From assembly GCA_016709865.1 (NCBI GenBank), contig JADJLX010000002.1, positions 62,001 to 126,000 of the forward strand: a DNA stretch of 64,000 bases, written 5' to 3'. A model generated the notes under the pieces. The model was not told where the DNA came from. It was given only the letters and a program-made list of their open reading frames with translations, and made no database searches. Each line of letters starts with the position of its first letter. The first letter of the stretch is position 1. The stretch comes from Bacteroidales bacterium (GTDB taxonomy: Bacteria > Bacteroidota > Bacteroidia > Bacteroidales > VadinHA17). The position numbers were made by a program, and so were the translations under genes. Below are positions 1 through 64,000 of this stretch, piece after piece.

Positions 1-1020
1 TTGTCATTAAATCTGGGAATAAGAATCTCTTCATTCTTTTCATTCGGACCGCAAACTGTTCTCTCATATAACCCAGGTTTCTCAAAAAACAGTTCGAATA
101 TTTCTGATACAATTAATTTCATTACAGGCGAGATTACCAGCCAGTATGCTGGTCCTGAATTGCGAGCTTCATTAAACTACAGGATCTCAGATAGGAATTC
201 CTTTAAGATTAATTATAACAGAACCAGACAGTACATTCACCTTTTATCGAATTCTATCTCAATATCACCGACTGACACCTGGAAATTGTCTGACTATTAT
301 TTTAAACCGGAAGTAGGAGATCAATATGCAGTCGGATTTTATCAAGTGCTTATGAATAAGCGTATTGAGACTTCAGCTGAATTATATTATAAGGAAATAA
401 AGAATATGGTAGATTTTAAGGGAGGCTCTACACTTGCTATGGTTGGGGATATAGAACAATACATGATAGATGTGGAGGGAAAAGCATATGGTATGGAACT
501 GGCTGTTAAAAAGACAGAAGGAAGGACTCGCTTTAGTGTCAGCTATGCTTATGCCAGGACTTTTATCAGAAGCACAAGCGTATTCAGAGAGGAAAAAATT
601 AACTCAGGAAACTGGTATCCGGCTAATTATGATAAGCCAAACAATCTTATAATTACTTATCAGTATCTTTATTCACGCCGGTTCAGCTTTTCTGCCGACT
701 ATACCTATAGTACCGGCAGGCCCATAACATTGCCTATTGCATTTTATCGAGTCAACGATATTCTGATGGTCCAGTATTCAGATCGAAACAAATACAGGAT
801 CCCGGACTATTCCAGATTTGATGTTTCCTTAAAAATCAGTGGTAATCTGAGATCGGATAAGATAGCACATCCTAGTCTGACACTCTCAGTTTATAATCTG
901 CTGGGGAAAGAAAATGCATATTCCGTATATTTTCAGAAGGATTACGAGACAATCAGGGGATACAAATTATCGGTATTTGGCAGACCAATCCCTTCAGTTA
1001 CTTTCAGTTTTGATTTTTAA
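1..1020 (+). CDS. TonB-dependent receptor, C-terminal barrel part (5' end outside window)
   Basis: The frame is open from the first base, so this is the 3' part of a longer gene; 339 residues remain. It shows alternating polar and aromatic strand patterns, and the last residues (SVTFSFDF) end in Phe as outer-membrane barrels do. It resembles the C-terminal half of the complete receptor at 24962-27313: both have YIHLL, PTD-x-W, a YYK strand and a KAYGMEL/RAYGLEF strand. Such receptors import substrates across the outer membrane using TonB energy; the substrate cannot be told from the sequence. The stop is 28 bp before a DUF4249 lipoprotein gene, a pairing that recurs at 23.9-27.3 kb. The plug domain and signal peptide would lie upstream. 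Confidence 0.88.
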   Translation: MSLNLGIRISSFFSFGPQTVLSYNPGFSKNSSNISDTINFITGEITSQYAGPELRASLNYRISDRNSFKINYNRTRQYIHLLSNSISISPTDTWKLSDYYFKPEVGDQYAVGFYQVLMNKRIETSAELYYKEIKNMVDFKGGSTLAMVGDIEQYMIDVEGKAYGMELAVKKTEGRTRFSVSYAYARTFIRSTSVFREEKINSGNWYPANYDKPNNLIITYQYLYSRRFSFSADYTYSTGRPITLPIAFYRVNDILMVQYSDRNKYRIPDYSRFDVSLKISGNLRSDKIAHPSLTLSVYNLLGKENAYSVYFQKDYETIRGYKLSVFGRPIPSVTFSFDF

Positions 1021-1048
1021 TCGTATGTAAAAAATTTTACAAGCCAGA

Positions 1049-2281
1049 ATGAATAGTATTGTCAAATATATCAGATATATAAGGAAGTCAGGGAGGAATT
1101 ATCTGCCCGCTAACTCATCAGTGATTAAAATACTTCTATTACTTTTCCTTACTTTGAAAAGCTGTGTTGTACCATACATACCTGAACCACCTGAAAATGA
1201 CCAGCTATTGGTAGTTGAAGGCCTGATATCTGATCAGCATGGAGTAAATACAATAAAACTATCAAAATCCCGTCCTATATGGACCGGCCAAAATCCTGTA
1301 CATTTAACAGGATGTAAAGTATGGTTAAGTGATGATCTTGGGCACATTGATAATTTGAAAGAAACAACCATCGGAACTTATATAACAGACTCTTCAAGTT
1401 TTAAGGGTATTATAGGACGAAAATATACCTTACATATCAGGACAAATTCTGCCAATGGCAATCGTAATTATGAATCATTCCCAATGGAATTGAAACCTGT
1501 ACCTGAAATTGACAGTCTCTACTATGAAAAGAAGGCTTTTATTTCAAATCACTTGCCGGTTGAAGGCTGCCAGATATTTTTAGACACCCATGACCCGCAA
1601 AATAATAGCCATTTCTACAGATGGGCATATTCTGAAACATGGGAAATCAATCTGCCATTCAATGTTGAAAACAAAGTATGCTGGAGAACGGAGAATTCTG
1701 AAGACATATTTCTTAAAAACAGTTCTCTTCTGGCAGAAAACAGGGTTGTTGGATTTCCCATAAAGACAATAGACAACCCTATTGACAGGTTAACCATAAA
1801 ATACAGTATTCAGGTGAAGCAATATTCACTTAATGAAGATGAATATATTTACTGGGAAGCATTAAAAACTTCATTGGACCAACAAGGTGGCTTGTATGAT
1901 ATAATTCCACCAATAATCCCAAATAATATCTATTGCATTGAGAATCCGGATGAAAAGACATTAGGTTATTTCAGCGTTTCGGCAATATCATTGAAAAGAA
2001 TATTCATAAATGACAATTTTATAGGTTATGATGAGAGCTGTAATTCCAGTATTAAATTTGGTTTACCAAAATTCGACCAGAATATCAACTCACCTTCGTA
2101 TGGAAAAGATACTTCAATAGTTGGACTCGATGCAACTGTTTGGGTGGCTGAAGATCATACAGACGAGAATCCCCCATACAGGATTCTTGTAAATACCAGA
2201 TGGTGCAGTGATTGCACAAAAAAAGGGATTTTTGGTGATTATCGCAATATCAGACCTTCATTCTGGGATGAAGATAATTAG
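1049..2281 (+). CDS. DUF4249-family outer-membrane lipoprotein
   Basis: 410 residues. A basic N-terminus leads into a hydrophobic stretch (about residues 26-38) ending in a lipobox-like LTLKSC, so the mature protein is probably lipidated at that Cys. The following VVPYIPEPPENDQLLVVEGLIS pattern is typical of DUF4249 proteins, as is the closing 'TRWCSDCTKKG' segment. DUF4249 proteins are encoded next to TonB-dependent receptors in Bacteroidota and probably work with them at the cell surface; the exact role is unknown. It is 28 bp after the receptor and 17 bp before the MG2-type gene, so the three are likely one operon. The match to DUF4249 is by pattern and context only. Confidence 0.75.
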   Translation: MNSIVKYIRYIRKSGRNYLPANSSVIKILLLLFLTLKSCVVPYIPEPPENDQLLVVEGLISDQHGVNTIKLSKSRPIWTGQNPVHLTGCKVWLSDDLGHIDNLKETTIGTYITDSSSFKGIIGRKYTLHIRTNSANGNRNYESFPMELKPVPEIDSLYYEKKAFISNHLPVEGCQIFLDTHDPQNNSHFYRWAYSETWEINLPFNVENKVCWRTENSEDIFLKNSSLLAENRVVGFPIKTIDNPIDRLTIKYSIQVKQYSLNEDEYIYWEALKTSLDQQGGLYDIIPPIIPNNIYCIENPDEKTLGYFSVSAISLKRIFINDNFIGYDESCNSSIKFGLPKFDQNINSPSYGKDTSIVGLDATVWVAEDHTDENPPYRILVNTRWCSDCTKKGIFGDYRNIRPSFWDEDN

Positions 2282-2298
2282 CACTATGAGATAAGACA

Positions 2299-4458
2299 AT
2301 GAGAATAGGAAAAATACCGGTTGCTGTATTATTATTGAACATTCTCTTTCTGAATTGTGCTTTCGGACAGTCTCAGTCCGTTATTCCGGAATATATAAGC
2401 CAGAAGTTTCAAAGCTACTGTAATTCGGTTATAAGAGAAGAAATATTTATCCATACTGACAAGGAAGAATATATTTCCGGAGAAGATATATGGTTCAATA
2501 TTTACCTGATAGATCGCAAGAGTTTCAAACCGGCAACATCAGGTAAAATTGCCTATGTTGAAATTCTGAATTATGAAAACAAACCGGTCATTCAAAAACG
2601 TTTCATGCTTGAGGGTGGAGTCAGCCCGGGGCACTTAGTCCTGCCAGATACTTTAAGTTCTGGTACATATACTATAATAGCTTATACCAACTGGATGAAA
2701 AATTTTCTTCCGTATAATTGTTTTATAAAGGAGATTGAAGTCTATAATGCATTTAATACCAATGTATTTAAAAGAAGTGAAAGGATATTTGAAGAGAAGG
2801 AAGCAATTACCGAAACATCTGCCAATTCAGGCCTGAATCTGACAGTTAATAATCGAAAACAGGATAGCCTTGAAATTTTTGTTAATACTGATGAAGAATT
2901 TCGAATTGACAATAAAAATCAGATCTTTCTTTTTATCCAGACACATGGAGTAATTAACTATTTCAGAACTGAAAAGATACTCAGTGAAAATACCAGGATA
3001 GCTGTTCCTAAAATGTCACTTCTACCCGGAATTAATCAGATAACAATATTTGATTCGGAGGGTCCGGTTTGTGAAAGATATATTTATACTCCCGGAAAGA
3101 AAAATCAGGACATTATTCTTCATTCGATTGATAGTTGCATTAAGAGGGATGAAGTAACAATTGATGTTGAGATTGTAAACAATTCTTCACAAAAAACTGA
3201 TTTAAAAAATCTAAGTGTTTCAGTTTCGCCAGTGTCAAGCAGTATCCCACCAATGGATCTGTATGATTATCTGATCTTTGGTACTGAATTTGGATTTTCT
3301 CCACAAAGTATGCTTTATAGGAAAAGGACCACTGAGATTTCTCCCGAAATTTTAGATAGTCTTCTGCTAACTCTGAAAAGCAACTGGATTATTTGGGATT
3401 CAATATTTTCAAACAATGAGCCAGCTTTCAAATTTCCTGCTGAATTAGATAATCAATATATCTTCGGAAAACTATTAACCGATAACCTGCAACCAGTGAA
3501 TGAGTATGAGGTTCTAATTATGTCAGTCCCTGGGAAGGAGGCATTATTTCAATATACCACAACAGACATGAAGGGTGATTTTAACTTCAAAGTTGACATT
3601 GGTAACGAGTCCAAAGACTTTATTATTCAGCCTGATTTAAACATTATTAATCAAAAAGTTTACATTGAATCATCCTTTGCAAATCAGTATATATCTGCAA
3701 AGGTTTTTATTGATTCATTAAAAGAGAATATTCCTCCTGTTATTTTAAGACAAATCTTAAACTATAGGATAAGGAAAAGTTATGCATCCTCATCAGCAAG
3801 GGAACCAATTACACCCAACATCAGACCGGGTAATCAAAAAAGATTTTACGGAACTCCTGATTTTGAGTTGAATATGAAAGATTTCGTCACGCTTGATTCA
3901 ATGCCGGAAGTATTTTTTGAATTAATTCCACGTGTATCTCTGGAATTAAAAAATTCAGTGTATGAAATTTCGGTAACTGATCCATTAAGGAATAAACTTG
4001 AAGGCTCACCAGTTGTAATGCTTGATGGAGTTATTATTAAGGATTTATCAACTATAGTTAATCTCAATCCTGATCTTGTTGAAAAAATTGATGTAGTCTG
4101 GGATAGATATCGTGTTGGAGGATACATATTCAATGGAATAATAAATATAATTTCCAAATCAAGTGACTTCAGGTCCGGGTTACTTCCAGATGATGCAATC
4201 AGGGTAAGCAACAGGCTATTTGAACCTGTCAGTTATTTTGTTTCACCTGATTATTCAACTGCAGAAATGAAAAATTCACGAATAGCAGATTATAGAAATA
4301 CTCTTTTCTGGAATCCCTTAGTGAAACCAAATGAAAACGGTATTGCACATATTAAATTTTGGACATCAGATATAAAAGCTGAGTATTTAGTTAATGTAAA
4401 TGGAATTACTTCAGAAGGTAAAACAATATCAATTAGAACAAATTTTAAAGTCAAGTAA
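2299..4458 (+). CDS. MG2-like / TonB plug-like secreted protein of receptor operon
   Basis: 719 residues with a signal peptide (residues 1 to about 24, ending CAFGQ). Residues about 45-150 read like a macroglobulin MG2 domain (EEIFIHTDKEEYISGEDIW, then GTYTIIAYTNWM), typical of Bacteroidota proteins that accompany TonB-dependent receptors. Residues about 570-650 resemble a receptor plug (VVMLDGVIIKD ... IDVVWDRYRVGGYIFNGIINI). The C-terminus (NGIAHIKFWTSDIKAEYLVNVNG) is also typical of this group. It is the last gene of the apparent operon and is followed by about 1.1 kb of repeats. Role in envelope transport is inferred from company; no enzyme motif is visible. Confidence 0.72.
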   Translation: MRIGKIPVAVLLLNILFLNCAFGQSQSVIPEYISQKFQSYCNSVIREEIFIHTDKEEYISGEDIWFNIYLIDRKSFKPATSGKIAYVEILNYENKPVIQKRFMLEGGVSPGHLVLPDTLSSGTYTIIAYTNWMKNFLPYNCFIKEIEVYNAFNTNVFKRSERIFEEKEAITETSANSGLNLTVNNRKQDSLEIFVNTDEEFRIDNKNQIFLFIQTHGVINYFRTEKILSENTRIAVPKMSLLPGINQITIFDSEGPVCERYIYTPGKKNQDIILHSIDSCIKRDEVTIDVEIVNNSSQKTDLKNLSVSVSPVSSSIPPMDLYDYLIFGTEFGFSPQSMLYRKRTTEISPEILDSLLLTLKSNWIIWDSIFSNNEPAFKFPAELDNQYIFGKLLTDNLQPVNEYEVLIMSVPGKEALFQYTTTDMKGDFNFKVDIGNESKDFIIQPDLNIINQKVYIESSFANQYISAKVFIDSLKENIPPVILRQILNYRIRKSYASSSAREPITPNIRPGNQKRFYGTPDFELNMKDFVTLDSMPEVFFELIPRVSLELKNSVYEISVTDPLRNKLEGSPVVMLDGVIIKDLSTIVNLNPDLVEKIDVVWDRYRVGGYIFNGIINIISKSSDFRSGLLPDDAIRVSNRLFEPVSYFVSPDYSTAEMKNSRIADYRNTLFWNPLVKPNENGIAHIKFWTSDIKAEYLVNVNGITSEGKTISIRTNFKVK

Positions 4459-4527
4459 TTTTAGTACTAATTAGCAGACCTCCCTGCGTATTCTAAGTCA
4501 TAACACGAGTAAAAAAATTTAAATAAT

Positions 4528-4800
4528 CCAAACCTTCCCTGCGCTGTCAGGCACATTACGCAAACCTTAAATTCTGAACACAATTTGATTTCAGTTTTTG
4601 CGTAAAGAGCCTTCCAGCCCGTCCCTGCCACTCATCCGAGGGGCACTAAATCAGAAGGTTCGTCAGTATGCCAGGACTCATTTTTAAACTTTGCCCAGCA
4701 GCTAACTCCATGGTACATGTAATAAGCTTTCCAAACCATGACAATTTAGATAAAAACTCCCAAAACGCTTATTACATATACCAGACCACATAAATCCAAT
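4528..4800. repeat. TonB-cassette tail repeat, copy 1, including a compact block
   Basis: A 270-bp region that recurs at 27405-27680 after the other TonB operon. It contains an inverted repeat (TTACGCAAA at about 4555, TTTGCGTAA at about 4597), then GCAGCTAAC (AAC at 4704-4706) opening a compact hairpin whose arms read GGTACATGTAATAAGC and GCTTATTACATATACC. The 27.6-kb copy has the same layout but different, again complementary, arm bases. No gene is visible from 4459 to 5545 apart from this and the next block. Confidence 0.7.
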
Positions 4801-4977
4801 GACTCCAATTTTTTAATAGACAAGATGGATATTTTTACATTATTGACAAGGGACTTTCCGCCATTTGTACAATTTGCAAATCGTGACAAATCCGTTCTTT
4901 TTATCGGGATTTTTAATTCGTTTCTATAATGTGACAATACCTGCAAACGTGACAGTTTTAATTTCAGCCCAGCAGCT

Positions 4978-5268
4978 AACCCGGATGGTAGGCTTAATTG
5001 CCTTCGGCAGGCCGGACAATTCCGTAATCAGCCCCAAAGTCATTTAGAGCATGTTTAAAGCCACTTATTGTACTTTCTGTACCTTGACCACTCCTGCTAC
5101 CGTGATAAGGTCTATGGGCCTGCCGGCTGACGCGCGAGCTGTCAAGTTTTTTGCAGCCACACTATTTAAATCTACCTTGACGTGACAACTCCGTTCCATC
5201 TATCGGGACCTGCAAAAAACTCGCCAGCCCCGACACAGACGGCAACTAATCCTAACCACCGAGCCGTT
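4978..5268 (+). repeat. attC-like block 1 (AAC...GTT, 291 bp)
   Basis: Starts AACCCGGATGGTAGGC and ends CCTAACCACCGAGCCGTT. After AAC/GTT and an unpaired gap, TGGTAGGCTTAATTGCC pairs with GGCAACTAATCCTAACCA. It is preceded by arm GCAGCTAAC, belonging to the TonB unit, and followed by arm GTTAGCATTCAGGCCC, belonging to the next unit. Confidence 0.75.
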
Positions 5269-5350
5269 AGCATTCAGGCCCAAAGTCGCCGTGACAATTT
5301 ACTCATATCGTGACAATTCCGTAACGTAATCAGGGGACCCGAATGCTAAC
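5266..5350. repeat. leader hairpin of unit 1
   Basis: GTTAGCATTCAGGCCC at the left pairs with GGACCCGAATGCTAAC at the right, about 85 bp in all. The same arm closes this unit at 6595 (GGCCCGAAATGCTAAC). Confidence 0.65.
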
Positions 5351-5545
5351 CGAAAAATCAGATTACACTCGGTTTCGGGACTCAAAATGTTTTTTAACTT
5401 TGACTGTCGATAAATCCTATAAACAAGCTATTGGGCATAATTCCAACCAATAAATATCTTTGATCAATGACCCAAACTAATTTCATAATAGTCCAAGATT
5501 GCACACTATTCCAGATCAAAAAAAGCAATCAGACAATGGATCTAT

Positions 5546-6431
5546 ATGTATGATAAATCATTGTCAGAGAATTTTTGTATTGAGTTATATCAGTATGACA
5601 CAAATAAGTATGTCATTATACCCAAAGAAGATATTGATAATCAGTCATTCAATTTTTTGGTTAATTATTTATACTACCCTGAAAACATAAAGTATAAACC
5701 AATAATTAGTGGTTACACTTTTGTGAAAGACACAACGATTTTCCCAAAAGAGAAATTAAACTATGAAATAGAAATTTTTGTTCCCCAAAATGATACAGAG
5801 TACGATAATGTATATGCCGTGACTCAATATAATGAAGTGTTTAAAATTGATTTTGGAGGTAAAACGATTAAATCTTCATTAATCAAAAGTTTTGAAAAAC
5901 CACCATTAGATTTCTCAGTTCTCTCATCACCTCAAATTTTAAAAAAAAGAAGGTTGATCCAAAGAAGGTCGCGCTTAAAGAAAAAGAAAAGATTAAAAGG
6001 CGAACAAGTATTATCTCACTCGTTGTTGTACTCTTGATTTTAATAAGTTATGCATTTATCGGGAATTCAAAGAATTTTAGTTTGATGACAGGATTTATCT
6101 TTTGGGGAATTTGGGGTTGGTTCGTTTTAGATTATAAAATGCTTCAACATCTATCATTTTTCTCATAGCAGTTGCAATTTCAATTTTTCCGATAATATAC
6201 AGCTACATATTATTTCAGAAACTTCTTACGTTTGACTATAGATTTATCAAATCAGCATCATATTTGCCAATTTTCCTTTTAACAATCCAATTTCCTTTAA
6301 GAAGATTATTCATAAAAATACTCAAGAGAGAACCTGTTGTCGATAAACCTGCTCCATCAATGGCAGATTTTATATACACCATTATACTCTGGATGACATC
6401 ATTGATATTGCCATTTATAACACTAATATAG
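5546..6431 (+). pseudogene. membrane protein gene split over three frames
   Basis: The first frame (5546-6037) gives a soluble N-terminal part of about 130 residues (EIFVPQNDTEYDNVYAVTQY). At an A8 run near 5938 the sense moves to a second frame (KKVALKEKEKIKRRTSIISLVVVLL..., a transmembrane segment), which stops at 6166-6168. A third frame continues with two or three more hydrophobic segments and ends at 6431 (DFIYTIILWMTSLILPFITLI). Read together it is a protein of about 290 residues, a soluble or cytoplasmic head followed by three to four membrane segments. The family is not recognised. It is the only gene of unit 1. Two frameshifts may be genuine decay or indel errors. Confidence 0.6.
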
Positions 6432-6594
6432 TTACGCCCCATAACCCTGACAATATGGGTAAGTTGTTCGTTACAGTTTTAGCTTTTTCTCTTCTACTCA
6501 AGACAGATATTTTATGGTTGATACCCCGGACACGCGTATCTGTATACAATTTAATTCATATAAAATGACAGGTTAAAAATTGGCCCGAAATGCT

Positions 6595-6939
6595 AACCCG
6601 GATGGTAGGCTTAATTGCCTTCGGCAGCCCGGACAAATTTTTAATCAACCCAATGTCTATCACCATAAATTTCACCCACTTATAAGTTTTTGGTACCGTG
6701 ACTAATACTGCTACCGTGACAAAGTCTATGGGCTGCCGGCCCTCGCTCCTGTTGTCATGGTTTTTGCATCACCGTCGTGATAATTTTACCATACCATGAC
6801 AAATCCTGCTCACTTATCGGGACACCTTCATCTGGACAACTTTATCGTGACATCCAAATCCTGCCCACTTATCGGGACTGTGCAAAAACTCATGCCAACC
6901 CCGACACAGACGGCAACTAATCCTAACCACCGAGCCGTT
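6595..6939 (+). repeat. attC-like block 2 (345 bp, type I)
   Basis: AACCCGGATGGTAGGC at the left; CTAATCCTAACCACCGAGCCGTT-type end at the right. Inner arms include CATGGTTTTTGCATCACC (about 6757), pairing with GTGCAAAAACTCATGCC (about 6880). Left flank arm AATGCT, right flank arm AGGTTGC: different units on either side. Confidence 0.78.
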
Positions 6940-7143
6940 AGGTTGCATGCTCCAAAATCTATCCACCATGTTTTATATATCTTGATAGTTTCTCCTTTCT
7001 ATTATATCTTGATTCATACTTATCCAAATTTATCGTGACAATTAGATTTCGTCCATTTGCCGGGATTCAGCCGTCTGCCAAATCCTGCTTGACGTGATTG
7101 TCCTGCCCATTTATCGGGATCTGGGGATCGCACGCAACCTAAC
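6937..7143. repeat. leader hairpin of duplicated unit, copy A
   Basis: GTTAGGTTGC at 6937 pairs with GCAACCTAAC ending 7143. The interior carries GTGACAA- and CCGGGATT-type motifs found throughout the array. Confidence 0.6.
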
Positions 7144-7297
7144 GGCACCCTGAAAAATTTTTCAAATTACAATGATTTGTGTAACCGGACAACTCTTAAA
7201 TATCATTATTTCAGATTATTCTGTGAATAAAAATATAAGTATAAGTCCTATCTCAAGCTAATTTTTAAATTATTAACTTTATAATAATTTCCAGACA

Positions 7298-7648
7298 ATG
7301 AAAACATATATTTTAAAATGTAGCTTTCTGTTCATCCTGCTAATTTTGCCAATAATTGGTTGTGTAAAACATATTAATTCAGACTGTTATAAAGGCAAAG
7401 TTGTAAGTCTAAACAATGGGGATGGATGTAATAATATCCTTGAAATTATTGAATGCCCTGAAGCAGGGGGACTATCAATAGGTTCAACAACAACGTTTGA
7501 TCCCACATTAGCTTTTTCAAAGATAAATAAAGGAGATCTTATTTATTTTAAGATAATACAATATAATAAATGGACCGGGCCAGCAAATGCTGCTTGCTTA
7601 TGGCCTGAGTTTACAGCACAAATTGAGTTTTGTGACAATAATAAATAG
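7298..7648 (+). CDS. small cassette lipoprotein, copy A
   Basis: 116 residues, with signal peptide and lipobox LPIIGC (Cys about residue 22). The mature part has several Cys (SDCYKGK, DGCNNILEIIEC, AACLWPEF), suggesting disulfides in the periplasm or at the surface. A pattern GKVVSLN-x(3)-GCNN-x(5)-IECPEAGG is seen, but the family is not recognised. The ATG follows an AT-rich stretch with TTAACTTTAT 25 bp upstream, a possible -7 box. It is the only gene in its unit and is identical to the gene at 18349. Function unknown; location inferred from the lipobox. Confidence 0.8.
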   Translation: MKTYILKCSFLFILLILPIIGCVKHINSDCYKGKVVSLNNGDGCNNILEIIECPEAGGLSIGSTTTFDPTLAFSKINKGDLIYFKIIQYNKWTGPANAACLWPEFTAQIEFCDNNK

Positions 7649-7699
7649 TACAGGACAGACTTATGCCAGCGGGACAGTTTTAATTCTAGCACGTAACCT

Positions 7700-8044
7700 A
7701 ACCCGGATGGTATAGGTAATTGCCTTCGCCAGCCCGGACCAATTCATAATCACCCCAATGTCTATCACCGTAATTTACACCCACTTATCAAGTTTTGTAT
7801 ACCGTGACTAATCCTGCTACCGTGACAAAGCCAATGGGGCTGTCGTCCTTCGCGCAGTTGTCATGGTTTTTGCATCACCATCGTGACAATTTTATCATAC
7901 CGTGACAAACCCTGCTCACTTATCGGGACACACTCATCTGGACCATTTTATCGTGACATCCAAATCCTGCTCATCTATCGGGACTGTGCAAAAACACATG
8001 CCAACCCCGACACAGACGGCAACTCCCCATACCACCGAGCCGTT
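7700..8044 (+). repeat. attC-like block 3 (345 bp, type I)
   Basis: Left AACCCGGATGGTATAGG, right CCATACCACCGAGCCGTT. TGGTATAGGTAATTGCC pairs with GGCAACTCCCCATACCA. Inner stems: GCCAGCCCGG with GGGGCTGTCG, and CATGGTTTTTGCA with TGCAAAAACACATG. Confidence 0.8.
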
Positions 8045-8099
8045 ATAGTTAATTGTTGATTTCCTGCACGTTAGAGAGTTTTAAGCAACTAACTATAAC
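8042..8099. repeat. leader hairpin of DUF5683 unit
   Basis: GTTATAGTTAATTGTTG at the left, CAACTAACTATAAC at the right, 58 bp. The same hairpin recurs at 21681 and 32142. The closing arm of this unit at 9125 is the same CAACTAACTATAAC. Confidence 0.7.
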
Positions 8100-8189
8100 C
8101 GAAAGCGAGGTTCGTTTATCGAGACAAATCCTGCTCTTTTGACTGGATTTAACATCTTGACAGTTACATCATGACGATTAAATTTGAAC

Positions 8190-8325
8190 CCATCTGCCGG
8201 GATTGGTAACTTGGACAATTTCGTTTGGACAGAAAACTTACACCCATCTGCCTGGATTGGTAACTTGGACAAATTTGTCTGGACGGATAATTTAAACCCA
8301 TCTGCCGGGACTGGGATCCTTGACA
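8190..8325. repeat. three imperfect tandem repeats before the DUF5683 gene
   Basis: About 50-bp units containing CCATCTGCC(G/T)GGATTGG, TAACTTGGACAA and TTTCGTTTGGACAG-like segments, three times in a row. They are a local expansion of the motif set found through the whole array. No coding sense. Confidence 0.55.
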
Positions 8326-8378
8326 AATAAAATTTTCAGTTTTCTAAATAAACAACTAATTGTTTCGTTTTAATTAAA

Positions 8379-9023
8379 TTGAAAACAATTCACACGATAT
8401 TATTTTTAGTAACTCTGCAATTCGTTGTGGGACAAAACATCACCTTTGCACAGGATTCTCTTCGTGTTCAGACTCAAGTAAAACAAAAATTTAAGGCATA
8501 CCCGCTTAAAGCAACAATGATGGCTGTCGTTTTCCCCGGACTTGGACAAATTTATAACAAGAAATACTGGAAAGCCCCCCTAGTCTATGCAGGATTCGCA
8601 AGCTTAATCTATAGTGTTGGACTCAATTCTGCACAATACAATCAATATTTAAAAGCTCTTCAGGATTTTTCAGATAAAAACCCTCAGACAACTAGTTACC
8701 TTAAGCTAGGTAAGCTAAAAACTATAGATCCGAAAACATATGACCCAGTTTTATACCCTGATACTTATAGGCCCTCTCAGAAAGCATACTATGAAGAAGG
8801 TATGTTACGTGGTGTTGATGGTTATAAACGTTACCGCGACTTATCATATATAGGTATCGCAGGATGGTATCTATTAACAATCCTGGATGCAAATGTAGAT
8901 GCAAGTCTCACAAATTTTGATGTTAGTAAAAACCTCGACATTTCTTTTGTCCCAATGCGACAATTACTACCTGATGGATTTACTGGGACTGGTCTTAACA
9001 TGCAAATATTAGTTTTGTTTTAG
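8379..9023 (+). CDS. DUF5683 domain membrane protein
   Basis: 214 residues starting at a TTG (ATTGAAAACAATTC); no in-frame ATG fits better. Signal peptide about residues 1-25. The core MMAVVFPGLGQIYNKKYWKAPL, then a hydrophobic segment FASLIYSVGLNS, then YKRYRDLSYIGIAGWYLLTILDANVDA, is characteristic of DUF5683. The domain is widespread in Bacteroidota envelopes and its role is unsettled. It stands alone in its unit, with 280 bp of leader that carries three near-repeats of 'CCCATCTGCCGGGATTGG' (8190-8320). Confidence 0.82.
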   Translation: MKTIHTILFLVTLQFVVGQNITFAQDSLRVQTQVKQKFKAYPLKATMMAVVFPGLGQIYNKKYWKAPLVYAGFASLIYSVGLNSAQYNQYLKALQDFSDKNPQTTSYLKLGKLKTIDPKTYDPVLYPDTYRPSQKAYYEEGMLRGVDGYKRYRDLSYIGIAGWYLLTILDANVDASLTNFDVSKNLDISFVPMRQLLPDGFTGTGLNMQILVLF

Positions 9024-9124
9024 TTTTCAAATAAATATCATGATTAGAAATATGCCTTTTGATTCTAAAATTCTAACCATTAAGTATCTGGTGCTGTGAC
9101 AGTTTTAAAATTACAACTAACTAT

Positions 9125-9394
9125 AACCCGGATGGTTGGGGTAATAAACTTGTCACATTTTTTGCTCGCCACCGTGACAATTTTATCGTGACACAAAACT
9201 TATCACTCATCTGCCTAGTTCGTTTCTTCCGGCTCTGGACAAATCCGTATACCGTGACAACTTTATCGTTCGCCGGGACTGGCAAAAAATGCGCCATGGT
9301 GGCTTGTCCGCCGGGACTAATCCTGCCTAAAGTACCAGGACACGTAACGGCGGACGGCGCCACCAACGTTTACTACCGCAACCACCGAGCCGTT
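9125..9394 (+). repeat. attC-like block 4 (270 bp, type II)
   Basis: Left AACCCGGATGGTTGGGG then TAATAAACTTG; right CGTTTACTACC then GCAACCACCGAGCCGTT. Inner stems: ATTTTTTGC with GGCAAAAAAT, and GGTGGCTTGTCCGCC with GGCGGACGGCGCCACC. The end stem encloses both, a three-way layout. Confidence 0.8.
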
Positions 9395-9456
9395 ATGCTT
9401 AAGCCTCAGGCCGTTACGGGACAGATTCGTCTTGACTGAAAAGGCCTAAGCATAAC
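9392..9456. repeat. leader hairpin, arm GTTATGCTTAAGCC
   Basis: GTTATGCTTAAGCC pairs with GGCCTAAGCATAAC over 65 bp. The same arm closes this unit at 10416, and a third copy with its downstream sequence (CCTAAGCATAACGGTTTC) lies at 10275-10300, a probable remnant of a lost leader. Confidence 0.65.
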
Positions 9457-9611
9457 GGTTTCGAAGTAAAATTTCAATCTAAAATGACAATTTCTTAATC
9501 GCTGAGAGACCGGATACCTTGACAAATTTGTTACCCTGACAAATCCTGCTTACCTATCGGGACTTGGACAAAACTCCCATTAATACTTGTTGGATTGGAA
9601 CAATTTTTGCT

Positions 9612-9625
9612 GTTAATAAATTAAC
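9612..9625. promoter_or_regulatory. palindromic promoter motif before lipoprotein
   Basis: GTTAATAAATTAAC, preceded by GGAACAATTTTTGCT, 21 bp before the ATG. Closely similar motifs stand before five other cassette genes (10978, 17179, 22357, 32404, 34133). A shared promoter or operator is inferred. Confidence 0.5.
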
Positions 9626-9645
9626 AATCATTTCTATAAACCTAG

Positions 9646-10254
9646 ATGGACATGAAAAAAATCACTTTCCTACTATTTCTCATCTGCTTCAGTGCATGTG
9701 AAGATTCGAATTATTGTACAGATATAATAAAAGGGAAACCTGATAAAAATCTGATTGCTGAATCTGATTTAAATATTGTCAATTCTCTTTTCAATGCAAA
9801 TAATTTAAGCTTGGACAATTTTTTGGTTTATCGTCTTCAGAAAGATAATATAGGGTACAATCACGTTAGATGTTACCAATATGTTAATAATCTTCAGGTT
9901 TTTAGTGATGAAGTAATTTTTCATTTTAATAGCCAAAATCAATATAACTTCTTGTCTGGAGAAATTATTTCTGAGATTAATTTAAGCCCAGATCCGAAGA
10001 TGAGCAAGAATGAAGCAGTGGATTTTTTCCTCGAGCTTGTTGATGACGATGGCTTCTATACAAGTAAAAGCTTAAAAAATGAATGTTTCCTATGTGAGAT
10101 TGGATATTATGACTTAAATGCCGGATCTGGAAATTCAGCACATAATTTTAAACTTGCCTGGAAAATCCATCAGGAGGATTCAGATATTCCATTCGCCTAT
10201 ATAAATGACACTGACAAGACAAAGATTTATTATGACAATGGAGTTAGATATTAA
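9646..10254 (+). CDS. cassette lipoprotein of unknown family (202 aa)
   Basis: 202 residues; an alternative start two codons on (ATGAAAAAAATC at 9652) is equally good. Signal MKKITFLLFLICFSAC gives lipidation at about residue 18. The mature part carries NKLV-type mixed strands and an NEAVDFFLELVDDDGFY helix. The segment around YNFLSGEIISEINLSPDPKMSKNEAVDFF resembles PepSY-like propeptide repeats only faintly. Single gene of its unit, under the palindromic promoter motif. Function not recognised. Confidence 0.75.
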   Translation: MDMKKITFLLFLICFSACEDSNYCTDIIKGKPDKNLIAESDLNIVNSLFNANNLSLDNFLVYRLQKDNIGYNHVRCYQYVNNLQVFSDEVIFHFNSQNQYNFLSGEIISEINLSPDPKMSKNEAVDFFLELVDDDGFYTSKSLKNECFLCEIGYYDLNAGSGNSAHNFKLAWKIHQEDSDIPFAYINDTDKTKIYYDNGVRY

Positions 10255-10415
10255 TTTCATATTAAGAAAACACACCTAAGCATAACGGTTTCTTGGTTAA
10301 ATTTCTTCATAAAATGGACAATTTTTTAATCGCAGAGTGACCGTTTACCATGACAAATTTGTATATCAAGACAAATCCTGCTGGATAATTGAGTTTTAAT
10401 TCCAGGCCTAAGCAT

Positions 10416-10760
10416 AACCCGGATGGTATAGGTAATTGCCTTCGCCAGCCCGGACCAATTCGTAATCACCCCAATGTCTATCACCGTAATTTACACCCAC
10501 TTATCAAGTTTTGTAAGCCGTGACTAATCCTTCTACTGTGACAAAGCCAATGGGGCTGTCGGCCTTCGCGCCGTTGTCATGGTTTTTGCATCACCATCGT
10601 GACAATTTTATCATACCGTGACAAACCCTGCTCACTTATCGGGACACACTCATCTGGACCATTTTATCGTGACATCCAAATCCTGCTCACTTATCGGGAC
10701 TGTGCAAAAACACATGCCAACCCCGACACAGACGGCAACTCCCCATACCACCGAGCCGTT
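10416..10760 (+). repeat. attC-like block 5 (345 bp, type I)
   Basis: Left AACCCGGATGGTATAGG, right CCATACCACCGAGCCGTT. Both flanks have the same arm (GGCCTAAGCATAAC / GTTATGCTTAAGCC), so here the outer stem is extended to about 14 more pairs. Confidence 0.8.
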
Positions 10761-10822
10761 ATGCTTAAGCCTCAGACTGTTCCGTGACAAATTCGACTAG
10801 GCCGAAAAGGCCTAAGCATAAC
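10758..10822. repeat. leader hairpin, arm GTTATGCTTAAGCC
   Basis: GTTATGCTTAAGCC at the left, GGCCTAAGCATAAC at the right, followed by CGGTTTCGAAGTAAA as at 9457. Near copy of the 9392 leader. Confidence 0.65.
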
Positions 10823-10977
10823 GGTTTCGAAGTAAATTTTCGTCATAATATGGACAATTTCTTAATCGCTGACGGACCATAAATCGTGACAAATTTGTTA
10901 ATCAAGACAAATCCTACTCCCCTATCAGGACAAGGCAAAATCTCGGATTAAAATGCTCCATTGGAACGATTTTTGAT

Positions 10978-10991
10978 GTTAATTTATTAAC
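10978..10991. promoter_or_regulatory. palindromic promoter motif
   Basis: GTTAATTTATTAAC preceded by TTGGAACGATTTTTGAT, 18 bp before the ATG at 11009. Confidence 0.5.
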
Positions 10992-11008
10992 AAACTAAAT
11001 CCAGATAT

Positions 11009-11527
11009 ATGAAAAGATTAAGTCTAATAATTGGTCTATCAATTTTCTTCTTCATATTCTCTTGCAAAAAATCTGAGAATGATTCTCTATCATCTTTTAA
11101 GGCGCTGAAAGATGGAGCTGAATGGATCGCCACATCTAATTATTCTTACTTACATAAAACTGACAATTCTATTTCAATTTATGGAAGAAAGAAAAATTCT
11201 AAAAATTACGAAGAGGAGGGTTTATATCTTTCATTCTACATTTCTGACATTTCAGAATTGAATACCATCACTAAATTTTCGTCTTCCTGGAATAAAACTA
11301 TTGGTGGAGATTTACTTACTGATAGTTATGTAATAGATTCAATTTCAGCCAATTTTATTCAAATAACATCACTTGATACAATAAATAGACAAATTTCTGG
11401 GATATTCGAGGTAAAACTTCTCAAAGACAAAAGATTATCTAATGCTGGAGAAATAATGAACTTTACCTCTGGACAGTTTAATCTCAACTATCAGGAAGAA
11501 TTTCTATATAATTCAAAGTCAAAATAA
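11009..11527 (+). CDS. cassette lipoprotein, DUF6252/DUF5025-like pattern
   Basis: 172 residues. Signal peptide with lipobox FIFSC (Cys about residue 19), then KKSENDSLSSFKALKDGAEWIAT and later GRKKNSKNYEEEGLYLSFYI. A short linker, then 'kA-x-kDG-x-eW' and an 'i-x-i-x-G' strand, recalls the beta-sandwich lipoproteins grouped as DUF6252/DUF5025 in Bacteroidota. I am not certain of the family. ISGIFEVKLL near residue 128 fits the expected late strand. Sole gene of its unit. Surface or periplasmic location is inferred. Confidence 0.72.
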   Translation: MKRLSLIIGLSIFFFIFSCKKSENDSLSSFKALKDGAEWIATSNYSYLHKTDNSISIYGRKKNSKNYEEEGLYLSFYISDISELNTITKFSSSWNKTIGGDLLTDSYVIDSISANFIQITSLDTINRQISGIFEVKLLKDKRLSNAGEIMNFTSGQFNLNYQEEFLYNSKSK

Positions 11528-11637
11528 TAGATTTAGACATCCCTTACTTGATTATTATAATACTCCATACTTTAACAGAAACTGTTTATAGTGACAAATC
11601 CTGCTAAGAATCAAGTTTTAATTCCAGGCCTAAGCAT

Positions 11638-11982
11638 AACCCGGATGGTATAGGTAATTGCCTTCGCCAGCCCGGACCAATTCGCAATCACTCCAATGTC
11701 TATCACCGTAACTTACACCCACTTATCCAGTTTAGTATACCGTGACTATTCCTGCTACCGTGACAAAGCCAATGGGGCTGTCGGCCGACCCGCCGTTGTC
11801 ATGGTTTTTGCATCACCATCGTGACAATTTTATCATACCGTGACAAACCCTGCTCACTTATCGGGACACACTTATCTGGACCACTTTATCGTGACATCCA
11901 AATCCTGCTCATCTATCGGGACTGTGCAAAAACACATGCCAACCCCGACACAGACGGCAACTCCCCATACCACCGAGCCGTT
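11638..11982 (+). repeat. attC-like block 6 (345 bp, type I)
   Basis: Left AACCCGGATGGTATAGG, right CCATACCACCGAGCCGTT. Left arm AAGCATAAC (previous unit), right arm GTTAGCATT (next unit). Confidence 0.8.
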
Positions 11983-12068
11983 AGCATTCAGGCCCGCTTC
12001 GCGCCTACCGGGACAATTTCTCATACCGTGACAACTACGTAACCTTGCCAGATGGCCCAAATGCTAAC
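11980..12068. repeat. leader hairpin, arm GTTAGCATTCAGGCCC
   Basis: GTTAGCATTCAGGCCC pairs with GGCCCAAATGCTAAC; the interior carries CGCTTCGCGCCTACCGGGAC. The same leader type occurs at 5266, 19093 and 35391. Confidence 0.68.
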
Positions 12069-12208
12069 CGAAAAGGCGGGCTTTCACTCGACGGCCGGGA
12101 TTCAAAACACTTTATAACCTTGATTATACACAAAATCTAAATCTTTGAGAATTCAGAGATCTTTATAATTAAGAATTTCATAACTTTATAATATCAAATC
12201 CTATTGCA

Positions 12209-12655
12209 ATGAAAAAGTACATCATTCTTATTACATTTTCGCTGTTATGCATTGATTGTGAAAGAGATCTATTTGATAAAGATGATCCAACTATTTTAGA
12301 AAAAGATAGCTTCTCTGAAGGAATTTATATGGGTTATTTTGTACTCCAAGACCAGCGATACTGGTGCGAAATTGAATTTAAAAGTAATACATATGAAGAA
12401 TGGCCATCAGGAGGTGCCTTATATCAAAAAGAGATGAGTTGCCTTACTACAGGATCATTTAGCATTAATAATACTATATTAAAATATGACCTTGACAAAT
12501 ACAAATTCCCGACCTTTTTTATTCCATGTAATCCAGAAATGATTCTACCAGGGGACTACAAGATCAACTTAATAACTATGAATGATTCTTTAGTTTTCAG
12601 TAAAGGTGTCGGAAAAGATAAAATTAAATATCATCTAATCAAAATATTAAAATAA
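12209..12655 (+). CDS. cassette lipoprotein, paralogue of the 22.4-kb gene
   Basis: 148 residues. Signal MKKYIILITFSLLCIDC (lipobox LCIDC, Cys 17). Paralogous to the lipoprotein at 22424-22843: shared G-x-YMG-x-F, Q-x(2)-W, SGG-x(2)-x-QK, CLT-x-GS-x-x-IN and CN-x(5)-PG/MG-x-Y-x-I. The conserved Cys residues may form a disulfide. The fold looks like an all-beta lipocalin-type barrel of about 120 residues, which is inference. ATAACTTTAT 20-30 bp upstream may be the -7 region. Unit arm AGCATT at both ends, but the closing block is deleted (see 12811-12840). Confidence 0.77.
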   Translation: MKKYIILITFSLLCIDCERDLFDKDDPTILEKDSFSEGIYMGYFVLQDQRYWCEIEFKSNTYEEWPSGGALYQKEMSCLTTGSFSINNTILKYDLDKYKFPTFFIPCNPEMILPGDYKINLITMNDSLVFSKGVGKDKIKYHLIKILK

Positions 12656-12810
12656 ACTATAAAAACCTTTCTCCGGATAAACCAAAACTGCGTAATTGCT
12701 GTTTACAAAATAACACAATCGTGACAAATCCTGCCTGTTTGCCAGGATTTAAAATCGTGACAAATCAGATATCGTGACAAATTCTTTACATCGGGACAGT
12801 TTTAATTCTG

Positions 12811-12840
12811 GCCCGTATGCTAAAACGAGTTAGCATTTAT
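12811..12840 (+). repeat. collapsed block (scar)
   Basis: The closing arm of one unit and the opening arm of the next meet almost directly: GTATGCTAAAACGAGTTAGC. Only about eight bases stand where other junctions have 270-345 bp, a deletion between AAC and GTT. Confidence 0.6.
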
Positions 12841-12920
12841 GCAGCGTTCCGCTCCTACCGGGACAATTTACTTATAGTGTGACAGTTACGCAACCTTTGA
12901 CAGATCCCACAAATGCTAAC
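12829..12920. repeat. leader hairpin, arm GTTAGCATTTATGC
   Basis: GTTAGCATTTATGC at the left; CACAAATGCTAAC at the right. The interior contains CGTTCCGCTCCTACCGGGAC, like the leaders at 11980 and about 46540. Confidence 0.6.
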
Positions 12921-13041
12921 CAGACAGATTTCTCCATGATTCAGGATTTAATAGAATTGATTTATAACTAGTAATGCACCATGTTTCTCACTCTGTTAGT
13001 TTAATATGGCTTCCATTAAGAAATTTTCTTAATTAATTTTA

Positions 13042-13072
13042 TTGTTATATTAATGTTTCAAATGTAACTTTG
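13042..13072 (+). promoter_or_regulatory. Bacteroidota-type promoter
   Basis: TTG at 13042, 20 bp gap, TAACTTTG at 13065-13072, agreeing with the TTG-N19-TAnnTTTG form. It lies 15 bp before the ATG at 13088, which argues against the upstream TTG start at 13070 lying inside the box. Confidence 0.55.
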
Positions 13073-13087
13073 AAAAAATATTCAAAT

Positions 13088-13618
13088 ATGACTAGAATCG
13101 TATTTCTTTTTCTTATAAGCCTTCAATTAACTTCTTGTTATAGGGAATCTAGAAATCTTCCTGAAGCAAAAGAATCTGTTAGTTTTAATCCGAGTACACT
13201 AAATAGTGATTTTGAAGCCTATAAGCAATTTAAAGGACAATTATTATATCTCCCAGTTTATTCAAATGTCCCATATCAGATTGATACATTGAAATTTGAT
13301 ATGAGTGCTTTTGTTGCAATTCATAACACCGACCTTAATAATAGTATCCTTTTATCAAAAGTCTTGTATTTCAATCAAGACGGTAGATTAGTAGATGATT
13401 TCTTACCAAATGGCACAATTACTATTAAACCTTTAGCTACTAAAGACTTCTATATCCCATATGAAGATCAGAGTGGCACTGGGGCTAATTTCCTCATCGA
13501 ATGGTCTGCCGATTCGCTTGTGAATGAACCACTAATAGAATCAATAACGATTTGTGTCAAGCCAAATAATTCCGTTGCAATTTTGAGTCAGGGTAAGATT
13601 ATGAGGGTGAAAAAATAG
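13088..13618 (+). CDS. cassette lipoprotein (DUF3124-like pattern)
   Basis: About 176 residues from the ATG at 13088 (MTRIVFLFLISLQLTSC, lipobox LTSC). The mature part has KGQLLYLPVYSNVPYQIDTLKFDMSAFVAIHNTDLNNSILLSKVLYFNQDGRLVDDFL and LKPLATKDFYIPYEDQSGTGANFLIEW-type segments. This order of motifs (cute 'lPvYS', 'l-x-IHN-x-D', 'Y-x-dG-x-Lv', 'l-P-x-at-x-x-F-x-i', 'GtGANFlv-x-W') is that of DUF3124 secreted proteins. The role is unknown. It is the last plus-strand gene before a minus-strand gene, and its stop is 20 bp from the end of that gene (convergent). Confidence 0.78.
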   Translation: MTRIVFLFLISLQLTSCYRESRNLPEAKESVSFNPSTLNSDFEAYKQFKGQLLYLPVYSNVPYQIDTLKFDMSAFVAIHNTDLNNSILLSKVLYFNQDGRLVDDFLPNGTITIKPLATKDFYIPYEDQSGTGANFLIEWSADSLVNEPLIESITICVKPNNSVAILSQGKIMRVKK

Positions 13619-13638
13619 AATAAACTAACCTGGTCACT

Positions 13639-14535
13639 TTAGTGCAAAGGTTTTTTCTTAAGCATTCCGCCTTTTGCGGACCCTAATTTATGGGTTACAA
13701 TAAATGCATTATGATCAATAGTTTCAATTTCTCGATGCAACTTCGCAAGTTCCAGTTTTGTAATTACAACAAACAGAATATCTTGGTTATTTAGGCCACT
13801 TTCTAATGCACCTTTGCCTATAATCCCCCTTTTACCCATATATACTGAGACACCCCTACCTAACTTTTGGATTATTGCTTTTCTAATTACTTTACTATAA
13901 TCTGAAATTATCGTCACGCCAATATATTCTTCAATTCCCTGAGAAACATAGTCAATGGCTCGCGAAGCCACAATATAAGTCAGGATTGAATATAAAGCAG
14001 TCTCGATATCGAATGCAACGGCTGCTATACTAAAAATTACAATGTTAATTATGAGGATAAATTCACCCACCTGTGTTGCAAACTTTCTGCTAAAGAACAG
14101 GGCTAGAATTTCCGTGCCATCCAGCACACTCGCACCCCGCATCGCCATACCAACACCCGATCCAAGAAAAATCCCCCCAAATACAGCAATTAATAATTTA
14201 TCTTCCGTTACTACTGGAAAATGAATGAACTCGACAGAAAGGGATAATGCAATTATTGCCAATAATGTCTTTATGCCAAACTTAAGGGATATCTGTTTAA
14301 TGCCCATTAAGATAAAGGGGAAATTTATAACAAAAATCAAAACAGATAAATTCCAATCAAATAACCTGGAAAGTAATAGTGATATGCCAGTCACTCCACC
14401 GTCTAATAATTCATTTGGAACCAAAAAACATTCCAAACCAATGCTAGCACTAAAAACTCCAATACCTATTAACAGAGTATCCTTTATATTATTGAAAAGA
14501 TCTGACCTAAGCTGCCTATTTCTCATAATTGCCAC
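13639..14535 (-). CDS. YitT-family membrane protein (DUF161 + DUF2179)
   Basis: 298 residues. Five to six hydrophobic segments in the first 200 residues (LIGIGVFSASIGLECFLVPNELLDGGVTGISLLLS is the family's opening). Residues about 205-290 match DUF2179 (GVTIISDYSKVIRKAIIQKLGRGVSVYMGKRG). Widespread inner-membrane protein of unknown substrate. It is on the minus strand, unlike nearly all genes of the array, and has no array leader upstream. It may be old chromosomal DNA between units or a reversed insertion. Confidence 0.88.
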   Translation of the reverse strand: MAIMRNRQLRSDLFNNIKDTLLIGIGVFSASIGLECFLVPNELLDGGVTGISLLLSRLFDWNLSVLIFVINFPFILMGIKQISLKFGIKTLLAIIALSLSVEFIHFPVVTEDKLLIAVFGGIFLGSGVGMAMRGASVLDGTEILALFFSRKFATQVGEFILIINIVIFSIAAVAFDIETALYSILTYIVASRAIDYVSQGIEEYIGVTIISDYSKVIRKAIIQKLGRGVSVYMGKRGIIGKGALESGLNNQDILFVVITKLELAKLHREIETIDHNAFIVTHKLGSAKGGMLKKKPLH

Positions 14536-15036
14536 ATTTGATTACAAATATAATCTTTTCGGATAGTAATAAAAATATCAACGTTCCCCATACATATCCT
14601 TTAACTATTTTTTAAAAATACTGGCGATAAAATGGTTTATAACCTTAACTTGATCAGAATTCTAATTTTAAAATACTAGCTAGACAAATCCTGCACTTAA
14701 TCCAGGACTGAAAACCTTGAAAAATTTCACTTATCGTGACAAATTCGTTGCATCGGGATAGTTTTAAAACAGGCACAAATCCTGCATAAATATTTTGTCC
14801 TGTAAAATCAATTTTCTTAACTTGTGCTTCCATAAGTTTCAGATATTATTGGATGAGTACTTGGTAACTATTCAAATCTAATAACTATTCTGAAACTTAT
14901 GTTTTTACAAACATAGGGCCTAACAACGCATACTTTCACTGACAAAGGTTCAAAAATACAAATTTACTGAAACTCGAATTGGTTGGAGTTTGACAATAAG
15001 ATTGCTATCTTTAGATGAACAGAAAAAACAAGGATT
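14536..15036. other. gene-free stretch with IS remnant and block fragment
   Basis: Contains degenerate GTGACAAATTCG/CATCGGGATAG motifs (14675-14770), the remnant of an IS110 transposase start (14803-14838) and CCTAACAACGC at about 14926, which looks like the first bases of an AACAACG-type block. No complete block or gene. Confidence 0.5.
14803..14838 (-). pseudogene. N-terminal remnant of an IS110-type transposase
   Basis: The minus strand reads MEAQVKKIDFTG, matching the first residues of the complete transposase at 37473-38543 (MQTQVTKKIDFTG). Similarity stops after FTG. Downstream in the minus sense nothing further is seen, so only the 5' tip is left. Confidence 0.6.
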
Positions 15037-15447
15037 ATGAATAAAATAGTTTTGAATAGATTGGATTATCTAAGGATAAAAAAGTGCATCAGTGACGCGA
15101 AACAGTTTAAATCGATAAGTGCATCAGAAGAAGAGACTTTACTAAAAGAATTGAACTCTGCTAAAATTGTTGAGCCACAAGAAATTCCAGATAATGTGGT
15201 AACCATGAATTCAGTTGTCAGGATAAGTTTTCTTAACACAAATAAACAGATTGAATTTCAGATAGTATACCCAAATCAAGCTAGTTTAAAAGACAACAAA
15301 ATTTCAATTTTTTCTCCGATTGCCACTGCATTAATTGGCTACAAAATAAAGGACGAGATTGAATGGATTGTCCCAGCAGGTCTAACTAGAATCAGGATTG
15401 ATAAAATTATTTATCAACCGGAAGCGTCAGGCAATTTTAACCTGTAA
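15037..15447 (+). CDS. Rnk/GreA-C-terminal-like RNA polymerase-interacting protein
   Basis: 136 residues. Residues about 45-136 match the GreA/GreB C-terminal domain as found in Rnk ('nucleoside diphosphate kinase regulator'): VTMNSVVRISFLN, FQIVYPNQASLKDNKISIFSPIATALIGYKIKDEIEW and the ending IIYQPEASGNF. The N-terminal 45 residues are short, as in Rnk, not the long coiled coil of GreA. Such proteins bind RNA polymerase near the secondary channel. Followed 63 bp later by the HhH-GPD-like gene. Confidence 0.85.
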   Translation: MNKIVLNRLDYLRIKKCISDAKQFKSISASEEETLLKELNSAKIVEPQEIPDNVVTMNSVVRISFLNTNKQIEFQIVYPNQASLKDNKISIFSPIATALIGYKIKDEIEWIVPAGLTRIRIDKIIYQPEASGNFNL

Positions 15448-15510
15448 GTATTATATTACACAACCATGAAATTTATTTTTTATAAGAATTTACCATAAAG
15501 CTTAACTGAC

Positions 15511-16260
15511 ATGGACATAAAATGGGATATAACCGAAAGTGACATTCAGAAAATAATTGATTTCGTTAATCAACATAAAAATCCTTTTGTGGAGAAAAGG
15601 ATTGAACAAAACATATACCGACACAACCTTCATATTGACAAAGATTCTGTCCTAAAATGTATGTTAATGTGCTTATTAACATCACAACAACGCTCTGGTC
15701 CTGACAGTATGACTAACGTTTTCCTTAGGCAGAATCCTTTCCCTTTGACCTATTCGATTATATCTCATGTTGAGGATGTTGAAGATTATGTAAGATGGGT
15801 ATTACAAAAGAATAGTTTGAGTCGGTTTATAAATAAGATACCTGCCTTTTTCGCTATCAATTTGAGCTATCTGGAAGATACCAAATGGTTATTGCTAACA
15901 AATATTGAAAGCCTTCTTGAAGATCAGGTGACTAAACAAACTGAAAGAATTGTTGCAGATAGTATTGATCAATCTTTTAAAGGATTTGGTTCTAAACAAG
16001 CTCGTAATTTTTTACAAGCATTAGGCATCACAAAATTTGAAATTCCAATTGACTCGAGAATATCGAATTGGTTGAATGACTTTGGCTTTCCTGTTACACT
16101 ATCTGCAACTGCATTGCAAGAAAAAGCTTATTATCATTTTGTATCTGATGGTATCCAGCTACTCTGTGAAAGGGCTAATATATATCCTTGTGTTCTTGAT
16201 GCAGCAATATTTTCAAGTTTTGACAATGGACAATGGACAAAAGAAAATGCCATATACTAA
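15511..16260 (+). CDS. HhH-GPD-like DNA glycosylase/lyase-related protein
   Basis: 249 residues. The region about 150-190 reads SFKGFGSKQARNFLQALG, then IPIDSRISNWLND. This looks like a helix-hairpin-helix followed by the catalytic Asp loop of HhH-GPD glycosylases, closest to the Ogg2 type (G-x-G-x-KE-x-SHFLRN ... DRHI). The candidate catalytic Lys (GSKQA) and Asp (IDSRI) are both present. CLLTSQQRSGPDS near residue 55 corresponds to the usual 'lLsqQ' helix. A role in removing damaged bases is inferred. It shares a unit with the Rnk-like gene; that unit closes with CACAAATGCTAAC at 16611. Confidence 0.65.
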   Translation: MDIKWDITESDIQKIIDFVNQHKNPFVEKRIEQNIYRHNLHIDKDSVLKCMLMCLLTSQQRSGPDSMTNVFLRQNPFPLTYSIISHVEDVEDYVRWVLQKNSLSRFINKIPAFFAINLSYLEDTKWLLLTNIESLLEDQVTKQTERIVADSIDQSFKGFGSKQARNFLQALGITKFEIPIDSRISNWLNDFGFPVTLSATALQEKAYYHFVSDGIQLLCERANIYPCVLDAAIFSSFDNGQWTKENAIY

Positions 16261-16610
16261 ACTCATTCGTTCACATAAGAAAGAAAATATATGAATTGAA
16301 TCCCACCAATGAGGTAAATGAAATTTTTCGGATTTTGTAGTCAAAGCACCAAATCCTGCCTGTTAGGCTGGACTGAAAATCTTAACAAATTTCAGTTATC
16401 GTTACAAATTCTTTTGATCGGGACAGTTTTAAAATAAGGACAAATGCTAAATAATGGGCTACAACTTTTAACCGGACTTAATCAGATGTTAATAAAACAT
16501 CAGCCCCATGACAAATCCAGCCTGTTAGCAATGACTGAAAACCGTGACAAATTTCAGTTATTGTGACAAATTCTTCGCATCGGGACAGTTTTAATTTAAG
16601 CACAAATGCT
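16261..16610. other. gene-free stretch with duplicated unit end
   Basis: Two parallel copies of a unit tail: about 16350-16450 and 16500-16613 both run from a GACAAATCCTGCC/TGTTAG motif through AAATTTCAGTTAT and CGGGACAGTTTTAA to ACAAATGCTAA. The first copy has lost its block (ATGCTAAATAATGGG). Confidence 0.5.
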
Positions 16611-16955
16611 AACCCGGATGGTATAGGTAATTGCCTTCGCCAGCCCGGACCAATTCATAATAAACCCAATGTCTATCACCGTAATTTATACCCACTTATC
16701 AGGTTTTGTATACCGTGACTAATCCTGCTACCGTGACAAAGCCAATGGGGCTGTCGGCCTTCGCGCCGTTGTCATGGTTTTTGCATCACCATCGTGACAA
16801 TTTTATCATACCGTGACAAACCCTGCTCACTTATCGGGACACACTCATCTGGACCATTTTATCGTGACATCCAAATCCTGCTCATCTATCGGGACTGTGC
16901 AAAAACACATGCCAACCCCGACACAGACGGCAACTCCCCATACCACCGAGCCGTT
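16611..16955 (+). repeat. attC-like block 7 (345 bp, type I)
   Basis: Left AACCCGGATGGTATAGG, right CCATACCACCGAGCCGTT, nearly identical to blocks 3, 5, 6 and 9. Left arm AAATGCT, right arm AGGTTTC. Confidence 0.8.
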
Positions 16956-17116
16956 AGGTTTCATTGCCTTCGAAAAACCGAGTAACTGCCTGTATGACAA
17001 ATTATCATGACACTTAGAGCTCATCACTTTTCGGGACTACTTCATCTTCCAATCTTCTCTTGACGTGATAGTTTTCTGCTGTTTATCGGGACTTAAAAAG
17101 GCAACAGAAACCTAAC
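16953..17116. repeat. leader hairpin, arm GTTAGGTTTC
   Basis: GTTAGGTTTC at the left, AGAAACCTAAC at the right, 164 bp. The arm is a variant of that of the duplicated unit. Confidence 0.58.
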
Positions 17117-17178
17117 GGTCGTTTTAAAGTTGCAACTTGACGGTTAACTTCTTAGCATTTAATGGAATGATTTTTGCT

Positions 17179-17192
17179 GTGAATAAAATAAC
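17179..17192. promoter_or_regulatory. palindromic promoter motif (degenerate)
   Basis: GTGAATAAAATAAC preceded by GGAATGATTTTTGCT. TATCTTTG at 17204-17211 could be the -7 box for the ATG at 17227. Confidence 0.45.
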
Positions 17193-17226
17193 AATAAGTC
17201 TTTTATCTTTGACTAATTCTTACAAA

Positions 17227-17658
17227 ATGAAAGCATTAACGACATTCTTCTTTTTTGTTGTAATGTGCGCTGGTTGTGAAACAGATGCAGATATTGTGAA
17301 AGGATATTATGATTCTATGCACTTTGTACGTGAGGGCGGTGGGCAAATTGAATTCAATTTATATACCACCGACAACACCGAACTAAATGCTATTGTAACA
17401 AAATATAGTTTTCGTGACACAACGATTCAAATTGTTATTGATGCCAATAATGATAATACTCAAGCCTTTTCGTCTTTAAACCAGGCACTTAACAGCCAGA
17501 TTCAAATAAATGGGGATTTTAAACAATCAACATTAAAAACAGGAACTTGGGCTTATATTTATTTAGTTTCTAATAATAAAGAGACAGAAGTGACAAATAC
17601 TGAACTCAGAAACGCATTACTTAAATTTGAGCAACTTGTCAGAGGCAAAATTCAATAA
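17227..17658 (+). CDS. cassette lipoprotein of unknown family (143 aa)
   Basis: The start at 17227 is chosen because it places MKALTTFFFFVVMCAGC (lipobox MCAGC) at the N-terminus; the frame is open further upstream but that would bury the signal peptide. The mature part begins ETDADIVKGYYDSMHFVREGGGQIEFNLYTTDN, followed by mixed strands and an amphipathic C-terminal helix (TNTELRNALLKFEQLVRGKIQ). No family recognised. Sole gene of its unit. Confidence 0.75.
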   Translation: MKALTTFFFFVVMCAGCETDADIVKGYYDSMHFVREGGGQIEFNLYTTDNTELNAIVTKYSFRDTTIQIVIDANNDNTQAFSSLNQALNSQIQINGDFKQSTLKTGTWAYIYLVSNNKETEVTNTELRNALLKFEQLVRGKIQ

Positions 17659-17701
17659 TTCAAGGACGGGATTAATCCGGACAAAAATTGCAACGTAACC
17701 T

Positions 17702-17990
17702 AACACGGATGGTAGGCTTAATTGCCTTCGGCAGCCCGGACTAATCCCTAATCACCCCAAAGTCTATGAGCGCATGTTTAAGCACACTAATCAAACTTTT
17801 GGCACCATGACTACTCCTGCTACCATGACAAGGTCAATAGGGCTGCCGGCTGACGCACAAGCTGTCAAGTTTTTTGCAGCTACACTATTAAGATTTACCT
17901 TGACATGACAACTCCGTTCCATCTACCGGGACCAGCAAAAAACTCGCCAGCCCTGACACGGACAGCAACTAATCCTACCACCGGGCCGTT
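17702..17990 (+). repeat. attC-like block 8 (289 bp)
   Basis: Left AACACGGATGGTAGGC, right CTAATCCTACCACCGGGCCGTT-type end. It is related to blocks 1 and 2 but shorter than block 2. It stands before copy B of the duplicated unit, whereas the different block 2 stands before copy A. Confidence 0.75.
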
Positions 17991-18194
17991 AGGTTGCATG
18001 CTCCAAAATCTATCCACCATGTTTTATATATCTTGATAGTTTCTCCTTTCTATTATATCTTGATTCATACTTATCCAAATTTATCGTGACAATTAGATTT
18101 CGTCCATTTGCCGGGATTCAGCCGTCTGCCAAATCCTGCTTGACGTGATTGTCCTGCCCATTTATCGGGATCTGGGGATTGCACGCAACCTAAC
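17988..18194. repeat. leader hairpin of duplicated unit, copy B
   Basis: GTTAGGTTGC pairs with GCAACCTAAC, as in copy A at 6937-7143. Confidence 0.6.
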
Positions 18195-18348
18195 GGCACC
18201 CTGAAAAATTTTTCAAATTACAATGATTTGTGTAACCGGACAACTCTTAAATATCATTATTTCAGATTATTCTGTGAATAAAAATATAAGTATAAGTCCT
18301 ATCTCAAGCTAATTTTTAAATTATTAACTTTATAATAATTTCCAGACA

Positions 18349-18699
18349 ATGAAAACATATATTTTAAAATGTAGCTTTCTGTTCATCCTGCTAATTTTGC
18401 CAATAATTGGTTGTGTAAAACATATTAATTCAGACTGTTATAAAGGCAAAGTTGTAAGTCTAAACAATGGGGATGGATGTAATAATATCCTTGAAATTAT
18501 TGAATGCCCTGAAGCAGGGGGACTATCAATAGGTTCAACAACAACGTTTGATCCCACATTAGCTTTTTCAAAGATAAATAAAGGAGATCTTATTTATTTT
18601 AAGATAATACAATATAATAAATGGACCGGGCCAGCAAATGCTGCTTGCTTATGGCCTGAGTTTACAGCACAAATTGAGTTTTGTGACAATAATAAATAG
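18349..18699 (+). CDS. small cassette lipoprotein, copy B
   Basis: 116 residues, identical in sequence to the product of 7298-7648: signal peptide with lipobox LPIIGC and several Cys in the mature part. The perfect conservation of both gene and upstream region shows recent duplication or conversion. Function not recognised; envelope location inferred. Confidence 0.8.
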   Translation: MKTYILKCSFLFILLILPIIGCVKHINSDCYKGKVVSLNNGDGCNNILEIIECPEAGGLSIGSTTTFDPTLAFSKINKGDLIYFKIIQYNKWTGPANAACLWPEFTAQIEFCDNNK

Positions 18700-18750
18700 T
18701 ACAGGACAGACTTATGCCAGCGGGACAGTTTTAATTCTAGCACGTAACCT

Positions 18751-19095
18751 AACCCGGATGGTATAGGTAATTGCCTTCGCCAGCCCGGACCAATTCGTAA
18801 TCACCCCAAAGTCTATCACCGTAATTTACACCCACTTATCAAGTTTTGTATACCGTGACAAATCCTGCTACCGTGACAAAGCCAATGGGGCTGTCGGCCT
18901 TCGCGCCGTTGTCATAGTTTTTGCATCGCCATCGTGACAATTTTATCATACCGTGACAAACCCTGCTCACTTATCGGGACACACTCATCTGGACCACTTT
19001 ATCGTGACATCCAAATCCTGCTCATCTATCGGGACTGTGCAAAAACACATGCCAACCCCGACACAGACGGCAACTACCTATACCACCGAGCCGTT
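18751..19095 (+). repeat. attC-like block 9 (345 bp, type I)
   Basis: Left AACCCGGATGGTATAGG, right CCTATACCACCGAGCCGTT. TGGTATAGGTAATTGCC pairs with GGCAACTACCTATACCA; this copy has G-to-A changes at the right arm that improve the pairing. Confidence 0.8.
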
Positions 19096-19183
19096 AGCAT
19101 TCAGGCCCGCTTCGCGCCTACCATGACAGTTTGCAAATAGCATGACAATTTCGTAACCTTGACAGATGGCCCGAAATGCTAAC
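19093..19183. repeat. leader hairpin, arm GTTAGCATTCAGGCCC
   Basis: GTTAGCATTCAGGCCC pairs with GGCCCGAAATGCTAAC, with CGCTTCGCGCCTACC inside. The unit closes with the same arm at 20191. Confidence 0.68.
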
Positions 19184-19314
19184 GGTCAAAAGCAAAATCT
19201 CACTTGATAATCGGGATTCAAAATACTTTGTAACTTTGATTATTAGTTTAAAAATGATATTCCTTAACTTGCAACATAAGAGACAGATTACAAATGATTT
19301 AAATTTCCTATAAG

Positions 19315-19968
19315 ATGATAAAAACGATCTACTTAACCGTACTTTTTTCAATAATGGCTTTCCTAACAACCTGCAACGGATCAAACAATTCAAATCGATT
19401 AGAAAGCCAACAAACCAAAAACCAATTAGCGAATGACAGTATACAACTTACAGCATTAGTCAGACAAGTTTATAAATGGCATATGACCACCCGTTTGAAT
19501 GACTTTCCCTATAAATATGAAAAACCTTCAGAAAATATTTTTACTGGAATTGACTGGGAATCATATGATCACAACATTGAAATATTTAAAAAGACAAATT
19601 TCTTCACTGATCAATTTTTATCCTATCATAAGACTTTAGCATTAAATATTGACTCATCAATAAATAAAGCAGACATAAAGTGGAGAGACATGAATGAAGG
19701 TATACCCATATGGGATACAAATGCTGATGATTGGTGTGGCTGTCAAGACTATCCAGATAATTATTGGGAGATTTTAACTTTAACCGAAATAAAAATTGCA
19801 AACGACACCGCAAGTTTTTATTGGACATGGAATAAAAGTCCAGATTTTGCCCCCCATAAATACAAAATGACAGCACTAAGAAAAGCTGACCAGTGGAGAA
19901 TTAACTCATTAGAAGGCTTTAATTACTATGGCTCTGTTGAATATTATGACGGGATAATGAAGGAATAG
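19315..19968 (+). CDS. cassette lipoprotein, DUF3828-like pattern (217 aa)
   Basis: 217 residues. Signal MIKTIYLTVLFSIMAFLTTC (lipobox LTTC). The mature part has LVRQVYKWHMTTRL, FFTDQFLSYH and DINEGIPIWDTNADDWCGCQDYPDNYWEILTLTEIKIANDTASFYWTW-type segments, then KYKMTALRKADQWRINSLEGF. This order (V-x-x-FY-x-WY, f-x-x-f, D-x-D-x-f-x-x-D ... v-x-l-x-k-x-g-x-W-x-I) recalls small secreted NTF2-like/DUF3828 proteins; moderate confidence only. Sole gene of its unit. Confidence 0.72.
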   Translation: MIKTIYLTVLFSIMAFLTTCNGSNNSNRLESQQTKNQLANDSIQLTALVRQVYKWHMTTRLNDFPYKYEKPSENIFTGIDWESYDHNIEIFKKTNFFTDQFLSYHKTLALNIDSSINKADIKWRDMNEGIPIWDTNADDWCGCQDYPDNYWEILTLTEIKIANDTASFYWTWNKSPDFAPHKYKMTALRKADQWRINSLEGFNYYGSVEYYDGIMKE

Positions 19969-20190
19969 AATAGAAAAATTCTAAGGCTAACACAATAAAT
20001 GTAAGTTGTTTGTCATATTTTTCGAAGGACACTAAATCATCTGCGGGGTCACTTTACCGATACAAATCCAACCCGGACAAAGACTGTTAACAAAATAACA
20101 ATACCATGACAATTCCTGCCTTTCAGTCTGGACTGGAACCCTTGACAAATTTCAATTATCGTGACAGTTTTAACCTTGGCCCGAAATGCT

Positions 20191-20528
20191 AACCCGGACG
20201 GTTGGGGTAATAAACTTGTCACATTTTTTGCCTGGTGACGTGAACGCCAGCCGAGCAAAAACTGCAAGTAATTTAGAGGCCCGAACGCTCTTTTTTCTTT
20301 TGATCATTTTATCTTCATTAAAATTTTCTGCCCTTTACCAATTTCTCATGCCTACGCTCGGTCGGCTGGCTTGTTTTATCTTGACGTGACAGTTTTCACT
20401 CTTCTGCCGGGACGAGCAAAAATTGCGCCATGGTGGCTTGTCCGCCGGGACTAATCCGAACTAAAGTACCGGGACACGTAACGGCGGACGGCGCCACCAA
20501 CGTTTACTACCGCAACCGCCGAGCCGTT
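20191..20528 (+). repeat. attC-like block 10 (338 bp, type II with insert)
   Basis: Type II ends (AACCCGGACGGTTGGGG; CGCAACCGCCGAGCCGTT). An insert in the left half carries GCCAGCCGAGC, which pairs with GCTCGGTCGGCTGGC further on. Parts of this insert recur at 47480-47560 and 48690-48720. Confidence 0.75.
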
Positions 20529-20632
20529 ATGGGCAATAGCGCTGATTCAGTTACAGTTACCTAGACAAATTCGTCAGCGTGACCATTTCGTTTCCCCGTG
20601 ACAAATTATCTATCAGCGCAACAGCCTATAAC
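20526..20632. repeat. leader hairpin, arm GTTATGGGCAATAGCGC
   Basis: GTTATGGGC...AGCGCTG at the left, CAGCGCA...GCCTATAAC at the right. The arm closes the unit at 21415 as TGCCCATAAC. Confidence 0.55.
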
Positions 20633-20724
20633 AGCTTGGCATCATAATTGTGGATATAGTAGGAAAGATACTATTTTGAGAATTGACCCAAAATTCCTCT
20701 TGACAAACTTCAAATGTAACTACC

Positions 20725-21234
20725 ATGAGAAATATAAGTATAATAGGTTTCATTATATTAGTCTTATCTGTTTCCTGCGAATCAAATGATGGACCAGTCG
20801 ACATAATTCAATCAATTAATATCGACTCTCTTGTCTTAAAGAATGCATCAAAAGTTAGTATTAAAAATGGGATAGCTGGCACCTTATTAAAGAAGGCCGG
20901 AGACTGCATGCCAATGATAAGCGGGAGTAACACCTGTAGGACTTACCCTGTTAGCAGAACAATTTTGATTTATAATTCTACTAACATGAATCAGGTAGAG
21001 GGATGGGGACCTTCTTATAATTCGGTAAATTCAAAATTGATCGCTAAATGTAATGCTGACCAAGTTGGTTTTTTTCAGGTAACTATAGACCCTGGAAAGT
21101 ACTCAATCTTCATAAAGGAAAATGATAAATTCTATGCGAACAGCACGGATGGACAAGGTGTGATTAATCCAGTAACGGTTAAAACCGACAGTGCAAGCAC
21201 AATGGTATTAATATTGGATTATGCAGTTTACTAA
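20725..21234 (+). CDS. cassette lipoprotein, carboxypeptidase-regulatory-like fold (169 aa)
   Basis: 169 residues. Signal MRNISIIGFIILVLSVSC (lipobox LSVSC). The mature part includes KNGIAGTLLKKAGDCMPMI...NTCRTYPVSRTILIYN and a closing QVTIDPGKYSIFIKENDKFYANSTDGQG. Gly-x-Gly-x-x-x-x-GDCMP followed by 'V-x-R-x-i-x-iy' and 'pG-x-Y-s-x-f-x-e' is typical of small carboxypeptidase-regulatory-like or prealbumin-like folds. Enzyme activity is not expected. Sole gene of its unit. Confidence 0.74.
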   Translation: MRNISIIGFIILVLSVSCESNDGPVDIIQSINIDSLVLKNASKVSIKNGIAGTLLKKAGDCMPMISGSNTCRTYPVSRTILIYNSTNMNQVEGWGPSYNSVNSKLIAKCNADQVGFFQVTIDPGKYSIFIKENDKFYANSTDGQGVINPVTVKTDSASTMVLILDYAVY

Positions 21235-21414
21235 AATTCCAATGAAGATTGGCCACCAGGACTAATCCGTAATTGCCTCGAAGTTTATAAAAGAAATTTT
21301 TCCAATATTATTTTTATACTTTTCTACCATAACCAATCCTGCTATCGTGACAAATACTACAATTTATCAGGACTTGGGAAAAAAAGATCTATTAAAAAAA
21401 TAACTACTGCCCAT

Positions 21415-21683
21415 AACCCGGACGGTTGGGGTAATAAACTTGTCACAATTTTTGCGCCATACCTTGACAACTTTTTCATGACGATTAATTCTCACTCATT
21501 TTCCAAATCCGTACATTCCGGCTCTGGACAAATCCGTTTACCGTGACAACCTTATCTTTCGCCGGGACTGGCAAAAATTGCGCCATGGTGGCTTGCCCAC
21601 CGGGACTAATCCGACCTAAAGTACCAAGACGCATAACGGCGGACGGCGCCACCAACGTTTACTACCGCAACCGCCGAGCCGTT
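21415..21683 (+). repeat. attC-like block 11 (269 bp, type II)
   Basis: Left AACCCGGACGGTTGGGG, right CGCAACCGCCGAGCCGTT. Here A-to-C in the left arm (GACGG) is matched by A-to-G in the right (CCGCC), a compensated change relative to block 4. Confidence 0.8.
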
Positions 21684-21738
21684 ATAGTTAATTGTTGGGT
21701 TCCTGCATGTTAGAGAGTTTTAAGCAACTAACTATAAC
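21681..21738. repeat. leader hairpin, arm GTTATAGTTAATTG
   Basis: GTTATAGTTAATTG pairs with CAACTAACTATAAC, near copy of the leaders at 8042 and 32142. The unit closes with the same arm at 23004. Confidence 0.68.
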
Positions 21739-21922
21739 AGAAAAGCGAGGTCCGATATCGTGACAAATCCTTCTTCGCCACCGGGATTTGTACCTGGGAC
21801 AAAGTCGTAAAACTGGACTACTCCTGCCCCTCTGCCGGGATTAATTAAGATGCAAAATTTTTACCTGAGATCAGATGAACAAATAGTTATAATTTCTTAT
21901 TTTTATATAAGCTTCAAAAAAT

Positions 21923-22285
21923 ATGAAACATACAGTATTAATTTTATTACTAATCCTTCTTTTCCTGATTCCAAACTCCTGTAAAAAAGAATCTATCTGT
22001 ACCTGCAGTGTTGAGCATCCTGAAGAGAATATCCCTTGGCTTAAAGATTTTCTGTCTTTGACGACTTATGCGAATGTGTTTAAACTAGAATTTGATGGTC
22101 AAGAATACATTATTTGTACACGCGTAGATGGACAAGATGCTATATCCTTAGTTTTCGATTGTGATGGCATTTTGCAATGTAAATCAGGTGCTGAATATTC
22201 AGGTGACAATACCTGCTACTTTCTTTCACCATCATGGGATTCTTATTATCAAAATAGGGTACTGATCTATGAAAAAAGGAATTAA
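21923..22285 (+). CDS. cassette lipoprotein with Cys-rich mature part (120 aa)
   Basis: 120 residues. Signal MKHTVLILLLILLFLIPNSC (lipobox IPNSC), then KKESICTCSVEHPEENIPWLKDFLSL and LEFDGQEYIICTRVDG. Later VFDCDGILQCKSGAEYSGDNTCYF. The 'CTCSVE-x-P-x-E-x-I-x-WL' opening and 'Y-x-x-G-Q-x-v-x-iv' strand resemble small Bacteroidota lipoproteins of unknown role with a 'DC-x-G-x-x-C' loop. First of two lipoprotein genes in this unit. Confidence 0.75.
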   Translation: MKHTVLILLLILLFLIPNSCKKESICTCSVEHPEENIPWLKDFLSLTTYANVFKLEFDGQEYIICTRVDGQDAISLVFDCDGILQCKSGAEYSGDNTCYFLSPSWDSYYQNRVLIYEKRN

Positions 22286-22356
22286 CATGATCAATAAGAC
22301 AATTTTCCTCAAATAAAATGACAAATTCGTTACTGACCACTGGCTTGGTTTTTGCT

Positions 22357-22370
22357 GTGAATATATTAAC
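22357..22370. promoter_or_regulatory. palindromic promoter motif (degenerate)
   Basis: GTGAATATATTAAC preceded by CTTGGTTTTTGCT, 54 bp before the ATG at 22424. Its presence inside the unit suggests that the second gene has its own promoter. Confidence 0.45.
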
Positions 22371-22423
22371 ACTATAAATCGAAATTCATTTACTAGAACT
22401 AATAATTTCTAAAATTGATTGCC

Positions 22424-22843
22424 ATGAAACACTTATTACTTATTTGTTTATTACTGGCTCTTCTGGCTTGTGAAAAGGATGTCAAAAGCCTAAAAGACGG
22501 TTCTTATATGGGATCATTTAATTATGGTACTCAACAACTTTGGGTATCATTTGGAATTAAAAATGGCACTTTTGTTGAGTATGCCTCTGGAGGAGTCATG
22601 AATCAAAAATTTCCACTTTACTGCTTGACAAAAGGTAGTTACAAAATCAATGATGGTATTATAAATTTTGATAATATTCAAATTGCCCAGCCTCCGAATA
22701 AGACTGTTGCTGAATGTAATCAGGACTATTTATTAATGGGAAGTTACAATATTGAAGAAGTTACCGATTCAATTATTTCTTTTTCTAGAAATTCGAATCT
22801 AGGCAAAATGGAGTACAAATTGAAACTCTATTATACTGAGTAA
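22424..22843 (+). CDS. cassette lipoprotein, paralogue of the 12.2-kb gene
   Basis: 139 residues from the ATG at 22424 (MKHLLLICLLLALLAC, lipobox LLAC); an ATG three codons upstream is also possible. The mature domain matches the product of 12209-12655: GSYMGSF, QQLWVSF, EYASGGVMNQK, CLTKGSYKIND and ECNQDYLLMGSYNI. The two genes share no flanking sequence beyond array motifs, so they are diverged family members, not a recent copy. Family unnamed to me. Confidence 0.77.
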   Translation: MKHLLLICLLLALLACEKDVKSLKDGSYMGSFNYGTQQLWVSFGIKNGTFVEYASGGVMNQKFPLYCLTKGSYKINDGIINFDNIQIAQPPNKTVAECNQDYLLMGSYNIEEVTDSIISFSRNSNLGKMEYKLKLYYTE

Positions 22844-23003
22844 CTACTCGGCTAAAAATAATAGACTAAAATAGCTCTGCTTTAACAAACTACGACTTCC
22901 AAGACAAATCCTGCATGGCATTCATGACTGGGAATCTTGACAATGTTCAGTTATAGTGACAGTTTCGTTTCCCCGGGACAATTTTAAAATTACAACTAAC
23001 TAT

Positions 23004-23305
23004 AACCCGGATGGTTGGGGTAATAAGCTTGTCACAATTTTTGCATCGCCGCCGTGACAATTTTATCATGACATTTAGTTTTTTAATCATCTGCCAAATC
23101 CGTTCTTTCCGGCTCTGGACAAATCCGTATACCGTGATAACTTTATCGTTCGCCGGGACTGGCAAAAATTGCGCCATGGTGGCTTGCCCGCCGGGAGAGT
23201 TTTGTCACACCCTCCTTCGCGTGAAAAACGCTTCGGAGGGCGAAGCCAGGACACGTAACGGCGGACAGCGCCACCAACGCTTACTACCGCAACCACCGAG
23301 CCGTT
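23004..23305 (+). repeat. attC-like block 12 (302 bp, type II with hairpin insert)
   Basis: Type II ends. Between the GCCGGGA and CCAGGACAC motifs lies a hairpin insert (about 23195-23247) with CCCTCCTTCGCGTG and CGCTTCGGAGGGCG arms. The same insert is in the block at 41092 and in the remnant at about 43870. Confidence 0.78.
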
Positions 23306-23439
23306 AGCTGCAAGGCATTACACTACACCCCCATTCTACCAAGACTTCCGACGCGCGCGCAATAGTTTTGAAGCCCTTCCCTGCAACCGTCCCTTCGCTT
23401 CAAAACACATGCTTCTTTGCCCGCCCGGACTCCGCCATC

Positions 23440-23745
23440 GGGCCAACTTTATCTTACCAAGTCAACCCCTGCCCGTATGCCGGGACTTTGGCATCTCGTG
23501 ACAGTTTTATCATAACATGACAACCCCTGCCCGTATGCCGGGACTTTGGCATCTCGTGACAACTTATCAAATCATGACAAATCCTGCCCACTTGCCGGAC
23601 TTTGGCATCTCTTGACAACTGTATCGAACCGTGCGAAATCCCACCCACTTGCCGGGACTCCGCCATCGTGACAATCTTTCAAACCGTGAGAAACCCTACA
23701 CACCTGCCGGGAATTTGGCATCAATTGACAACTTTATAATGATTT
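23440..23745. repeat. tandem repeat of about 60 bp, five copies
   Basis: Unit GACAACCCCTGCCCGTATGC + CGGGACTTTGGCATCTCGTG + ACAACTTTATCAAACCGT (about 58-61 bp) is repeated five times with increasing divergence to the right. It lies upstream of the DUF4249/TonB operon. The same motif set is scattered through the array, so this stretch shows it in its most regular form. Confidence 0.75.
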
Positions 23746-23872
23746 TAAGCCATCGCTTGTCTCAAATGTGACTTTCATTTTGTACATTGAAATAGTTTTA
23801 ATTTAATCAATATCGGTAGTTTACTATTTGGAATGAATTTTGTGCAACAATGATAGCCCTAACTAACACATC

Positions 23873-24952
23873 ATGTTTCAATCTACTACTAACCAGACAA
23901 AATTGAACCGGATAATTCCATTAATATTTCTGATTCTGATAATTCAATCTTGCGAAGAAATTCTGCAAATTAAAATTCCGGATAGTGGTCCGATGATCAC
24001 TGTCAATTGCATATTGAATGAAGGTGAACCAATTCAAATGCGGGTAAGCGAAAGTCAACCATATCCACCAATTACAGATACCGACCTTGTTATTAAGAAT
24101 GCAATTGTAAAACTTTATGAAGATGATGTATACATAGAAGATCTTGTTTATCAGGAAACTTTCAACTTAATGCGTATTCCCCGTGTTACAGCAGCGTACC
24201 ATTCTCTAAATCAATTCCGTCCCAGAACAGATCATTCTTATTCAATCAAAGTCAGTTCACCTGGATTTCCTGATGTTAATTCAAGTACCTATTTGCCAAA
24301 TCCGGTTCCTATAATATCTATTGATACTAGTACTGTATTTACAATGAGCGGCCCATATCAATATAAAACTATTGAATGCAAAATAAAATTCCGTGATCCA
24401 CCAGGAATCAGAAACTATTATAAATTAAGTCTCAGAAGAACCGCATTATACTATCTGTCAGCAGGATCAGTACCCGGATATTCAGGATTATTCACCTTTA
24501 AGCAGGCTATCCCTTTTCTTTGCCATGATCTTAATGCAGTATATTTTAAAAGACCTCCTGAATCTCAGATATTAGTTACTCCGGATATGGAGATGGAAGA
24601 AGCAATGCCTGACAAAATCTATATAGCTGATGATTCTTTTGATGGAAAAATCTACGAATTGATAGTAATGATTCCTGTTTATTTATTAGAAGATATGGCC
24701 TTCCCACAACATGGAGAGAAATTCATATTGAGGAAAATTAATTTTGAATTGTCTTCAATTAACGAGGAATATTACAAATATGCACGTTCAAATTATATTC
24801 AGTTCTATAAGAAAAATGACTTCTTCTCTGAACCTTGTTATGTTTATAATAATATTAACAATGGTACAGGAATCTTTTCAGGCTCTTCAGCAAGTGTTGA
24901 CTCTTCGATTATAGTTCCAATCTACTATTATGTGTGGTTTAATAAAAAATAG
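23873..24952 (+). CDS. DUF4249-family outer-membrane lipoprotein
   Basis: 359 residues. Hydrophobic segment about 14-26 ends in LIIQSC (lipobox). The following EEILQIKIPDSGPMITVNCILNEGEPIQMRVSESQP is the standard DUF4249 opening (ivveG-i-x-n-x-p-x-x-V-x-l-s-x-S), and TDTDLVIKNAIVKLYEDD continues it. The first part is followed by beta-rich sequence up to YYYVWFNKK. The stop is 9 bp before the receptor gene, so they are co-transcribed. Role: accessory to the receptor at the cell surface (known association, function not established). Confidence 0.8.
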   Translation: MFQSTTNQTKLNRIIPLIFLILIIQSCEEILQIKIPDSGPMITVNCILNEGEPIQMRVSESQPYPPITDTDLVIKNAIVKLYEDDVYIEDLVYQETFNLMRIPRVTAAYHSLNQFRPRTDHSYSIKVSSPGFPDVNSSTYLPNPVPIISIDTSTVFTMSGPYQYKTIECKIKFRDPPGIRNYYKLSLRRTALYYLSAGSVPGYSGLFTFKQAIPFLCHDLNAVYFKRPPESQILVTPDMEMEEAMPDKIYIADDSFDGKIYELIVMIPVYLLEDMAFPQHGEKFILRKINFELSSINEEYYKYARSNYIQFYKKNDFFSEPCYVYNNINNGTGIFSGSSASVDSSIIVPIYYYVWFNKK

Positions 24953-24961
24953 GAACTCCAA

Positions 24962-27313
24962 ATGAAAATCATTTTAATAATATTCGCTCTGATTTTTCCC
25001 CTCTCTCAAATATCCGGGCAAACCATTTCGATAAGCGGATACATTGAAGATTCAAAAACAGGTGAAAGGCTTATTGGTGCTATGGTCTACGATTCCTTAT
25101 CATTTTCCGGATCAAGCAGCAATTCCTATGGTTATTTTATTTTAAAAAGAGCAAAGGGTTCAGTAAATATAATCAGCAGTTTCATAGGTTATAAAACATC
25201 AAGAATGAATTTTTATCTGACTCATGATACATCAGTAAATATCTTGCTCGAGCCGGAAATTTATGCACTTTCAGAGGTTATTGTTGGTGATAAAAAACGT
25301 CTTGTTGAAAGTTCCCGCATGAGTACCACAATACTTCCGGTAAATACTATAAAACAGATACCCATGCTCATGGGAGAGGTAGATGTTTTAAAGGCGCTAC
25401 AATATATGCCCGGAATTCAGGCTGGAACAGAAGGTACTGCTGGTCTTTATGTTCGGGGAGGAGGACCAGATCAAAACCTTATATTACTGGATGGAGTACC
25501 TGTATATAATCCTGACCATCTTTTTGGTTTTGTTTCAGTCTTTAATTCAGATGCGATTAAAAATGTAACCCTGATTACAGGTGGATTTCCTGCTCAATAT
25601 GGTGGACGGTTATCATCAGTGATAGATATTCGGATGAAAGAAGGGAATAATAAAGAATTTCATGGTGATGCAACTGTCGGTTTGATCTCTTCAAAGATAA
25701 CACTTGAGGGTCCCCTTAAAAATAATAAAACAGCATTCCTGATATCAGCCCGTAGAAGCTGGATTGACATCATCACACGCAGCTTCCTCAAAAAGAAAGA
25801 AATGCCCTATTACTATTTCTATGATCTCACCGCAAAAATTAATCACACATTTTCAAATCAAAGCAGGTTATACTTTAGCGTTTATACCGGGAGGGACCAT
25901 ATCTCGAGTATAAATACAAAAAGTGAATTTGTAAGCGAAGGCATTAAGTATATTTCCGAACAGAACCATTATTATGGTTGGGGCAATATAACAGCTGCAC
26001 TCAGATGGAATTACATTTTCAACAGCAAACTTTTCAGTAATACAAGCATTACATACAGCAATTATAAATACTTTGATAATAAGCTATTCAATAACACACA
26101 GACCAAACTGGCAACCGGAGTAGTTAAAAATGAGAAGTTCAAATCAGATTTTAAAACCGGGATAAGAGACATAGCTTCAAAGATTGATTTTGATTATCAA
26201 CCTTTTACTGGTCACAATGTTAAATTTGGGCTAGGAGGTATTTATCATATTTTCACTCCATATGCTCAGATTTCGTTAATTAATTCAAATCCCGACAGTA
26301 CATTTACCAATTCAGACAATTTCCGACAACTTGCGTTTGAACCTTCATTTTATCTGGAAGACGAGATTCAATTAAGTAGCAGACTCAAAGTAAATGCTGG
26401 CTTCAGATTGTCATCATTTCTTGTCAAAAATAAAATTTACGGCTCTTTAGAACCTCGCCTTTCAGGTCGATATCTCCTTTCTGATCAGTGGGCTATAAAG
26501 TTGGCTTATTCAAGAATGAACCAATATATCCATTTGCTTACCAGCTCAAGAATTACATTTCCCACTGATTTATGGGTACCTACAACCGACAAAGTAAAAC
26601 CACAGATGTCTGATCAAATTGCAATTGGTTCAATCTTCAACATCAATGAAGATATTGAATTGAGTATTGAAACGTATTACAAATCAATGAATGAGTTGAT
26701 TGAATACTCCGAAGGCAGCAGTTTTCTTGACCCGGGCAGTTGGGAAAGCAAAATTGAGAAAGGTGGCAGAGGAAGAGCTTATGGGCTTGAATTCATGCTA
26801 AAAAAGAATTCAGGAAAAACAACGGGATGGATCACTTACACCTTAGCAAAAACAGAACGACAATTTGAAAACATAAGTATGGGTAATTGGTTCCCATACA
26901 AATATGACCGCCGTCATGATGTCAGCATACTTGTAAATCAAAAATTTAATGACAGAATAGATGCAGGACTTACATGGGAATTCAGCTCAGGAAATTTATT
27001 TACTTTAATCACTGATGTTTATGAGTCATATCTACCTGCTGGAAGTTTTACTAATATTCAATACTATGAGTCCAGAAATAATTACCGTCTTCCGGCTTAT
27101 CACCGACTTGATCTGGGGGTAAATTTTCATAAACAGAAAAAATCAGTTTACAGAACATGGAGCATTAGCGTTTATAATGCTTATAACCATAAGAATGTAT
27201 TCTTTCTTTACTTTGGTAACGATGATCTGCATGGCAGGAAGGATATAATTGTTTTTAAGAAATATACTCTGTTTCCAATTCTTCCGTCAGTTACTTATAG
27301 TCTCAAATTTTAA
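24962..27313 (+). CDS. TonB-dependent receptor with carboxypeptidase-regulatory-like domain
   Basis: 783 residues, complete. Signal peptide residues 1-19; carboxypeptidase-regulatory-like domain about 20-105 (ISGYIEDSKTGERLIGAMV); plug about 115-230 (VLKALQYMPGIQ, GLYVRGGGPDQNLILLDGVP); 22-strand-type barrel to the end, last residues SVTYSLKF. Typical length for the small DUF4249-linked receptors of Bacteroidota, without the large SusC features. It is coded immediately after the DUF4249 gene and followed by a 270-bp repeat shared with the other TonB operon of the window. Substrate not predictable. Confidence 0.93.
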   Translation: MKIILIIFALIFPLSQISGQTISISGYIEDSKTGERLIGAMVYDSLSFSGSSSNSYGYFILKRAKGSVNIISSFIGYKTSRMNFYLTHDTSVNILLEPEIYALSEVIVGDKKRLVESSRMSTTILPVNTIKQIPMLMGEVDVLKALQYMPGIQAGTEGTAGLYVRGGGPDQNLILLDGVPVYNPDHLFGFVSVFNSDAIKNVTLITGGFPAQYGGRLSSVIDIRMKEGNNKEFHGDATVGLISSKITLEGPLKNNKTAFLISARRSWIDIITRSFLKKKEMPYYYFYDLTAKINHTFSNQSRLYFSVYTGRDHISSINTKSEFVSEGIKYISEQNHYYGWGNITAALRWNYIFNSKLFSNTSITYSNYKYFDNKLFNNTQTKLATGVVKNEKFKSDFKTGIRDIASKIDFDYQPFTGHNVKFGLGGIYHIFTPYAQISLINSNPDSTFTNSDNFRQLAFEPSFYLEDEIQLSSRLKVNAGFRLSSFLVKNKIYGSLEPRLSGRYLLSDQWAIKLAYSRMNQYIHLLTSSRITFPTDLWVPTTDKVKPQMSDQIAIGSIFNINEDIELSIETYYKSMNELIEYSEGSSFLDPGSWESKIEKGGRGRAYGLEFMLKKNSGKTTGWITYTLAKTERQFENISMGNWFPYKYDRRHDVSILVNQKFNDRIDAGLTWEFSSGNLFTLITDVYESYLPAGSFTNIQYYESRNNYRLPAYHRLDLGVNFHKQKKSVYRTWSISVYNAYNHKNVFFLYFGNDDLHGRKDIIVFKKYTLFPILPSVTYSLKF

Positions 27314-27404
27314 TATACTTCTTGAGATTATAAAAGCACTGATTCAAAAGCCTGATTTCTTTTCATGCAAATACTTAACGGAATTCAATACCTGATTTAT
27401 ATGG

Positions 27405-27680
27405 CCAAACCGTCCCTACTGCTTTCAGGCACATTACGCAAACATTAAATTCCATCCTACAAATTGAAATATGTCTTTGCGTAAAGAGCCTTCAAGCCCG
27501 TCCCTGCCACTCATCCGATCAGGCGTTAAATCGGGCGTTTAGTTAATATGCCAAGTCTAATTAAACTCTGCCCTGCAGCTAACTGGCTGGTGCGTGCAAT
27601 AAGCTTTTAATCTTGCTTTTATCCCAAATTTGTCATAAAAAAGCTCATTGCATGCACCAGCTAAAAAACCAATACCAGAT
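27405..27680. repeat. TonB-cassette tail repeat, copy 2, including a compact block
   Basis: Parallels 4528-4800: inverted repeat TTACGCAAA/TTTGCGTAA, GTCCCTGCCACTCATCCGA, then CTGCAGCTAACTGG. From AAC at 27581 a compact hairpin follows, CTGGTGCGTGCAATAAGC against GCTCATTGCATGCACCAG. Arms differ from copy 1 but stay complementary, so the pairing is conserved. Confidence 0.72.
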
Positions 27681-27915
27681 TTGATTACATTAAAAATTTT
27701 GAGAATTTGGTACTTAAAAACCAATTATGTTATTAAAGCTATGAACAAACAGATTGAATTAAAATCAACAATAACTTGAGTGTTCAAAATATGGAAAGGT
27801 TTTATATAAAATTCTTATACCATGACAAATCAGTTTCTTTTGCCGGGACTTTTAAATTCTCCCTTAACGTGTCAGTACCTGCAATCGGGACAGTTTTAAT
27901 TCTTGCCCAGCAGCT

Positions 27916-28185
27916 AACCCGGTCGGTTGGGGTAATAAACTTGTCACAATTTTTGCTCCCTACCGTGACAATTTTATCGTGACACTTAGCTTTTCACTCA
28001 TCTGCCAAATTAGTATTTTCCGGCTCTGGACAAATCCGTTTATTGTGACAACTTTATCGTTCGCCGGGACTGGCAAAAATTGCGCCATGGTGGCTTGTCC
28101 GCCGGGACTAATCCGACCTAAAGTACCGGGACACATAACGGCGGACGGCGCCACCACCGTTTACTACCGCAACCGCCGAGCCGTT
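27916..28185 (+). repeat. attC-like block 13 (270 bp, type II)
   Basis: Left AACCCGGTCGGTTGGGG, right CGCAACCGCCGAGCCGTT. TCGGTT/AACCGCC keeps pairing compared with GATGGTT/AACCACC in block 4. Confidence 0.8.
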
Positions 28186-28544
28186 ATAGTGCATTTTCAG
28201 CCCTTGACAAATCCCAGCTTGACCCGGACAAACGCACTATAACTCCAAACCGCAAATATTCAATAGTTGATGATTTTGCCCTCGCGCACTGTTCTATAAG
28301 TTTCGTCATGACATGATAGTTTCCTCACACTTATCGGGACCTGCCAACGCTCGACAGAAATTTGCCCTCGCACCTTCACATATAAACTCTGTTATTTAAT
28401 TAACAATACTGCTTTCTACCTGGATTCGGCCCTCGCGCGACCGTGACAGGTTTCGGGAGATTGCAAAATTTCGATACCGTGACTAATCCTGTTACCGTGA
28501 CAATTTCATCGCTGGAGGACAATTTTAATTGAACGCACTATAAC
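28183..28544 (+). other. gene-less unit (362 bp)
   Basis: Opening arm GTTATAGTGC at 28183, leader closing ACGCACTATAAC at 28232-28243, closing arm ACGCACTATAAC at 28533-28544. The 300 bp between hold only GTGACAA/TCGGGAC motifs and TTTGCCCTCGCGC repeated three times. No plausible coding frame. Confidence 0.6.
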
Positions 28545-28818
28545 AAGGTCGGTATAGTAAATTGCCGAACGGTAGCCCGGACAAATTATTCTAATGCCCA
28601 AATCCTGCATTGGCTACCGGGAGAAATTTCTGGCTGGCATGGGTTTTTGCTCTTTCCTTTGACAGTTTTTCTATATCATGACCATTTCGCCACGCTACCG
28701 GGACTCAGCCATCTTGACAACTTTATCGCGACGTGAAACATATCGCAATCTATCGGGACTTAGCAAAAACCCATTCCAGTGACAGGGAAGTCGGCAACTT
28801 ACTATACCGCCTGCCGTT
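28542..28818 (+). repeat. attC-like block 14 (277 bp, type III)
   Basis: Left AACAAGGTCGGTATAGTAAA then TTGCCG; right CGGCAACTTACTATACC then GCCTGCCGTT. The inner pairing GGTATAGTAA/TTACTATACC is exact, whereas type I has GGTATAGGTA/TCCCCATACC. Inner arms GGGTTTTTGCT and AGCAAAAACCC. Confidence 0.78.
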
Positions 28819-29023
28819 AGCACAAATAGTCTTCGGTGTTATTGGCCTCCCGCCGCCATCTATTGTGTTTATCATGACAATCATATTTCGTGTCATCTGG
28901 ACTGAAATATCGCCCCGCTTCTGCACCTTGACAACTTCGTCTGAAACGCATATTTCGTATACCTGGAGAATTTTATCCGCCGGCCAATTCGGGACAATTC
29001 CTGCTAAAACTACTTGTGCTAAC
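28816..29023. repeat. leader hairpin, arm GTTAGCACAAATAGT
   Basis: GTTAGCACAAATAGT pairs with ACTACTTGTGCTAAC over 208 bp, near copies at 29770 and 30498. Contains CTCCCGCCGCCATCTATTGT and ATCCGCCGGCCAATTCGGGA. Confidence 0.68.
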
Positions 29024-29120
29024 TCCCCAAGACAGCTATTTTTAACCGGACAAATCCGTACCGCTTTGATAACTTGACTGCAACTATGCAAAATACATTA
29101 CCTTTAAAAAAATAATCATT

Positions 29121-29309
29121 ATGACCATGGCAAAGCTTTTTTGGATTTCTGCTCCACTTATCTGGACCATAAGTCTAATACTTCTAATTATCTCCTTGAC
29201 TAATATTTTCCCAAACAATCCCTTAAAGCAATATAGCCTTGTAATAGGACTTGGATTTATCTGTTTTTCAGGATTAATTGGGGTTTTCTACAAAAAATTG
29301 AAAAATTAA
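29121..29309 (+). CDS. small two-helix membrane protein (62 aa)
   Basis: 62 residues with two hydrophobic segments (about 7-28 and 40-56) and a basic tail KKLKN. It is placed where a cassette gene is expected, between the leader hairpin and block 15, whose arms match. Codon use is AT-rich like the other cassette genes. A start at the second Met (MAKLF) is possible. Function unknown. Coding nature is likely but not certain because of the short length. Confidence 0.6.
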   Translation: MTMAKLFWISAPLIWTISLILLIISLTNIFPNNPLKQYSLVIGLGFICFSGLIGVFYKKLKN

Positions 29310-29504
29310 AATCCACAGCGTAAAGATACCATGACCATTTTATGTATCCGGACTAATCAGGCCAGTCTTACATTGTTTGATTAAAGTATGACACTCTCCT
29401 ATCAAAACCTTGCTGGGGTGACTGTTTCGCCACTTATTTCAGGATTTAAGACTACCATGACAGCTTTCTCCTGCCGTGACAGTTTTAATTCTACTACTTG
29501 TGCT

Positions 29505-29772
29505 AACAAGGCTGGTGTGGGTAATAAGCTTGTCGCAATTTTTTTCTACCGGGACCATTTTATCGTAAACCAATACTTTCACTAATCTGTTAATTCCTGC
29601 ATGCCGGCTCATGACAAATAAATGTACTATTGACACTTATTCCTTTCGCCGGGACTTTGAAAAAATTGCGCCATACCCGTCTTGCAACCGGGACCATTTT
29701 CTAGCTAAAGTTCCGGGACACGTAACGGTTGCTGCGCCGGGTAACGCTTACTACCTACACCAGCCGGCCGTT
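29505..29772 (+). repeat. attC-like block 15 (268 bp, type IV)
   Basis: Left AACAAGGCTGGTGTGGGTAA then TAAGC; right GCTTACTACC then TACACCAGCCGGCCGTT. GGCTGGTGT pairs with ACACCAGCC: both sides differ from type II (GATGGTTGG/CAACCACC). Confidence 0.8.
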
Positions 29773-29977
29773 AGCACAAATAGTTTGTCATGTTATTGGC
29801 CTCGCGCCGCCATCTATTGTGCTTATCTTGACAATCATATTTCGTGTCATCTGGACTGAAATATCGCCCCGCTGCTGCACCTTGACAACTTCGTCTGAAA
29901 CGCATATTTCGTATACCTGGAGAAATTTATCCGCCGGCCAATTCGGGACAATTCCTGCTAAAACTACTTGTGCTAAC
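29770..29977. repeat. leader hairpin, arm GTTAGCACAAATAGT
   Basis: Near copy of 28816-29023, right end ACTACTTGTGCTAAC. Confidence 0.65.
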
Positions 29978-30233
29978 GTCACAAGCCAGCTATTTTTAAC
30001 TGGACAATTTCGTCCCGCTTTGACAACTGGATCTATGCACTTAAAACAATTTACCAAAATCCTGCTTTCGTGACAACTTCTACTTATCTGCCGGGATCAA
30101 TATATATCATGACCGTTTTTTGTATCAGGACTAATTTGGCCTGTGTTAAAATCATTCCAACTAAGCCTGGATTTTTAGATACCTTGACAGCTTTCTCCTA
30201 CCGTGACAATTTTAATTTGCTACTTGTGCTAAC
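29770..30233 (+). other. gene-less unit (464 bp)
   Basis: Opening arm GTTAGCACAAATAGT, leader to 29977, closing arm GCTACTTGTGCTAAC at 30219-30233. Between 29978 and 30218 I see only array motifs. No likely gene. Confidence 0.58.
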
Positions 30234-30500
30234 CCGGATGGTTGGGGTAATAAGCTTGTCGCAATTTTTTTTTCTACCGGGACCATTTTATCTTAAACCA
30301 ATACTTTCACTCAGCTGTTAATTCCTGCATGCCGGCTCATGCCAAATAAATGTACTCTTGACACTTATTCCTTTCGCCGGGACTTTGAAAAAATTGCGCC
30401 ATACCTGTCTTGCAACCGTGAGAAATTCGTAGCTAAAGTTCCGGGACACGTAACGGTTGCTGCGCCAGGTAACGCTTACTACCGCAACCACCGAGCCGTT
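30231..30500 (+). repeat. attC-like block 16 (270 bp, type II)
   Basis: Left AACCCGGATGGTTGGGG then TAATAAGC; right GCTTACTACC then GCAACCACCGAGCCGTT. AAGC/GCTT replaces AAAC/GTTT of block 4 on both sides. Confidence 0.8.
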
Positions 30501-30705
30501 AGCACAAATAGTCTTCGGTGTTATTGGCCTCGCGCCGCCGTCTATTGGGCTTATCTTGACATTCATATTTCGTGTCATCTGGACTGAATATCGCCCCGCT
30601 ACTGCTACCTTGACAAATACGTCTGAAAAGCATATTTCGTCAACCTGGAGAATTTTATCCGCCGGCCAATTCGGGACAATTCCTGCTAAAACTACTTGTG
30701 CTAAC
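30498..30705. repeat. leader hairpin, arm GTTAGCACAAATAGT
   Basis: Third near copy of the 28816 leader, right end ACTACTTGTGCTAAC at 30705. Confidence 0.65.
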
Positions 30706-30795
30706 TAAAAACCGGTAATAACCAATGTGATTAAAGCAGATACTTTGATTATTAACCAATTGGAACGATTTTTGCTAGTGAAAATTAATAATTCT

Positions 30796-31625
30796 ATGAA
30801 AATGAAATTTCTCTATTCCTTTCAATTTTTATTCCTAGCCACATTATTCTTGTCAAGTTGTACTAAAATTGATCTAACAGCAACTGCCGAAGTTCAATTA
30901 AATACTCTACTTAACATAAAAGAGATTAATAATGGATTCATAGTTTCTGGAATAAAGGATTCAAGAATAACAATATCAAAATTGGACGTGAATTTTGATC
31001 CGATATGGCAAAAAGATAATTATGAATGGGGCGAATTATTATCTGAGGGAGGTTGGGGAGGAGCTTTCTATTCAGTTGAGGTTGTAGATATATTTCAAAA
31101 AGAGAATGGAAATCTTGTATGCTTCTGCTCAGTATCAGAAGGTGGCGATGTAATGTGGCATTCCGTGTTAATAGTCACACTTGATAAATTTGGCAATGAA
31201 AAAACTAAGACTGAATTAGAGCATACTTCGCTTCTCAGCGTTATCAGAACTAATGATGATGGATACTTACTTTTTGGTAGCAAATTAATTAAACTAAACT
31301 CAGATTTTTCGAAGGAATGGGAAAACAGTGATCAGAATTATGTTTTTCTGGGGCATCTGTTTCACCTATGAATAAAAATGGATTCGCAATTACAGGTACT
31401 TGGAGCGGTAAACAGGTTTTATTACAAAAATTCAATGACAATGGAGTACTGCAATGGTCAAAAAACAGTTATAATAAACAACCATTTAATGATTTAGGTT
31501 ATGACGTCCGTCAGTTGTCAGATAAAGGATTTCTGATTATTGGCAGAACTCGGGACCTTATAGAACCTTGGGACATGAATTGTTTTTGTTCAAGAGTTCA
31601 ATTAAATGATTTATTCTCGCAGTAA
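30796..31625 (+). pseudogene. cassette lipoprotein with propeller-like repeats, frameshifted
   Basis: Start at 30796 (MKMKFLYSFQFLFLATLFLSSC, lipobox LSSC). The first frame runs to 31371 and the second (…SGASVSPMNKNGFAITGTWSG) continues to 31625; the shift is near 31346, in GTTTTTCTGGGG. Joined, about 275 residues. Repeats of the type 'v-x-x-t-x-DGGYLLFG(S/T)-x-x-L-x-K-x(3)-D-F-x-x-EW' and 'LSDKGFLIIGRT' indicate a beta-propeller-like fold as in Bacteroidota secreted proteins. The second part ends after RVQLNDLFSQ, possibly also shortened. True decay or an indel error. Confidence 0.62.
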
Positions 31626-31874
31626 AAAATAAAACATTCGCTATAAAACCATTTACCAAAACACTGCTAGTGTGACAATTTCTCCTCTTTTGCCGGGATC
31701 AGAATATATCATGACCTTTTTATGTATCCGGGCTAATCAGTTCAGTTTTGAAAACCTGAATTAAAGTATGACACTCTCCTATCGAAACCCTGCTGGGGTG
31801 ACTGCTTCGCCACATATTTCAGGATTAAAGACTACAATGATAGTTTTGACACCTTTAAAATTACTACTTGTGCT
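31626..31874. other. unit tail, no gene
   Basis: Parallels 29330-29500: CTGCTAGTGTGACAATT, ATCATGACCTTTTTATGTATCC, TGACACTCTCCTATC, CTGCTGGGGTGACTG, ending TACTACTTGTGCTAAC. The two tails are related copies. Confidence 0.5.
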
Positions 31875-32144
31875 AACAAGGCTGGTGTGGGTAATAAGCT
31901 TGTCACAATTTTTGCTCGCCACCTTGACTGTTTAATCATGACACAAAACTTATCACTAATCTGCCAAATTCGTGACTTCCGGCTCTGGACAAATCCGTTT
32001 ACCGTGACAGTTTTATCTTACGCCGGGATTTGCAAAAATTGCGCCATGGTGGCTTGCCCGCCGGGACAAATCCGACCTAAAGTACCGGGACCCGTGTCGG
32101 CGGACAGCGCCACCAACGCTTACTACCTACACCAGCCGGCCGTT
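31875..32144 (+). repeat. attC-like block 17 (270 bp, type IV/II hybrid)
   Basis: Ends of type IV (AACAAGGCTGGTGTGGG; CCTACACCAGCCGGCCGTT) with a type II interior (GGTGGCTTGCCCGCC / GGCGGACAGCGCCACC). Exchange between block families is visible. Confidence 0.8.
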
Positions 32145-32199
32145 ATAGTTAATTGTTGGTTTTCTGCACGTTAGAGAGTTTTAAGCAACTAACTATAAC
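32142..32199. repeat. leader hairpin, arm GTTATAGTTAATTG
   Basis: GTTATAGTTAATTG/CAACTAACTATAAC; the next 90 bases resemble those after the 8042 leader (CCGAAAGCGAGGTTCG). Confidence 0.68.
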
Positions 32200-32403
32200 C
32201 GAAAGCGAGGTTCGTTTATCGAGACAAATCCTGCTCTTTTGACTGGATTTAACATCTGGACAATTACATCATGACGAGTAAATTTACACCCATCTGCCGG
32301 GATTGGTAACCTTGACAACTTTATCAGGACAATCTAATTTCTACACCTCTACCAGAACTGAAAATAATACTCTGATATTGAACTGAGTGGCTCGATTTTT
32401 GTT

Positions 32404-32417
32404 GTGAACAAATTAAC
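32404..32417. promoter_or_regulatory. palindromic promoter motif (degenerate)
   Basis: GTGAACAAATTAAC preceded by GGCTCGATTTTTGTT, 16 bp before the ATG at 32433. Confidence 0.45.
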
Positions 32418-32432
32418 AATAAAACAAATTTT

Positions 32433-32891
32433 ATGAAAAAGTTTCTTCTACTTATCCCTATTACCTTTCTCTTGATCTGTTGCAAGAAAGAGGATAATAC
32501 CTTTATCGCTAAATATCAGTCAGTTATTGGACCTTGGAATACTCAATTCATAACTTATGATAGTTCAGGTATTACCGTCACAAAATCAACAAGATATGAC
32601 AGGTTAATAATAAATGACGATCTTACATATACCATTCAATATGATTCTACTAACACAATCGAAAATGGTACTATAAAAATAATTTCACAGAATAATGATA
32701 AATTGGAAATATACTTTGCTGCAGTTTATCCAATGACAAGCTCATTTGCAGGGTCACATCTATTTGCTAATTCAATTATAACTCTAACTTCGCTAACAAA
32801 TGACGAAATGATTCTTAAATCAAATGATCCCGGATATTATGACTATCCTGAATTCCATTTTAAAAGAAATTATTTTTTTATCATAGATTAA
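32433..32891 (+). CDS. cassette lipoprotein, lipocalin-like (152 aa)
   Basis: 152 residues. Signal MKKFLLLIPITFLLICC (lipobox LLICC). The mature part KKEDNTFIAKYQSVIGPWNTQFITYDSSG, then YDRLIINDDLTYTIQYDST, then NDKLEIYFA and LTSLTNDEMILKSND follows the pattern of small lipocalin-like lipoproteins (G-x-W at the first strand, L-x-F-x-x-d-x-x-y, L-x-i-x-x-l-t-x-d-x-m-x-L). Ligand unknown. First of two genes in its unit, 36 bp before the next. Confidence 0.78.
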   Translation: MKKFLLLIPITFLLICCKKEDNTFIAKYQSVIGPWNTQFITYDSSGITVTKSTRYDRLIINDDLTYTIQYDSTNTIENGTIKIISQNNDKLEIYFAAVYPMTSSFAGSHLFANSIITLTSLTNDEMILKSNDPGYYDYPEFHFKRNYFFIID

Positions 32892-32927
32892 GAAGATATT
32901 TATAAGATTAATACTAGTACTGGATTT

Positions 32928-33428
32928 ATGAATAGGATTACCTTGCTCCTAATCTATTCCCTTTTATTTGTTTCATGCGAAAAAGATAAGATTTCCGGTG
33001 ACTTAATTGAGGATCCAAAACTATATTCAAGTCTTTACTCAGACTCGGTTGATACACTGACTATCGGGATTGACAAATGTATAATCGAAGCAGAACTATA
33101 CCGGGACTTCTTCCCTGGTGGACCAATTCCAAGAAAAAGTCCATTGATTGCTTCGGTATATTTGGTTAAATGTGACAGTAATTCAATTCCTGATCATATT
33201 CAAATAAAAAAAATGTACATTATCTCAAACCAGACAATTTGGGTTTCAGACCCACTGGATAATCGACAAAGAAAATTCCCTGACTACAAATTATATGGAC
33301 TAAGCAACAATGGCCCCATTTGGGATACTGACATTACAGTTGATGTTATTCTCAAAATCGTTGACAATTCAATTCCGAAGGACTATTTCCTAATCGCAAA
33401 AAATCAAATAATAGAGAGAATCGAATAG
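32928..33428 (+). CDS. cassette lipoprotein of unknown family (166 aa)
   Basis: 166 residues. Signal MNRITLLLIYSLLFVSC (lipobox LFVSC), then EKDKISGDLIEDPKLYSSLYSDSVDTLTIGIDKCIIEAELYRDFFPGGPIPRKSPLIASVYLVKCDS. The mature part has an Ig-like strand pattern (KKMYIISNQTIWVSDP ... TVDVILKIVDN). No family recognised. Same orientation and likely same transcript as the gene before. Confidence 0.75.
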   Translation: MNRITLLLIYSLLFVSCEKDKISGDLIEDPKLYSSLYSDSVDTLTIGIDKCIIEAELYRDFFPGGPIPRKSPLIASVYLVKCDSNSIPDHIQIKKMYIISNQTIWVSDPLDNRQRKFPDYKLYGLSNNGPIWDTDITVDVILKIVDNSIPKDYFLIAKNQIIERIE

Positions 33429-33529
33429 TACCCTTAGACTAAATTTTAAATCTGTACTTATAATCTGCAACTCTCTTTATCGTGACAGATTCGTTTCCAC
33501 GTGACAGTTTTAATATTACAACTAACTAT

Positions 33530-33795
33530 AACAACGCTGGTATAGGCAATAAGCTTGTCACAATTTTTGCTCGCCACCTTGACAGTTTTATCATGACGGT
33601 TAACTTCTCACTCATCTACCAATCTTTTTCCGGCTCTGGACAAATCCTGCTTCCGGGACAATTATATCTTTCGCCGGGACTGGCAAAAATTGCGCCATGG
33701 TGGCTTGCCCGCCGGGACTAATCCTGCCTAAAGTACCAGGACACGTAACGGCGGACGGCGCCACCAACGCTTACTGCCCATACCAGCGGGCCGTT
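33530..33795 (+). repeat. attC-like block 18 (266 bp, type V)
   Basis: Left AACAACGCTGGTATAGGCAA then TAAGC; right GCTTACTGCCCATACC then AGCGGGCCGTT. CGCTGGTATAGGCA pairs with TGCCCATACCAGCG; both arms differ from types II and IV in step. Confidence 0.8.
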
Positions 33796-33882
33796 ATGTT
33801 TAAGCGAGCTTCGCATTATCTGGACAAATTCGCCTTAATATCAAGCTCTTACCCGTCTTGACAGGATTCGCCTAAACATAAC
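33793..33882. repeat. leader hairpin, arm GTTATGTTTAAGCG
   Basis: GTTATGTTTAAGCGAG at the left, TCGCCTAAACATAAC at the right. The unit closes with CGCCTAAACATAAC at 35124. Confidence 0.66.
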
Positions 33883-34132
33883 TTTTTGATGAAAAATTGT
33901 TAATAATTTTGACTATTTCTATCCACTTGACAGATACTCCAATGGTTTTTGCTCATTACCTTGACAAATACATCATGACGGGTTAGATCCTGCCCATTTA
34001 TCGGGACATTTACATCTTGATAACTTTACCATGACACCCAAATCCTATCTATTTATCAGGACTTGCAAAAACCGTTTTCAAGCATTTTTTAAAGCCTTGA
34101 AATTAATTTTTAATGTAGGACTATACTTCTCT

Positions 34133-34146
34133 GTTAATAAATTAAC
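34133..34146. promoter_or_regulatory. palindromic promoter motif
   Basis: GTTAATAAATTAAC, exact as at 9612, followed by a TAACTTTG -7-like box at 34148-34155 and the ATG at 34192. Confidence 0.52.
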
Positions 34147-34191
34147 ATAACTTTGATTTTTACTTTGACTCACTCACTTAAACTTAATGAC

Positions 34192-34994
34192 ATGAAACCG
34201 AGTCTATTTTATATATTACTCTTTTCCAGCATCTTGCTTCTTTCGTGTGAAAATGCGAAGGAGATGACAATAGAGAACGAAAATATGCCTTTGCTTTGGA
34301 AAGAAGTTTTTGCAGAAGATTTATATTTTGAATATACTTATAATGAGGCAAATCTTCTTTTTGAAAGGAAGACCAAATGGTCATATACAAGCTATTCTTA
34401 CAATAATGACAATCAATTAGTTTCTTATGATATGTATGAAGACTTGCGTATGGCCAGCAGCGACTGGACTACTCTTCAGGCAGCAATGAATAGAACTGAT
34501 TGGGTTTCCCCAAAGAATACTGAAATTTCTGGCCAAGCAACTTATTCATACAATGATAATAAGTTGACAAAATTACAGTAACACGGTTCCCAGGTGGTAC
34601 CGCTAATTCCGTCACGTTTGATTATGATAATAATGGTAGGATTTCAAAGCAAACATACTATTACAACAATCAACCAAGTGGTTTCCGTGAATATAGTTAT
34701 GATGAAAGAGGCAACCTAATTCTTGTGACGCACAAAGATTTAGTTAATGGAAGTCCAGTAGTAAGTTCCACAGAACAGTTCGAATTTGATGACAAAAATA
34801 ACCCATACAAAGCATTTAAGCGACTTCTACAACCTGGAGTATATACCAATGAAAATAATATAATAAAGAAAACATTGACCCTTAACATTAATGTCGCTGG
34901 AGTTGACAAAATTCAGGTAACAGAATCAACGTATGAATATAATTTACAGGATTATCCAATAAAAAAAGGCGATGTCAAGTTTGAGTATAAATAA
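34192..34994 (+). pseudogene. cassette lipoprotein with YD-like repeats, frameshifted
   Basis: Start at 34192 (MKPSLFYILLFSSILLLSC, lipobox LLSC). The first frame ends at 34581; the sense continues in a second frame (TVTRFPGGTANSVTFDYDNNGRIS ... ) to 34994, with the shift near 34567 (GTTGACAAAATTAC). Joined, about 267 residues. It has repeats of the type YTYNEANLL, YSYNNDNQL, YSYNDNKLT, FDYDNNGRI, YSYDERGNL, FEFDDKNNP, YEYNLQDYP, i.e. RHS/YD-like beta repeats of Bacteroidota lipoproteins. Decay or indel error. Confidence 0.68.
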
Positions 34995-35123
34995 TCGTTA
35001 ATTTGATCTCCAATTCATAAAAATAATTCACGAATTTTAATAGAAGTCATCAACAATCGGGACAATTTCGATATCAGTGACAGATTCGTTTGGACTCACA
35101 ATTTTAATATTTCGCCTAAACAT

Positions 35124-35393
35124 AACCCGGATGGTTGAGGTAATAAGCTTGTCACAATTTTTGCTCTCAACCGTGACAATTTTATCTTGACACTTAACTT
35201 ATCAATCATCTGCCAAATCCGTTTTTTCCGGCTCTGGACAAATCCAGAATCAGTGACAACATTATCATTCGCCGGGACTGGCAAAAATTGCGCCATGGTG
35301 GCTTGCCCGCCGGGACTAATCCGACCTAAAGTACCTGGACACGTAACGGCGGACGGCGCCACCAACGCTTACTACCGCAACCACCGAGCCGTT
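35124..35393 (+). repeat. attC-like block 19 (270 bp, type II)
   Basis: Left AACCCGGATGGTTGAGG then TAATAAGC, right GCTTACTACC then GCAACCACCGAGCCGTT. Left arm AAACAT, right arm AGCATT. Confidence 0.8.
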
Positions 35394-35481
35394 AGCATTC
35401 AGGCCCGCTTCGCGCCTACCGGGACAATTTACACATAGCTTGACAATTCCGTTACCGTGACAGATGGCCCGAAATGCTAAC
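35391..35481. repeat. leader hairpin, arm GTTAGCATTCAGGCCC
   Basis: GTTAGCATTCAGGCCC pairs with GGCCCGAAATGCTAAC. Same leader as at 19093. The unit closes with the same arm at 37226. Confidence 0.68.
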
Positions 35482-35791
35482 AGAAAAGCACGATTTCACA
35501 CATCTACCGAGATTCAAAATACTTTTAAATTATGAATAAATTGCCTTTACTTCAACTATAAGCAAAATACAAAATAAAGCTTCTCGACTTTAAATGTAGA
35601 TTCTTGAATTTTACATATGAATATATTTCATCATTTCTACTAAATATGATAAAAATATTTCAACAAGAAATATCTCTTAATATGTTGATAATTATCGATA
35701 AATCTACTCTAACTGCTTAATTATTTTCATTATGTTCGAAAAATATTTGGAGATTAATTTTAAGTATCTATATTTGTAACTTAACTTATAA

Positions 35792-36262
35792 GTGAAGAAA
35801 AAGCTAGAAATAGAACTTTTCGAAGAGCACACAAATGTCAATATCTACACAGTTCGATATCAAAATGATTTGTCAGAATTTGACAAATTTTTGAACAAGT
35901 ATCCATTGGGTTGTGAATTTGATGAAGATATTGACATTATAGTTACATGGATAACTAAAATCGGCGAAAAAGGAGCATTAGAAAGGTACTTAAGGCCAGA
36001 AGGAAAATTCAAAGATAATGTTTATGCTATTCCTATTGAAACTACCAATTTAAGATTATATGTTATTCGAATTTCAGACCATATTATTATTCTTGGTAAT
36101 GGAGGAAACAAGAAAACAAAAACTTACAACGAAGATCCTGAACTCAATAGTTACGTTGAACAACTGCAATCCATAGATGTTTTACTTAGGAGTAGACTCA
36201 TTAAAGGAGCTATTCAAATTTTTGAAAAACAACTATTTGGTAAACTTGAGTTTGAAATTTAA
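35792..36262 (+). CDS. possible toxin of a toxin-antitoxin-chaperone trio (156 aa)
   Basis: 156 residues, cytoplasmic, starting at GTG (GTGAAGAAAAAGC). Segments LRPEGKFKDNVYAIPIETTNLRLYVIRISDHIIILGNGGNKKTKTYNEDPELNSYVEQL resemble RelE/HigB-type toxins or Gp49-like proteins, where 'LR-x-y-x-i-x-i-x-x-x-i-x-iL-x-g-x-x-K-K' is the central sheet. It is followed after 3 bp by an HTH gene and then by a SecB-like gene, the order toxin, antitoxin, chaperone. Unlike most genes of the array it has no signal peptide. The toxin role is inference from weak similarity plus gene order. Confidence 0.6.
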   Translation: MKKKLEIELFEEHTNVNIYTVRYQNDLSEFDKFLNKYPLGCEFDEDIDIIVTWITKIGEKGALERYLRPEGKFKDNVYAIPIETTNLRLYVIRISDHIIILGNGGNKKTKTYNEDPELNSYVEQLQSIDVLLRSRLIKGAIQIFEKQLFGKLEFEI

Positions 36263-36265
36263 ACC

Positions 36266-36679
36266 ATGAAAAAGAATCCCCGACTTGAAGAACGAAGGAA
36301 GTTAATTCCAACTGAAATTGACTTATTTGTAACCAGATCATTTGATATAGTTGATAGGATACATGAAATATTAACTTTTAAACAACTAGATCAAAAAGAT
36401 CTTGCAACTCTACTTGGAAAAAAGGAGTCTGAAATTAGCAAGTGGATGTCTGGTACTCACAATTTCACCATAAAAACAATTGTTAGGATTGAAAAAGTTC
36501 TTGGATCTTCTATTGTTAAAGTGGTGAGAAAAGAGGACCAAATTCAGAAACATCCAACCCTTTTTCTTGTAAAAAAAGAATATGCTCACTTTAATCAAGG
36601 GAAAAAAATCAATATTGGAGAATCTCAAGAAATTGAGATCCATTCAAAATTTCAGAAAGCAACATCCTATCTTTCATAA
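36266..36679 (+). CDS. XRE-family HTH protein, putative antitoxin
   Basis: 137 residues. Helix-turn-helix at about residues 33-75: ILTFKQLDQKDLATLLGKKESEISKWMSGTHNFTIKTIVRIEKVLG, the usual HTH_3 shape of HigA-type antitoxins. About 55 residues follow the domain (from VVKVVRKEDQ to the end), an extension of the size that carries the chaperone-addiction region in known toxin-antitoxin-chaperone systems. It starts 3 bp after the first gene and ends 2 bp before the third. Autoregulation through palindromes upstream of 35792 is expected but not demonstrated. Confidence 0.82.
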   Translation: MKKNPRLEERRKLIPTEIDLFVTRSFDIVDRIHEILTFKQLDQKDLATLLGKKESEISKWMSGTHNFTIKTIVRIEKVLGSSIVKVVRKEDQIQKHPTLFLVKKEYAHFNQGKKINIGESQEIEIHSKFQKATSYLS

Positions 36680-36681
36680 AA

Positions 36682-37122
36682 ATGTCAAAGACAAAAGAAG
36701 TACAAGTTAAGTTCTTAAAAGTAAAAGAATTGTCGTTTTCTTGTACAGATATCGCCAATGATCTGGATTACAGTATTATTGAAAAATATTTAAAAATTGA
36801 AATCGGTTTTAACTTCCAACTGAAGAAGGAAGAAAATGAATTCATAATTGGTACCTTAATCCAATATATTTTTAAAAAGGATGAAGTCTTAAAATATGAA
36901 AATCAAACTACTTTCAGTGTTTTAAATATTGATGAAGTAGTTACAACTGAAAATGACAAAATCAATATTAAGGACGAATTTCTGATATCTCTACTTAGTG
37001 TTGTAATTGGGACTACCCGAGGCATGATGATAAAAAATACCATGGGAAAAAAAATTAACGAATTTCCTCTCCCAATTTTAAATCCTAAAGAGCTACTTGA
37101 CAATATAAAAGAGAAGCACTAA
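36682..37122 (+). CDS. SecB-like protein, putative chaperone of the trio
   Basis: 146 residues. The C-terminal half reads FSVLNIDEVV...DEFLISLLSVVIGTTRGMMIKNTMGKKINEFPLPILNPKELLDNI. This resembles the SecB fold order (a strand, a long helix starting near a 'v-x-x-s-x-x-RG' motif, then 'f-P-x-l-x-P-v-x-f/p'), as in the SecB-like third genes of toxin-antitoxin-chaperone operons. The N-terminal half (VKFLKVKELSFSCTDIANDLDYSI) fits the first strands. Similarity is by eye and modest. Gene order and tight spacing support the assignment. Confidence 0.6.
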   Translation: MSKTKEVQVKFLKVKELSFSCTDIANDLDYSIIEKYLKIEIGFNFQLKKEENEFIIGTLIQYIFKKDEVLKYENQTTFSVLNIDEVVTTENDKINIKDEFLISLLSVVIGTTRGMMIKNTMGKKINEFPLPILNPKELLDNIKEKH

Positions 37123-37236
37123 AATTTAATCAAATCGACACTCTTTGGGTCTTGACTCGTTTAAATATCGTCAGATCTGCCAATAAATAGATACCCAGAC
37201 AATTTTAAATCTGGCCCGAAATGCTAACACGGACAA
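37123..37236. other. unit tail before the interrupted block
   Basis: ACTTGACTCG-type spacer and CCCAGACAATTTTAAATCT, ending in the closing arm GGCCCGAAATGCTAAC of the toxin-antitoxin-chaperone unit. No gene. Confidence 0.5.
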
Positions 37237-37243
37237 TGCTATG

Positions 37244-38623
37244 AAAAGCAATCGCCTCGGGTTAAGCAAATTTAAATAATATTCTTCACTTATAAACTTC
37301 TTAAAAAATCCTATAAAATCACACTGCTATCTGTGGTCAGTAAGATATGCCTGCCGCAATCACTTGTCATTTTTTATAGTAAGGGTACGTATGCTAAGGG
37401 TTGTAATCGCAATGTTACCTGCCGTGTTTTACGTTATCCCTCATTTCTTTTGACCTTATAGGTTTTGTTTTTCTATGCCACTCCTGTTATGTATGGCTTC
37501 CTGTTTTTCATTACATATCTGATTCTGTTTAATAGTTTACGTGCCACTTTGATCACAACTTTATGTCCTTTGTTATTTACCAGATGGGAATGATAGTACT
37601 GCATCATTGCAGGATCCATCCTTATTGCCTGCCATGAGGATTCAATGAGAAGGGTTCTGAGAAACGAATTACAACGAAAGGTTATTCCACCGGTATAAGT
37701 GGTTTCTCCGCTCTCCCTTATCCTGGGAATGAGACCAACATAGCTGCCTAACTGATCAATGTTCGTAAAACGATTAATATCCCCAAGTTCTGTAATTAAT
37801 GCTGATGCAGTTAGCGGACCTATTCCTGATACTGATTTTAATAATGTATAAAGCTCTCTGTCATATTCCCGGATCCTTTCCCTTATCTGACGACTTAGTG
37901 TCAGCAACAGGTTCCTGTGATACTCGTATGAACTAATCAGATTGGATAGTGCATCCTGACCGCTTTGTGTCTGCATCTTTACCTGTTTTAACCACGATAC
38001 AAACTTTAATGTCCATTGGTTATTGTCAAATTCCACAGGGATCGGTTCTCCGTAGTACTGAAGAAAGCTTTTTATCCTGGTCTTGCTTCGTCGAAGATCA
38101 CGCATCAGGTAAAACCGTGTCCTGTTTAAGCTACGGAGTTCTTCCAGTTCACGATCAAAAATATGAATCCCCCGAAGTGACCCTTTTTCAAGTGACCGGG
38201 CGATTTTACGGCTGTCAACCGGGTCACGCTTTTGAAGCTTATCTTTCTGGGAGGTAGGAATATCGGCAGCATTGATTACAATATTGTTTATCCCAAGTTG
38301 ATTTAGCCTTCGATGAATTGCATAACCACAGAATCCGGCCTCATAAGCAGAATTATACTCTCCTCCGGGAAACATTCGATGAAGATAACTATTGAGAGAT
38401 TCCGGGTCGGGAGGTTGAGTGAAGGTACGGTGTTCAGTACCATCAACAAGGATCGTTACACTCCAGCTCTTCTTATGAACATCTAATCCAATGAATAGCT
38501 GTTTACCTGTGAAATCGATTTTTTTCGTAACTTGTGTTTGCATAGTCTCTAAGTTTAAGTCATTTACGAACTTTAATTTATGAAATTATTGTATCGTACC
38601 GGAGACTATGCTTTTATCATAAG
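37244..38623 (-). mobile_element. IS110-family insertion sequence (about 1.38 kb)
   Basis: Boundaries were set by where the interrupted block resumes; TGCTATG occurs on both sides (37237-37243, 38624-38630). It contains one transposase gene on the minus strand, about 230 bp of noncoding DNA downstream of it and 80 bp upstream. No long terminal inverted repeats, as usual for IS110. CATAGTCTC (38540) and GAGACTATG (38602) form a hairpin at the upstream end. The noncoding ends may encode a bridge RNA; I cannot define it. Confidence 0.75.
37473..38543 (-). CDS. IS110-family transposase
   Basis: 356 residues, full length. The N-terminal DEDD domain starts FIGLDVHKKSWSV (first Asp) and continues with YEAGFCG (Glu) and KRDPVDSRKIA (Asp pair). 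The C-terminal transposase_20 domain has LLKSVSGIGPLTASALITELGDINRF, SYVGLIP, GGITFRCNSFLRTLLIESSW, with the serine expected for catalysis. Acts on structured DNA targets, in the IS110/IS1111 family guided by a bridge RNA. No frameshift, so the element may be active. A 5' tip of a related gene is left at 14803. Confidence 0.95.
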   Translation of the reverse strand: MQTQVTKKIDFTGKQLFIGLDVHKKSWSVTILVDGTEHRTFTQPPDPESLNSYLHRMFPGGEYNSAYEAGFCGYAIHRRLNQLGINNIVINAADIPTSQKDKLQKRDPVDSRKIARSLEKGSLRGIHIFDRELEELRSLNRTRFYLMRDLRRSKTRIKSFLQYYGEPIPVEFDNNQWTLKFVSWLKQVKMQTQSGQDALSNLISSYEYHRNLLLTLSRQIRERIREYDRELYTLLKSVSGIGPLTASALITELGDINRFTNIDQLGSYVGLIPRIRESGETTYTGGITFRCNSFLRTLLIESSWQAIRMDPAMMQYYHSHLVNNKGHKVVIKVARKLLNRIRYVMKNRKPYITGVA

Positions 38624-38995
38624 TGCTATGGGTAATTTGTTTGTCACGGTTTTTGATTTTGCTCCTGCACTCAAGACAAATTTGTAATGGCCGTTGCACC
38701 CGGATACGCGCATCTGCTCACAATTAAAATCTTGCACCTTGACTAATTTCTGCCTTTGAGACAACTTTGTACCGCGATACTTCGCCAGTTCCCATTTATA
38801 AAATTCCTGCACCGGGAGCAATTCCCGGCCACTTAGCAACCTTGTACCGCGATCGCGCCTTAACGCAAAAACATTTTACTTTCAAGACACAAAATAATGA
38901 TCCTAAATAAAATTGGACTACAAAAAGATCTAGACAGCTTTTTATATCTGGAGAAATTACTCTTCAGTGACAGTTTTAATTCCTTGCCTAAATAT

Positions 38996-39251
38996 AACCC
39001 GGATGGTATAGGTAATTGGCTGCGCCGAGCTCGGACCGAGATAGTATTTACCTGCTTTGCAATTGAGATTTCAGTCGGTCCTCGGTTGCCTTCAGCAGCC
39101 CGGACTACTTCGTAATCACCCCAATGTCTATCATCGCAATTTACACCCACTTATCAAGTCTTGTATATCGTGACTAATCCTTCTACCGTGACAATTTACA
39201 TATAGTGTGACAATTACATAACCTTTGACAGATCGCACAAATACTAACGAA
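38996..39251 (+). repeat. fused block and leader remnant
   Basis: Starts AACCCGGATGGTATAGG like type I, has an insert with GCCGAGCTCGGACCGA and TCGGTCCTCGG arms, continues as type I to about 39195, then jumps into a leader end (GACAATTACATAACCTTTGACA ... CACAAATACTAAC). The right half and the GTT are missing. Confidence 0.55.
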
Positions 39252-39393
39252 AAAAGCATGATTCCTTATGGATCCATGATTCAAAATACTTTGTAAATTT
39301 GGTGACAGTGAAATTACAAAACCCTGTTAATGACAGATTCATATTCACTTTACTAAAACTAATTAAGCATATTTTAAAATCAAAAAAAGAATT

Positions 39394-39822
39394 ATGGCAA
39401 CAATATTTAAATCGGAAAAAAGAGAATTTCGAGAAGATCCCAATAAGATTGACAATTTTCGTTTATTCTCTGATGTTTCAATAAAAAAGAGGGGGTTAAA
39501 TCCCCAAAATTTAAACTTCGATCTTAGATTATTAAATCCTGGCCAATTTTCAGCACCATTTCACTATCACAGGTTTGCAGAAGAACTATTTATGGTAATT
39601 TCAGGTTCAATGATGCTAAGAACCCCCGAAGGACTAGAAATTGTTAAAACTGGAGACCTTGTTTTTTTTGAGATGGGTGAAACAGGTGCGCATCAATTTT
39701 ATAATCATACTTCTGAACCAGTCACATATCTTGATGTAAGATCATATATTGGATATGACTTATGCGAATACCCTGATTCAGAAAAAATACTTATAGCTCC
39801 ATCTTTTGAGATTTTTAAATAG
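39394..39822 (+). CDS. cupin-domain protein
   Basis: 142 residues, no signal peptide. Cupin motif 1 at about 50-70: FSAPFHYHRFAEELFMVISG with the metal-binding H-x-H-x(5)-E pattern; motif 2 at about 85-105: VKTGDLVFFEMGETGAHQFYN with the second His. Single conserved barrel, small-molecule binding or isomerase/dioxygenase role; substrate unknown. It starts at ATG 39394. The cell location is the cytoplasm, unlike the many lipoproteins of the array. Followed 33 bp later by the next gene. Confidence 0.86.
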   Translation: MATIFKSEKREFREDPNKIDNFRLFSDVSIKKRGLNPQNLNFDLRLLNPGQFSAPFHYHRFAEELFMVISGSMMLRTPEGLEIVKTGDLVFFEMGETGAHQFYNHTSEPVTYLDVRSYIGYDLCEYPDSEKILIAPSFEIFK

Positions 39823-39854
39823 TTTACGAAACAACAATAAAACCAACCAATAGC

Positions 39855-40205
39855 ATGGAGCCAATCCCAGTATTTTTTGACAATGTAAATAGAACTGCGC
39901 TTGTCATAAAACCCAATAAACCATTTTTCGATTGGCTTAATAGTATTGAGAGTCTGTCAGATGATCCTGATATTTACAATGATACCGATATCTATCTTTT
40001 GCCTGCCTTCGATGACACAGATCAAATGGAGAAGTGGATTACGAAAAACTTCGATATAATCTTTTGTGACCAAATGAATCATTGGTATACTGACGAATCA
40101 CTTTGGGTCCAAAAAAGGACATTTAAATTATTTACCCAATGGTTTGATTATTCAGTTCATACCATGATTTGGGATACTTTAGATAAGCCTATTTCAAAAA
40201 TGTAA
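39855..40205 (+). CDS. conserved hypothetical protein (116 aa), VF530-like pattern absent
   Basis: 116 residues, acidic, soluble. It begins MEPIPVFFDNVNRTALVIKPNKPFFDWLNSI and has a DIYLLPAFDDTDQMEKWITKNFDIIFCDQMNHWYTDESLWVQKRTFKLFTQWFDYSVHTMIWDTLDKPI core, rich in Trp and Phe. I know this layout from small conserved proteins of Bacteroidota and Proteobacteria but no function. It follows the cupin gene closely and probably shares its transcript. Confidence 0.78.
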   Translation: MEPIPVFFDNVNRTALVIKPNKPFFDWLNSIESLSDDPDIYNDTDIYLLPAFDDTDQMEKWITKNFDIIFCDQMNHWYTDESLWVQKRTFKLFTQWFDYSVHTMIWDTLDKPISKM

Positions 40206-40380
40206 ATTTCTAAATAACAAACAGGATAATTTCAGATTTCCCAGACATCTGTTAACAAAATAACACACCAAGACAAATCCTGCATTTGATTCAGGACCTG
40301 CACCCCTGACAAATTTCATTTATAGTGACAGATTCTTTGCATCATGACAGTTTGAAATAAGCACAAATGCTAACAACGAT

Positions 40381-41082
40381 ATGATCTCTCGTATTTACCT
40401 TATAATGACAGTTTTGCTTATTCTAGCAATTACCTCGCAATGCAAGCGGTCAGAAAACAATACTATTAAAGATATCGATGGCAATATTTACAGTACTGTC
40501 TTGATTGGGGACTACTTGTGGATGACAGAGAATTTAAAATCGACCAGGTTCAATGATGGCTCAAATATTCCATGCGTAAAAGATCAATCAATTTGGTTAA
40601 GATTAGACTCACCTGCATACTGTTATTATCAGAATAATCTAAATTATGCGGATACTCTTGGATTTCTTTATAATTGGTATGCGGTTAACTCAGGAAAACT
40701 ATGTCCTACAGGTTGGAGGGTCCCTGCAGATAGTGACTGGGTACAAATTGAAGGCACGGCAGATACAAAATATAAAATGACTGATTCAATTTGGAATAAA
40801 CTGGGACTTAGAGGATTTGATGCCGGACAAAGACTTAAATCTGTCAATGGCTGGAGAAAGGGAGTTACTGGCACTGACGAATTAGGCTTTTCAGCTCTAC
40901 CTGGAGGAGAGAGATTGAGCCGCTTCTATGCAGGTGGTAGTAGTGGTTTCTGGTGGACAAGTACTGAAGCGAGTGCATCGAGCGCATATTATCGAAACTT
41001 GATCTATTCTTTTGAATTAGTAGCCCGAGATACCCATCCAAAAAGAATGGGATTCTCAGTACGATGCATTAAAAATAAATAA
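40381..41082 (+). CDS. FISUMP-domain lipoprotein
   Basis: 233 residues. Signal MISRIYLIMTVLLILAITSQC (lipobox TSQC). The mature protein is the FISUMP (Fibrobacter succinogenes major paralogous) domain: IKDIDGNIYSTVLIGDYLWMTENLKSTRFNDGS, LGFLYNWYAV, LCPTGWRVPADSDW, GFSALPGGERL, GFWWTSTEA, FSVRCIKN. These are surface or secreted proteins with a C-type-lectin-like fold; ligand unknown. The ATG lies immediately after CAAATGCTAACAACGAT (AAC at 40372), the first bases of a type V block, so a block has been lost right before this gene. Confidence 0.9.
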   Translation: MISRIYLIMTVLLILAITSQCKRSENNTIKDIDGNIYSTVLIGDYLWMTENLKSTRFNDGSNIPCVKDQSIWLRLDSPAYCYYQNNLNYADTLGFLYNWYAVNSGKLCPTGWRVPADSDWVQIEGTADTKYKMTDSIWNKLGLRGFDAGQRLKSVNGWRKGVTGTDELGFSALPGGERLSRFYAGGSSGFWWTSTEASASSAYYRNLIYSFELVARDTHPKRMGFSVRCIKNK

Positions 41083-41091
41083 CGAAACGCT

Positions 41092-41392
41092 AACAACGCT
41101 GGTATAGGCAATAAACTATTTACATTTTTTGCTCGCCACCGTGACAATTTTATCCTGCCACAAAACTTTTAACTTATCTGCCAAATCCATGTTTTCCGGC
41201 TCTGGACAAATCCGTAATGCAGGGACAAATTATCTTTCGCCGGGACTGGCAAAAATTGCGCCATGGTGGCTTGCCCGCCGGGAGAGTTTTGTCACACCCT
41301 CTTTCGCGTGAAAAACGCTTCAGAGGGCGAAGCCAGGACACGTAACGGCGGACGGCGCCACCAACGCTTACTCCCTCAACAGCCGGGCCCTT
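41092..41392 (+). repeat. attC-like block 21 (301 bp, type V/II hybrid with insert)
   Basis: Left AACAACGCTGGTATAGGCAA; right end ACTCCCTCAACAGCCGGGCCCTT, where the final GTT is changed to CTT and the arm no longer pairs well with the left. Contains the same hairpin insert as block 12. Probably inactive. Confidence 0.7.
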
Positions 41393-41449
41393 ATGCTTAA
41401 GCGATTCGTGCCGAGACAGTTAGTCTATTAAAAAACGCCTAAACATAAC
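41390..41449. repeat. leader hairpin, arm TTATGCTTAAGCG
   Basis: TTATGCTTAAGCG pairs with CGCCTAAACATAA (one mismatch). The unit closes with CGCCTAAGCATAAC at 42740. Confidence 0.58.
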
Positions 41450-41541
41450 GGTAAAATCGATGATTAATGCAAAATGGGACAATTTTATTTCTAACTTGAC
41501 GACAAATCCATACTTCAAGATTAATCATTTAAAGACAAAAA

Positions 41542-42735
41542 ATGAAAATCTCAATCGTTATTAACGGAACAAGAGGAGATGTGCAACCAATGCTTGTTCT
41601 AGCAATTGGACTCAAGAAAAATGGACATGAAGTAATTCTCTTTGCCCCACCTGAGAATGAAGAAATCGCAAATAAATATAATTGTCCTTTTGTTGCATTT
41701 GGTCCGAACTACAAAGAAAAGTTCAAACAAAATGCACAAATGAAAGGTGGGGCAACTTCAGCGCCTTCCCCAAAAGAGATGAAAACGGAGACTGATAACC
41801 AGATTAAAAAGCTCCCGAAAATGGTTCAAGGTTCTGATTTAGTACTGGGTGTGGGGTTTGTTTTAGGTGTTCATACCGTTGCAGACCTCTTAAAGATCCC
41901 ATATCGTTTCGTTATTTTCTACCCAATGCTTTTGGGAACGAGTAAAAAAGATCCCTTTTTCAATCGACTACTTTTCGGACTTGGCAGATCGATGACTAAT
42001 CTGGTTATGAAAAGTTTCATCAATAAAAGTCGAAATGACATGGGACTACCTCCAATAAAAGACGTTTGGGAACACTGGATGGGGGAACATGTCATTGCTG
42101 CATGTGACAAAGAGTTAAATACTGTTCGAGATGGGGTTTCATTTAATTTTACTCAAACAGGATATATGTTGTTCATAGCACAAGATGGATTACCTGAATA
42201 TGTGGACAATTTCCTTAAATCAGGGAAACCTCCGATTTATATTGGATTTGGTAGTAATCCAGTAGATCGACCTGAAAAGTACAATCTTATTTTTAACCAA
42301 GTCTCGAAAGAGACAAATCAAAGATTAATAGTTTCAAAAGGATGGGCAAATCTGCAAGAGAATAACTCAACTGATATTCTTTATGTCGATGAAATTCCTT
42401 TTGAATTACTATTTCCACGACTTGCAGCAATAGTATATCATGGAGGTACAGGGACTATGGCAGCAGCAGCAAGAGCTGCTATCCCACAAGCAGTTTTCCC
42501 ATTTATGGCTGACCAATTTGAAAACAGAAAACAGATTATAAAACTTGGACTTGGACCTAAGACTTGCGATTTTAAAAAGTTGACTGCAAATGCAATTTCT
42601 TCAGCTATTAAAAATTGTGTAAATAATAGTGAGTTTAAAAAAAGGGCAGGTGAAATCTCCGAAAAATTAAAAATGACAGATGGACTTGACTTGACAATTA
42701 AACTGCTTGAGAGAGAATTTAAAAATAACGCCTAA
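41542..42735 (+). CDS. GT1-family glycosyltransferase (UDP-glucuronosyl/sterol-glucosyl type)
   Basis: 397 residues, cytoplasmic, GT-B fold. The N-terminal acceptor domain opens MKISIVINGTRGDVQPMLVLAIGLKKNGHEV, the standard start of this group. The C-terminal nucleotide-sugar domain has YIGFGSNPVDRP, LYVDEIPFELLFPRLAAIVYHGGTGTMAAAARAAIPQAVFPFMADQFENR, with the conserved HGGTGT and the D/Q pair. Transfers a sugar from UDP- or dTDP-sugar to a lipid, sterol, or small molecule such as an antibiotic. A full-length enzyme in a one-gene unit; arms at both ends match. Confidence 0.9.
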   Translation: MKISIVINGTRGDVQPMLVLAIGLKKNGHEVILFAPPENEEIANKYNCPFVAFGPNYKEKFKQNAQMKGGATSAPSPKEMKTETDNQIKKLPKMVQGSDLVLGVGFVLGVHTVADLLKIPYRFVIFYPMLLGTSKKDPFFNRLLFGLGRSMTNLVMKSFINKSRNDMGLPPIKDVWEHWMGEHVIAACDKELNTVRDGVSFNFTQTGYMLFIAQDGLPEYVDNFLKSGKPPIYIGFGSNPVDRPEKYNLIFNQVSKETNQRLIVSKGWANLQENNSTDILYVDEIPFELLFPRLAAIVYHGGTGTMAAAARAAIPQAVFPFMADQFENRKQIIKLGLGPKTCDFKKLTANAISSAIKNCVNNSEFKKRAGEISEKLKMTDGLDLTIKLLEREFKNNA

Positions 42736-42739
42736 GCAT

Positions 42740-43030
42740 AACACGGATGGTATAGGTAATTGCCTTCGCCAGCCCGGACCAATTCGTAATCAGCCCAATG
42801 TCTATCACCTTAATTTGCACCCTCTTATTTAACTTTTTGTACCGTGACAAATCCTGCTACCGAGACAAAGCCAATGGGGCTGTCGGCCATCGCGCTGTTG
42901 TCATGGTTTTTGCATCACCGTCGTGACAATTTTATCAAACCGTGACAAATCCTGCTCACTTATCGGGACTCACTCATCTGGACAACTTTATCGTGACATC
43001 CAAATCCTGCTCATCTATCGGGATTTAGAA
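42740..43030 (+). repeat. truncated block 22 (type I, right end lost)
   Basis: AACACGGATGGTATAGG then the type I body to TCATCTATCGGGATT at about 43022; the right arm and GTT are missing. It runs into AACTCCGGCGCCTAAC, which also occurs at 48760. Confidence 0.68.
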
Positions 43031-43079
43031 ACTCCGGCGCCTAACAGCAAAATGGACAAATTAGTTTTTGTAATTAAGA

Positions 43080-43111
43080 TTTGAATTATTGAAATAAACT
43101 ACTTATCTTTG
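43080..43111 (+). promoter_or_regulatory. promoter of HigBA pair
   Basis: TTTG at 43080-43083, 20-bp gap, TATCTTTG at 43104-43111, then 23 bp to the ATG. AACGCTAAACG/TTAGTAACG next to it may be operator half-sites. Confidence 0.55.
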
Positions 43112-43134
43112 ACGTTAGTAACGCTAAACGGAAA

Positions 43135-43419
43135 ATGATTACCTCTTTTGGGACTAAGGATACTGAAAAAATATGGAATGGGGATAGAGTTAAAAACCTA
43201 CCCCAGGAGATACAACAAATTGGAAGAAGAAAATTAAGGATGCTTAATAACTCACAGAACTTGATTGACTTAAAGATTCCACCATCAAATAAGCTTGAGA
43301 AACTTTCAGGCAATATGAGTGACTTTTACAGCATCAGGATTAATGACCAATGGAGAATTGTTTTTAAATGGGACGATGGAAATTCGAGTGATGTTACAAT
43401 AATGGATTATCATAAATAG
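43135..43419 (+). CDS. higB: HigB/RelE-family toxin
   Basis: 94 residues. Typical HigB (GraT) sequence: FGTKDTEKIWNGDRVKNLPQEIQQIGRRKLRMLNNSQNLIDLKIPPSNKLEKLSGNMSDFYSIRINDQWRIVFKWDDGNSSDVTIMDYHK. The RelE fold with the 'SIRINDQWRIVF' strands and the basic RRKLR helix is clear. It cleaves mRNA at the ribosome (family knowledge). It is followed after 6 bp by the antitoxin gene. Toxin-antitoxin pairs are common stabilising genes in integron cassette arrays. Confidence 0.92.
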   Translation: MITSFGTKDTEKIWNGDRVKNLPQEIQQIGRRKLRMLNNSQNLIDLKIPPSNKLEKLSGNMSDFYSIRINDQWRIVFKWDDGNSSDVTIMDYHK

Positions 43420-43425
43420 TATAAA

Positions 43426-43734
43426 ATGGAAAAGCTATCAAATATTCACCCCGGAGAAATACTGCTGGAAGAATTTCTCATCCCTTTGAATATATCTGCC
43501 TATAGACTTTCAAAGGACCTTGGAATTCCACAGACCAGAACATCCGAGATTATCAAAGGCAACCGAAGCATAACTGCCGACACGGCTATACGACTGAGTT
43601 ACTATTTTGGTAATTCTGCTAAATTCTGGCTTGGACTTCAGAACGACTTTGATCTTGAAAAGCAAAAAAAGTTAAAAGCACCAGAATTCAAACATATTAA
43701 AAGACTAAAAGAACACGCTGCCTGGCTATCGTGA
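43426..43734 (+). CDS. higA: HigA antitoxin (XRE-type)
   Basis: 102 residues. NIHPGEILLEEFLIPLNISAYRLSKDLGIPQTRTSEIIKGNRSITADTAIRLSYYFGNSAKFWLGLQNDFDLE is the standard HigA/VapI family, HTH at about residues 20-60. It binds and neutralises HigB and represses the operon. The downstream stretch (43738-43980) holds only a degraded type II block. Confidence 0.93.
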   Translation: MEKLSNIHPGEILLEEFLIPLNISAYRLSKDLGIPQTRTSEIIKGNRSITADTAIRLSYYFGNSAKFWLGLQNDFDLEKQKKLKAPEFKHIKRLKEHAAWLS

Positions 43735-43789
43735 CTAATCAACCGGCTTGATTAGTAATCAACTTTTGCACACCGTGACAAATTCGTTT

Positions 43790-43921
43790 CATCGTGACAG
43801 TTTTCACTCTTCTGTCGCGATGGCAAAAAATGCGCCATGGTGGCTTGTCTGCCGGGACAGTTTTTCGGCACCCTCCTACGCGTGAAAAACGCTTCGGAGG
43901 GCGAGGTCAGGACACGTAATG
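43790..43921 (+). repeat. right half of a type II block (remnant)
   Basis: TGGCAAAAAATGCGCCATGG then TGGCTTGTCTGCCGGGACAG, the hairpin insert CCCTCCTACGCGTG/CGCTTCGGAGGGCG, and CAGGACACGTAATGG. Left half and both ends are missing. Confidence 0.6.
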
Positions 43922-43992
43922 GTATTGATAAATTCTGTATATTGACTAGGATTTATTACCTTAATTATTTTCAAATTGCGAGCTAATCATTA

Positions 43993-44478
43993 CTATTTCA
44001 CTCGTTTATAAACAAATGGGACTGGATTCTTCCCTTCAAGAATGCTAAATGAATCAGGTGATAAAAATTCATAATCATATCTTGAAAGTATTTTATCGGG
44101 AGTAATGAGACTTTTACCTTCCCAATAAATTTTTTTATCTGTTGTGAACTTCCCAGTAAAATATTGAAATTTGCCTCCAGTTGAGAGTGAGTAGCAAATG
44201 AAATTTTCGTACTTCGAATCAAAGCCCCAAAGTTGTTTACCTTCCATAAATATGTTGCCTGACCCAACAAACATATAATGCACTTCAAAACCTTTTCCAT
44301 AAGGTACGGCCTCCATAACTTCTGATGTGTCTTTTGCTATTTCGCATTTCCATTTTCCAGTAAATTGTTTCATTAATTCAACTTGATCAAGTTTATCACC
44401 TGAAGTTTGCGCTTGGAGACCATTCGAAAGAATCAGCAGGACGACCATCACTATGATTGTTAAACTAATTTTTTTCAT
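43993..44478 (-). CDS. secreted lipocalin-like / DUF1579-type protein
   Basis: 161 residues. Signal peptide about 1-23 (ends GLQAQ). Mature part: ELMKQFTGKWKCEIAKDT, EVHYMFVGSGNIFMEGKQLWGFDSKYENFICYSLSTGG, YFTGKFTTDKKIYWEGKS, LSRYDYEFLSPDSFSI. The order G-x-W-x-C, eg-x-qlwGfd-x-k, iy-x-eg, y-x-f-x-s-x-D-x-f matches small secreted beta-barrel proteins of the DUF1579/lipocalin-like sort. It is on the minus strand, so it is outside the usual array orientation. Confidence 0.7.
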   Translation of the reverse strand: MKKISLTIIVMVVLLILSNGLQAQTSGDKLDQVELMKQFTGKWKCEIAKDTSEVMEAVPYGKGFEVHYMFVGSGNIFMEGKQLWGFDSKYENFICYSLSTGGKFQYFTGKFTTDKKIYWEGKSLITPDKILSRYDYEFLSPDSFSILEGKNPVPFVYKRVK

Positions 44479-44621
44479 AAGGTTTGTGATTCATTAGAAT
44501 TAAACTAAAAGAAGAATTGTCAATTATTACAAATTTATTAAACAACTCATTACAAGGCAAATATATTTACAACATGACTATTTCAGAAAGTCACTATTTT
44601 CGGATTGCCATTGTTAAAAAC

Positions 44622-44638
44622 TGCTACGACCACCTAAC
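44622..44638. repeat. direct repeat at left of the esterase unit
   Basis: TGCTACGACCACCTAAC followed by GG; the same 17 bases, followed by GCAGATGG, stand at 45620-45636. They are the leader-end and closing arms of one unit whose opening GTT is lost. Confidence 0.65.
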
Positions 44639-44702
44639 GGACTAATTTTAGTTTTGTACTTTTACAATTAAGTTCCTATGTTCCAAAAGAGACTATATTT
44701 CA

Positions 44703-45602
44703 ATGAAACACAACATGAAATACAAACTCCCAATTTTTTTGCTTCTAGTTGTGATAAGTTCCTTTACAGGATTAATTTATTCACAAGTTCCAGACAATGG
44801 ATATGTAATGCAAACCAAGGTTTATAAAACTATCCGATTGACAAAACTAAAACTGTACATCTTTCAGCCTTCTGTACGAAATGATATGGAAGAATTCCCT
44901 GCAATAGTATTTTTTCACGGAGGTGCTTGGTCTGGAGGACATGCTTGGCAGTTTATACCTCAGTGTAAGTATCTGGCTGAACGTGGGATGGTAGCAATAA
45001 GTGTCGAATATCGGGTCAGAAAGCGGCAGGGAGCTACACCATTTGAATGTGTGGCAGATGCGAAATCAGCCATTCGTTATGTACGAGCACACGCCAGTGA
45101 GTTTGGTATTGATGAAAATCGAATCGTAGCAGCAGGAGGAAGTGCCGGCGGTCACATGGCAGCATGTACCGCCTTGATAAAAGACTTTGATGAGACAACT
45201 GAAGAGTTGAGTATAAGCTCAGTACCAAATGCATTGGTGCTCTATAATCCTGTACTTGATGTGCCAGAGATAGTGAATAATTTACCAAAAAAGTTAATCA
45301 AAGCTTTCGCGGGTAGAGAGACAGAAATTTCTCCAATTCATCACCTATCCGTAGGGGTGCCACCAACAATCATATTCCATGGGACAGCAGATAATGCAGT
45401 GCCCTTTCATCAGGCTACCAGATTCTGTGAGACTATGAAAAAATATGACAATAATTGTGAAGTTGTCCCTTTTGAAGGACTCGGGCATGGTTTTTTCAAT
45501 TATTACAAAGGTGAAAATCCAACTTTCTTCTCGACAATGGAAGAAACAGATAAATTCTTGATTTCCATTGGATACCTGAAGGGATGGCCGATAATCAAAT
45601 GA
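44703..45602 (+). CDS. secreted alpha/beta hydrolase (BD-FAE/acetyl-xylan-esterase-like)
   Basis: 299 residues; the ATG at 44715 is an alternative start. Signal peptide to about residue 28 (GLIYSQ). Oxyanion-hole motif VFFHGGAWSGGHAW, nucleophile motif AAGGSAGGHMAAC (Ser in GGSAGG), Asp/His part DNAVPF and LGHGFFNYY. The set is that of the BD-FAE-like esterases that act on acetyl or feruloyl groups of plant polysaccharides, exported to the periplasm or surface. Full length. Carried between the two TGCTACGACCACCTAAC repeats, so it is a cassette gene. Confidence 0.88.
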   Translation: MKHNMKYKLPIFLLLVVISSFTGLIYSQVPDNGYVMQTKVYKTIRLTKLKLYIFQPSVRNDMEEFPAIVFFHGGAWSGGHAWQFIPQCKYLAERGMVAISVEYRVRKRQGATPFECVADAKSAIRYVRAHASEFGIDENRIVAAGGSAGGHMAACTALIKDFDETTEELSISSVPNALVLYNPVLDVPEIVNNLPKKLIKAFAGRETEISPIHHLSVGVPPTIIFHGTADNAVPFHQATRFCETMKKYDNNCEVVPFEGLGHGFFNYYKGENPTFFSTMEETDKFLISIGYLKGWPIIK

Positions 45603-45633
45603 TAAAATGATTTTAATATTGCTACGACCACCT

Positions 45634-45739
45634 AACGCAGATGGTTGGGGTAATAAACTCGTCACAATTTTTGCCTGGTGACGTGACAGTTTTCACTCTT
45701 CAGCCGGGATGGTAAAAATTGCGCAACCGCAGAGCCGTT
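45634..45739 (+). repeat. compact attC-like block 23 (106 bp)
   Basis: Left AACGCAGATGGTTGGGG then TAATAAACTCGTCACAATTT; right AAAAATTGCGCAACCGCAGAG then CCGTT. Both ends and the CAATTTTTGCC/GGTAAAAATTG stem are present; the second branch is gone. This size is within that of classical attC sites. Confidence 0.72.
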
Positions 45740-45794
45740 AGCCTTCATGAGATCGAGAATTAGCAGAAGATTTACATTCGTTCCAAACTTTAAC

Positions 45795-46109
45795 TTAAAA
45801 ATTTAAATCAGCCATCATCAAGTTTATTTTATCAAATATCTCACCTACACCAAGAACTGCAATAAAGATAAAAATGCCGACAAGAACTTTTGCTAAAATC
45901 GCCAATCTAGGACCAATTGAAATACGCGAAACTTTTTTTGTCAGCATAATTAATATATTCACTGGCAGAAAGTAAAATACCGATACAATAATCAAGAAAA
46001 TTCCAAAAAACGGATCGTTCCCCCAAAATGTATTGATTATGCCCGCCAAAAAGGTAGCAGTTCCGAAAATCCAACTGAATGTTTTCCCGATAATAGATAA
46101 GCTGTTCAT
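45795..46109 (-). CDS. small membrane protein (104 aa)
   Basis: 104 residues with three hydrophobic segments (about 9-30, 34-56, 70-90) and a positively charged loop (MLTKKVSRISIGPR). No family recognised. It begins ATGAACAGC and is on the minus strand. A GTTAGCCTTCATGAG arm precedes its end at 45737, but no matching closing arm is seen. Confidence 0.65.
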   Translation of the reverse strand: MNSLSIIGKTFSWIFGTATFLAGIINTFWGNDPFFGIFLIIVSVFYFLPVNILIMLTKKVSRISIGPRLAILAKVLVGIFIFIAVLGVGEIFDKINLMMADLNF

Positions 46110-46230
46110 AATGCTAATTTTTTAAATTATTACTTTATTATAACTTAGAATAATACAAAGAACTTTGTGCTACAAAGCTAAAAATATATTGTGAGTTTCA
46201 AAGTGATTAAGACAAATAAAATATCACGAA

Positions 46231-46500
46231 ATGCAAACACGGACAGTAGCAATTATTTTTTTTGTCACGGTTTTTGCGTTATATTCCTGCATCGGAGAGA
46301 ATTTATCATGTCCGTAAACCCGGATTGGTGCATCTGCCGGCTATTAAATCCTGCACCATAAGTTAATCCTGGCATCGTTCATGTTTGCACCACGATACTT
46401 CATCAGGCAAAAAACCACGCCCTGGTTCGCTCCCATATGGCCTTATTAAATGACTGATCCCCACTATATTTCCTGCCTGCGGCCTTAGGTGGACTCACCA
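46231..46500 (+). repeat. degraded type VI block
   Basis: AACACGGACAGTAGCAATTA then TTTGTCACGGTTTTTGCG; right half GGCAAAAAACCACGCC at about 46405. Related to the interrupted block at 37226/38624 and to 49810. Right terminus not identified. Confidence 0.55.
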
Positions 46501-46529
46501 ACAAAAACACCTGTTACCGGCAGACCGAT

Positions 46530-46617
46530 AGTATTTATGCGCGGTCCGCTCCTGCCGGGACAGTTTACTTATAGTGTGACAATTATGTAACCCTTGACAG
46601 ATCGCACAAATGCTAAC
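46530..46617. repeat. degraded leader hairpin
   Basis: GTATTTATGCGCGGTCCGCT and CACAAATGCTAAC at the ends, CTCCTGCCGGGACAGTTTAC inside; compare 12829-12920. The opening GTTAGC has become GATAGT. Confidence 0.5.
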
Positions 46618-46781
46618 GAAAAAGGCAAGGACTCCACAGCAACAAGTATTCAAAACACATAATAAATTTGCTTTTGCACGATTTTGGCAATCACTCACCG
46701 ATGACACTGACTTTGAACAATTTCGAATGATTCTTTCTACAAATATTTATTAATTTCGCACTATACAACTAAGAAACTATC

Positions 46782-47309
46782 ATGGCAGATAAATCAAAAA
46801 AAAGAAGAGACATCAAACCAGCTTTACTAATAATTGATGTCCAAAATAGATATCTAACATCTATCGCACAAAGAGACAAGGAACTTGCATTTTTCTTCAT
46901 TAATCTTTTAATTGATCTCTTTAGAAAACATGATTTTCCAATCATCCGTATTTACCACAGTAATAATGAAACCGGACAATTACCAAATTCTGAAGAATTC
47001 GAATATCCAGATACAATTAAAATTAAATCAGAAGACACTCAGGTTATCAAAACATATTCTGACAGTTTCAACAAAACAATACTTGATGATATTCTAAAGA
47101 AAAAAGGCTGTAATACAGTGTTCCTTTGCGGTTTTAGTGCCATAGGTTGTGTATTGGCTAGTAAAATTGGAGCTCAGAACCATGATTATAAGGCTTTTAT
47201 TGTCAAAGATGCCATTATGAGTCATGATTCTGAGTACACAAAGAATGTTCAGGTAATGTTTGACGCTATCAGTTATGACGCAATCGAGCTAATTCTTGAT
47301 AACTGCTAA
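46782..47309 (+). CDS. isochorismatase-family cysteine hydrolase
   Basis: 175 residues, cytoplasmic. Asp in ALLIIDVQNRYL (about residue 20), Lys in QVIKTYSDSFNKT (about 88), nucleophile Cys in LCGFSAIGCVLAS (about 123); this is the D-K-C triad of the family. VKDAIMSHD follows as the usual late loop. Substrates in this family include isochorismate, nicotinamide and N-carbamoyl compounds; the present one cannot be named. Full length. Unit closes with CACAAATGCTAAC at 47449. Confidence 0.88.
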   Translation: MADKSKKRRDIKPALLIIDVQNRYLTSIAQRDKELAFFFINLLIDLFRKHDFPIIRIYHSNNETGQLPNSEEFEYPDTIKIKSEDTQVIKTYSDSFNKTILDDILKKKGCNTVFLCGFSAIGCVLASKIGAQNHDYKAFIVKDAIMSHDSEYTKNVQVMFDAISYDAIELILDNC

Positions 47310-47448
47310 ATCAGTTCCACAAAAACTATATCAAAAAACAATACCTAGATAAATCCTGCCCATAATCCAGGACTGAAAACCGTGACAAATTTCAGTTATT
47401 GTGACAAGTTCTTCATATCGGGACAGTTTTAATCTAGGCACAAATGCT

Positions 47449-47640
47449 AACCCGGATGGTTGGGGTAATAAACTTGTCACAATTTTTGCCTGGTGACGTG
47501 AACGCCAGCCGAGCAAAAACTGCAAGTAATTCAGGGGCCCGAACGCTCCTTTTTCTTTTGATCATTTTATCATCTTGCCAATTTTCGGAGCCGGCCATCC
47601 CTGACAAATCCTGCTCACTAATGCTCACTCATGCTAACGA
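47449..47640 (+). repeat. truncated block 24 (type II with insert)
   Basis: AACCCGGATGGTTGGGG, then the same insert as block 10 (GCCAGCCGAGCAAAAACTGC). After about 47580 it runs into TCACTAATGCTCACTCATGC TAACG-like sequence, and the right half is missing; pieces of that half are at 48650-48770. Confidence 0.66.
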
Positions 47641-47816
47641 CAAAGCCAGATAACGGCTTAACCCTGACTTACAGACTTTTAAATCTAAAATCAATCTCCT
47701 TGAAAAATCTAATTTGACTATCCAAATCACATTAATCTGCAGATTAAAAAAATTTAAAACAGGTAAAATATTATTGTAGAATATTAACTTTAGGTAACTG
47801 AAAATACTATCGAAAT

Positions 47817-48497
47817 ATGAAGAAAATATTAATAGCTATAATGATTCTCCTGACTTATTTGATGAATGGGAAAAGTCAGTCAATTCAAATTTCTGATCCT
47901 ACCTTAGGAAATAAAAAGGCAGAATATCTAAAGGGAGATCTTAATAAATTTTTTGCCCGCAGGGTTCTTTACCCTAGAGAAGGGTCATCGCCAAAGATAG
48001 AGGGTGATGTAGTTCTTTCGTGTACCATTACAAAGGAAGGCAAACTCACCAGCTTAGCAGTGGTAAGCTCTCCGGATATTTCTCTATCTAACAGTTCATT
48101 AGTCGCAATAAATGATCTGGAAAAGGAATGGAGTCCTGCTAAAATAAATAATATACCAATTGACAAAAACTATCTGTTCATTTTCAGGTATAGAATTTAC
48201 AAAAACACACAACCTATTGATTATAATAAAAATGCTAAAAGATATTTTGAAAAACAAAAGTATGAAAAAGCTTTAAAGCTCTACAATGAGGCAATTACAG
48301 ACAACCGGTTTAATTTTGAGTTTTACGAATCAAGATCTAAAGTAAAGGAAGTCCTTGGTGACATGGACGGTGCTAAAAGTGATAAATTAATCTCATCACA
48401 GTACAATGACCAAATAATGTCAATAATCAATATTTCCGCATTCAGCATTACCAGAACGATAACAGGTAGCAGAATTGAATCTAGGAGAGTTGAATAA
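47817..48497 (+). CDS. periplasmic TonB C-terminal-like protein with TPR-like tail
   Basis: 226 residues. Signal peptide about 1-20 (ends NGKSQ). Residues about 35-125 match a TonB_C domain: KFFARRVLYPREGSSPKIEGDVVLSCTITKEGKLTSLAVVSSPDISLSNSSLVAINDLEKEWSPAKINNIPI, the usual 'yP-x-x-a...G-x-V-x-v-x-f-x-v-x-x-dG-x-i-x-v-x-v' order. Residues about 140-200 look like a TPR unit (ARRYFEKQKYEKALKLYNEAITDN). No N-terminal TM anchor of true TonB, so an accessory role is likelier. Confidence 0.8.
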   Translation: MKKILIAIMILLTYLMNGKSQSIQISDPTLGNKKAEYLKGDLNKFFARRVLYPREGSSPKIEGDVVLSCTITKEGKLTSLAVVSSPDISLSNSSLVAINDLEKEWSPAKINNIPIDKNYLFIFRYRIYKNTQPIDYNKNAKRYFEKQKYEKALKLYNEAITDNRFNFEFYESRSKVKEVLGDMDGAKSDKLISSQYNDQIMSIINISAFSITRTITGSRIESRRVE

Positions 48498-49010
48498 TAA
48501 AATTATATACAGACTAATATAAATAGATTCTCAACAACCTAACAACAAACCAGTATTCCTATTAAATCTAAGGATTTTTATTCTCCTAAATATCCTTAAC
48601 TGATAATGACATACGGACAGCTTAACCATGACTGGCAGACATAAAAATCTATCACCTGACAATTTTCTTCCCTTTTACAAATCTCTCATCCCTACGCTCA
48701 GCTGACTGGATTGCTTTATCTTGGCGTGACAGGTTTCACTCATCTGTCGGGATTTAAAAACTCCGGCGCCTAACACAGATGGTAGGGATAATAATCTTTT
48801 TCTACCCCAACCGCCGAACTGTTAGCGATCATTCTCAATAACAATTTGAAATTTAGTTATATCCACCAGATATACACACATGCAATTTGACCGTTGGCCT
48901 ATATGAACAGTGACAACCATCACACAGAAAAATAAAAAGAAATAAATATATATTCATTAAATATTTTTTGATATTTATTACATATATATTGTTTATCAAT
49001 AATTTTTTAT
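48498..49010. other. gene-free stretch with block fragments
   Basis: Right half of a block-10-like element (CCTACGCTCAGCTGACTGG at about 48690; GGCGCCTAAC at 48765), the compact hairpin 48772-48823, then AT-rich sequence into the promoter at 48989. No gene. Confidence 0.5.
48772..48823 (+). repeat. minimal block 25 (52 bp)
   Basis: AACACAGATGGTAGGG at the left and CTACCCCAACCGCCGAACTGTT at the right, without inner branches. The smallest AAC...GTT element in the window; a deletion product. Confidence 0.58.
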
Positions 49011-49018
49011 TATCTTTG
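48989..49018 (+). promoter_or_regulatory. Bacteroidota-type promoter
   Basis: TTG at 48989-48991, 19-bp gap, TATCTTTG at 49011-49018, then 25 bp to the ATG. A textbook match. Confidence 0.65.
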
Positions 49019-49043
49019 AGCCATAATTCTAATCTTAAGTATT

Positions 49044-49580
49044 ATGACAAAAAGAAACAATCTCGTATTTATAGGCCTTCAAATAATTGGCTGGATCATA
49101 TTCGTTGGCTTGTGCATCGAAGCCGGAGCACTTATAGTTAATTTTGTTTTGAGTCTCTTCAATCCTGAAGTTGTCCATAACCTTTATCAGAAGCTGGACC
49201 TCAGTCAAATTTATAATACTAACATTTGGGTGTATTTCGGTATGTACGGTTTTATCCTGACAATCTCGATTTCAAAGGCATATCTGTTCTATGTAGTAAT
49301 AATGCTTTTACATAAACTTGATTTGGAGAAACCATTCAATACTTATGTTGCCGACCAGTTTAAAAAAATCAGTTATATCACTCTCGAAATAGGGATAATT
49401 AGTTTAATAGCCCGTGAAATATCACAAAGTATGGTTCATTACGGATTAGAACCTGGCACGCTGGATAAATTCTGGGAAGATGGCAGTGCATTTTTATTAA
49501 TGGCAGCTGTAGTTTATGTTCTGGCTACTATTTTTTCGAGAGGAGTTGAAATCCAGAATGAAAACGATTTAACTGTATAA
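49044..49580 (+). CDS. DUF2975 membrane protein
   Basis: 178 residues with four hydrophobic segments (about 9-35, 65-88, 110-130, 145-165). DUF2975 pattern: KAYLFYVVIMLLHKLDLEKPFNTYVADQFKKISYITLEIGII and AAVVYVLATIFSRGVEIQNENDLTV. It is nearly always paired with a small YozG-like HTH gene, which follows after 3 bp here. Function unknown; membrane partner of the regulator is inferred. Confidence 0.9.
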   Translation: MTKRNNLVFIGLQIIGWIIFVGLCIEAGALIVNFVLSLFNPEVVHNLYQKLDLSQIYNTNIWVYFGMYGFILTISISKAYLFYVVIMLLHKLDLEKPFNTYVADQFKKISYITLEIGIISLIAREISQSMVHYGLEPGTLDKFWEDGSAFLLMAAVVYVLATIFSRGVEIQNENDLTV

Positions 49581-49583
49581 GCC

Positions 49584-49811
49584 ATGCCAATCATAGTAAA
49601 CTTGGATGTAATGATGGCGCGACGAAAGATGTCGCTCAATGAGCTGTCGGGGAAAGTTGATTTAACCCTGTCTAATCTTTCTATTCTAAAAACCGGAAAA
49701 GCAAAAGCAATCAGGTTTACGACCCTTGAAGCTATTTGCAATGCGTTAGACTGTCAGCCAGGTGATATTCTGGAATACAGAGAAAATGATAATAAAAAAG
49801 CGATCAGTTAA
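49584..49811 (+). CDS. YozG-like HTH transcriptional regulator
   Basis: 75 residues, essentially a single HTH domain: MPIIVNLDVMMARRKMSLNELSGKVDLTLSNLSILKTGKAKAIRFTTLEAICNALDCQPGDILEY, which is the typical length and shape of regulators partnered with DUF2975. It probably represses its own operon. The stop is at the AAC of a block remnant (49810). Confidence 0.93.
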   Translation: MPIIVNLDVMMARRKMSLNELSGKVDLTLSNLSILKTGKAKAIRFTTLEAICNALDCQPGDILEYRENDNKKAIS

Positions 49812-49880
49812 CACGGGCAATATGGGCATATTGTTTGTCACACTTTGACTCAAAAGCGAGGTCCCGGGATCGCACGCAAC
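49810..49880 (+). repeat. block remnant (type VI)
   Basis: AACACGGGCAATATGGGCAT then TTGTTTGTCACACTTTGACT, followed by AAAGCGAGGTCC and GGGATCGCACGCAAC, which is also in the leader of the duplicated unit (7126). Confidence 0.5.
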
Positions 49881-49942
49881 ATATTGGAATTTTTATTAAA
49901 TTTCAAACTGGATTCAAGTGTTCATTACAAAACAGTTAAAAT

Positions 49943-50149
49943 ATGAGAAAATTCAGGTTAATTATTGCTGGCCTTTCTTTTGCATTATTAGTTTCAAATC
50001 TGTTTTTCATCGATTATCAGGACCTGATTTCAAAATCGAATATGGGACCCTTTCTGGGTATGCTTTCACTGTCATTTACTATTCTCGCAATGTTTTTATC
50101 AAACAGACATGAGGCGAAGAATTCAAAGAGCATTATAAAACCTAAATGA
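49943..50149 (+). CDS. small membrane protein (68 aa)
   Basis: 68 residues; hydrophobic segments about 5-22 and 34-50, basic tail. It begins MRKFRLIIAGLSFALLVSNLFFIDYQDLISKSNMGPFLGMLSLSFTILAMFLSN, the pattern of small uncharacterised proteins of Bacteroidota. Function unknown. It lies just before the last recognisable block remnant of the array (50200). Confidence 0.65.
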   Translation: MRKFRLIIAGLSFALLVSNLFFIDYQDLISKSNMGPFLGMLSLSFTILAMFLSNRHEAKNSKSIIKPK

Positions 50150-50199
50150 CACAGGACAAATTCGTACCTGCATGACAGTTTAAAATTAGCACTTAATCT

Positions 50200-50300
50200 A
50201 ACCTGGATGGTATAGGTATTCTCATTCGCCAGCCAACAGGCCATTGTATGGATAACTGAAATTAAAACTTGTCATAATCTTTGCCTGGTTCCGTAAAACC
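50200..50300 (+). repeat. last block remnant of the array
   Basis: AACCTGGATGGTATAGGT then ATTCTCATTCGCCAGCC; at about 50265 AAACTTGTCATAATCTTTGCC, a type II piece. No right end. 50300-50569 contains no gene or repeat that I can see. Confidence 0.5.
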
Positions 50301-50569
50301 CAATTACACTTTTATGCCCTTTTAATAAGCTCTATCCCCCACTGTTTCTGATCAGATAAAAGTCTTACCTGACACATTTGCCCATCGACATTAGTTTTTA
50401 ATTACTGAAACTTTCCTATTTTTACTACAGAAACCTTAGCAAAGAAATTGATTCTGTCATGTTTCATATACATGAGTTGGCCACCATTTAATTTATAGCT
50501 GAATTGCAGTGATTAAATAAATTGTTAGCAGAAGAAGTTTATGTGTATTCATTTATTCAGTTTTAGAAT

Positions 50570-51301
50570 ATGGAAAATAATATTACCAGACACACCCTCT
50601 TAAAGTCAATAGCCTTGCATCTTTTACCGGGAATACTGGGCGGAATAGCTTATTATATTTTAAGCCCGATTGTAAAGGCAAATGGTTTTCCAACACTTAT
50701 GGCACTTATTATTTCTGGTACAGTCATTTTAATTCCTTTTGAATTAGGGTTCTTAATCTACCAGAAGAAAGTGACTTCTTAGAATCTCTTTAAAGGTGTA
50801 ATTCAATATTTTAAACCTATCCCATTTTGGCAATATCTTTTATTCATCCCATTGATTATTGTAATTGCCGGTGTTCTGTTTAAAATACTCGGTTTTACTT
50901 CGACATTTCTCATGACTTTTTTCAATTGGCTGCCTGCTGATACAATTATTGACATGGGATTGGATTCTACACTGACAAAATCAAAGCTTCTATTCACATA
51001 TCTTCTCTTTCTTCCCATTATGGTCTTGGTCGTACCAATTATTGAAGAGTTTTATTTCAGAGGATACCTTTTACCAAGAATGCCAGACAGCCTGAAAGGC
51101 TGGACAGAAATAACACACAGTGGATTATTTGCACTATATCATACCTGGACGCCATGGATGATTGTCGTTCGCACATTTGGTGTATTACCCTTAATATATC
51201 TGGTAAAAAGAAAAGAAAACCTGTTTCTTGGTATCGGAGCCCACTGCCTTTTAAATTTAATTGATTTTATAACAGGAGTATTAATTGTACTTAAAATGTA
51301 G
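50570..51301 (+). pseudogene. CPBP-family intramembrane protease with in-frame stop
   Basis: Residues before and after the TAG at 50780-50782 are in the same frame: ...GFLIYQKKVTS, stop, NLFKGVIQYFKPIPFWQYLLFIPLI.... The downstream part holds all three CPBP motifs: EEFYFRGYLLPRM (EE-x(3)-R), LFALYH (F-x(3)-H) and AHCLLNLIDF (H-x(3)-N). Complete length with the stop read through is 243 residues, six to eight TM segments, typical of type II CAAX protease-like proteins. A single-base substitution or sequencing error; a fresh start at 50852 would lack the first membrane segments. Confidence 0.78.
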
Positions 51302-51387
51302 TAAAAACTTTCTCCTTCTCAATTCATTTATAGCATTCAGAATTTCCTTCCGATGCCATTCATAATAAAACAAATCTTAAATCATCA

Positions 51388-52099
51388 ATGAATTCGAAAA
51401 TAATACCATCTATATTTCTTCTGCCAAGCCGGCTAGTGTTATTTCTGGTTTTTCAGCTATTAATTGCACTCCTGTTAAGTTCTTTTGAGCAATCAGTAAA
51501 ATATTGGTTATTATCAGCATCAGTAACAAACCTTTTTAGTATTATCTTTTTAATATATGTCTTTAAGTCGGAGGGACTCCGTTTTCTGGATTTGTTTAGA
51601 GTAGACAAAACCTCATTTAAAAAAGACATCCTTTTATTTTTAGGTCTTACCCTGGTTTGTGGCCCGGTGTTTTTTTTCCCTAATTACTATCTTAGCATCT
51701 GGCTGTGGGGAGATTCGGCTGTTCCATATAACATGATGTTTAACCCAATCCCGCTTCCATTGATATATGTTTTATTGGTCTTGTTTCCTGTTACTATTGC
51801 ATTTGGAGAATTAGCAACTTACTTTGGCTATATTATGCCTGCGCTAAAAAAACAACTGAATAAAAAGTGGTTAGCAGTCTTCTTCCCTGTATTATTTTTA
51901 TCTGCCCAGCATTGTACATTGCCTTTTATTCCAGACTTGAAATTCTTAATATACAGGCTTTTAATGTACTTACCCTTCGCCTGTCTGATTGGCATCACCC
52001 TCTATAATCGTCCCAAAATTATTCCCATATTTTGCAATCATGCATGGCTTACTCGACATGGGAACTGTGATGGTCCTTCTTGAAATAAGTAATAGTTGA
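51388..52099 (+). pseudogene. second CPBP-like membrane protein, frameshift near the end
   Basis: The frame from 51388 runs to 52083, but near 52035 the sense changes to a frame reading FAIMHGLLDMGTVMVLLEISNS and stopping at 52097-52099. With this, the three CPBP motif positions are AFGELATYFGYIMPAL, LSAQH and MHGLLDMG. Motif 1 has only one Glu (GE), so catalysis is doubtful. About 237 residues, seven TM segments. Shift at the end is probably an indel error. It follows the first CPBP gene by 87 bp. Confidence 0.65.
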
Positions 52100-52335
52100 A
52101 AAACTCAGAATTCAAATATTATAAGTATATCAGAACGATACAGCTGAAATCAATACATAAACCATATAACCCTAAATATTTTATCATCAAGCAGTTTGAT
52201 CTTTCAGACCGTATTATGGTGGCGAAACGAAAAAATAGAAAAGTCATCTGTCATTATAACAAAAAAAGACTATCAGAATCCTCAAAAACCGACCTGCTGA
52301 ACAATGGCGATAGCTTCTTGTTGTATATAGAATAA
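52096..52335 (+). CDS. small protein of unknown function (79 aa)
   Basis: 79 residues starting at TTG 52096 and overlapping the corrected stop of the previous gene (TTGA), a typical translational coupling. KYIRTIQLKSIHKPYNPKYFIIKQFDLSDRIMVAKRKNRKVICHYNKKRLSESSKTDLL is basic and mixed alpha/beta. No domain recognised. It is followed 21 bp later by the CDF-like gene. Confidence 0.5.
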   Translation: MKNSEFKYYKYIRTIQLKSIHKPYNPKYFIIKQFDLSDRIMVAKRKNRKVICHYNKKRLSESSKTDLLNNGDSFLLYIE

Positions 52336-52355
52336 AAACCTATCTTCCGGAAATT

Positions 52356-52988
52356 ATGGATAAACATAGGCTTTATAAATATGCCTGGTATCTTGCCCTT
52401 TTCACAATCTTCTATAACATACTGGAGGGTCTGTTTTCAGTATACTTTGGTTATACCGATGAAAGTTTAACTCTGTTGGGTTTCGGTTTTGACAGTTTTA
52501 TAGAAGTTCTTTCAGGAGTAGGTATTGCTCATATGATAATACGAATCAGGAATAACCCAAATGGCAGCAGGGATGATTTTGAACGGACAGCATTAAAAAT
52601 AACCGGTGTTTCATTTTATATACTCACAGCAGGTCTGGTTATTTCAAGTGCTTATAATATTGTTACAGATCATAAGCCTGTAACGACTCTTTGGGGAATT
52701 ATAATCTCCCTGTTATCGATAGTCGTTATGTTACTGCTTGTTTATGGCAAAAGGAAAATCGGAAAGGAACTCAATTCGAATGCGATAATTGCAGATGCAG
52801 AATGCACACAGGTATGCATCTATATGTCAGTTATCGTTTTAATTGCCAGTGTAACATACGAACTATTTAAAATACCATACATCGATTCTATCGGCACACT
52901 CGGGCTGGCTTATTATTCATTCAAAGAAGGCAGGGAGTGTTTTGAGAAGGTTAAAACAGGGAACCATTGCTCCTGCAGTATAAAATAA
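52356..52988 (+). CDS. CDF-like cation transporter membrane domain
   Basis: 210 residues, six TM segments. It has ILEGLFSVYFGYTDESLTLLGFGFDSFIEVLSGVGIAHMIIRI (TM1-2 region, with the CDF-like FGFDS-x-IE) and LNSNAIIADAECTQVCIYMSVIVLIAS (TM5 with the second D-x-x-x-C). It lacks the C-terminal cytoplasmic domain. The C-terminal GNHCSCSIK could bind metal. Probably a divalent cation transporter or sensor of the CDF superfamily; the substrate is not known. Confidence 0.82.
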   Translation: MDKHRLYKYAWYLALFTIFYNILEGLFSVYFGYTDESLTLLGFGFDSFIEVLSGVGIAHMIIRIRNNPNGSRDDFERTALKITGVSFYILTAGLVISSAYNIVTDHKPVTTLWGIIISLLSIVVMLLLVYGKRKIGKELNSNAIIADAECTQVCIYMSVIVLIASVTYELFKIPYIDSIGTLGLAYYSFKEGRECFEKVKTGNHCSCSIK

Positions 52989-53025
52989 TGAACTAAGAAA
53001 GGTCTTGATCGGATTATGCTCACTT

Positions 53026-53214
53026 TTATAAGTAGTCAGAAAACCTCTGATCAATATGCTGGTTAAACCATTTATCGACAACGGATCTTTTAAATCTCCA
53101 CTCCTTTCCCAGTTTTGCCGCCGGGATTTTTCCATTCTGAGCCCATGTGTAAATGGTTTGCGGCTTTAGCTTTAAATACTTTGCTACTTCCTCAATCGTC
53201 ATAATTTCATCCAT
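53026..53214 (-). CDS. excisionase/MerR-type HTH DNA-binding protein
   Basis: 62 residues; MTIEEVAKYLKLKPQTIYTWAQNGKIPAAKLGKEWRFKRSVVDKWF is the HTH_17 (excisionase family) motif. It starts 2 bp after the end of the gene at 53217-54047 and is translated after it on the minus strand. Such domains are used as adaptors or regulators as well as in excisionases; nothing else of an integrative element is nearby. Confidence 0.9.
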   Translation of the reverse strand: MDEIMTIEEVAKYLKLKPQTIYTWAQNGKIPAAKLGKEWRFKRSVVDKWFNQHIDQRFSDYL

Positions 53215-53216
53215 CC

Positions 53217-54047
53217 TTACCTCCTCTTAAAGGTTAAAGTTACAGTTGTATCTGTACCATTAAGCTTGTTCAGCAGATTCACCAATGCTGTGTCGTTAAT
53301 TTGTGATTTTTCATTTATTGGGTTTCGTTTATCCTCATTGAAATCATTTTGATTGTCAGGAATTGCAGGGTTCGTAAGCTGTTGGACTGAATAGATTATT
53401 GCGGTATAAAAGTTACCCTCATATTTCCTGAAGAGCTTAAATTCCTCGGTCTTGTTACTCAGAAAAGGACGCAGGTTCCAGGCTATCTGTATTCCGACAA
53501 AAGCAAGTATTATCATCCAGATTCTGAAAACATTGACCCCGATACGCGGATAAATATCTTTTTTCTCACAGGCAAATTTCAACGCTTCAATCATTAATCT
53601 CATACCGAAGATCCCTGAGAAGACAAATATTGATACATGCAGAAGCTGCAGGAAATGGTAGTTCCCCCCTGTTAACTGAAACAATATTACAATTGGTGCG
53701 AAAGAGATAGCAATGGCAGCGGTAAGTACAAAACCGCTCAGAATTATAAATATCATTTGTTTCAGTGTCATTTTGGAACTCAGGACCTGCTGAATTACAT
53801 AGAATGACGGGAAACAAATCAGAATTGCACTAATAAACAGAAAAGTCACTTTTAATCCGGCAATAAGTGACTGAAGGAAGCTATGATAACTGCCCATGAC
53901 AATTCCATAAAGAAATGTAAATACGCAAATAATCAGCAACTGATTAAGGATTAGTCTTTTCGATTGATCCTTACTTCGCTCTTCAAAATATGACTCAGCA
54001 TTCTGAAATATTTTGAAAACTTCAATTAATCCATTAGCTTTTTCCAT
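53217..54047 (-). CDS. Yip1-like multi-pass membrane protein
   Basis: 276 residues, six TM segments between about 30 and 200 (LNQLLIICVFTFLYGIVMGSYHS opening, FVLTAAIAISFAPIVILFQLTGGNYHFLQLLHVSIFVFSGIFGMRLMIEALKFAC). A cytoplasmic tail of about 60 residues with ND/NE-rich sequence (NPAIPDNQNDFNEDKRNP). Homologues in Bacteroidota are often annotated as Yip1-domain or 'actin-binding WH2' proteins, usually with a small HTH gene behind, as here. Role unknown. Confidence 0.75.
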   Translation of the reverse strand: MEKANGLIEVFKIFQNAESYFEERSKDQSKRLILNQLLIICVFTFLYGIVMGSYHSFLQSLIAGLKVTFLFISAILICFPSFYVIQQVLSSKMTLKQMIFIILSGFVLTAAIAISFAPIVILFQLTGGNYHFLQLLHVSIFVFSGIFGMRLMIEALKFACEKKDIYPRIGVNVFRIWMIILAFVGIQIAWNLRPFLSNKTEEFKLFRKYEGNFYTAIIYSVQQLTNPAIPDNQNDFNEDKRNPINEKSQINDTALVNLLNKLNGTDTTVTLTFKRR

Positions 54048-54345
54048 GGTTAAAGAAATTAGTTATACTATAAAATTACAACATTTTTCAAATATTATCA
54101 ATGTTTATTACTGTTTTATACTGTATTCTACTGTTTACCTATATAAATAGCAGTAATATTCTTAATTTATACCCATAATGACGCTCAAAAAATGACCTGA
54201 AAATTGTTTTACAAATAGCATAAATATGACTTTCTTCTTAAAACATCATTTATTATTTATATATTGAAGGTTCTTTTAGATTTCTGTGTTCAGGTTCCTT
54301 TTTTGCTCTCCACTTCAATCATTTGGTAACTTAAAGGATATTAAC
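54048..54345. other. divergent intergenic region
   Basis: Between the minus-strand Yip1-like gene and the histidine kinase. AT-rich; contains TATTTACTGTTTTATACTGT... repeats of TTTACTG/TATACTGT (54105-54140), possibly binding sites. No gene. Confidence 0.4.
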
Positions 54346-57300
54346 ATGAAACTGAATCAACTTACTCCATTTACATGGAAGCGTTTAACAATAACACTTT
54401 CCCTTATCATTCTTGCATCCTTACTTAGAATCTGGCCATTGCAATCATTAGACTCTACATTGGCATGGCTGACATTTTATCCTGCAGTAATGATTGTTTC
54501 GGTTTTTGGCGGACTTTGGGCCGGATTACTTGGAACCATACTGGCTTGCAGCATCAGTTACTTTTTATGGTTTCTCATAGTTCCACAGCCATTTATTAAG
54601 ACTCATGGCGATGTTATCGGACTATTTGTATTTGCAATAACAGGTGCCATGATCGCTGGGGTCTCTGAGGCAATGCGTCAGGCAAATCTAAGGGCCATTG
54701 AAGCAGAGAGACAAAGCAAGATTGCAACCCTGGCAAAAAGTGAGGAAAGATTCCAGTCGACACTTGACTATCTTTTGGAAGGGTGCCAGATAATTGGTTT
54801 TGATTGGAAATACATCTATCTGAATCGAACTGCAGAGATCCATAATCGTCGCCCTAATGAAGAATTGATAGGTAACCGGTATCAGGACATGTGGCCTGGA
54901 ATTGAAAAAACAGAAGTTTTTCGAATCATTAAACAGACAATTGAAGAAAAAACCGCGAGTCATCTTGAAAATGAATTTGTTTATCCGGATGGAAGTCATG
55001 GCTGGTTCGATTTGAGTATTCAACCGGTTCCGGAAGGAGTATTTATTTTATCCATAGATATAACCGAGCGTAAACTTCGGGAAGAACAGCTTTATGAAAG
55101 CGAGTTCAGATTTACAAAGTTGTATGAAAATGGTCCTTTCGGCATGGTAATGGCAGATAAAGAATTCCGGTTTAAAAAGCAAATCCTATGTTCTGCAGAA
55201 TCATGGGTTATGATGAAGTTGAAATCCGTAAATTAACATTTAAAGACTTAACCCATCCGGATGATCTGGAGAATGATATTAAGAATGTCCATAAGCTAAT
55301 GAATAAAGAGTTGGCAGTTTATAAGACAGAAAAACGCTACATCAGGAAAGACGGGCAGGTGGTTTGGGGTTCGCTGACAGTTACATCCACCTATGATAGT
55401 GATGGTCAGTTTCTTTATAACCTGGGTATTATTGAGGACATTACCGAACGCAAATTAGCTAGTGAGGCGTTACAGGAAACTGGCATCCGCTTGGATCTTG
55501 CTTTGAATTCATCCCACTCCGGAGTATGGGATTGGGATGTAGCCACAAACAAAATTATCTGGTCAGAACAGATGTATGAACTTTTCGGTACCGATATGAA
55601 AGTTGCAGATGCATCTTTCGACACCTGGAGAGCTGCACTACATCCCGACGATAAAGAACAGGCTGAATTAAAAATTGCAGAAGCCCTGAAAAACAAAATC
55701 AACCTGCAAAACAATTACAGGGTTAGACTTCCGGATGGAAAAATACGATGGATCAATGCCACCGGTAAAGCATTTTATGACACAAACGGCCAGCCCTTGA
55801 GAATGATTGGAATTTGCAATGATATCACAGAACAAAAGATAGCAGATGAAAAAATTCGGGAAAAGGATATAGAATTCAGAAAGCTTTCAGCAAATGTGCC
55901 TGATTTAATCTTTCAATTCACACGTCGACCTGATGGGACATACTATGTACCAATAGCCTCGGAAGGAATCCGAAATATTTTTGGATGCACACCCGAAGAT
56001 GTTGTGGCTGATTTTTCTCCTATTGGCCGGGTAATTTATAAGGATGACGTGGAAAGAGTAATTCATGATATTGAATATTCAGCTGAACATCTGACATATT
56101 TTACCTGCGAATTCAGAGTGCAGATACCAGGCAGGGAAATACAATGGATCTATTCCAACTCAACACCTGAAAGATTGCCTGACGGAAGTGTAACATGGTA
56201 TGGGTTTAATATGGACATAACCTCAAAGAAACTGGCTGAAGAAGCACTGAGAGAGAAGAGCTCCAGGCTTGACCTTGCAATGCAAACAGCAAATATGGCA
56301 TGGTGGGAAATGGAAATCAGTACTGGCAAAGTAACATTTGATAAACTTAAAGCCACTATGTTGGGTTATCAGCCTGAAAAATTTAAGCATTATACTGATT
56401 TCACAGCATTGATTCACCCGGAGGACTTAGACAAAGCAATGAACGCGATGAAAATGCACTTAAGCAGACTATCAGAAAAATACGAGGTTGAATATCGTAT
56501 TATGAACAGTGCAGGAGAATATAAATGGTTTTATGATATAGGCGCTATCGTCAAAAATGATGATAATGGAGCGCCCTTGAATGTAATAGGCTTTGTAATA
56601 GATATTAACGCGCGTAAGAATGCTGAAGAAGAAATAATAAAACTCAATGAAACCCTGGAACAGCGTGTTGAAGATCGAACCGTTCAATTGAAAGAAGCCA
56701 ATCATGAAATGGAAGCTTTTTCTTATTCGGTATCTCACGATCTTCGGGCACCCCTGAGACATGTAATAGGATTTTCAGAAAAGCTTGAATCAGAACTTAG
56801 AGATAAAAATGATCCGGAAATAACCAGGCTAACCGGTAAAATAAAAAATGCAGCATCAAGAATGAGTCTGCTGATAGATGAACTACTAACCTACTCACGC
56901 CATGGAAGAGCTGAATTAAAGGCAGTCAAACTATCATTAAATGCTATCATTAAGAACATTATAAAAGAAGCCGCTGATATTACCAAAGGCAGGAAGATTG
57001 AATGGAAGATAAGCCAGTTTCCTGATGTTATTGCAGATTCTACACTAATCAAACTTGTGTTGCAGAATCTGATCTTAAATTCGATAAAGTTTACCAGTAA
57101 GAAAAAAAACGCAGTAATCGAAATCGGATTTTACGATAAAAGTAAAAAGGAATATACAATTTTTGTTAAGGACAATGGAGCCGGTTTTAATAATCAGTAT
57201 GTAGATAAATTATTTGGTGTCTTCCAGAGGCTGCATACCAATGAGGAATTTGAGGGAACTGGTATCGGTCTCGCTACTGTTCGAAGAATCATACATAAGC

Positions 57301-57377
57301 ATAACGGATCTGTTTGGGCTGAAGGAGTAGAAAATGAAGGGGCGACTTTCTTTTTTACTCTTCCAAAGAGACTATGA
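54346..57377 (+). pseudogene. DUF4118-PAS sensor histidine kinase, one frameshift
   Basis: Start at 54346 (MKLNQL). First frame: four membrane segments about residues 17-105 (DUF4118, as in KdpD-like sensors), then PAS. At about 55178 (TTTAAAAAGCAAATCC) sense moves to the next frame (ANPMFCRIMGYDEVEIRKLTFKDLTHPDDL), which goes on to 57377. Read together about 1010 residues: DUF4118, then five PAS/PAC units, then HisKA with FSYSVSHDLRAPLRHVIGFSE (phospho-His) and HATPase with N and G boxes (LILNSIKFTSKK, FVKDNGAGF, GTGIGLATVRR). Followed by a receiver gene. Frameshift at an A5 run may be an indel error. Confidence 0.85.
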
Positions 57378-57411
57378 TATAATCTTTTATCCTAATTAAA
57401 AATCTATTAAT

Positions 57412-57855
57412 ATGAAAATCCAGCTTAATAGAATATTGCTTGTTGAAGATAATGAAAATGACCTGGAACTGACAATCGACGCCATAAAGAAAAATAACCT
57501 TGCAAATGAATTGGATATCGCAAGAGATGGATCAGAAGCTCTTGATTATCTTTTTTACAAGGGCAAGTGGAAATCAAGGGAAAGTGGTAACCCAGCTGTA
57601 ATTCTCCTTGACTTAAAACTTCCTAAGGTCAGTGGTATGGAAGTTCTGAAAAAGATTAGAGAAACCGATCAGACAAAAATGATCCCGGTAGTGATTCTTA
57701 CATCTTCAAATGAAGAAAAGGACATAATTGAAGGGTACCGTCTGGGAACAAATGCATATGTTGTAAAACCAGTTGTATTTAATGAGTTTATAGAGGCAGT
57801 TAAGCTCGTAGGTGCTTTCTGGGGTATTATTAATAAACCTCCGTTAAAAACTTAA
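57412..57855 (+). CDS. single-domain response regulator (Rcp1-like)
   Basis: 147 residues, one receiver domain. Acidic pair in LLVEDNENDLEL (residues about 10-14), phospho-Asp in VILLDLKLPKVSG (about 63), Thr/Ser in VILTSSNEEKD (about 94), Lys in VVKPV (about 116). The longer loop YKGKWKSRESGNP before the Asp strand is typical of phytochrome-linked Rcp1-type receivers. No output domain. It stands between two kinases and probably takes phosphate from one or both. Confidence 0.95.
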   Translation: MKIQLNRILLVEDNENDLELTIDAIKKNNLANELDIARDGSEALDYLFYKGKWKSRESGNPAVILLDLKLPKVSGMEVLKKIRETDQTKMIPVVILTSSNEEKDIIEGYRLGTNAYVVKPVVFNEFIEAVKLVGAFWGIINKPPLKT

Positions 57856-57866
57856 ATATTTAAGCA

Positions 57867-60503
57867 ATGAAAGAGGATGAATTAATTAAGGTCCTTCATC
57901 TAGAAGACGATCCGGATGATTCAGAGCTTGTTCTGACTGAGCTAGGAACACTCCCCTTCAAAATAGATTATACAAGGGTTGATTGTGAAAAGGATTTCAG
58001 ATATCAGCTTGAACAAAATCATTTCGACATAATCCTGGCGGATTATAATTTGCCGTCATTTAATGGCATATCAGCTCTTAAGATCTGCTCTGAATGTTAT
58101 CCTGAAATACCTTTTATAATAGTTTCCGGAACTCTTGGTGAAGATATAGCTGTTCAGATGCTGAAATACGGGGCCTCAGATTATCTTCTTAAACAGAATC
58201 TGAAGCGCCTGGCAACCGCTGTTGAACATTCACTGGAGGAAGCCAGCCTTAAGCAAGACAAAATTAAAGCAGAAATAGAATTAAGGGAAAGTGAAGAAAA
58301 ATTCCGAACAATAACAGAAAACTCTGCCGACGCAATTTTTGTTGCTGATCAAACCGGAAGGTATGTTTTTACAAATAACAGGGTTACAGAAATGTTGGGA
58401 TTCTCCAGAGAAGAAATGATCTCGAAAACTATTACCGACCTTGCTCCTGAAAACCTTATTGATAAATTTAATATGCTTTTTAATAGATTGCTTGCTGAAG
58501 GAAAAGTTATCGGAGAACTTGAACTTCTTAAAAAGGATGGATCATTTTTACCTGTAGATTTAAATGCTGTTATATTGCCCGGGGGCTTTTTATATGGAAG
58601 TTGCAGGGACATTACTGAAAGAATAAAGGCGAGCAGGGATCTCGAGGCAGCAGCTTTGAGGTGGGTGAGCACTTTTGATGCTATTTCAGATACTGTTTAT
58701 ATCGTTTCAAAAGACTATAAGATCCTGGCAATGAACCGTGCCGGACTGGAGAATCCCGTATTTTCTGTTGAAAAAACTATTGGTAGCAAGTGCTATGAGT
58801 GTATTCATAATACATCAGGACCAATTCCAGATTGTCCATGTGCAAAGATTAAACAATTCGCTGAAAGTACCTCATTCGAATATGAACAGGATAACAAATT
58901 TTACCATTTACAAGTCTGGCCGATACCCGATGCTGATGGGAAATTTGAGTCATCAGTTCATATTTTAAAGGATATTACCGATAGAAAACTGACTCAAAAA
59001 GCTTTGGAGGAGAGTGAAAAAAAATACCGAAGCATATTCGAAAATATTCAGGATGTCTATTACCGGATTAATAATGATGGAATTATAACAGAAATTAGTC
59101 CGTCAATACAAAGATTATCAGGATATACTTCTCAGGAACTGATCGGAGTGCCAGTATCAATATTCTATTATTATCCGGAAGAAAGAAATCAATTGCTGGA
59201 AAAATTATCAAAGAACAGCGAAGTATGGGATTATGAAGTCAGAATGAGAACTAAAGACGGAATGACTAAATATACTTCTCTAAACGCACATTTATTACTC
59301 AATTCTGAAGGTAACCCAGATGGTATTGAAGGATCTTTGCGTGACATTGATGAAAGAAAGCATTTTGAACTCAAACTTGAAGAAGCTAAAGACAGAGCAG
59401 AAGAGAGTGATCGCCTGAAAACAGCATTTCTTCATAATATTTCTCACGAGATCAGGACACCAATGAATGCGATAATCGGATTTTCTACTATTCTTGAGGA
59501 AGAAGACACTACTTCTGAAAATCAGAAATCTTTTATCAAAGCAATTCAGGAAGGAAGTAACCAGCTTCTTTCAATAATTAATGATATTGTTGATATCTCA
59601 AGTATTGAAGCGAATATTCTTAAGAAAAGTATTACTAAAGTTAATATCAACGATATTTTAGAGAGCCTTTATACACAGTTCCAATTAAAAGCTGTCGAGA
59701 ATAGCAATTCTATTCAAGTCACTCCCGGCCTTAGAAAAGAAGATGCCCAGATTGAAACAGATAGTACAAAGCTGATTCAAATTTTGTCAAATCTGATTAG
59801 CAATGCTCTCAAATTCACCAAAAACGGGAAAGTTGAAATTGGCTACAAAGTTAAAGAATCTATGATAGAATTTTTTGTGTCAGATACCGGAATTGGGATA
59901 ATAGACGATCAGCACTTAAGGATCTTTGAAAACTTTTATCAGGTTGAAAATGAACTCTCACGGCAATATGGTGGAACAGGTCTTGGCCTGGCAATTTCTA
60001 AAGCTTACACAGAACTTCTTGGAGGAAAAATATGGCTACAATCCGAACCAGGCAAGGGTTCGACATTTTATTTCAATGTTCCTTATATTAATTCTGAATC
60101 CGAAGTTCAGAGGGAAAAGGAAATAAAAGACTTTAAATATTTGAAGTTCAAACAACCAGTAATTATTCTTGTAGCGGAAGATGATGATCAGAATTTCAAT
60201 CTTATATTACATTTTTTGTCTGATCCTCAAGTAAAAATAATGAGAGCATTGAACGGAAATGAAGCAGTTAATCTATGTAAAGCAAACAATTTCGATCTGG
60301 TGTTAATGGATCTGAAGATGCCGTTAATGGATGGCTATACTGCAACAAAAATAATCAAGGAGCATTTTCCAAATCTTCCTGTGATTGCCCAGACCGCATT
60401 CGTTACTGATACAGAAAATGCCATGGCTTCCGGCTGTGATGATTTTTTGAGTAAACCTTTTACCAGAGAAGGAATTCTTTCAATTATCCATAAACATCTT
60501 TAA
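57867..60503 (+). CDS. hybrid histidine kinase (REC-PAS-PAS-PAS-HisKA-HATPase-REC)
   Basis: 878 residues, no membrane segment. N-terminal receiver about 8-125 (HLEDDPDDSEL, ILADYNLPSFNG phospho-Asp about 59); PAS units at about 140-260, 270-375 (with Cys-rich GSKCYECIHNTSGPIPDCPC, possible metal or redox site) and 385-500; HisKA with AFLHNISHEIRTPMNAIIGFS (His about 527); HATPase about 630-750 (GTGLGLAISKAY); C-terminal receiver about 765-878 (VAEDDDQNF, LVLMDLKMPLMDG). Starts 11 bp after the response-regulator gene, so all three form a signalling operon. Cytoplasmic sensor; the signal is unknown. Confidence 0.95.
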   Translation: MKEDELIKVLHLEDDPDDSELVLTELGTLPFKIDYTRVDCEKDFRYQLEQNHFDIILADYNLPSFNGISALKICSECYPEIPFIIVSGTLGEDIAVQMLKYGASDYLLKQNLKRLATAVEHSLEEASLKQDKIKAEIELRESEEKFRTITENSADAIFVADQTGRYVFTNNRVTEMLGFSREEMISKTITDLAPENLIDKFNMLFNRLLAEGKVIGELELLKKDGSFLPVDLNAVILPGGFLYGSCRDITERIKASRDLEAAALRWVSTFDAISDTVYIVSKDYKILAMNRAGLENPVFSVEKTIGSKCYECIHNTSGPIPDCPCAKIKQFAESTSFEYEQDNKFYHLQVWPIPDADGKFESSVHILKDITDRKLTQKALEESEKKYRSIFENIQDVYYRINNDGIITEISPSIQRLSGYTSQELIGVPVSIFYYYPEERNQLLEKLSKNSEVWDYEVRMRTKDGMTKYTSLNAHLLLNSEGNPDGIEGSLRDIDERKHFELKLEEAKDRAEESDRLKTAFLHNISHEIRTPMNAIIGFSTILEEEDTTSENQKSFIKAIQEGSNQLLSIINDIVDISSIEANILKKSITKVNINDILESLYTQFQLKAVENSNSIQVTPGLRKEDAQIETDSTKLIQILSNLISNALKFTKNGKVEIGYKVKESMIEFFVSDTGIGIIDDQHLRIFENFYQVENELSRQYGGTGLGLAISKAYTELLGGKIWLQSEPGKGSTFYFNVPYINSESEVQREKEIKDFKYLKFKQPVIILVAEDDDQNFNLILHFLSDPQVKIMRALNGNEAVNLCKANNFDLVLMDLKMPLMDGYTATKIIKEHFPNLPVIAQTAFVTDTENAMASGCDDFLSKPFTREGILSIIHKHL

Positions 60504-60704
60504 ACCAATAGATAGTTTAATTTCTGGACACAAATCATCAACCTTCATAATCTAAAAGATCGCGATTCCAGTTTCAAGGATTAAGTAAGTAAAATAAATG
60601 AAATCGGACCATTAAAATTATCCCGGACTTTTTCTTCTAAGAACCCAGATTTGACAGTTACAAACAAGTTCCATACCATAAAAACAACAAAAAATAATCA
60701 ACCC

Positions 60705-61124
60705 ATGCTGAAAGCATTTTTTATTTTAACGTTTATAAGCTATGAGTTGATTGTTACTGTTCAAAACAAGCCTGCCATTGAGTGGGTTACTATTCCCGCC
60801 GGAACATTTAATGTGGGAAGTCCGGCCTGTGAGGCAGAAAGAGATGATAATGAAACTATGCATCAGGTAAACTTAAGTGCTTTCATGATGAGCAGATACG
60901 AAGTAACATGTGAGAAGTACGATCTGTTTAGCGATGCTACCGGCAGAAAAAAACATCCGGGTATAATCGTAAACCGGAAAGATGCAACTTCCGGAAAAAC
61001 CCATGTACGCCGTGGCGGAAGTTGGAATGATTGTGTAAAATGTTGCAGGTCAGCATATCGCGACAATGTCACACCAGAATACGGTGACTACTCTATTGGT
61101 ATCCGTCTTGTCAAATCTTTTTAA
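60705..61124 (+). CDS. truncated FGE/sulfatase-modifying-factor-like protein
   Basis: 139 residues from ATG 60705 (MLKAFFILTFISYELIVTVQNK, a possible signal peptide). Then EWVTIPAGTFNVGSPACEAERDDNETMHQVNLSAFMMSRYEVTCEKYDLF, the N-terminal FGE pattern, followed directly by DATSGKTHVRRGGSWNDCVKCCRSAYRDNVTPEYGDYSIGIRLVKSF, the C-terminal pattern. The central 120 or so residues of normal FGE-like proteins (250-300 aa) are absent, with the reading frame kept. An in-frame deletion; the enzyme is probably inactive. Normal members place formylglycine or are non-enzymatic. Confidence 0.8.
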   Translation: MLKAFFILTFISYELIVTVQNKPAIEWVTIPAGTFNVGSPACEAERDDNETMHQVNLSAFMMSRYEVTCEKYDLFSDATGRKKHPGIIVNRKDATSGKTHVRRGGSWNDCVKCCRSAYRDNVTPEYGDYSIGIRLVKSF

Positions 61125-61166
61125 ACAACAATATGAAAATCAACACTAAAATATAAAACGGACCAA

Positions 61167-61709
61167 ATGGATAAGCTTTTGTCAATTAACACGTTAGAAG
61201 ACATACTTCCGCAATATCGTCAAACCCCGATTGGATTGCTCCTGGAGTTTCATAACCTGAACCGGCCACTTGAGATATATGAGAAAGCTCAGCTTCTTGT
61301 TGGTATGTGTATGGATAACCGTAAACACCTTCATATGCCCGATAACTTTGCCTTTATCATTCGTTCAGGCGGGGCAAATTTAAGGTACAGCGAGTTCAAA
61401 GTTTCTTATGCAATTGCTGTAGGCCAAGTAAGCTATATCGCACTGATAGGACACAACAACTGTGGAATGGTTAATCTGATTTCACGACGTACCGAGTTTA
61501 TTGACGGCTTAGTAGCTACAGCTGGATGGACTAAAGAAAGGGCAGAAGAGCAATTTATGAATTACGCTCCTATGTTTGAGATCAGCAACGAGACTGAATT
61601 TATTCTAAGTGAGACAAAAAGGCTGCGGCTAAGGTATCCCAAAATCATGATTGCTCCCCTATTCTACCTTGTCGAAGACAATAAACTTTATTTCATTGAA
61701 GAAAGCTAG
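61167..61709 (+). CDS. beta-carbonic-anhydrase-like protein
   Basis: 180 residues. Zn ligand pattern: Cys and Asp-x-Arg in LLVGMCMDNRKHLHMPDN, His and Cys in ALIGHNNCGMVNL. FAFIIRSGGANLR holds the R-x-GG strand. These fit beta-carbonic anhydrase, which interconverts CO2 and bicarbonate. The residue order C-M-D-x-R ... H-x(2)-C-G is kept, but spacing and the C-terminal half (FEISNETEFILSETKRLRLRYPKIMIAPLFYLVEDNKLYFI) are those of a divergent subfamily. Cytoplasmic. Confidence 0.82.
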   Translation: MDKLLSINTLEDILPQYRQTPIGLLLEFHNLNRPLEIYEKAQLLVGMCMDNRKHLHMPDNFAFIIRSGGANLRYSEFKVSYAIAVGQVSYIALIGHNNCGMVNLISRRTEFIDGLVATAGWTKERAEEQFMNYAPMFEISNETEFILSETKRLRLRYPKIMIAPLFYLVEDNKLYFIEES

Positions 61710-61881
61710 TATATAAATACTGTTTCCGGAACCTTCAAAATTGATCCCTTTTTGAAAGCTGGTTTCAGATCAGGAGATTCTGCTGCATAAAAAGAGCAGG
61801 TGTGATCATCGGGACAATCAAATTTTTATTTGCTTTTCATTTTTTTGCTTAATAAATTTAAGTCCGTGACAAAGACAAAAA

Positions 61882-62522
61882 ATGATAACAAAAGCCGAGA
61901 AATTCTGGGATAAGCAGGCGGTTGCCTTTAAAAACAGTGAAAGTCAATCGGATGCAATTAATAAGGATATTATTGCCAGGATAAGGAAACATCTGAGTAT
62001 AAACGACAATGTACTTGATTTTGGTTGTGCAACCGGGACAAAAACGATTGAGCTCGCGGGTGGAGTAAAACACATTCATGGCCTTGACCTCTCATCTGAA
62101 ATGATCAGATATGCATTAATAAAAAAGAAGAGTCGAAAGCAGAGAATGTATCTTTTTCAAAGGGAACATTATCAGATGATGATTTTGAGAATTCTTCCTT
62201 TGATAAAATAATTGCTGGCGCAATAATTCATCTATTAGAGGATAGTGAAAAAGTAATCCGGAGAATTCATGAGTTATTAAAACCAGGCGGGCTGTTTATT
62301 TCAACAACCGGCTGCATGAAAGAAAAGATGGCCTCCGGCAAAAGACTCGAAGTAACATCAATTCTGATTATGAAAAGACTTGGAATATTCCCTCTGCACT
62401 TAAACATGTATAAAGCATCGGATGTAGAAAAACTAATCATGGATCAGAATTTTGAGATAGTTGAATCCGAAAAGATTTTTGATGGAATTACAGCCAGCTT
62501 TATTGTCGCAAGAAAACTCTGA
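61882..62522 (+). pseudogene. class I SAM-dependent methyltransferase, one frameshift
   Basis: Frame one (61882-62211) contains VLDFGCATGTKTIELAGGVKHIHGLDLSSEMIRYA (SAM motif I and II). Near 62130, in AAAAAAGAAGAGTCGAAAGC, the sense passes to another frame: KAENVSFSKGTLSDDDFENSSFDKIIAGAIIHLLEDSEKVIRRIHELLKPGGLFISTTG..., ending at 62522. Joined, about 212 residues, a full Methyltransf_11-type protein with motif post I. Substrate unknown. The shift is likely an indel error. Confidence 0.82.
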
Positions 62523-62630
62523 ATTGCAAATACTTAAATGAAGATGCTACTTTTATTTGTCTTTCTGATTAAAGTCTTCCAGGTTTCCCCGGCTCTATAA
62601 ATCATACAAATAATTTACAGGAAAAGTGAC

Positions 62631-63558
62631 ATGAAAAAACTGATTATTTTGCTGCTTGTACTTAGCAATAATGTATTTGGCCAGCCTGAACGCATCCAAT
62701 TTTTAATTACAACTGTCCGCACAGGTGATACTGAAATTTTTACAGTTGATCCTGTTACAGGCGATGCTTTCAACATAACCAAAGCACCTGAATCAGAAGA
62801 GCGTTATCCGGCATTTCACCCAAACGGTAAACAGGTCATTTTCACATCTGATCGTGATGATGGTAAAACTTTTAACTATTATATATCAAATTCTGATGGC
62901 TCAAACCTTAAAAAAGATTACCAGTCTGACAGAAGGATCAGTTGCTTATTGGGCGTCATTTACTGCTGATGGCAAATGGATTTATTTTAATGAAGGAAAT
63001 TCTTCGAAGATCTATAGAGTAAAACCCGATGGCTCTCAACAGGAAGTAACAGCAGAAGGAAGGGATGCCAATATTTCACCGGACGGGAAAAAACTGGTTT
63101 TCACAAGAAAAGGACAAAAAGCCTGGGGAGTATGGATAATGGACTGGGATGGGAAGAATCCATTACAGATAATACCAAATGAATCCGAGATTGGCGGTAT
63201 AGCTCCCATATGGTCACCTGATGGGAAAAGAGTAGCATTTTCAATGCAGGCAGGTGAGATTGCTGAGATCTTCTCGTGTAATGCCGACGGATCTGATTTA
63301 AGGCAACTGACAGATCTTAAACAAATCAGTAGTTCTCCGGCATATTCACCAGACGGCAGAATTATAACATTCAGAGTCACCAATGAAGCCTATTGGCGCG
63401 ACCAGCAAAAGATGAAACAGACATATGCTGAAAAAGAAGGTGATAAACGTCCGGTCTGGATGATGAATGCAGACGGCAGCAATGCCAGAATTGTAGAGGT
63501 GCTCCATTATCAGTGTGCTATGGATGGTAGCAGAGCAGAGATAAGGAATATCAGATAG
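62631..63558 (+). pseudogene. TolB-like WD40 (PD40) protein, one frameshift
   Basis: Signal peptide 1-18 (MKKLIILLLVLSNNVFGQ). Frame one to about 62912 (FHPNGKQVIFTSDRDDGKTFNYYISNSDGSNLKK), shift in an A6 run, then ITSLTEGSVAYWASFTADGKWIYFNEG... to 63558. About 308 residues with five to six PD40-type blades (WSPDGKRVAFSMQAGEIAEIFSCNADGSDLRQLT, YSPDGRIITFRV). Periplasmic or secreted beta-propeller, TolB-like. Shift is likely an indel error. Confidence 0.85.
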
Positions 63559-63643
63559 TTTTAAACCTGACAACAAATACAATTGATTATTTGTTTTGTT
63601 AACAGGATGTAATAAAATTATCACCAATTAATCCAAACTAACT

Positions 63644-64000
63644 ATGTCAAAAGTCGATACAAGAAAAGAGTTGATACCCGAACAACAGGATGAACAGCTC
63701 AATACTTTGAAATTACGTTTTGAGAAGAATATGATCCGGCATAATGATCTTGAATGGGATAAAGTTAAGGCAAAGCTTAAATCTGATACCAGGAAACTGT
63801 GGTCACTTTGTGAGATGGAAAAAAGCGGCGGTGAACCGGATGTTATTGGTTTTGATAAGAAGACCGGAGAGTACATATTTTATGACTGTTCAGCGGAGAG
63901 TCCTGCAGGCCGGAGAAGCATCTGCTACGACGGAGAAGCACTGGAGTCCAGGAAGGAAAATAAGCCCCAAACCAGTGCAGTTGATATGGCTGCGGAAATG
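63644..64000 (+). CDS. DUF4256-family protein (3' end outside window)
   Basis: Open from ATG 63644 to the end of the window, 119 residues. LRFEKNMIRHNDLEWDKVKAKLKSDTRKLWSLCEMEKSGGEPDVIGFDKKTGEYIFYDCSAESPAGRRSICYDGEALESRKENKP is the characteristic DUF4256 sequence. A full member has about 185 residues. Cytoplasmic, function unknown. Confidence 0.9.
   Translation, partial: MSKVDTRKELIPEQQDEQLNTLKLRFEKNMIRHNDLEWDKVKAKLKSDTRKLWSLCEMEKSGGEPDVIGFDKKTGEYIFYDCSAESPAGRRSICYDGEALESRKENKPQTSAVDMAAEM

What the first reader, a model, noticed from the sequence alone, without database searches (positions are those of the whole stretch)
4978..42742. Integron-like array built from cassettes with very long, branched attC-like sites
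Seen: some 20 blocks of the form AAC...GTT separate plus-strand genes. Six blocks are exactly 345 bp and eight are 266-270 bp. Each has AAC/GTT ends, a short unpaired gap, then a long inner stem, i.e. the R box, spacer and L box order of attC. Known: integron attC sites (RYYYAAC...GTTRRRY) are usually about 55-150 bp single hairpins in arrays with mostly one gene per cassette. Here the sites are longer and fold into two enclosed branches. No integrase is in the window. Inference: a CALIN-like array or a distinct cassette system in Bacteroidota.
Basis: partly seen in the sequence, partly recalled or inferred. Interest (0 to 1): 0.95.

Follow-up and report, generated by a model that had tools for sequence, protein, structure and literature searches.

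The report
Second kind of gene-shuffling integron
This DNA is a row of about twenty small gene units separated by unusually long, hairpin-forming sites, and its relatives suggest that the units are likely loaded and reshuffled by an enzyme lacking the helix held to be essential in integrons, which would give bacteria a second way to collect genes.

Summary
In detail: 20 AAC...GTT blocks of 266-345 bp (six of exactly 345, eight of 266-270) separate cassettes, and the array runs on past 42.7 kb. The decisive integron test is met: each cassette's start (GTTx) is complementary to the R'' box (x'AAC) at its own end, not to the other side of the same block (17 of 20 consecutive pairs score 8+/10; 0 of 100,000 permutations). 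The bottom strand folds better at 84 of 84 sites. A whole cassette occurs twice in the window (1094 of 1105 identical), identity ending at GTTA; another is shared by two genomes with different neighbours. No integrase was found in the window. In 8 of 16 related genomes the sites follow, on the same strand, a tyrosine recombinase (fragmentary in two) that lacks the ~40-residue IntI-specific insert and carries new N-terminal domains; canonical IntI is over cut-off in 0 of 16. An attI-like first junction lies just 3' of the recombinase at 9 of 28 loci. The same family stands beside arrays with shorter sites elsewhere, sharing a G.T wobble in the R box. Best reading: an integron lineage with an insert-less integrase; new variant of a known kind. 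Catalysis is inferred, not shown.

The parts
4978..5268 (+). attC-like site 1 (291 bp), first full site of the array
6595..6939 (+). attC-like site 2 (345 bp)
6937..8041 (+). cassette 2 (1105 bp), duplicated at 17988-19092: 1094 of 1105 identical; identity ends at GTTA
7700..8044 (+). attC-like site 3 (345 bp)
9125..9394 (+). attC-like site 4 (270 bp)
10416..10760 (+). attC-like site 5 (345 bp)
11638..11982 (+). attC-like site 6 (345 bp)
16611..16955 (+). attC-like site 7 (345 bp)
17702..17990 (+). attC-like site 8 (289 bp)
17988..19092 (+). second copy of cassette 2
18751..19095 (+). attC-like site 9 (345 bp)
20191..20528 (+). attC-like site 10 (338 bp)
21415..21683 (+). attC-like site 11 (269 bp)
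23004..23305 (+). attC-like site 12 (302 bp)
27916..28185 (+). attC-like site 13 (270 bp)
28542..28818 (+). attC-like site 14 (277 bp)
29505..29772 (+). attC-like site 15 (268 bp)
30231..30500 (+). attC-like site 16 (270 bp)
31875..32144 (+). attC-like site 17 (270 bp)
33530..33795 (+). attC-like site 18 (266 bp)
35124..35393 (+). attC-like site 19 (270 bp)
41092..41392 (+). attC-like site 20 (301 bp; ends in CTT, not GTT)
45634..45739 (+). short attC-like site (106 bp) beyond the stated range; folds no better than shuffles
48772..48823 (+). very short attC-like site (52 bp), matched by both end profiles, the 3' one only weakly (E 0.44)
38996..39052 (+). start of a further site whose 3' end was not recognised
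42740..42797 (+). start of a further long site without a recognised GTT end
47449..47510 (+). start of a further site without a recognised GTT end
50200..50257 (+). start of a further site without a recognised GTT end
4703..4790 (+). degenerate short stem with an AAC start and no GTT end
   Evidence: seen in the sequence; weak start-profile match (12.5 bits)
27581..27665 (+). degenerate short stem with a perfect R'' for the cassette that starts at 23303, and no GTT end

Best explanation
The window holds an integron-like array of gene cassettes whose attC-like sites are 266-345 bp long, and these cassettes are likely captured, excised and reordered by a tyrosine recombinase of a Bacteroidales family that lacks the integron-specific I2 insert. 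Shown from sequence: cassettes start with GTTx and end with x'AAC plus a site, x and x' being complementary over about 10 nt; cassettes have moved with breakpoints at GTT; in relatives the recombinase lies upstream on the same strand, with an attI-like junction 73-407 bp past the end of the recombinase match at 9 of 28 loci; its catalytic residues are intact; the insert is absent. Inferred: the bottom strand folds into a branched hairpin with an extrahelical T; the recombinase cuts at G|TT on that strand; circular cassettes insert at attI and leave by attC x attC exchange, the junction being resolved by replication as in integrons. Predicted only: one or two N-terminal domains, resembling in fold the SMARCAL1 HARP and archaeal XPB N-terminal domains, recognise the folded site in place of the I2 helix.
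For: Cassette signature: 17 of 20 consecutive R'->R'' pairs score 8+/10 in the window, own-site pairs 3 of 21, 0 of 100,000 permutations; 16 of 21 in G012, 0 of 100,000. Bottom strand more stable at 84 of 84 sites against 14 of 40 and 16 of 40 control windows. L stem: 613 of 714 cells paired, largest of 500 shuffles 541; an extrahelical base in 73 of 83 sites, 67 of them A on the top strand, T on the bottom. Movement: a duplicated cassette in the window (1094/1105) and one shared by G012 and G006 (598/665) with different neighbours; identity ends at GTT. Recombinase (fragments in G008 and G004) then sites, same contig and strand, in 8 of 16 genomes; canonical IntI over cut-off in 0 of 16. attI-like first junction at 9 of 28 recombinase loci against 7 of 1550 shuffles; in G012 and G015 it leads to window-type sites. 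Insert absent: PDB 2A3V residues 182-249 unaligned; GLR-to-HxLRH 91-93 residues in the 27 of 31 family members where both motifs were found, 133 in 6 of 10 canonical IntI, 96 in 3 of 5 Xer. R-box position 11 is A/C (G.T on the bottom strand) in 73 of 78 pairs of this family's arrays, at most 1 of 28 at canonical IntI arrays.
Against: No recombination was observed. The window has no recognised recombinase, and its own genome is not held. One of 16 genomes (G001) shows only Xer-like hits; in G008 and G004 the recombinase is in fragments; G011 has the recombinase but none of the 3' site motif, and its locus L017 looks like a chance hit. G002 and G014 have the recombinase but no long site within 5.2 and 2.7 kb downstream; in G015 only the start of one site is on the contig. 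The cassette signature is weak in the short L052 array (1 of 6 pairs at 8+, 1390 of 100,000 permutations). In the family of G012, 12 of the 18 genomes with a close recombinase have fewer than 3 site motifs, and 7 of the 13 genomes with 3 or more lack a match at E<=1e-120. 19 of 28 recombinase loci show no perfect attI-like junction. Wobbles in the L stem are not significantly strand-biased (25 bottom, 15 top, p 0.15). The domain resemblance is weak.
Confidence: 0.82

Rival explanations
1. A CALIN: a cluster of attC sites mobilised by a canonical IntI encoded elsewhere in the genome or lost; the neighbouring insert-less recombinase is a bystander.
For: Canonical IntI is common in the phylum: 105 of 395 genomes over cut-off, with arrays of about 80-185 bp sites beside some. 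The window itself has no recognised recombinase.
Against: 0 of 16 genomes (15 of them with the 3' site motif) have a match over the TIGR02249 cut-off. The insert-less recombinase precedes the sites on the same strand in 8 of 16, with an attI-like junction at 9 of 28 recombinase loci. Arrays of this family carry the position-11 A/C mismatch, canonical arrays in the same phylum do not, and the four clearest canonical arrays lie on the 5' side of intI, not the 3' side.
Confidence: 0.1
2. Dispersed hairpin repeats (REP- or MITE-like) inserted between genes, with no cassette recombination.
For: The blocks are similar repeats between genes, and intergenic DNA here is full of short shared words.
Against: Insertion of a repeat cannot make the left flank of block i+1 complementary to the right flank of block i across a gene. 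The duplicated unit is gene plus block, bounded by GTT.
Confidence: 0.03
3. The recombinase works on double-stranded core sites like Xer/dif or phage integrases, and the long foldable site is only a regulatory or replication structure.
For: The family's best NCBIfam match is XerA-like, and Xer enzymes lack the I2 insert. GTTRN6A/CN6YAAC is a longer sequence-defined core than the classical 7-bp R box.
Against: Paired L stems, a conserved extrahelical base and 84 of 84 bottom-strand bias fit folded-strand recognition. In the array the two R arms of one site come from different cassettes and mostly do not match (own-site mean 4.5 of 10).
Confidence: 0.12

Closest known systems
Integrons (IntI, attI, attC), e.g. 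the Vibrio superintegron with VCR sites
   Same: Cassettes of gene plus hairpin site; R'/R'' complementarity within a cassette; bottom-strand bias; extrahelical base; attI-like first junction; cassette movement with a break at G|TT.
   Different: Sites of 266-345 bp in the window against 57-142 nt stated in PMC2727003 (passages); R box extended to about 11 bp with a G.T wobble at position 11; recombinase without the IntI-specific insert and with new N-terminal domains; array on the 3' side of the recombinase gene, same strand.
Canonical integrons of Bacteroidota (found here at L108, L109, L111, L113)
   Same: Cassette signature and AAC...GTT sites.
   Different: IntI with the insert (133 against 91-93 residues between motifs where measured); sites of about 80-185 bp, one of 252 bp; Watson-Crick at R-box position 11 in 22 of 28 pairs; array on the 5' side of intI.
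XerA/XerC-like tyrosine recombinases (PDB 4a8e, 5hxy; NF040815)
   Same: Core-binding and catalytic domains without the IntI insert; best solved relatives by sequence and fold.
   Different: Extra N-terminal domains; the tree sets the family together with IntI, apart from chromosomal Xer of the same genomes (100/99 support); stands beside cassette arrays.
Integron-like subgroup of tyrosine recombinases in PMC8138268 (passages)
   Different: The passages read do not link insert-less members to cassette arrays.

Membership tests
Integron | Cassettes in which the R' start is complementary to the R'' of the same cassette | tested here: met
   window 17 of 20 consecutive pairs, G012 16 of 21, 0 of 100,000 permutations each; L052 1 of 6, weak
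Integron | attC with R-L-L-R boxes folding on the bottom strand, with extrahelical base and unpaired spacer | tested here: met
   (predicted folds and pair counts; no probing)
Integron | attC length in the known range (57-142 nt, PMC2727003) | tested here: not met
   266-345 bp for all 20 main sites of the window; 52 and 106 bp for two outlying ones
Integron | Integrase gene with adjacent attI | tested here: inconclusive
   Not found in the window; recombinase (fragments in two) before the sites in 8 of 16 relatives and attI-like junction at 9 of 28 recombinase loci; attI function untested
Integron | Integrase carries the IntI-specific additional domain (I2) | tested here: not met
   Relatives' recombinases; 0 of 16 genomes over the TIGR02249 cut-off
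Integron | Cassettes gained, lost or moved with breakpoints at G|TT | tested here: met
   one duplicated cassette in the window, one shared between G012 and G006 with different neighbours
Integron | Recombination catalysed by the integrase | not testable with these tools
   needs an assay
CALIN (attC cluster lacking an integrase) | No integrase linked to the array | tested here: inconclusive
   None found in the window (50 of 89 ORFs scanned); the left side of the array may lie outside it; own genome not held
Xer recombinase | Groups with chromosomal XerC/XerD | tested here: not met
   5 chromosomal Xer rows form their own clade (100/99) apart from the family and IntI; the program warns of long branches there
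HARP/XPB-N-like domain | Sequence or fold match above threshold | tested here: inconclusive

The most novel reading that the evidence does not exclude
A second integron lineage, widespread in Bacteroidales, recombines folded single-stranded attC sites without the I2 helix, using N-terminal HARP/XPB-like structure-reading domains instead; canonical IntI arose inside or beside this lineage by gaining I2. Tools that require the IntI insert and short attC sites have missed it.
Probability: 0.45. Interest if true: 0.95.

Novelty: new variant of a known kind. Interest (0 to 1): 0.86.

Why it matters
The I2 insert is described as the innovation that let integron integrases use single-stranded sites (PMC7790495, passages), and a widely used finder looks for integrases by that insert (PMC9668308, passages). 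Cassette arrays run by insert-less relatives would show another route to the same chemistry, give living candidates for the pre-I2 state, and reveal a large unseen pool of mobile genes: 5918 proteins match one member at E<=1e-40, only 8000 candidates having been scored.

Tried and rejected
MITE/REP repeats: rejected by flank complementarity across genes. Canonical IntI: 0 of 16 over cut-off. Known RNA families: none at gathering score in the window. Viral contigs: no exact motif match. Plasmids: the DUF4249 protein at 1049-2281 gave one 26% match, uninformative. A covariance model was not built: a 345-column model is beyond the sizes the tool's description gives times for. Self-BLAST missed arrays at some recombinase loci (L078, L080, L081, L085, L086) that the junction test later found. 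Strand bias of wobbles in the L stem: not significant. A first tally of distances to contig ends left out four plus-strand hits and was redone. No HARP- or XPB-like assignment is claimed beyond a lead.

Rows dropped before counts: one search left out L007, L018, L020 and L028-L047 as duplicates of longer stretches; one search left out 1 of 84 sites (ends not AAC/TT), counted the stem only for the 73 sites in the bulge register (51 distinct end pairs), and left 10 sites of other registers out; one search left two short proteins (G250, G287a) out of the tree; one search left three loci with under 800 bases downstream out of its 28.

Literature: nine answered searches of the held library, one of them on HARP domains. 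The listings show no report of cassette arrays run by insert-less integrases; most subscription papers and preprints are not held. Eight papers were looked at by passages only; none was read whole.
Full report
Observation. The window carries 20 blocks that begin with AAC and end with GTT (one with CTT) between 4978 and 41392; six are 345 bp, eight 266-270 bp, the rest 277-338 bp. Further start motifs and two short sites suggest that the array runs on to about 48.8-50.2 kb. The genes between blocks are mostly small plus-strand ORFs; 50 of 89 ORFs of 80 aa or more were scanned with Pfam and none is a tyrosine recombinase.

Cassette signature. In an integron the first bases of a cassette (TTRRRY) and the R'' box of that cassette's own attC are complementary, because they were one inverted repeat in the circular form (recalled from the integron literature). 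Here the 10 nt beside GTT after block i were compared with the 10 nt beside AAC before block k for all pairs. Consecutive blocks match at 8 or 9 of 10 in 17 of 20 pairs, the two sides of one block in 3 of 21, and none of 100,000 permutations of site order reaches the observed sum. The G012 array gives 16 of 21, also 0 of 100,000; the seven-site L052 array is weak (1 of 6; 1390 of 100,000). Counting only perfect pairs with the A/C signature, the window has 28 against 0-2 in each of 10 shuffles within 200-base blocks.

R box. The one constant mismatch is at position 11: A in R', C in R'', i.e. an A.C mismatch on the top strand and a G.T wobble on the bottom strand. After orientation (A/C 40 in plus-strand arrays, G/T 33 in the four minus-strand ones) it is present in 73 of 78 pairs from 11 loci; 16 loci of this family were examined and five gave no chained pairs. 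At canonical IntI arrays of the same phylum it is present in at most 1 of 28 pairs from 6 of 9 loci examined, 22 of 28 being Watson-Crick. Pairs within an array are not independent.

Folding. With DNA parameters the bottom strand is more stable than the top at 84 of 84 sites from 24 oriented records; random windows of the same two arrays give 14 of 40 and 16 of 40. Energies lie below dinucleotide shuffles at z < -2 for 16 of 21 window sites; the 106-bp site does not. Of 83 sites, 73 fit a register with one extrahelical base, A on the top strand and so T on the bottom in 67; in the 51 distinct end pairs of that register 613 of 714 outer L-stem cells are paired (largest of 500 shuffles 541), several positions with more than one Watson-Crick type. 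Wobbles in this stem are not significantly biased to one strand.

Movement. Cassette 6937-8041 recurs at 17988-19092 (1094 of 1105 identical) while the preceding block bodies (232 of 346 columns) and the following 300 bp (179 of 346 columns) differ; full identity begins at the first GTT region and ends at GTTA. A cassette of about 660 bp is shared by G012 and G006 (598 of 665) between different neighbours; another alignment joins G012 and G002 (566 of 686; its junctions were not drawn).

Relatives. The motif TAACNCGGATGGTNNNGGTAAT is absent from viral contigs and hits 27 loci of the species-genome collection. At 23 of these the site profiles match beyond the motif; 21 of the 23 are titled Bacteroidales, Bacteroidia or Bacteroidetes, the other two Clostridiales and Thermodesulfobacteriales; L011, L012, L017 and L021 look like chance hits. 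In the 16 genomes taken further, the 3' motif ACCRCCGRGCCGTTR is found in 15 (not G011), up to 43 times; the reversed control in none. In 295 genomes of the order it is found in 10: the carriers G012 and G007, and eight with one or two matches, the level of the reversed control, which is found in 10.

Recombinase. None of the 16 genomes passes the TIGR02249 cut-off for integron integrase. A family of tyrosine recombinases with open frames of about 370-560 aa is present instead: full-length at 836 bits or more in 8 genomes, at 259-507 bits in 6, as two pieces in G008, and only Xer-like in G001. In G012, G006, G003, G007, G010, G008, G004 and G015 long sites follow it on the same contig and strand; in G008 and G004 it is fragmentary there, and in G015 only the start of one site is on the contig. 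The catalytic R, K, H-x-x-R, H and Y columns are invariant in 10 of 10 (roles recalled). The IntI-specific insert is absent: residues 182-249 of IntI4 (2A3V) have no counterpart, and the GLR-to-HxLRH spacing is 91-93 residues in the 27 of 31 members where both motifs were found, 133 in 6 of 10 canonical IntI, 96 in 3 of 5 Xer. In the tree (44 rows), 10 canonical IntI form one clade (100/100) and the family lies with IntI, apart from 5 chromosomal Xer (100/99); order within is unresolved, and the program warns of long branches.

attI. At 9 of 28 recombinase loci with enough downstream DNA a GTTRN6A lies 73-407 bp after the recombinase match with a perfect partner CN6YAAC further on; shuffles give 7 of 1550. 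In G012 and G015 the partner starts a window-type long attC. The L073 case lies at the end of an upstream site-like repeat rather than at a clean attI. Among hits of 243 bits or more listed, contigs tend to end just downstream: median 994 bases left below 61 minus-strand genes (28 under 600) against 42,205 above 50 plus-strand genes (4 under 600), as expected if a repetitive array begins there. For 16 plus-strand genes with known contig length the downstream room ranges from 70 bases to 4.3 Mb, ten of them under 15 kb.

Breadth. A looser search finds the family at E<=1e-50 in 127 of 295 genomes of the order, five candidates at most being scored per genome. Beside some members stand arrays of other site types: about 80-370 bp at L073, about 120-160 bp at L091, and about 120 bp at L074 and L083. 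Others, such as L076, L079, L082 and L090, show no chain above the shuffle level or no junction (L076 has one pair more than its shuffles). In the family of G012 the close recombinase (E<=1e-120) is found in 18 of 117 genomes and three or more site motifs in 13; both in 6. Some carriers have more distant or broken members, so the overlap is partial.

Reading. The array works like an integron; it is not filed as a canonical integron because the insert and the attC length are not met. PMC8138268 (passages) had noted that the insert is not fully conserved among integron-like recombinases. [quoted passage not shown] What remains to be shown is recombination itself.

Noticed in passing
window, first 58-208 bp of most cassettes, e.g. 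9392-9456, 28816-29023: After the cassette start GTTx a second copy of x'AAC follows 58-208 bp on: best match 9+/11 in 17 of 21 window cassettes, 33 of 82 over all, 0 of 84 shuffled controls. It could form a hairpin competing with attC; function unexplained.
   Followed up: partly
Bacteroidota genomes, e.g. L108, L109, L111, L113: Canonical IntI (TIGR02249 over cut-off) occurs in 105 of 395 genomes of the phylum, with clear cassette arrays of about 80-185 bp sites (one of 252 bp) beside four of the ten loci looked at closely.
   Followed up: partly
window 4703-4790 and 27581-27665: Short stems with an R''-like AAC start and no GTT end follow the two DUF4249-containing gene groups (1049-4458; 23873-27313); possibly decayed sites.
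   Followed up: no
window 37473-38543 (-): IS110-family transposase inside the array. IS1111-attC elements that target attC are recalled from the literature; whether this one sits in a site was not tested.
   Followed up: no
window 43135-43734: HigB-like toxin and HTH antitoxin pair within the outer array, common cargo of chromosomal integrons (recalled).
   Followed up: no
window intergenic DNA, e.g. 12720-12800, 38620-38860: Intergenic DNA and site interiors share short words such as CGTGACAAATCCTGC and TCGGGACAG in irregular arrays; origin unknown.
   Followed up: no
L120-L121 (G012 contig C33): A second contig of the same genome carries at least 12 further 3' site motifs, so its array or arrays exceed the 22 sites analysed.
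   Followed up: partly
L009 and L019: Window-type sites in MAG contigs labelled Clostridiales and Thermodesulfobacteriales: misbinning or transfer.
   Followed up: no
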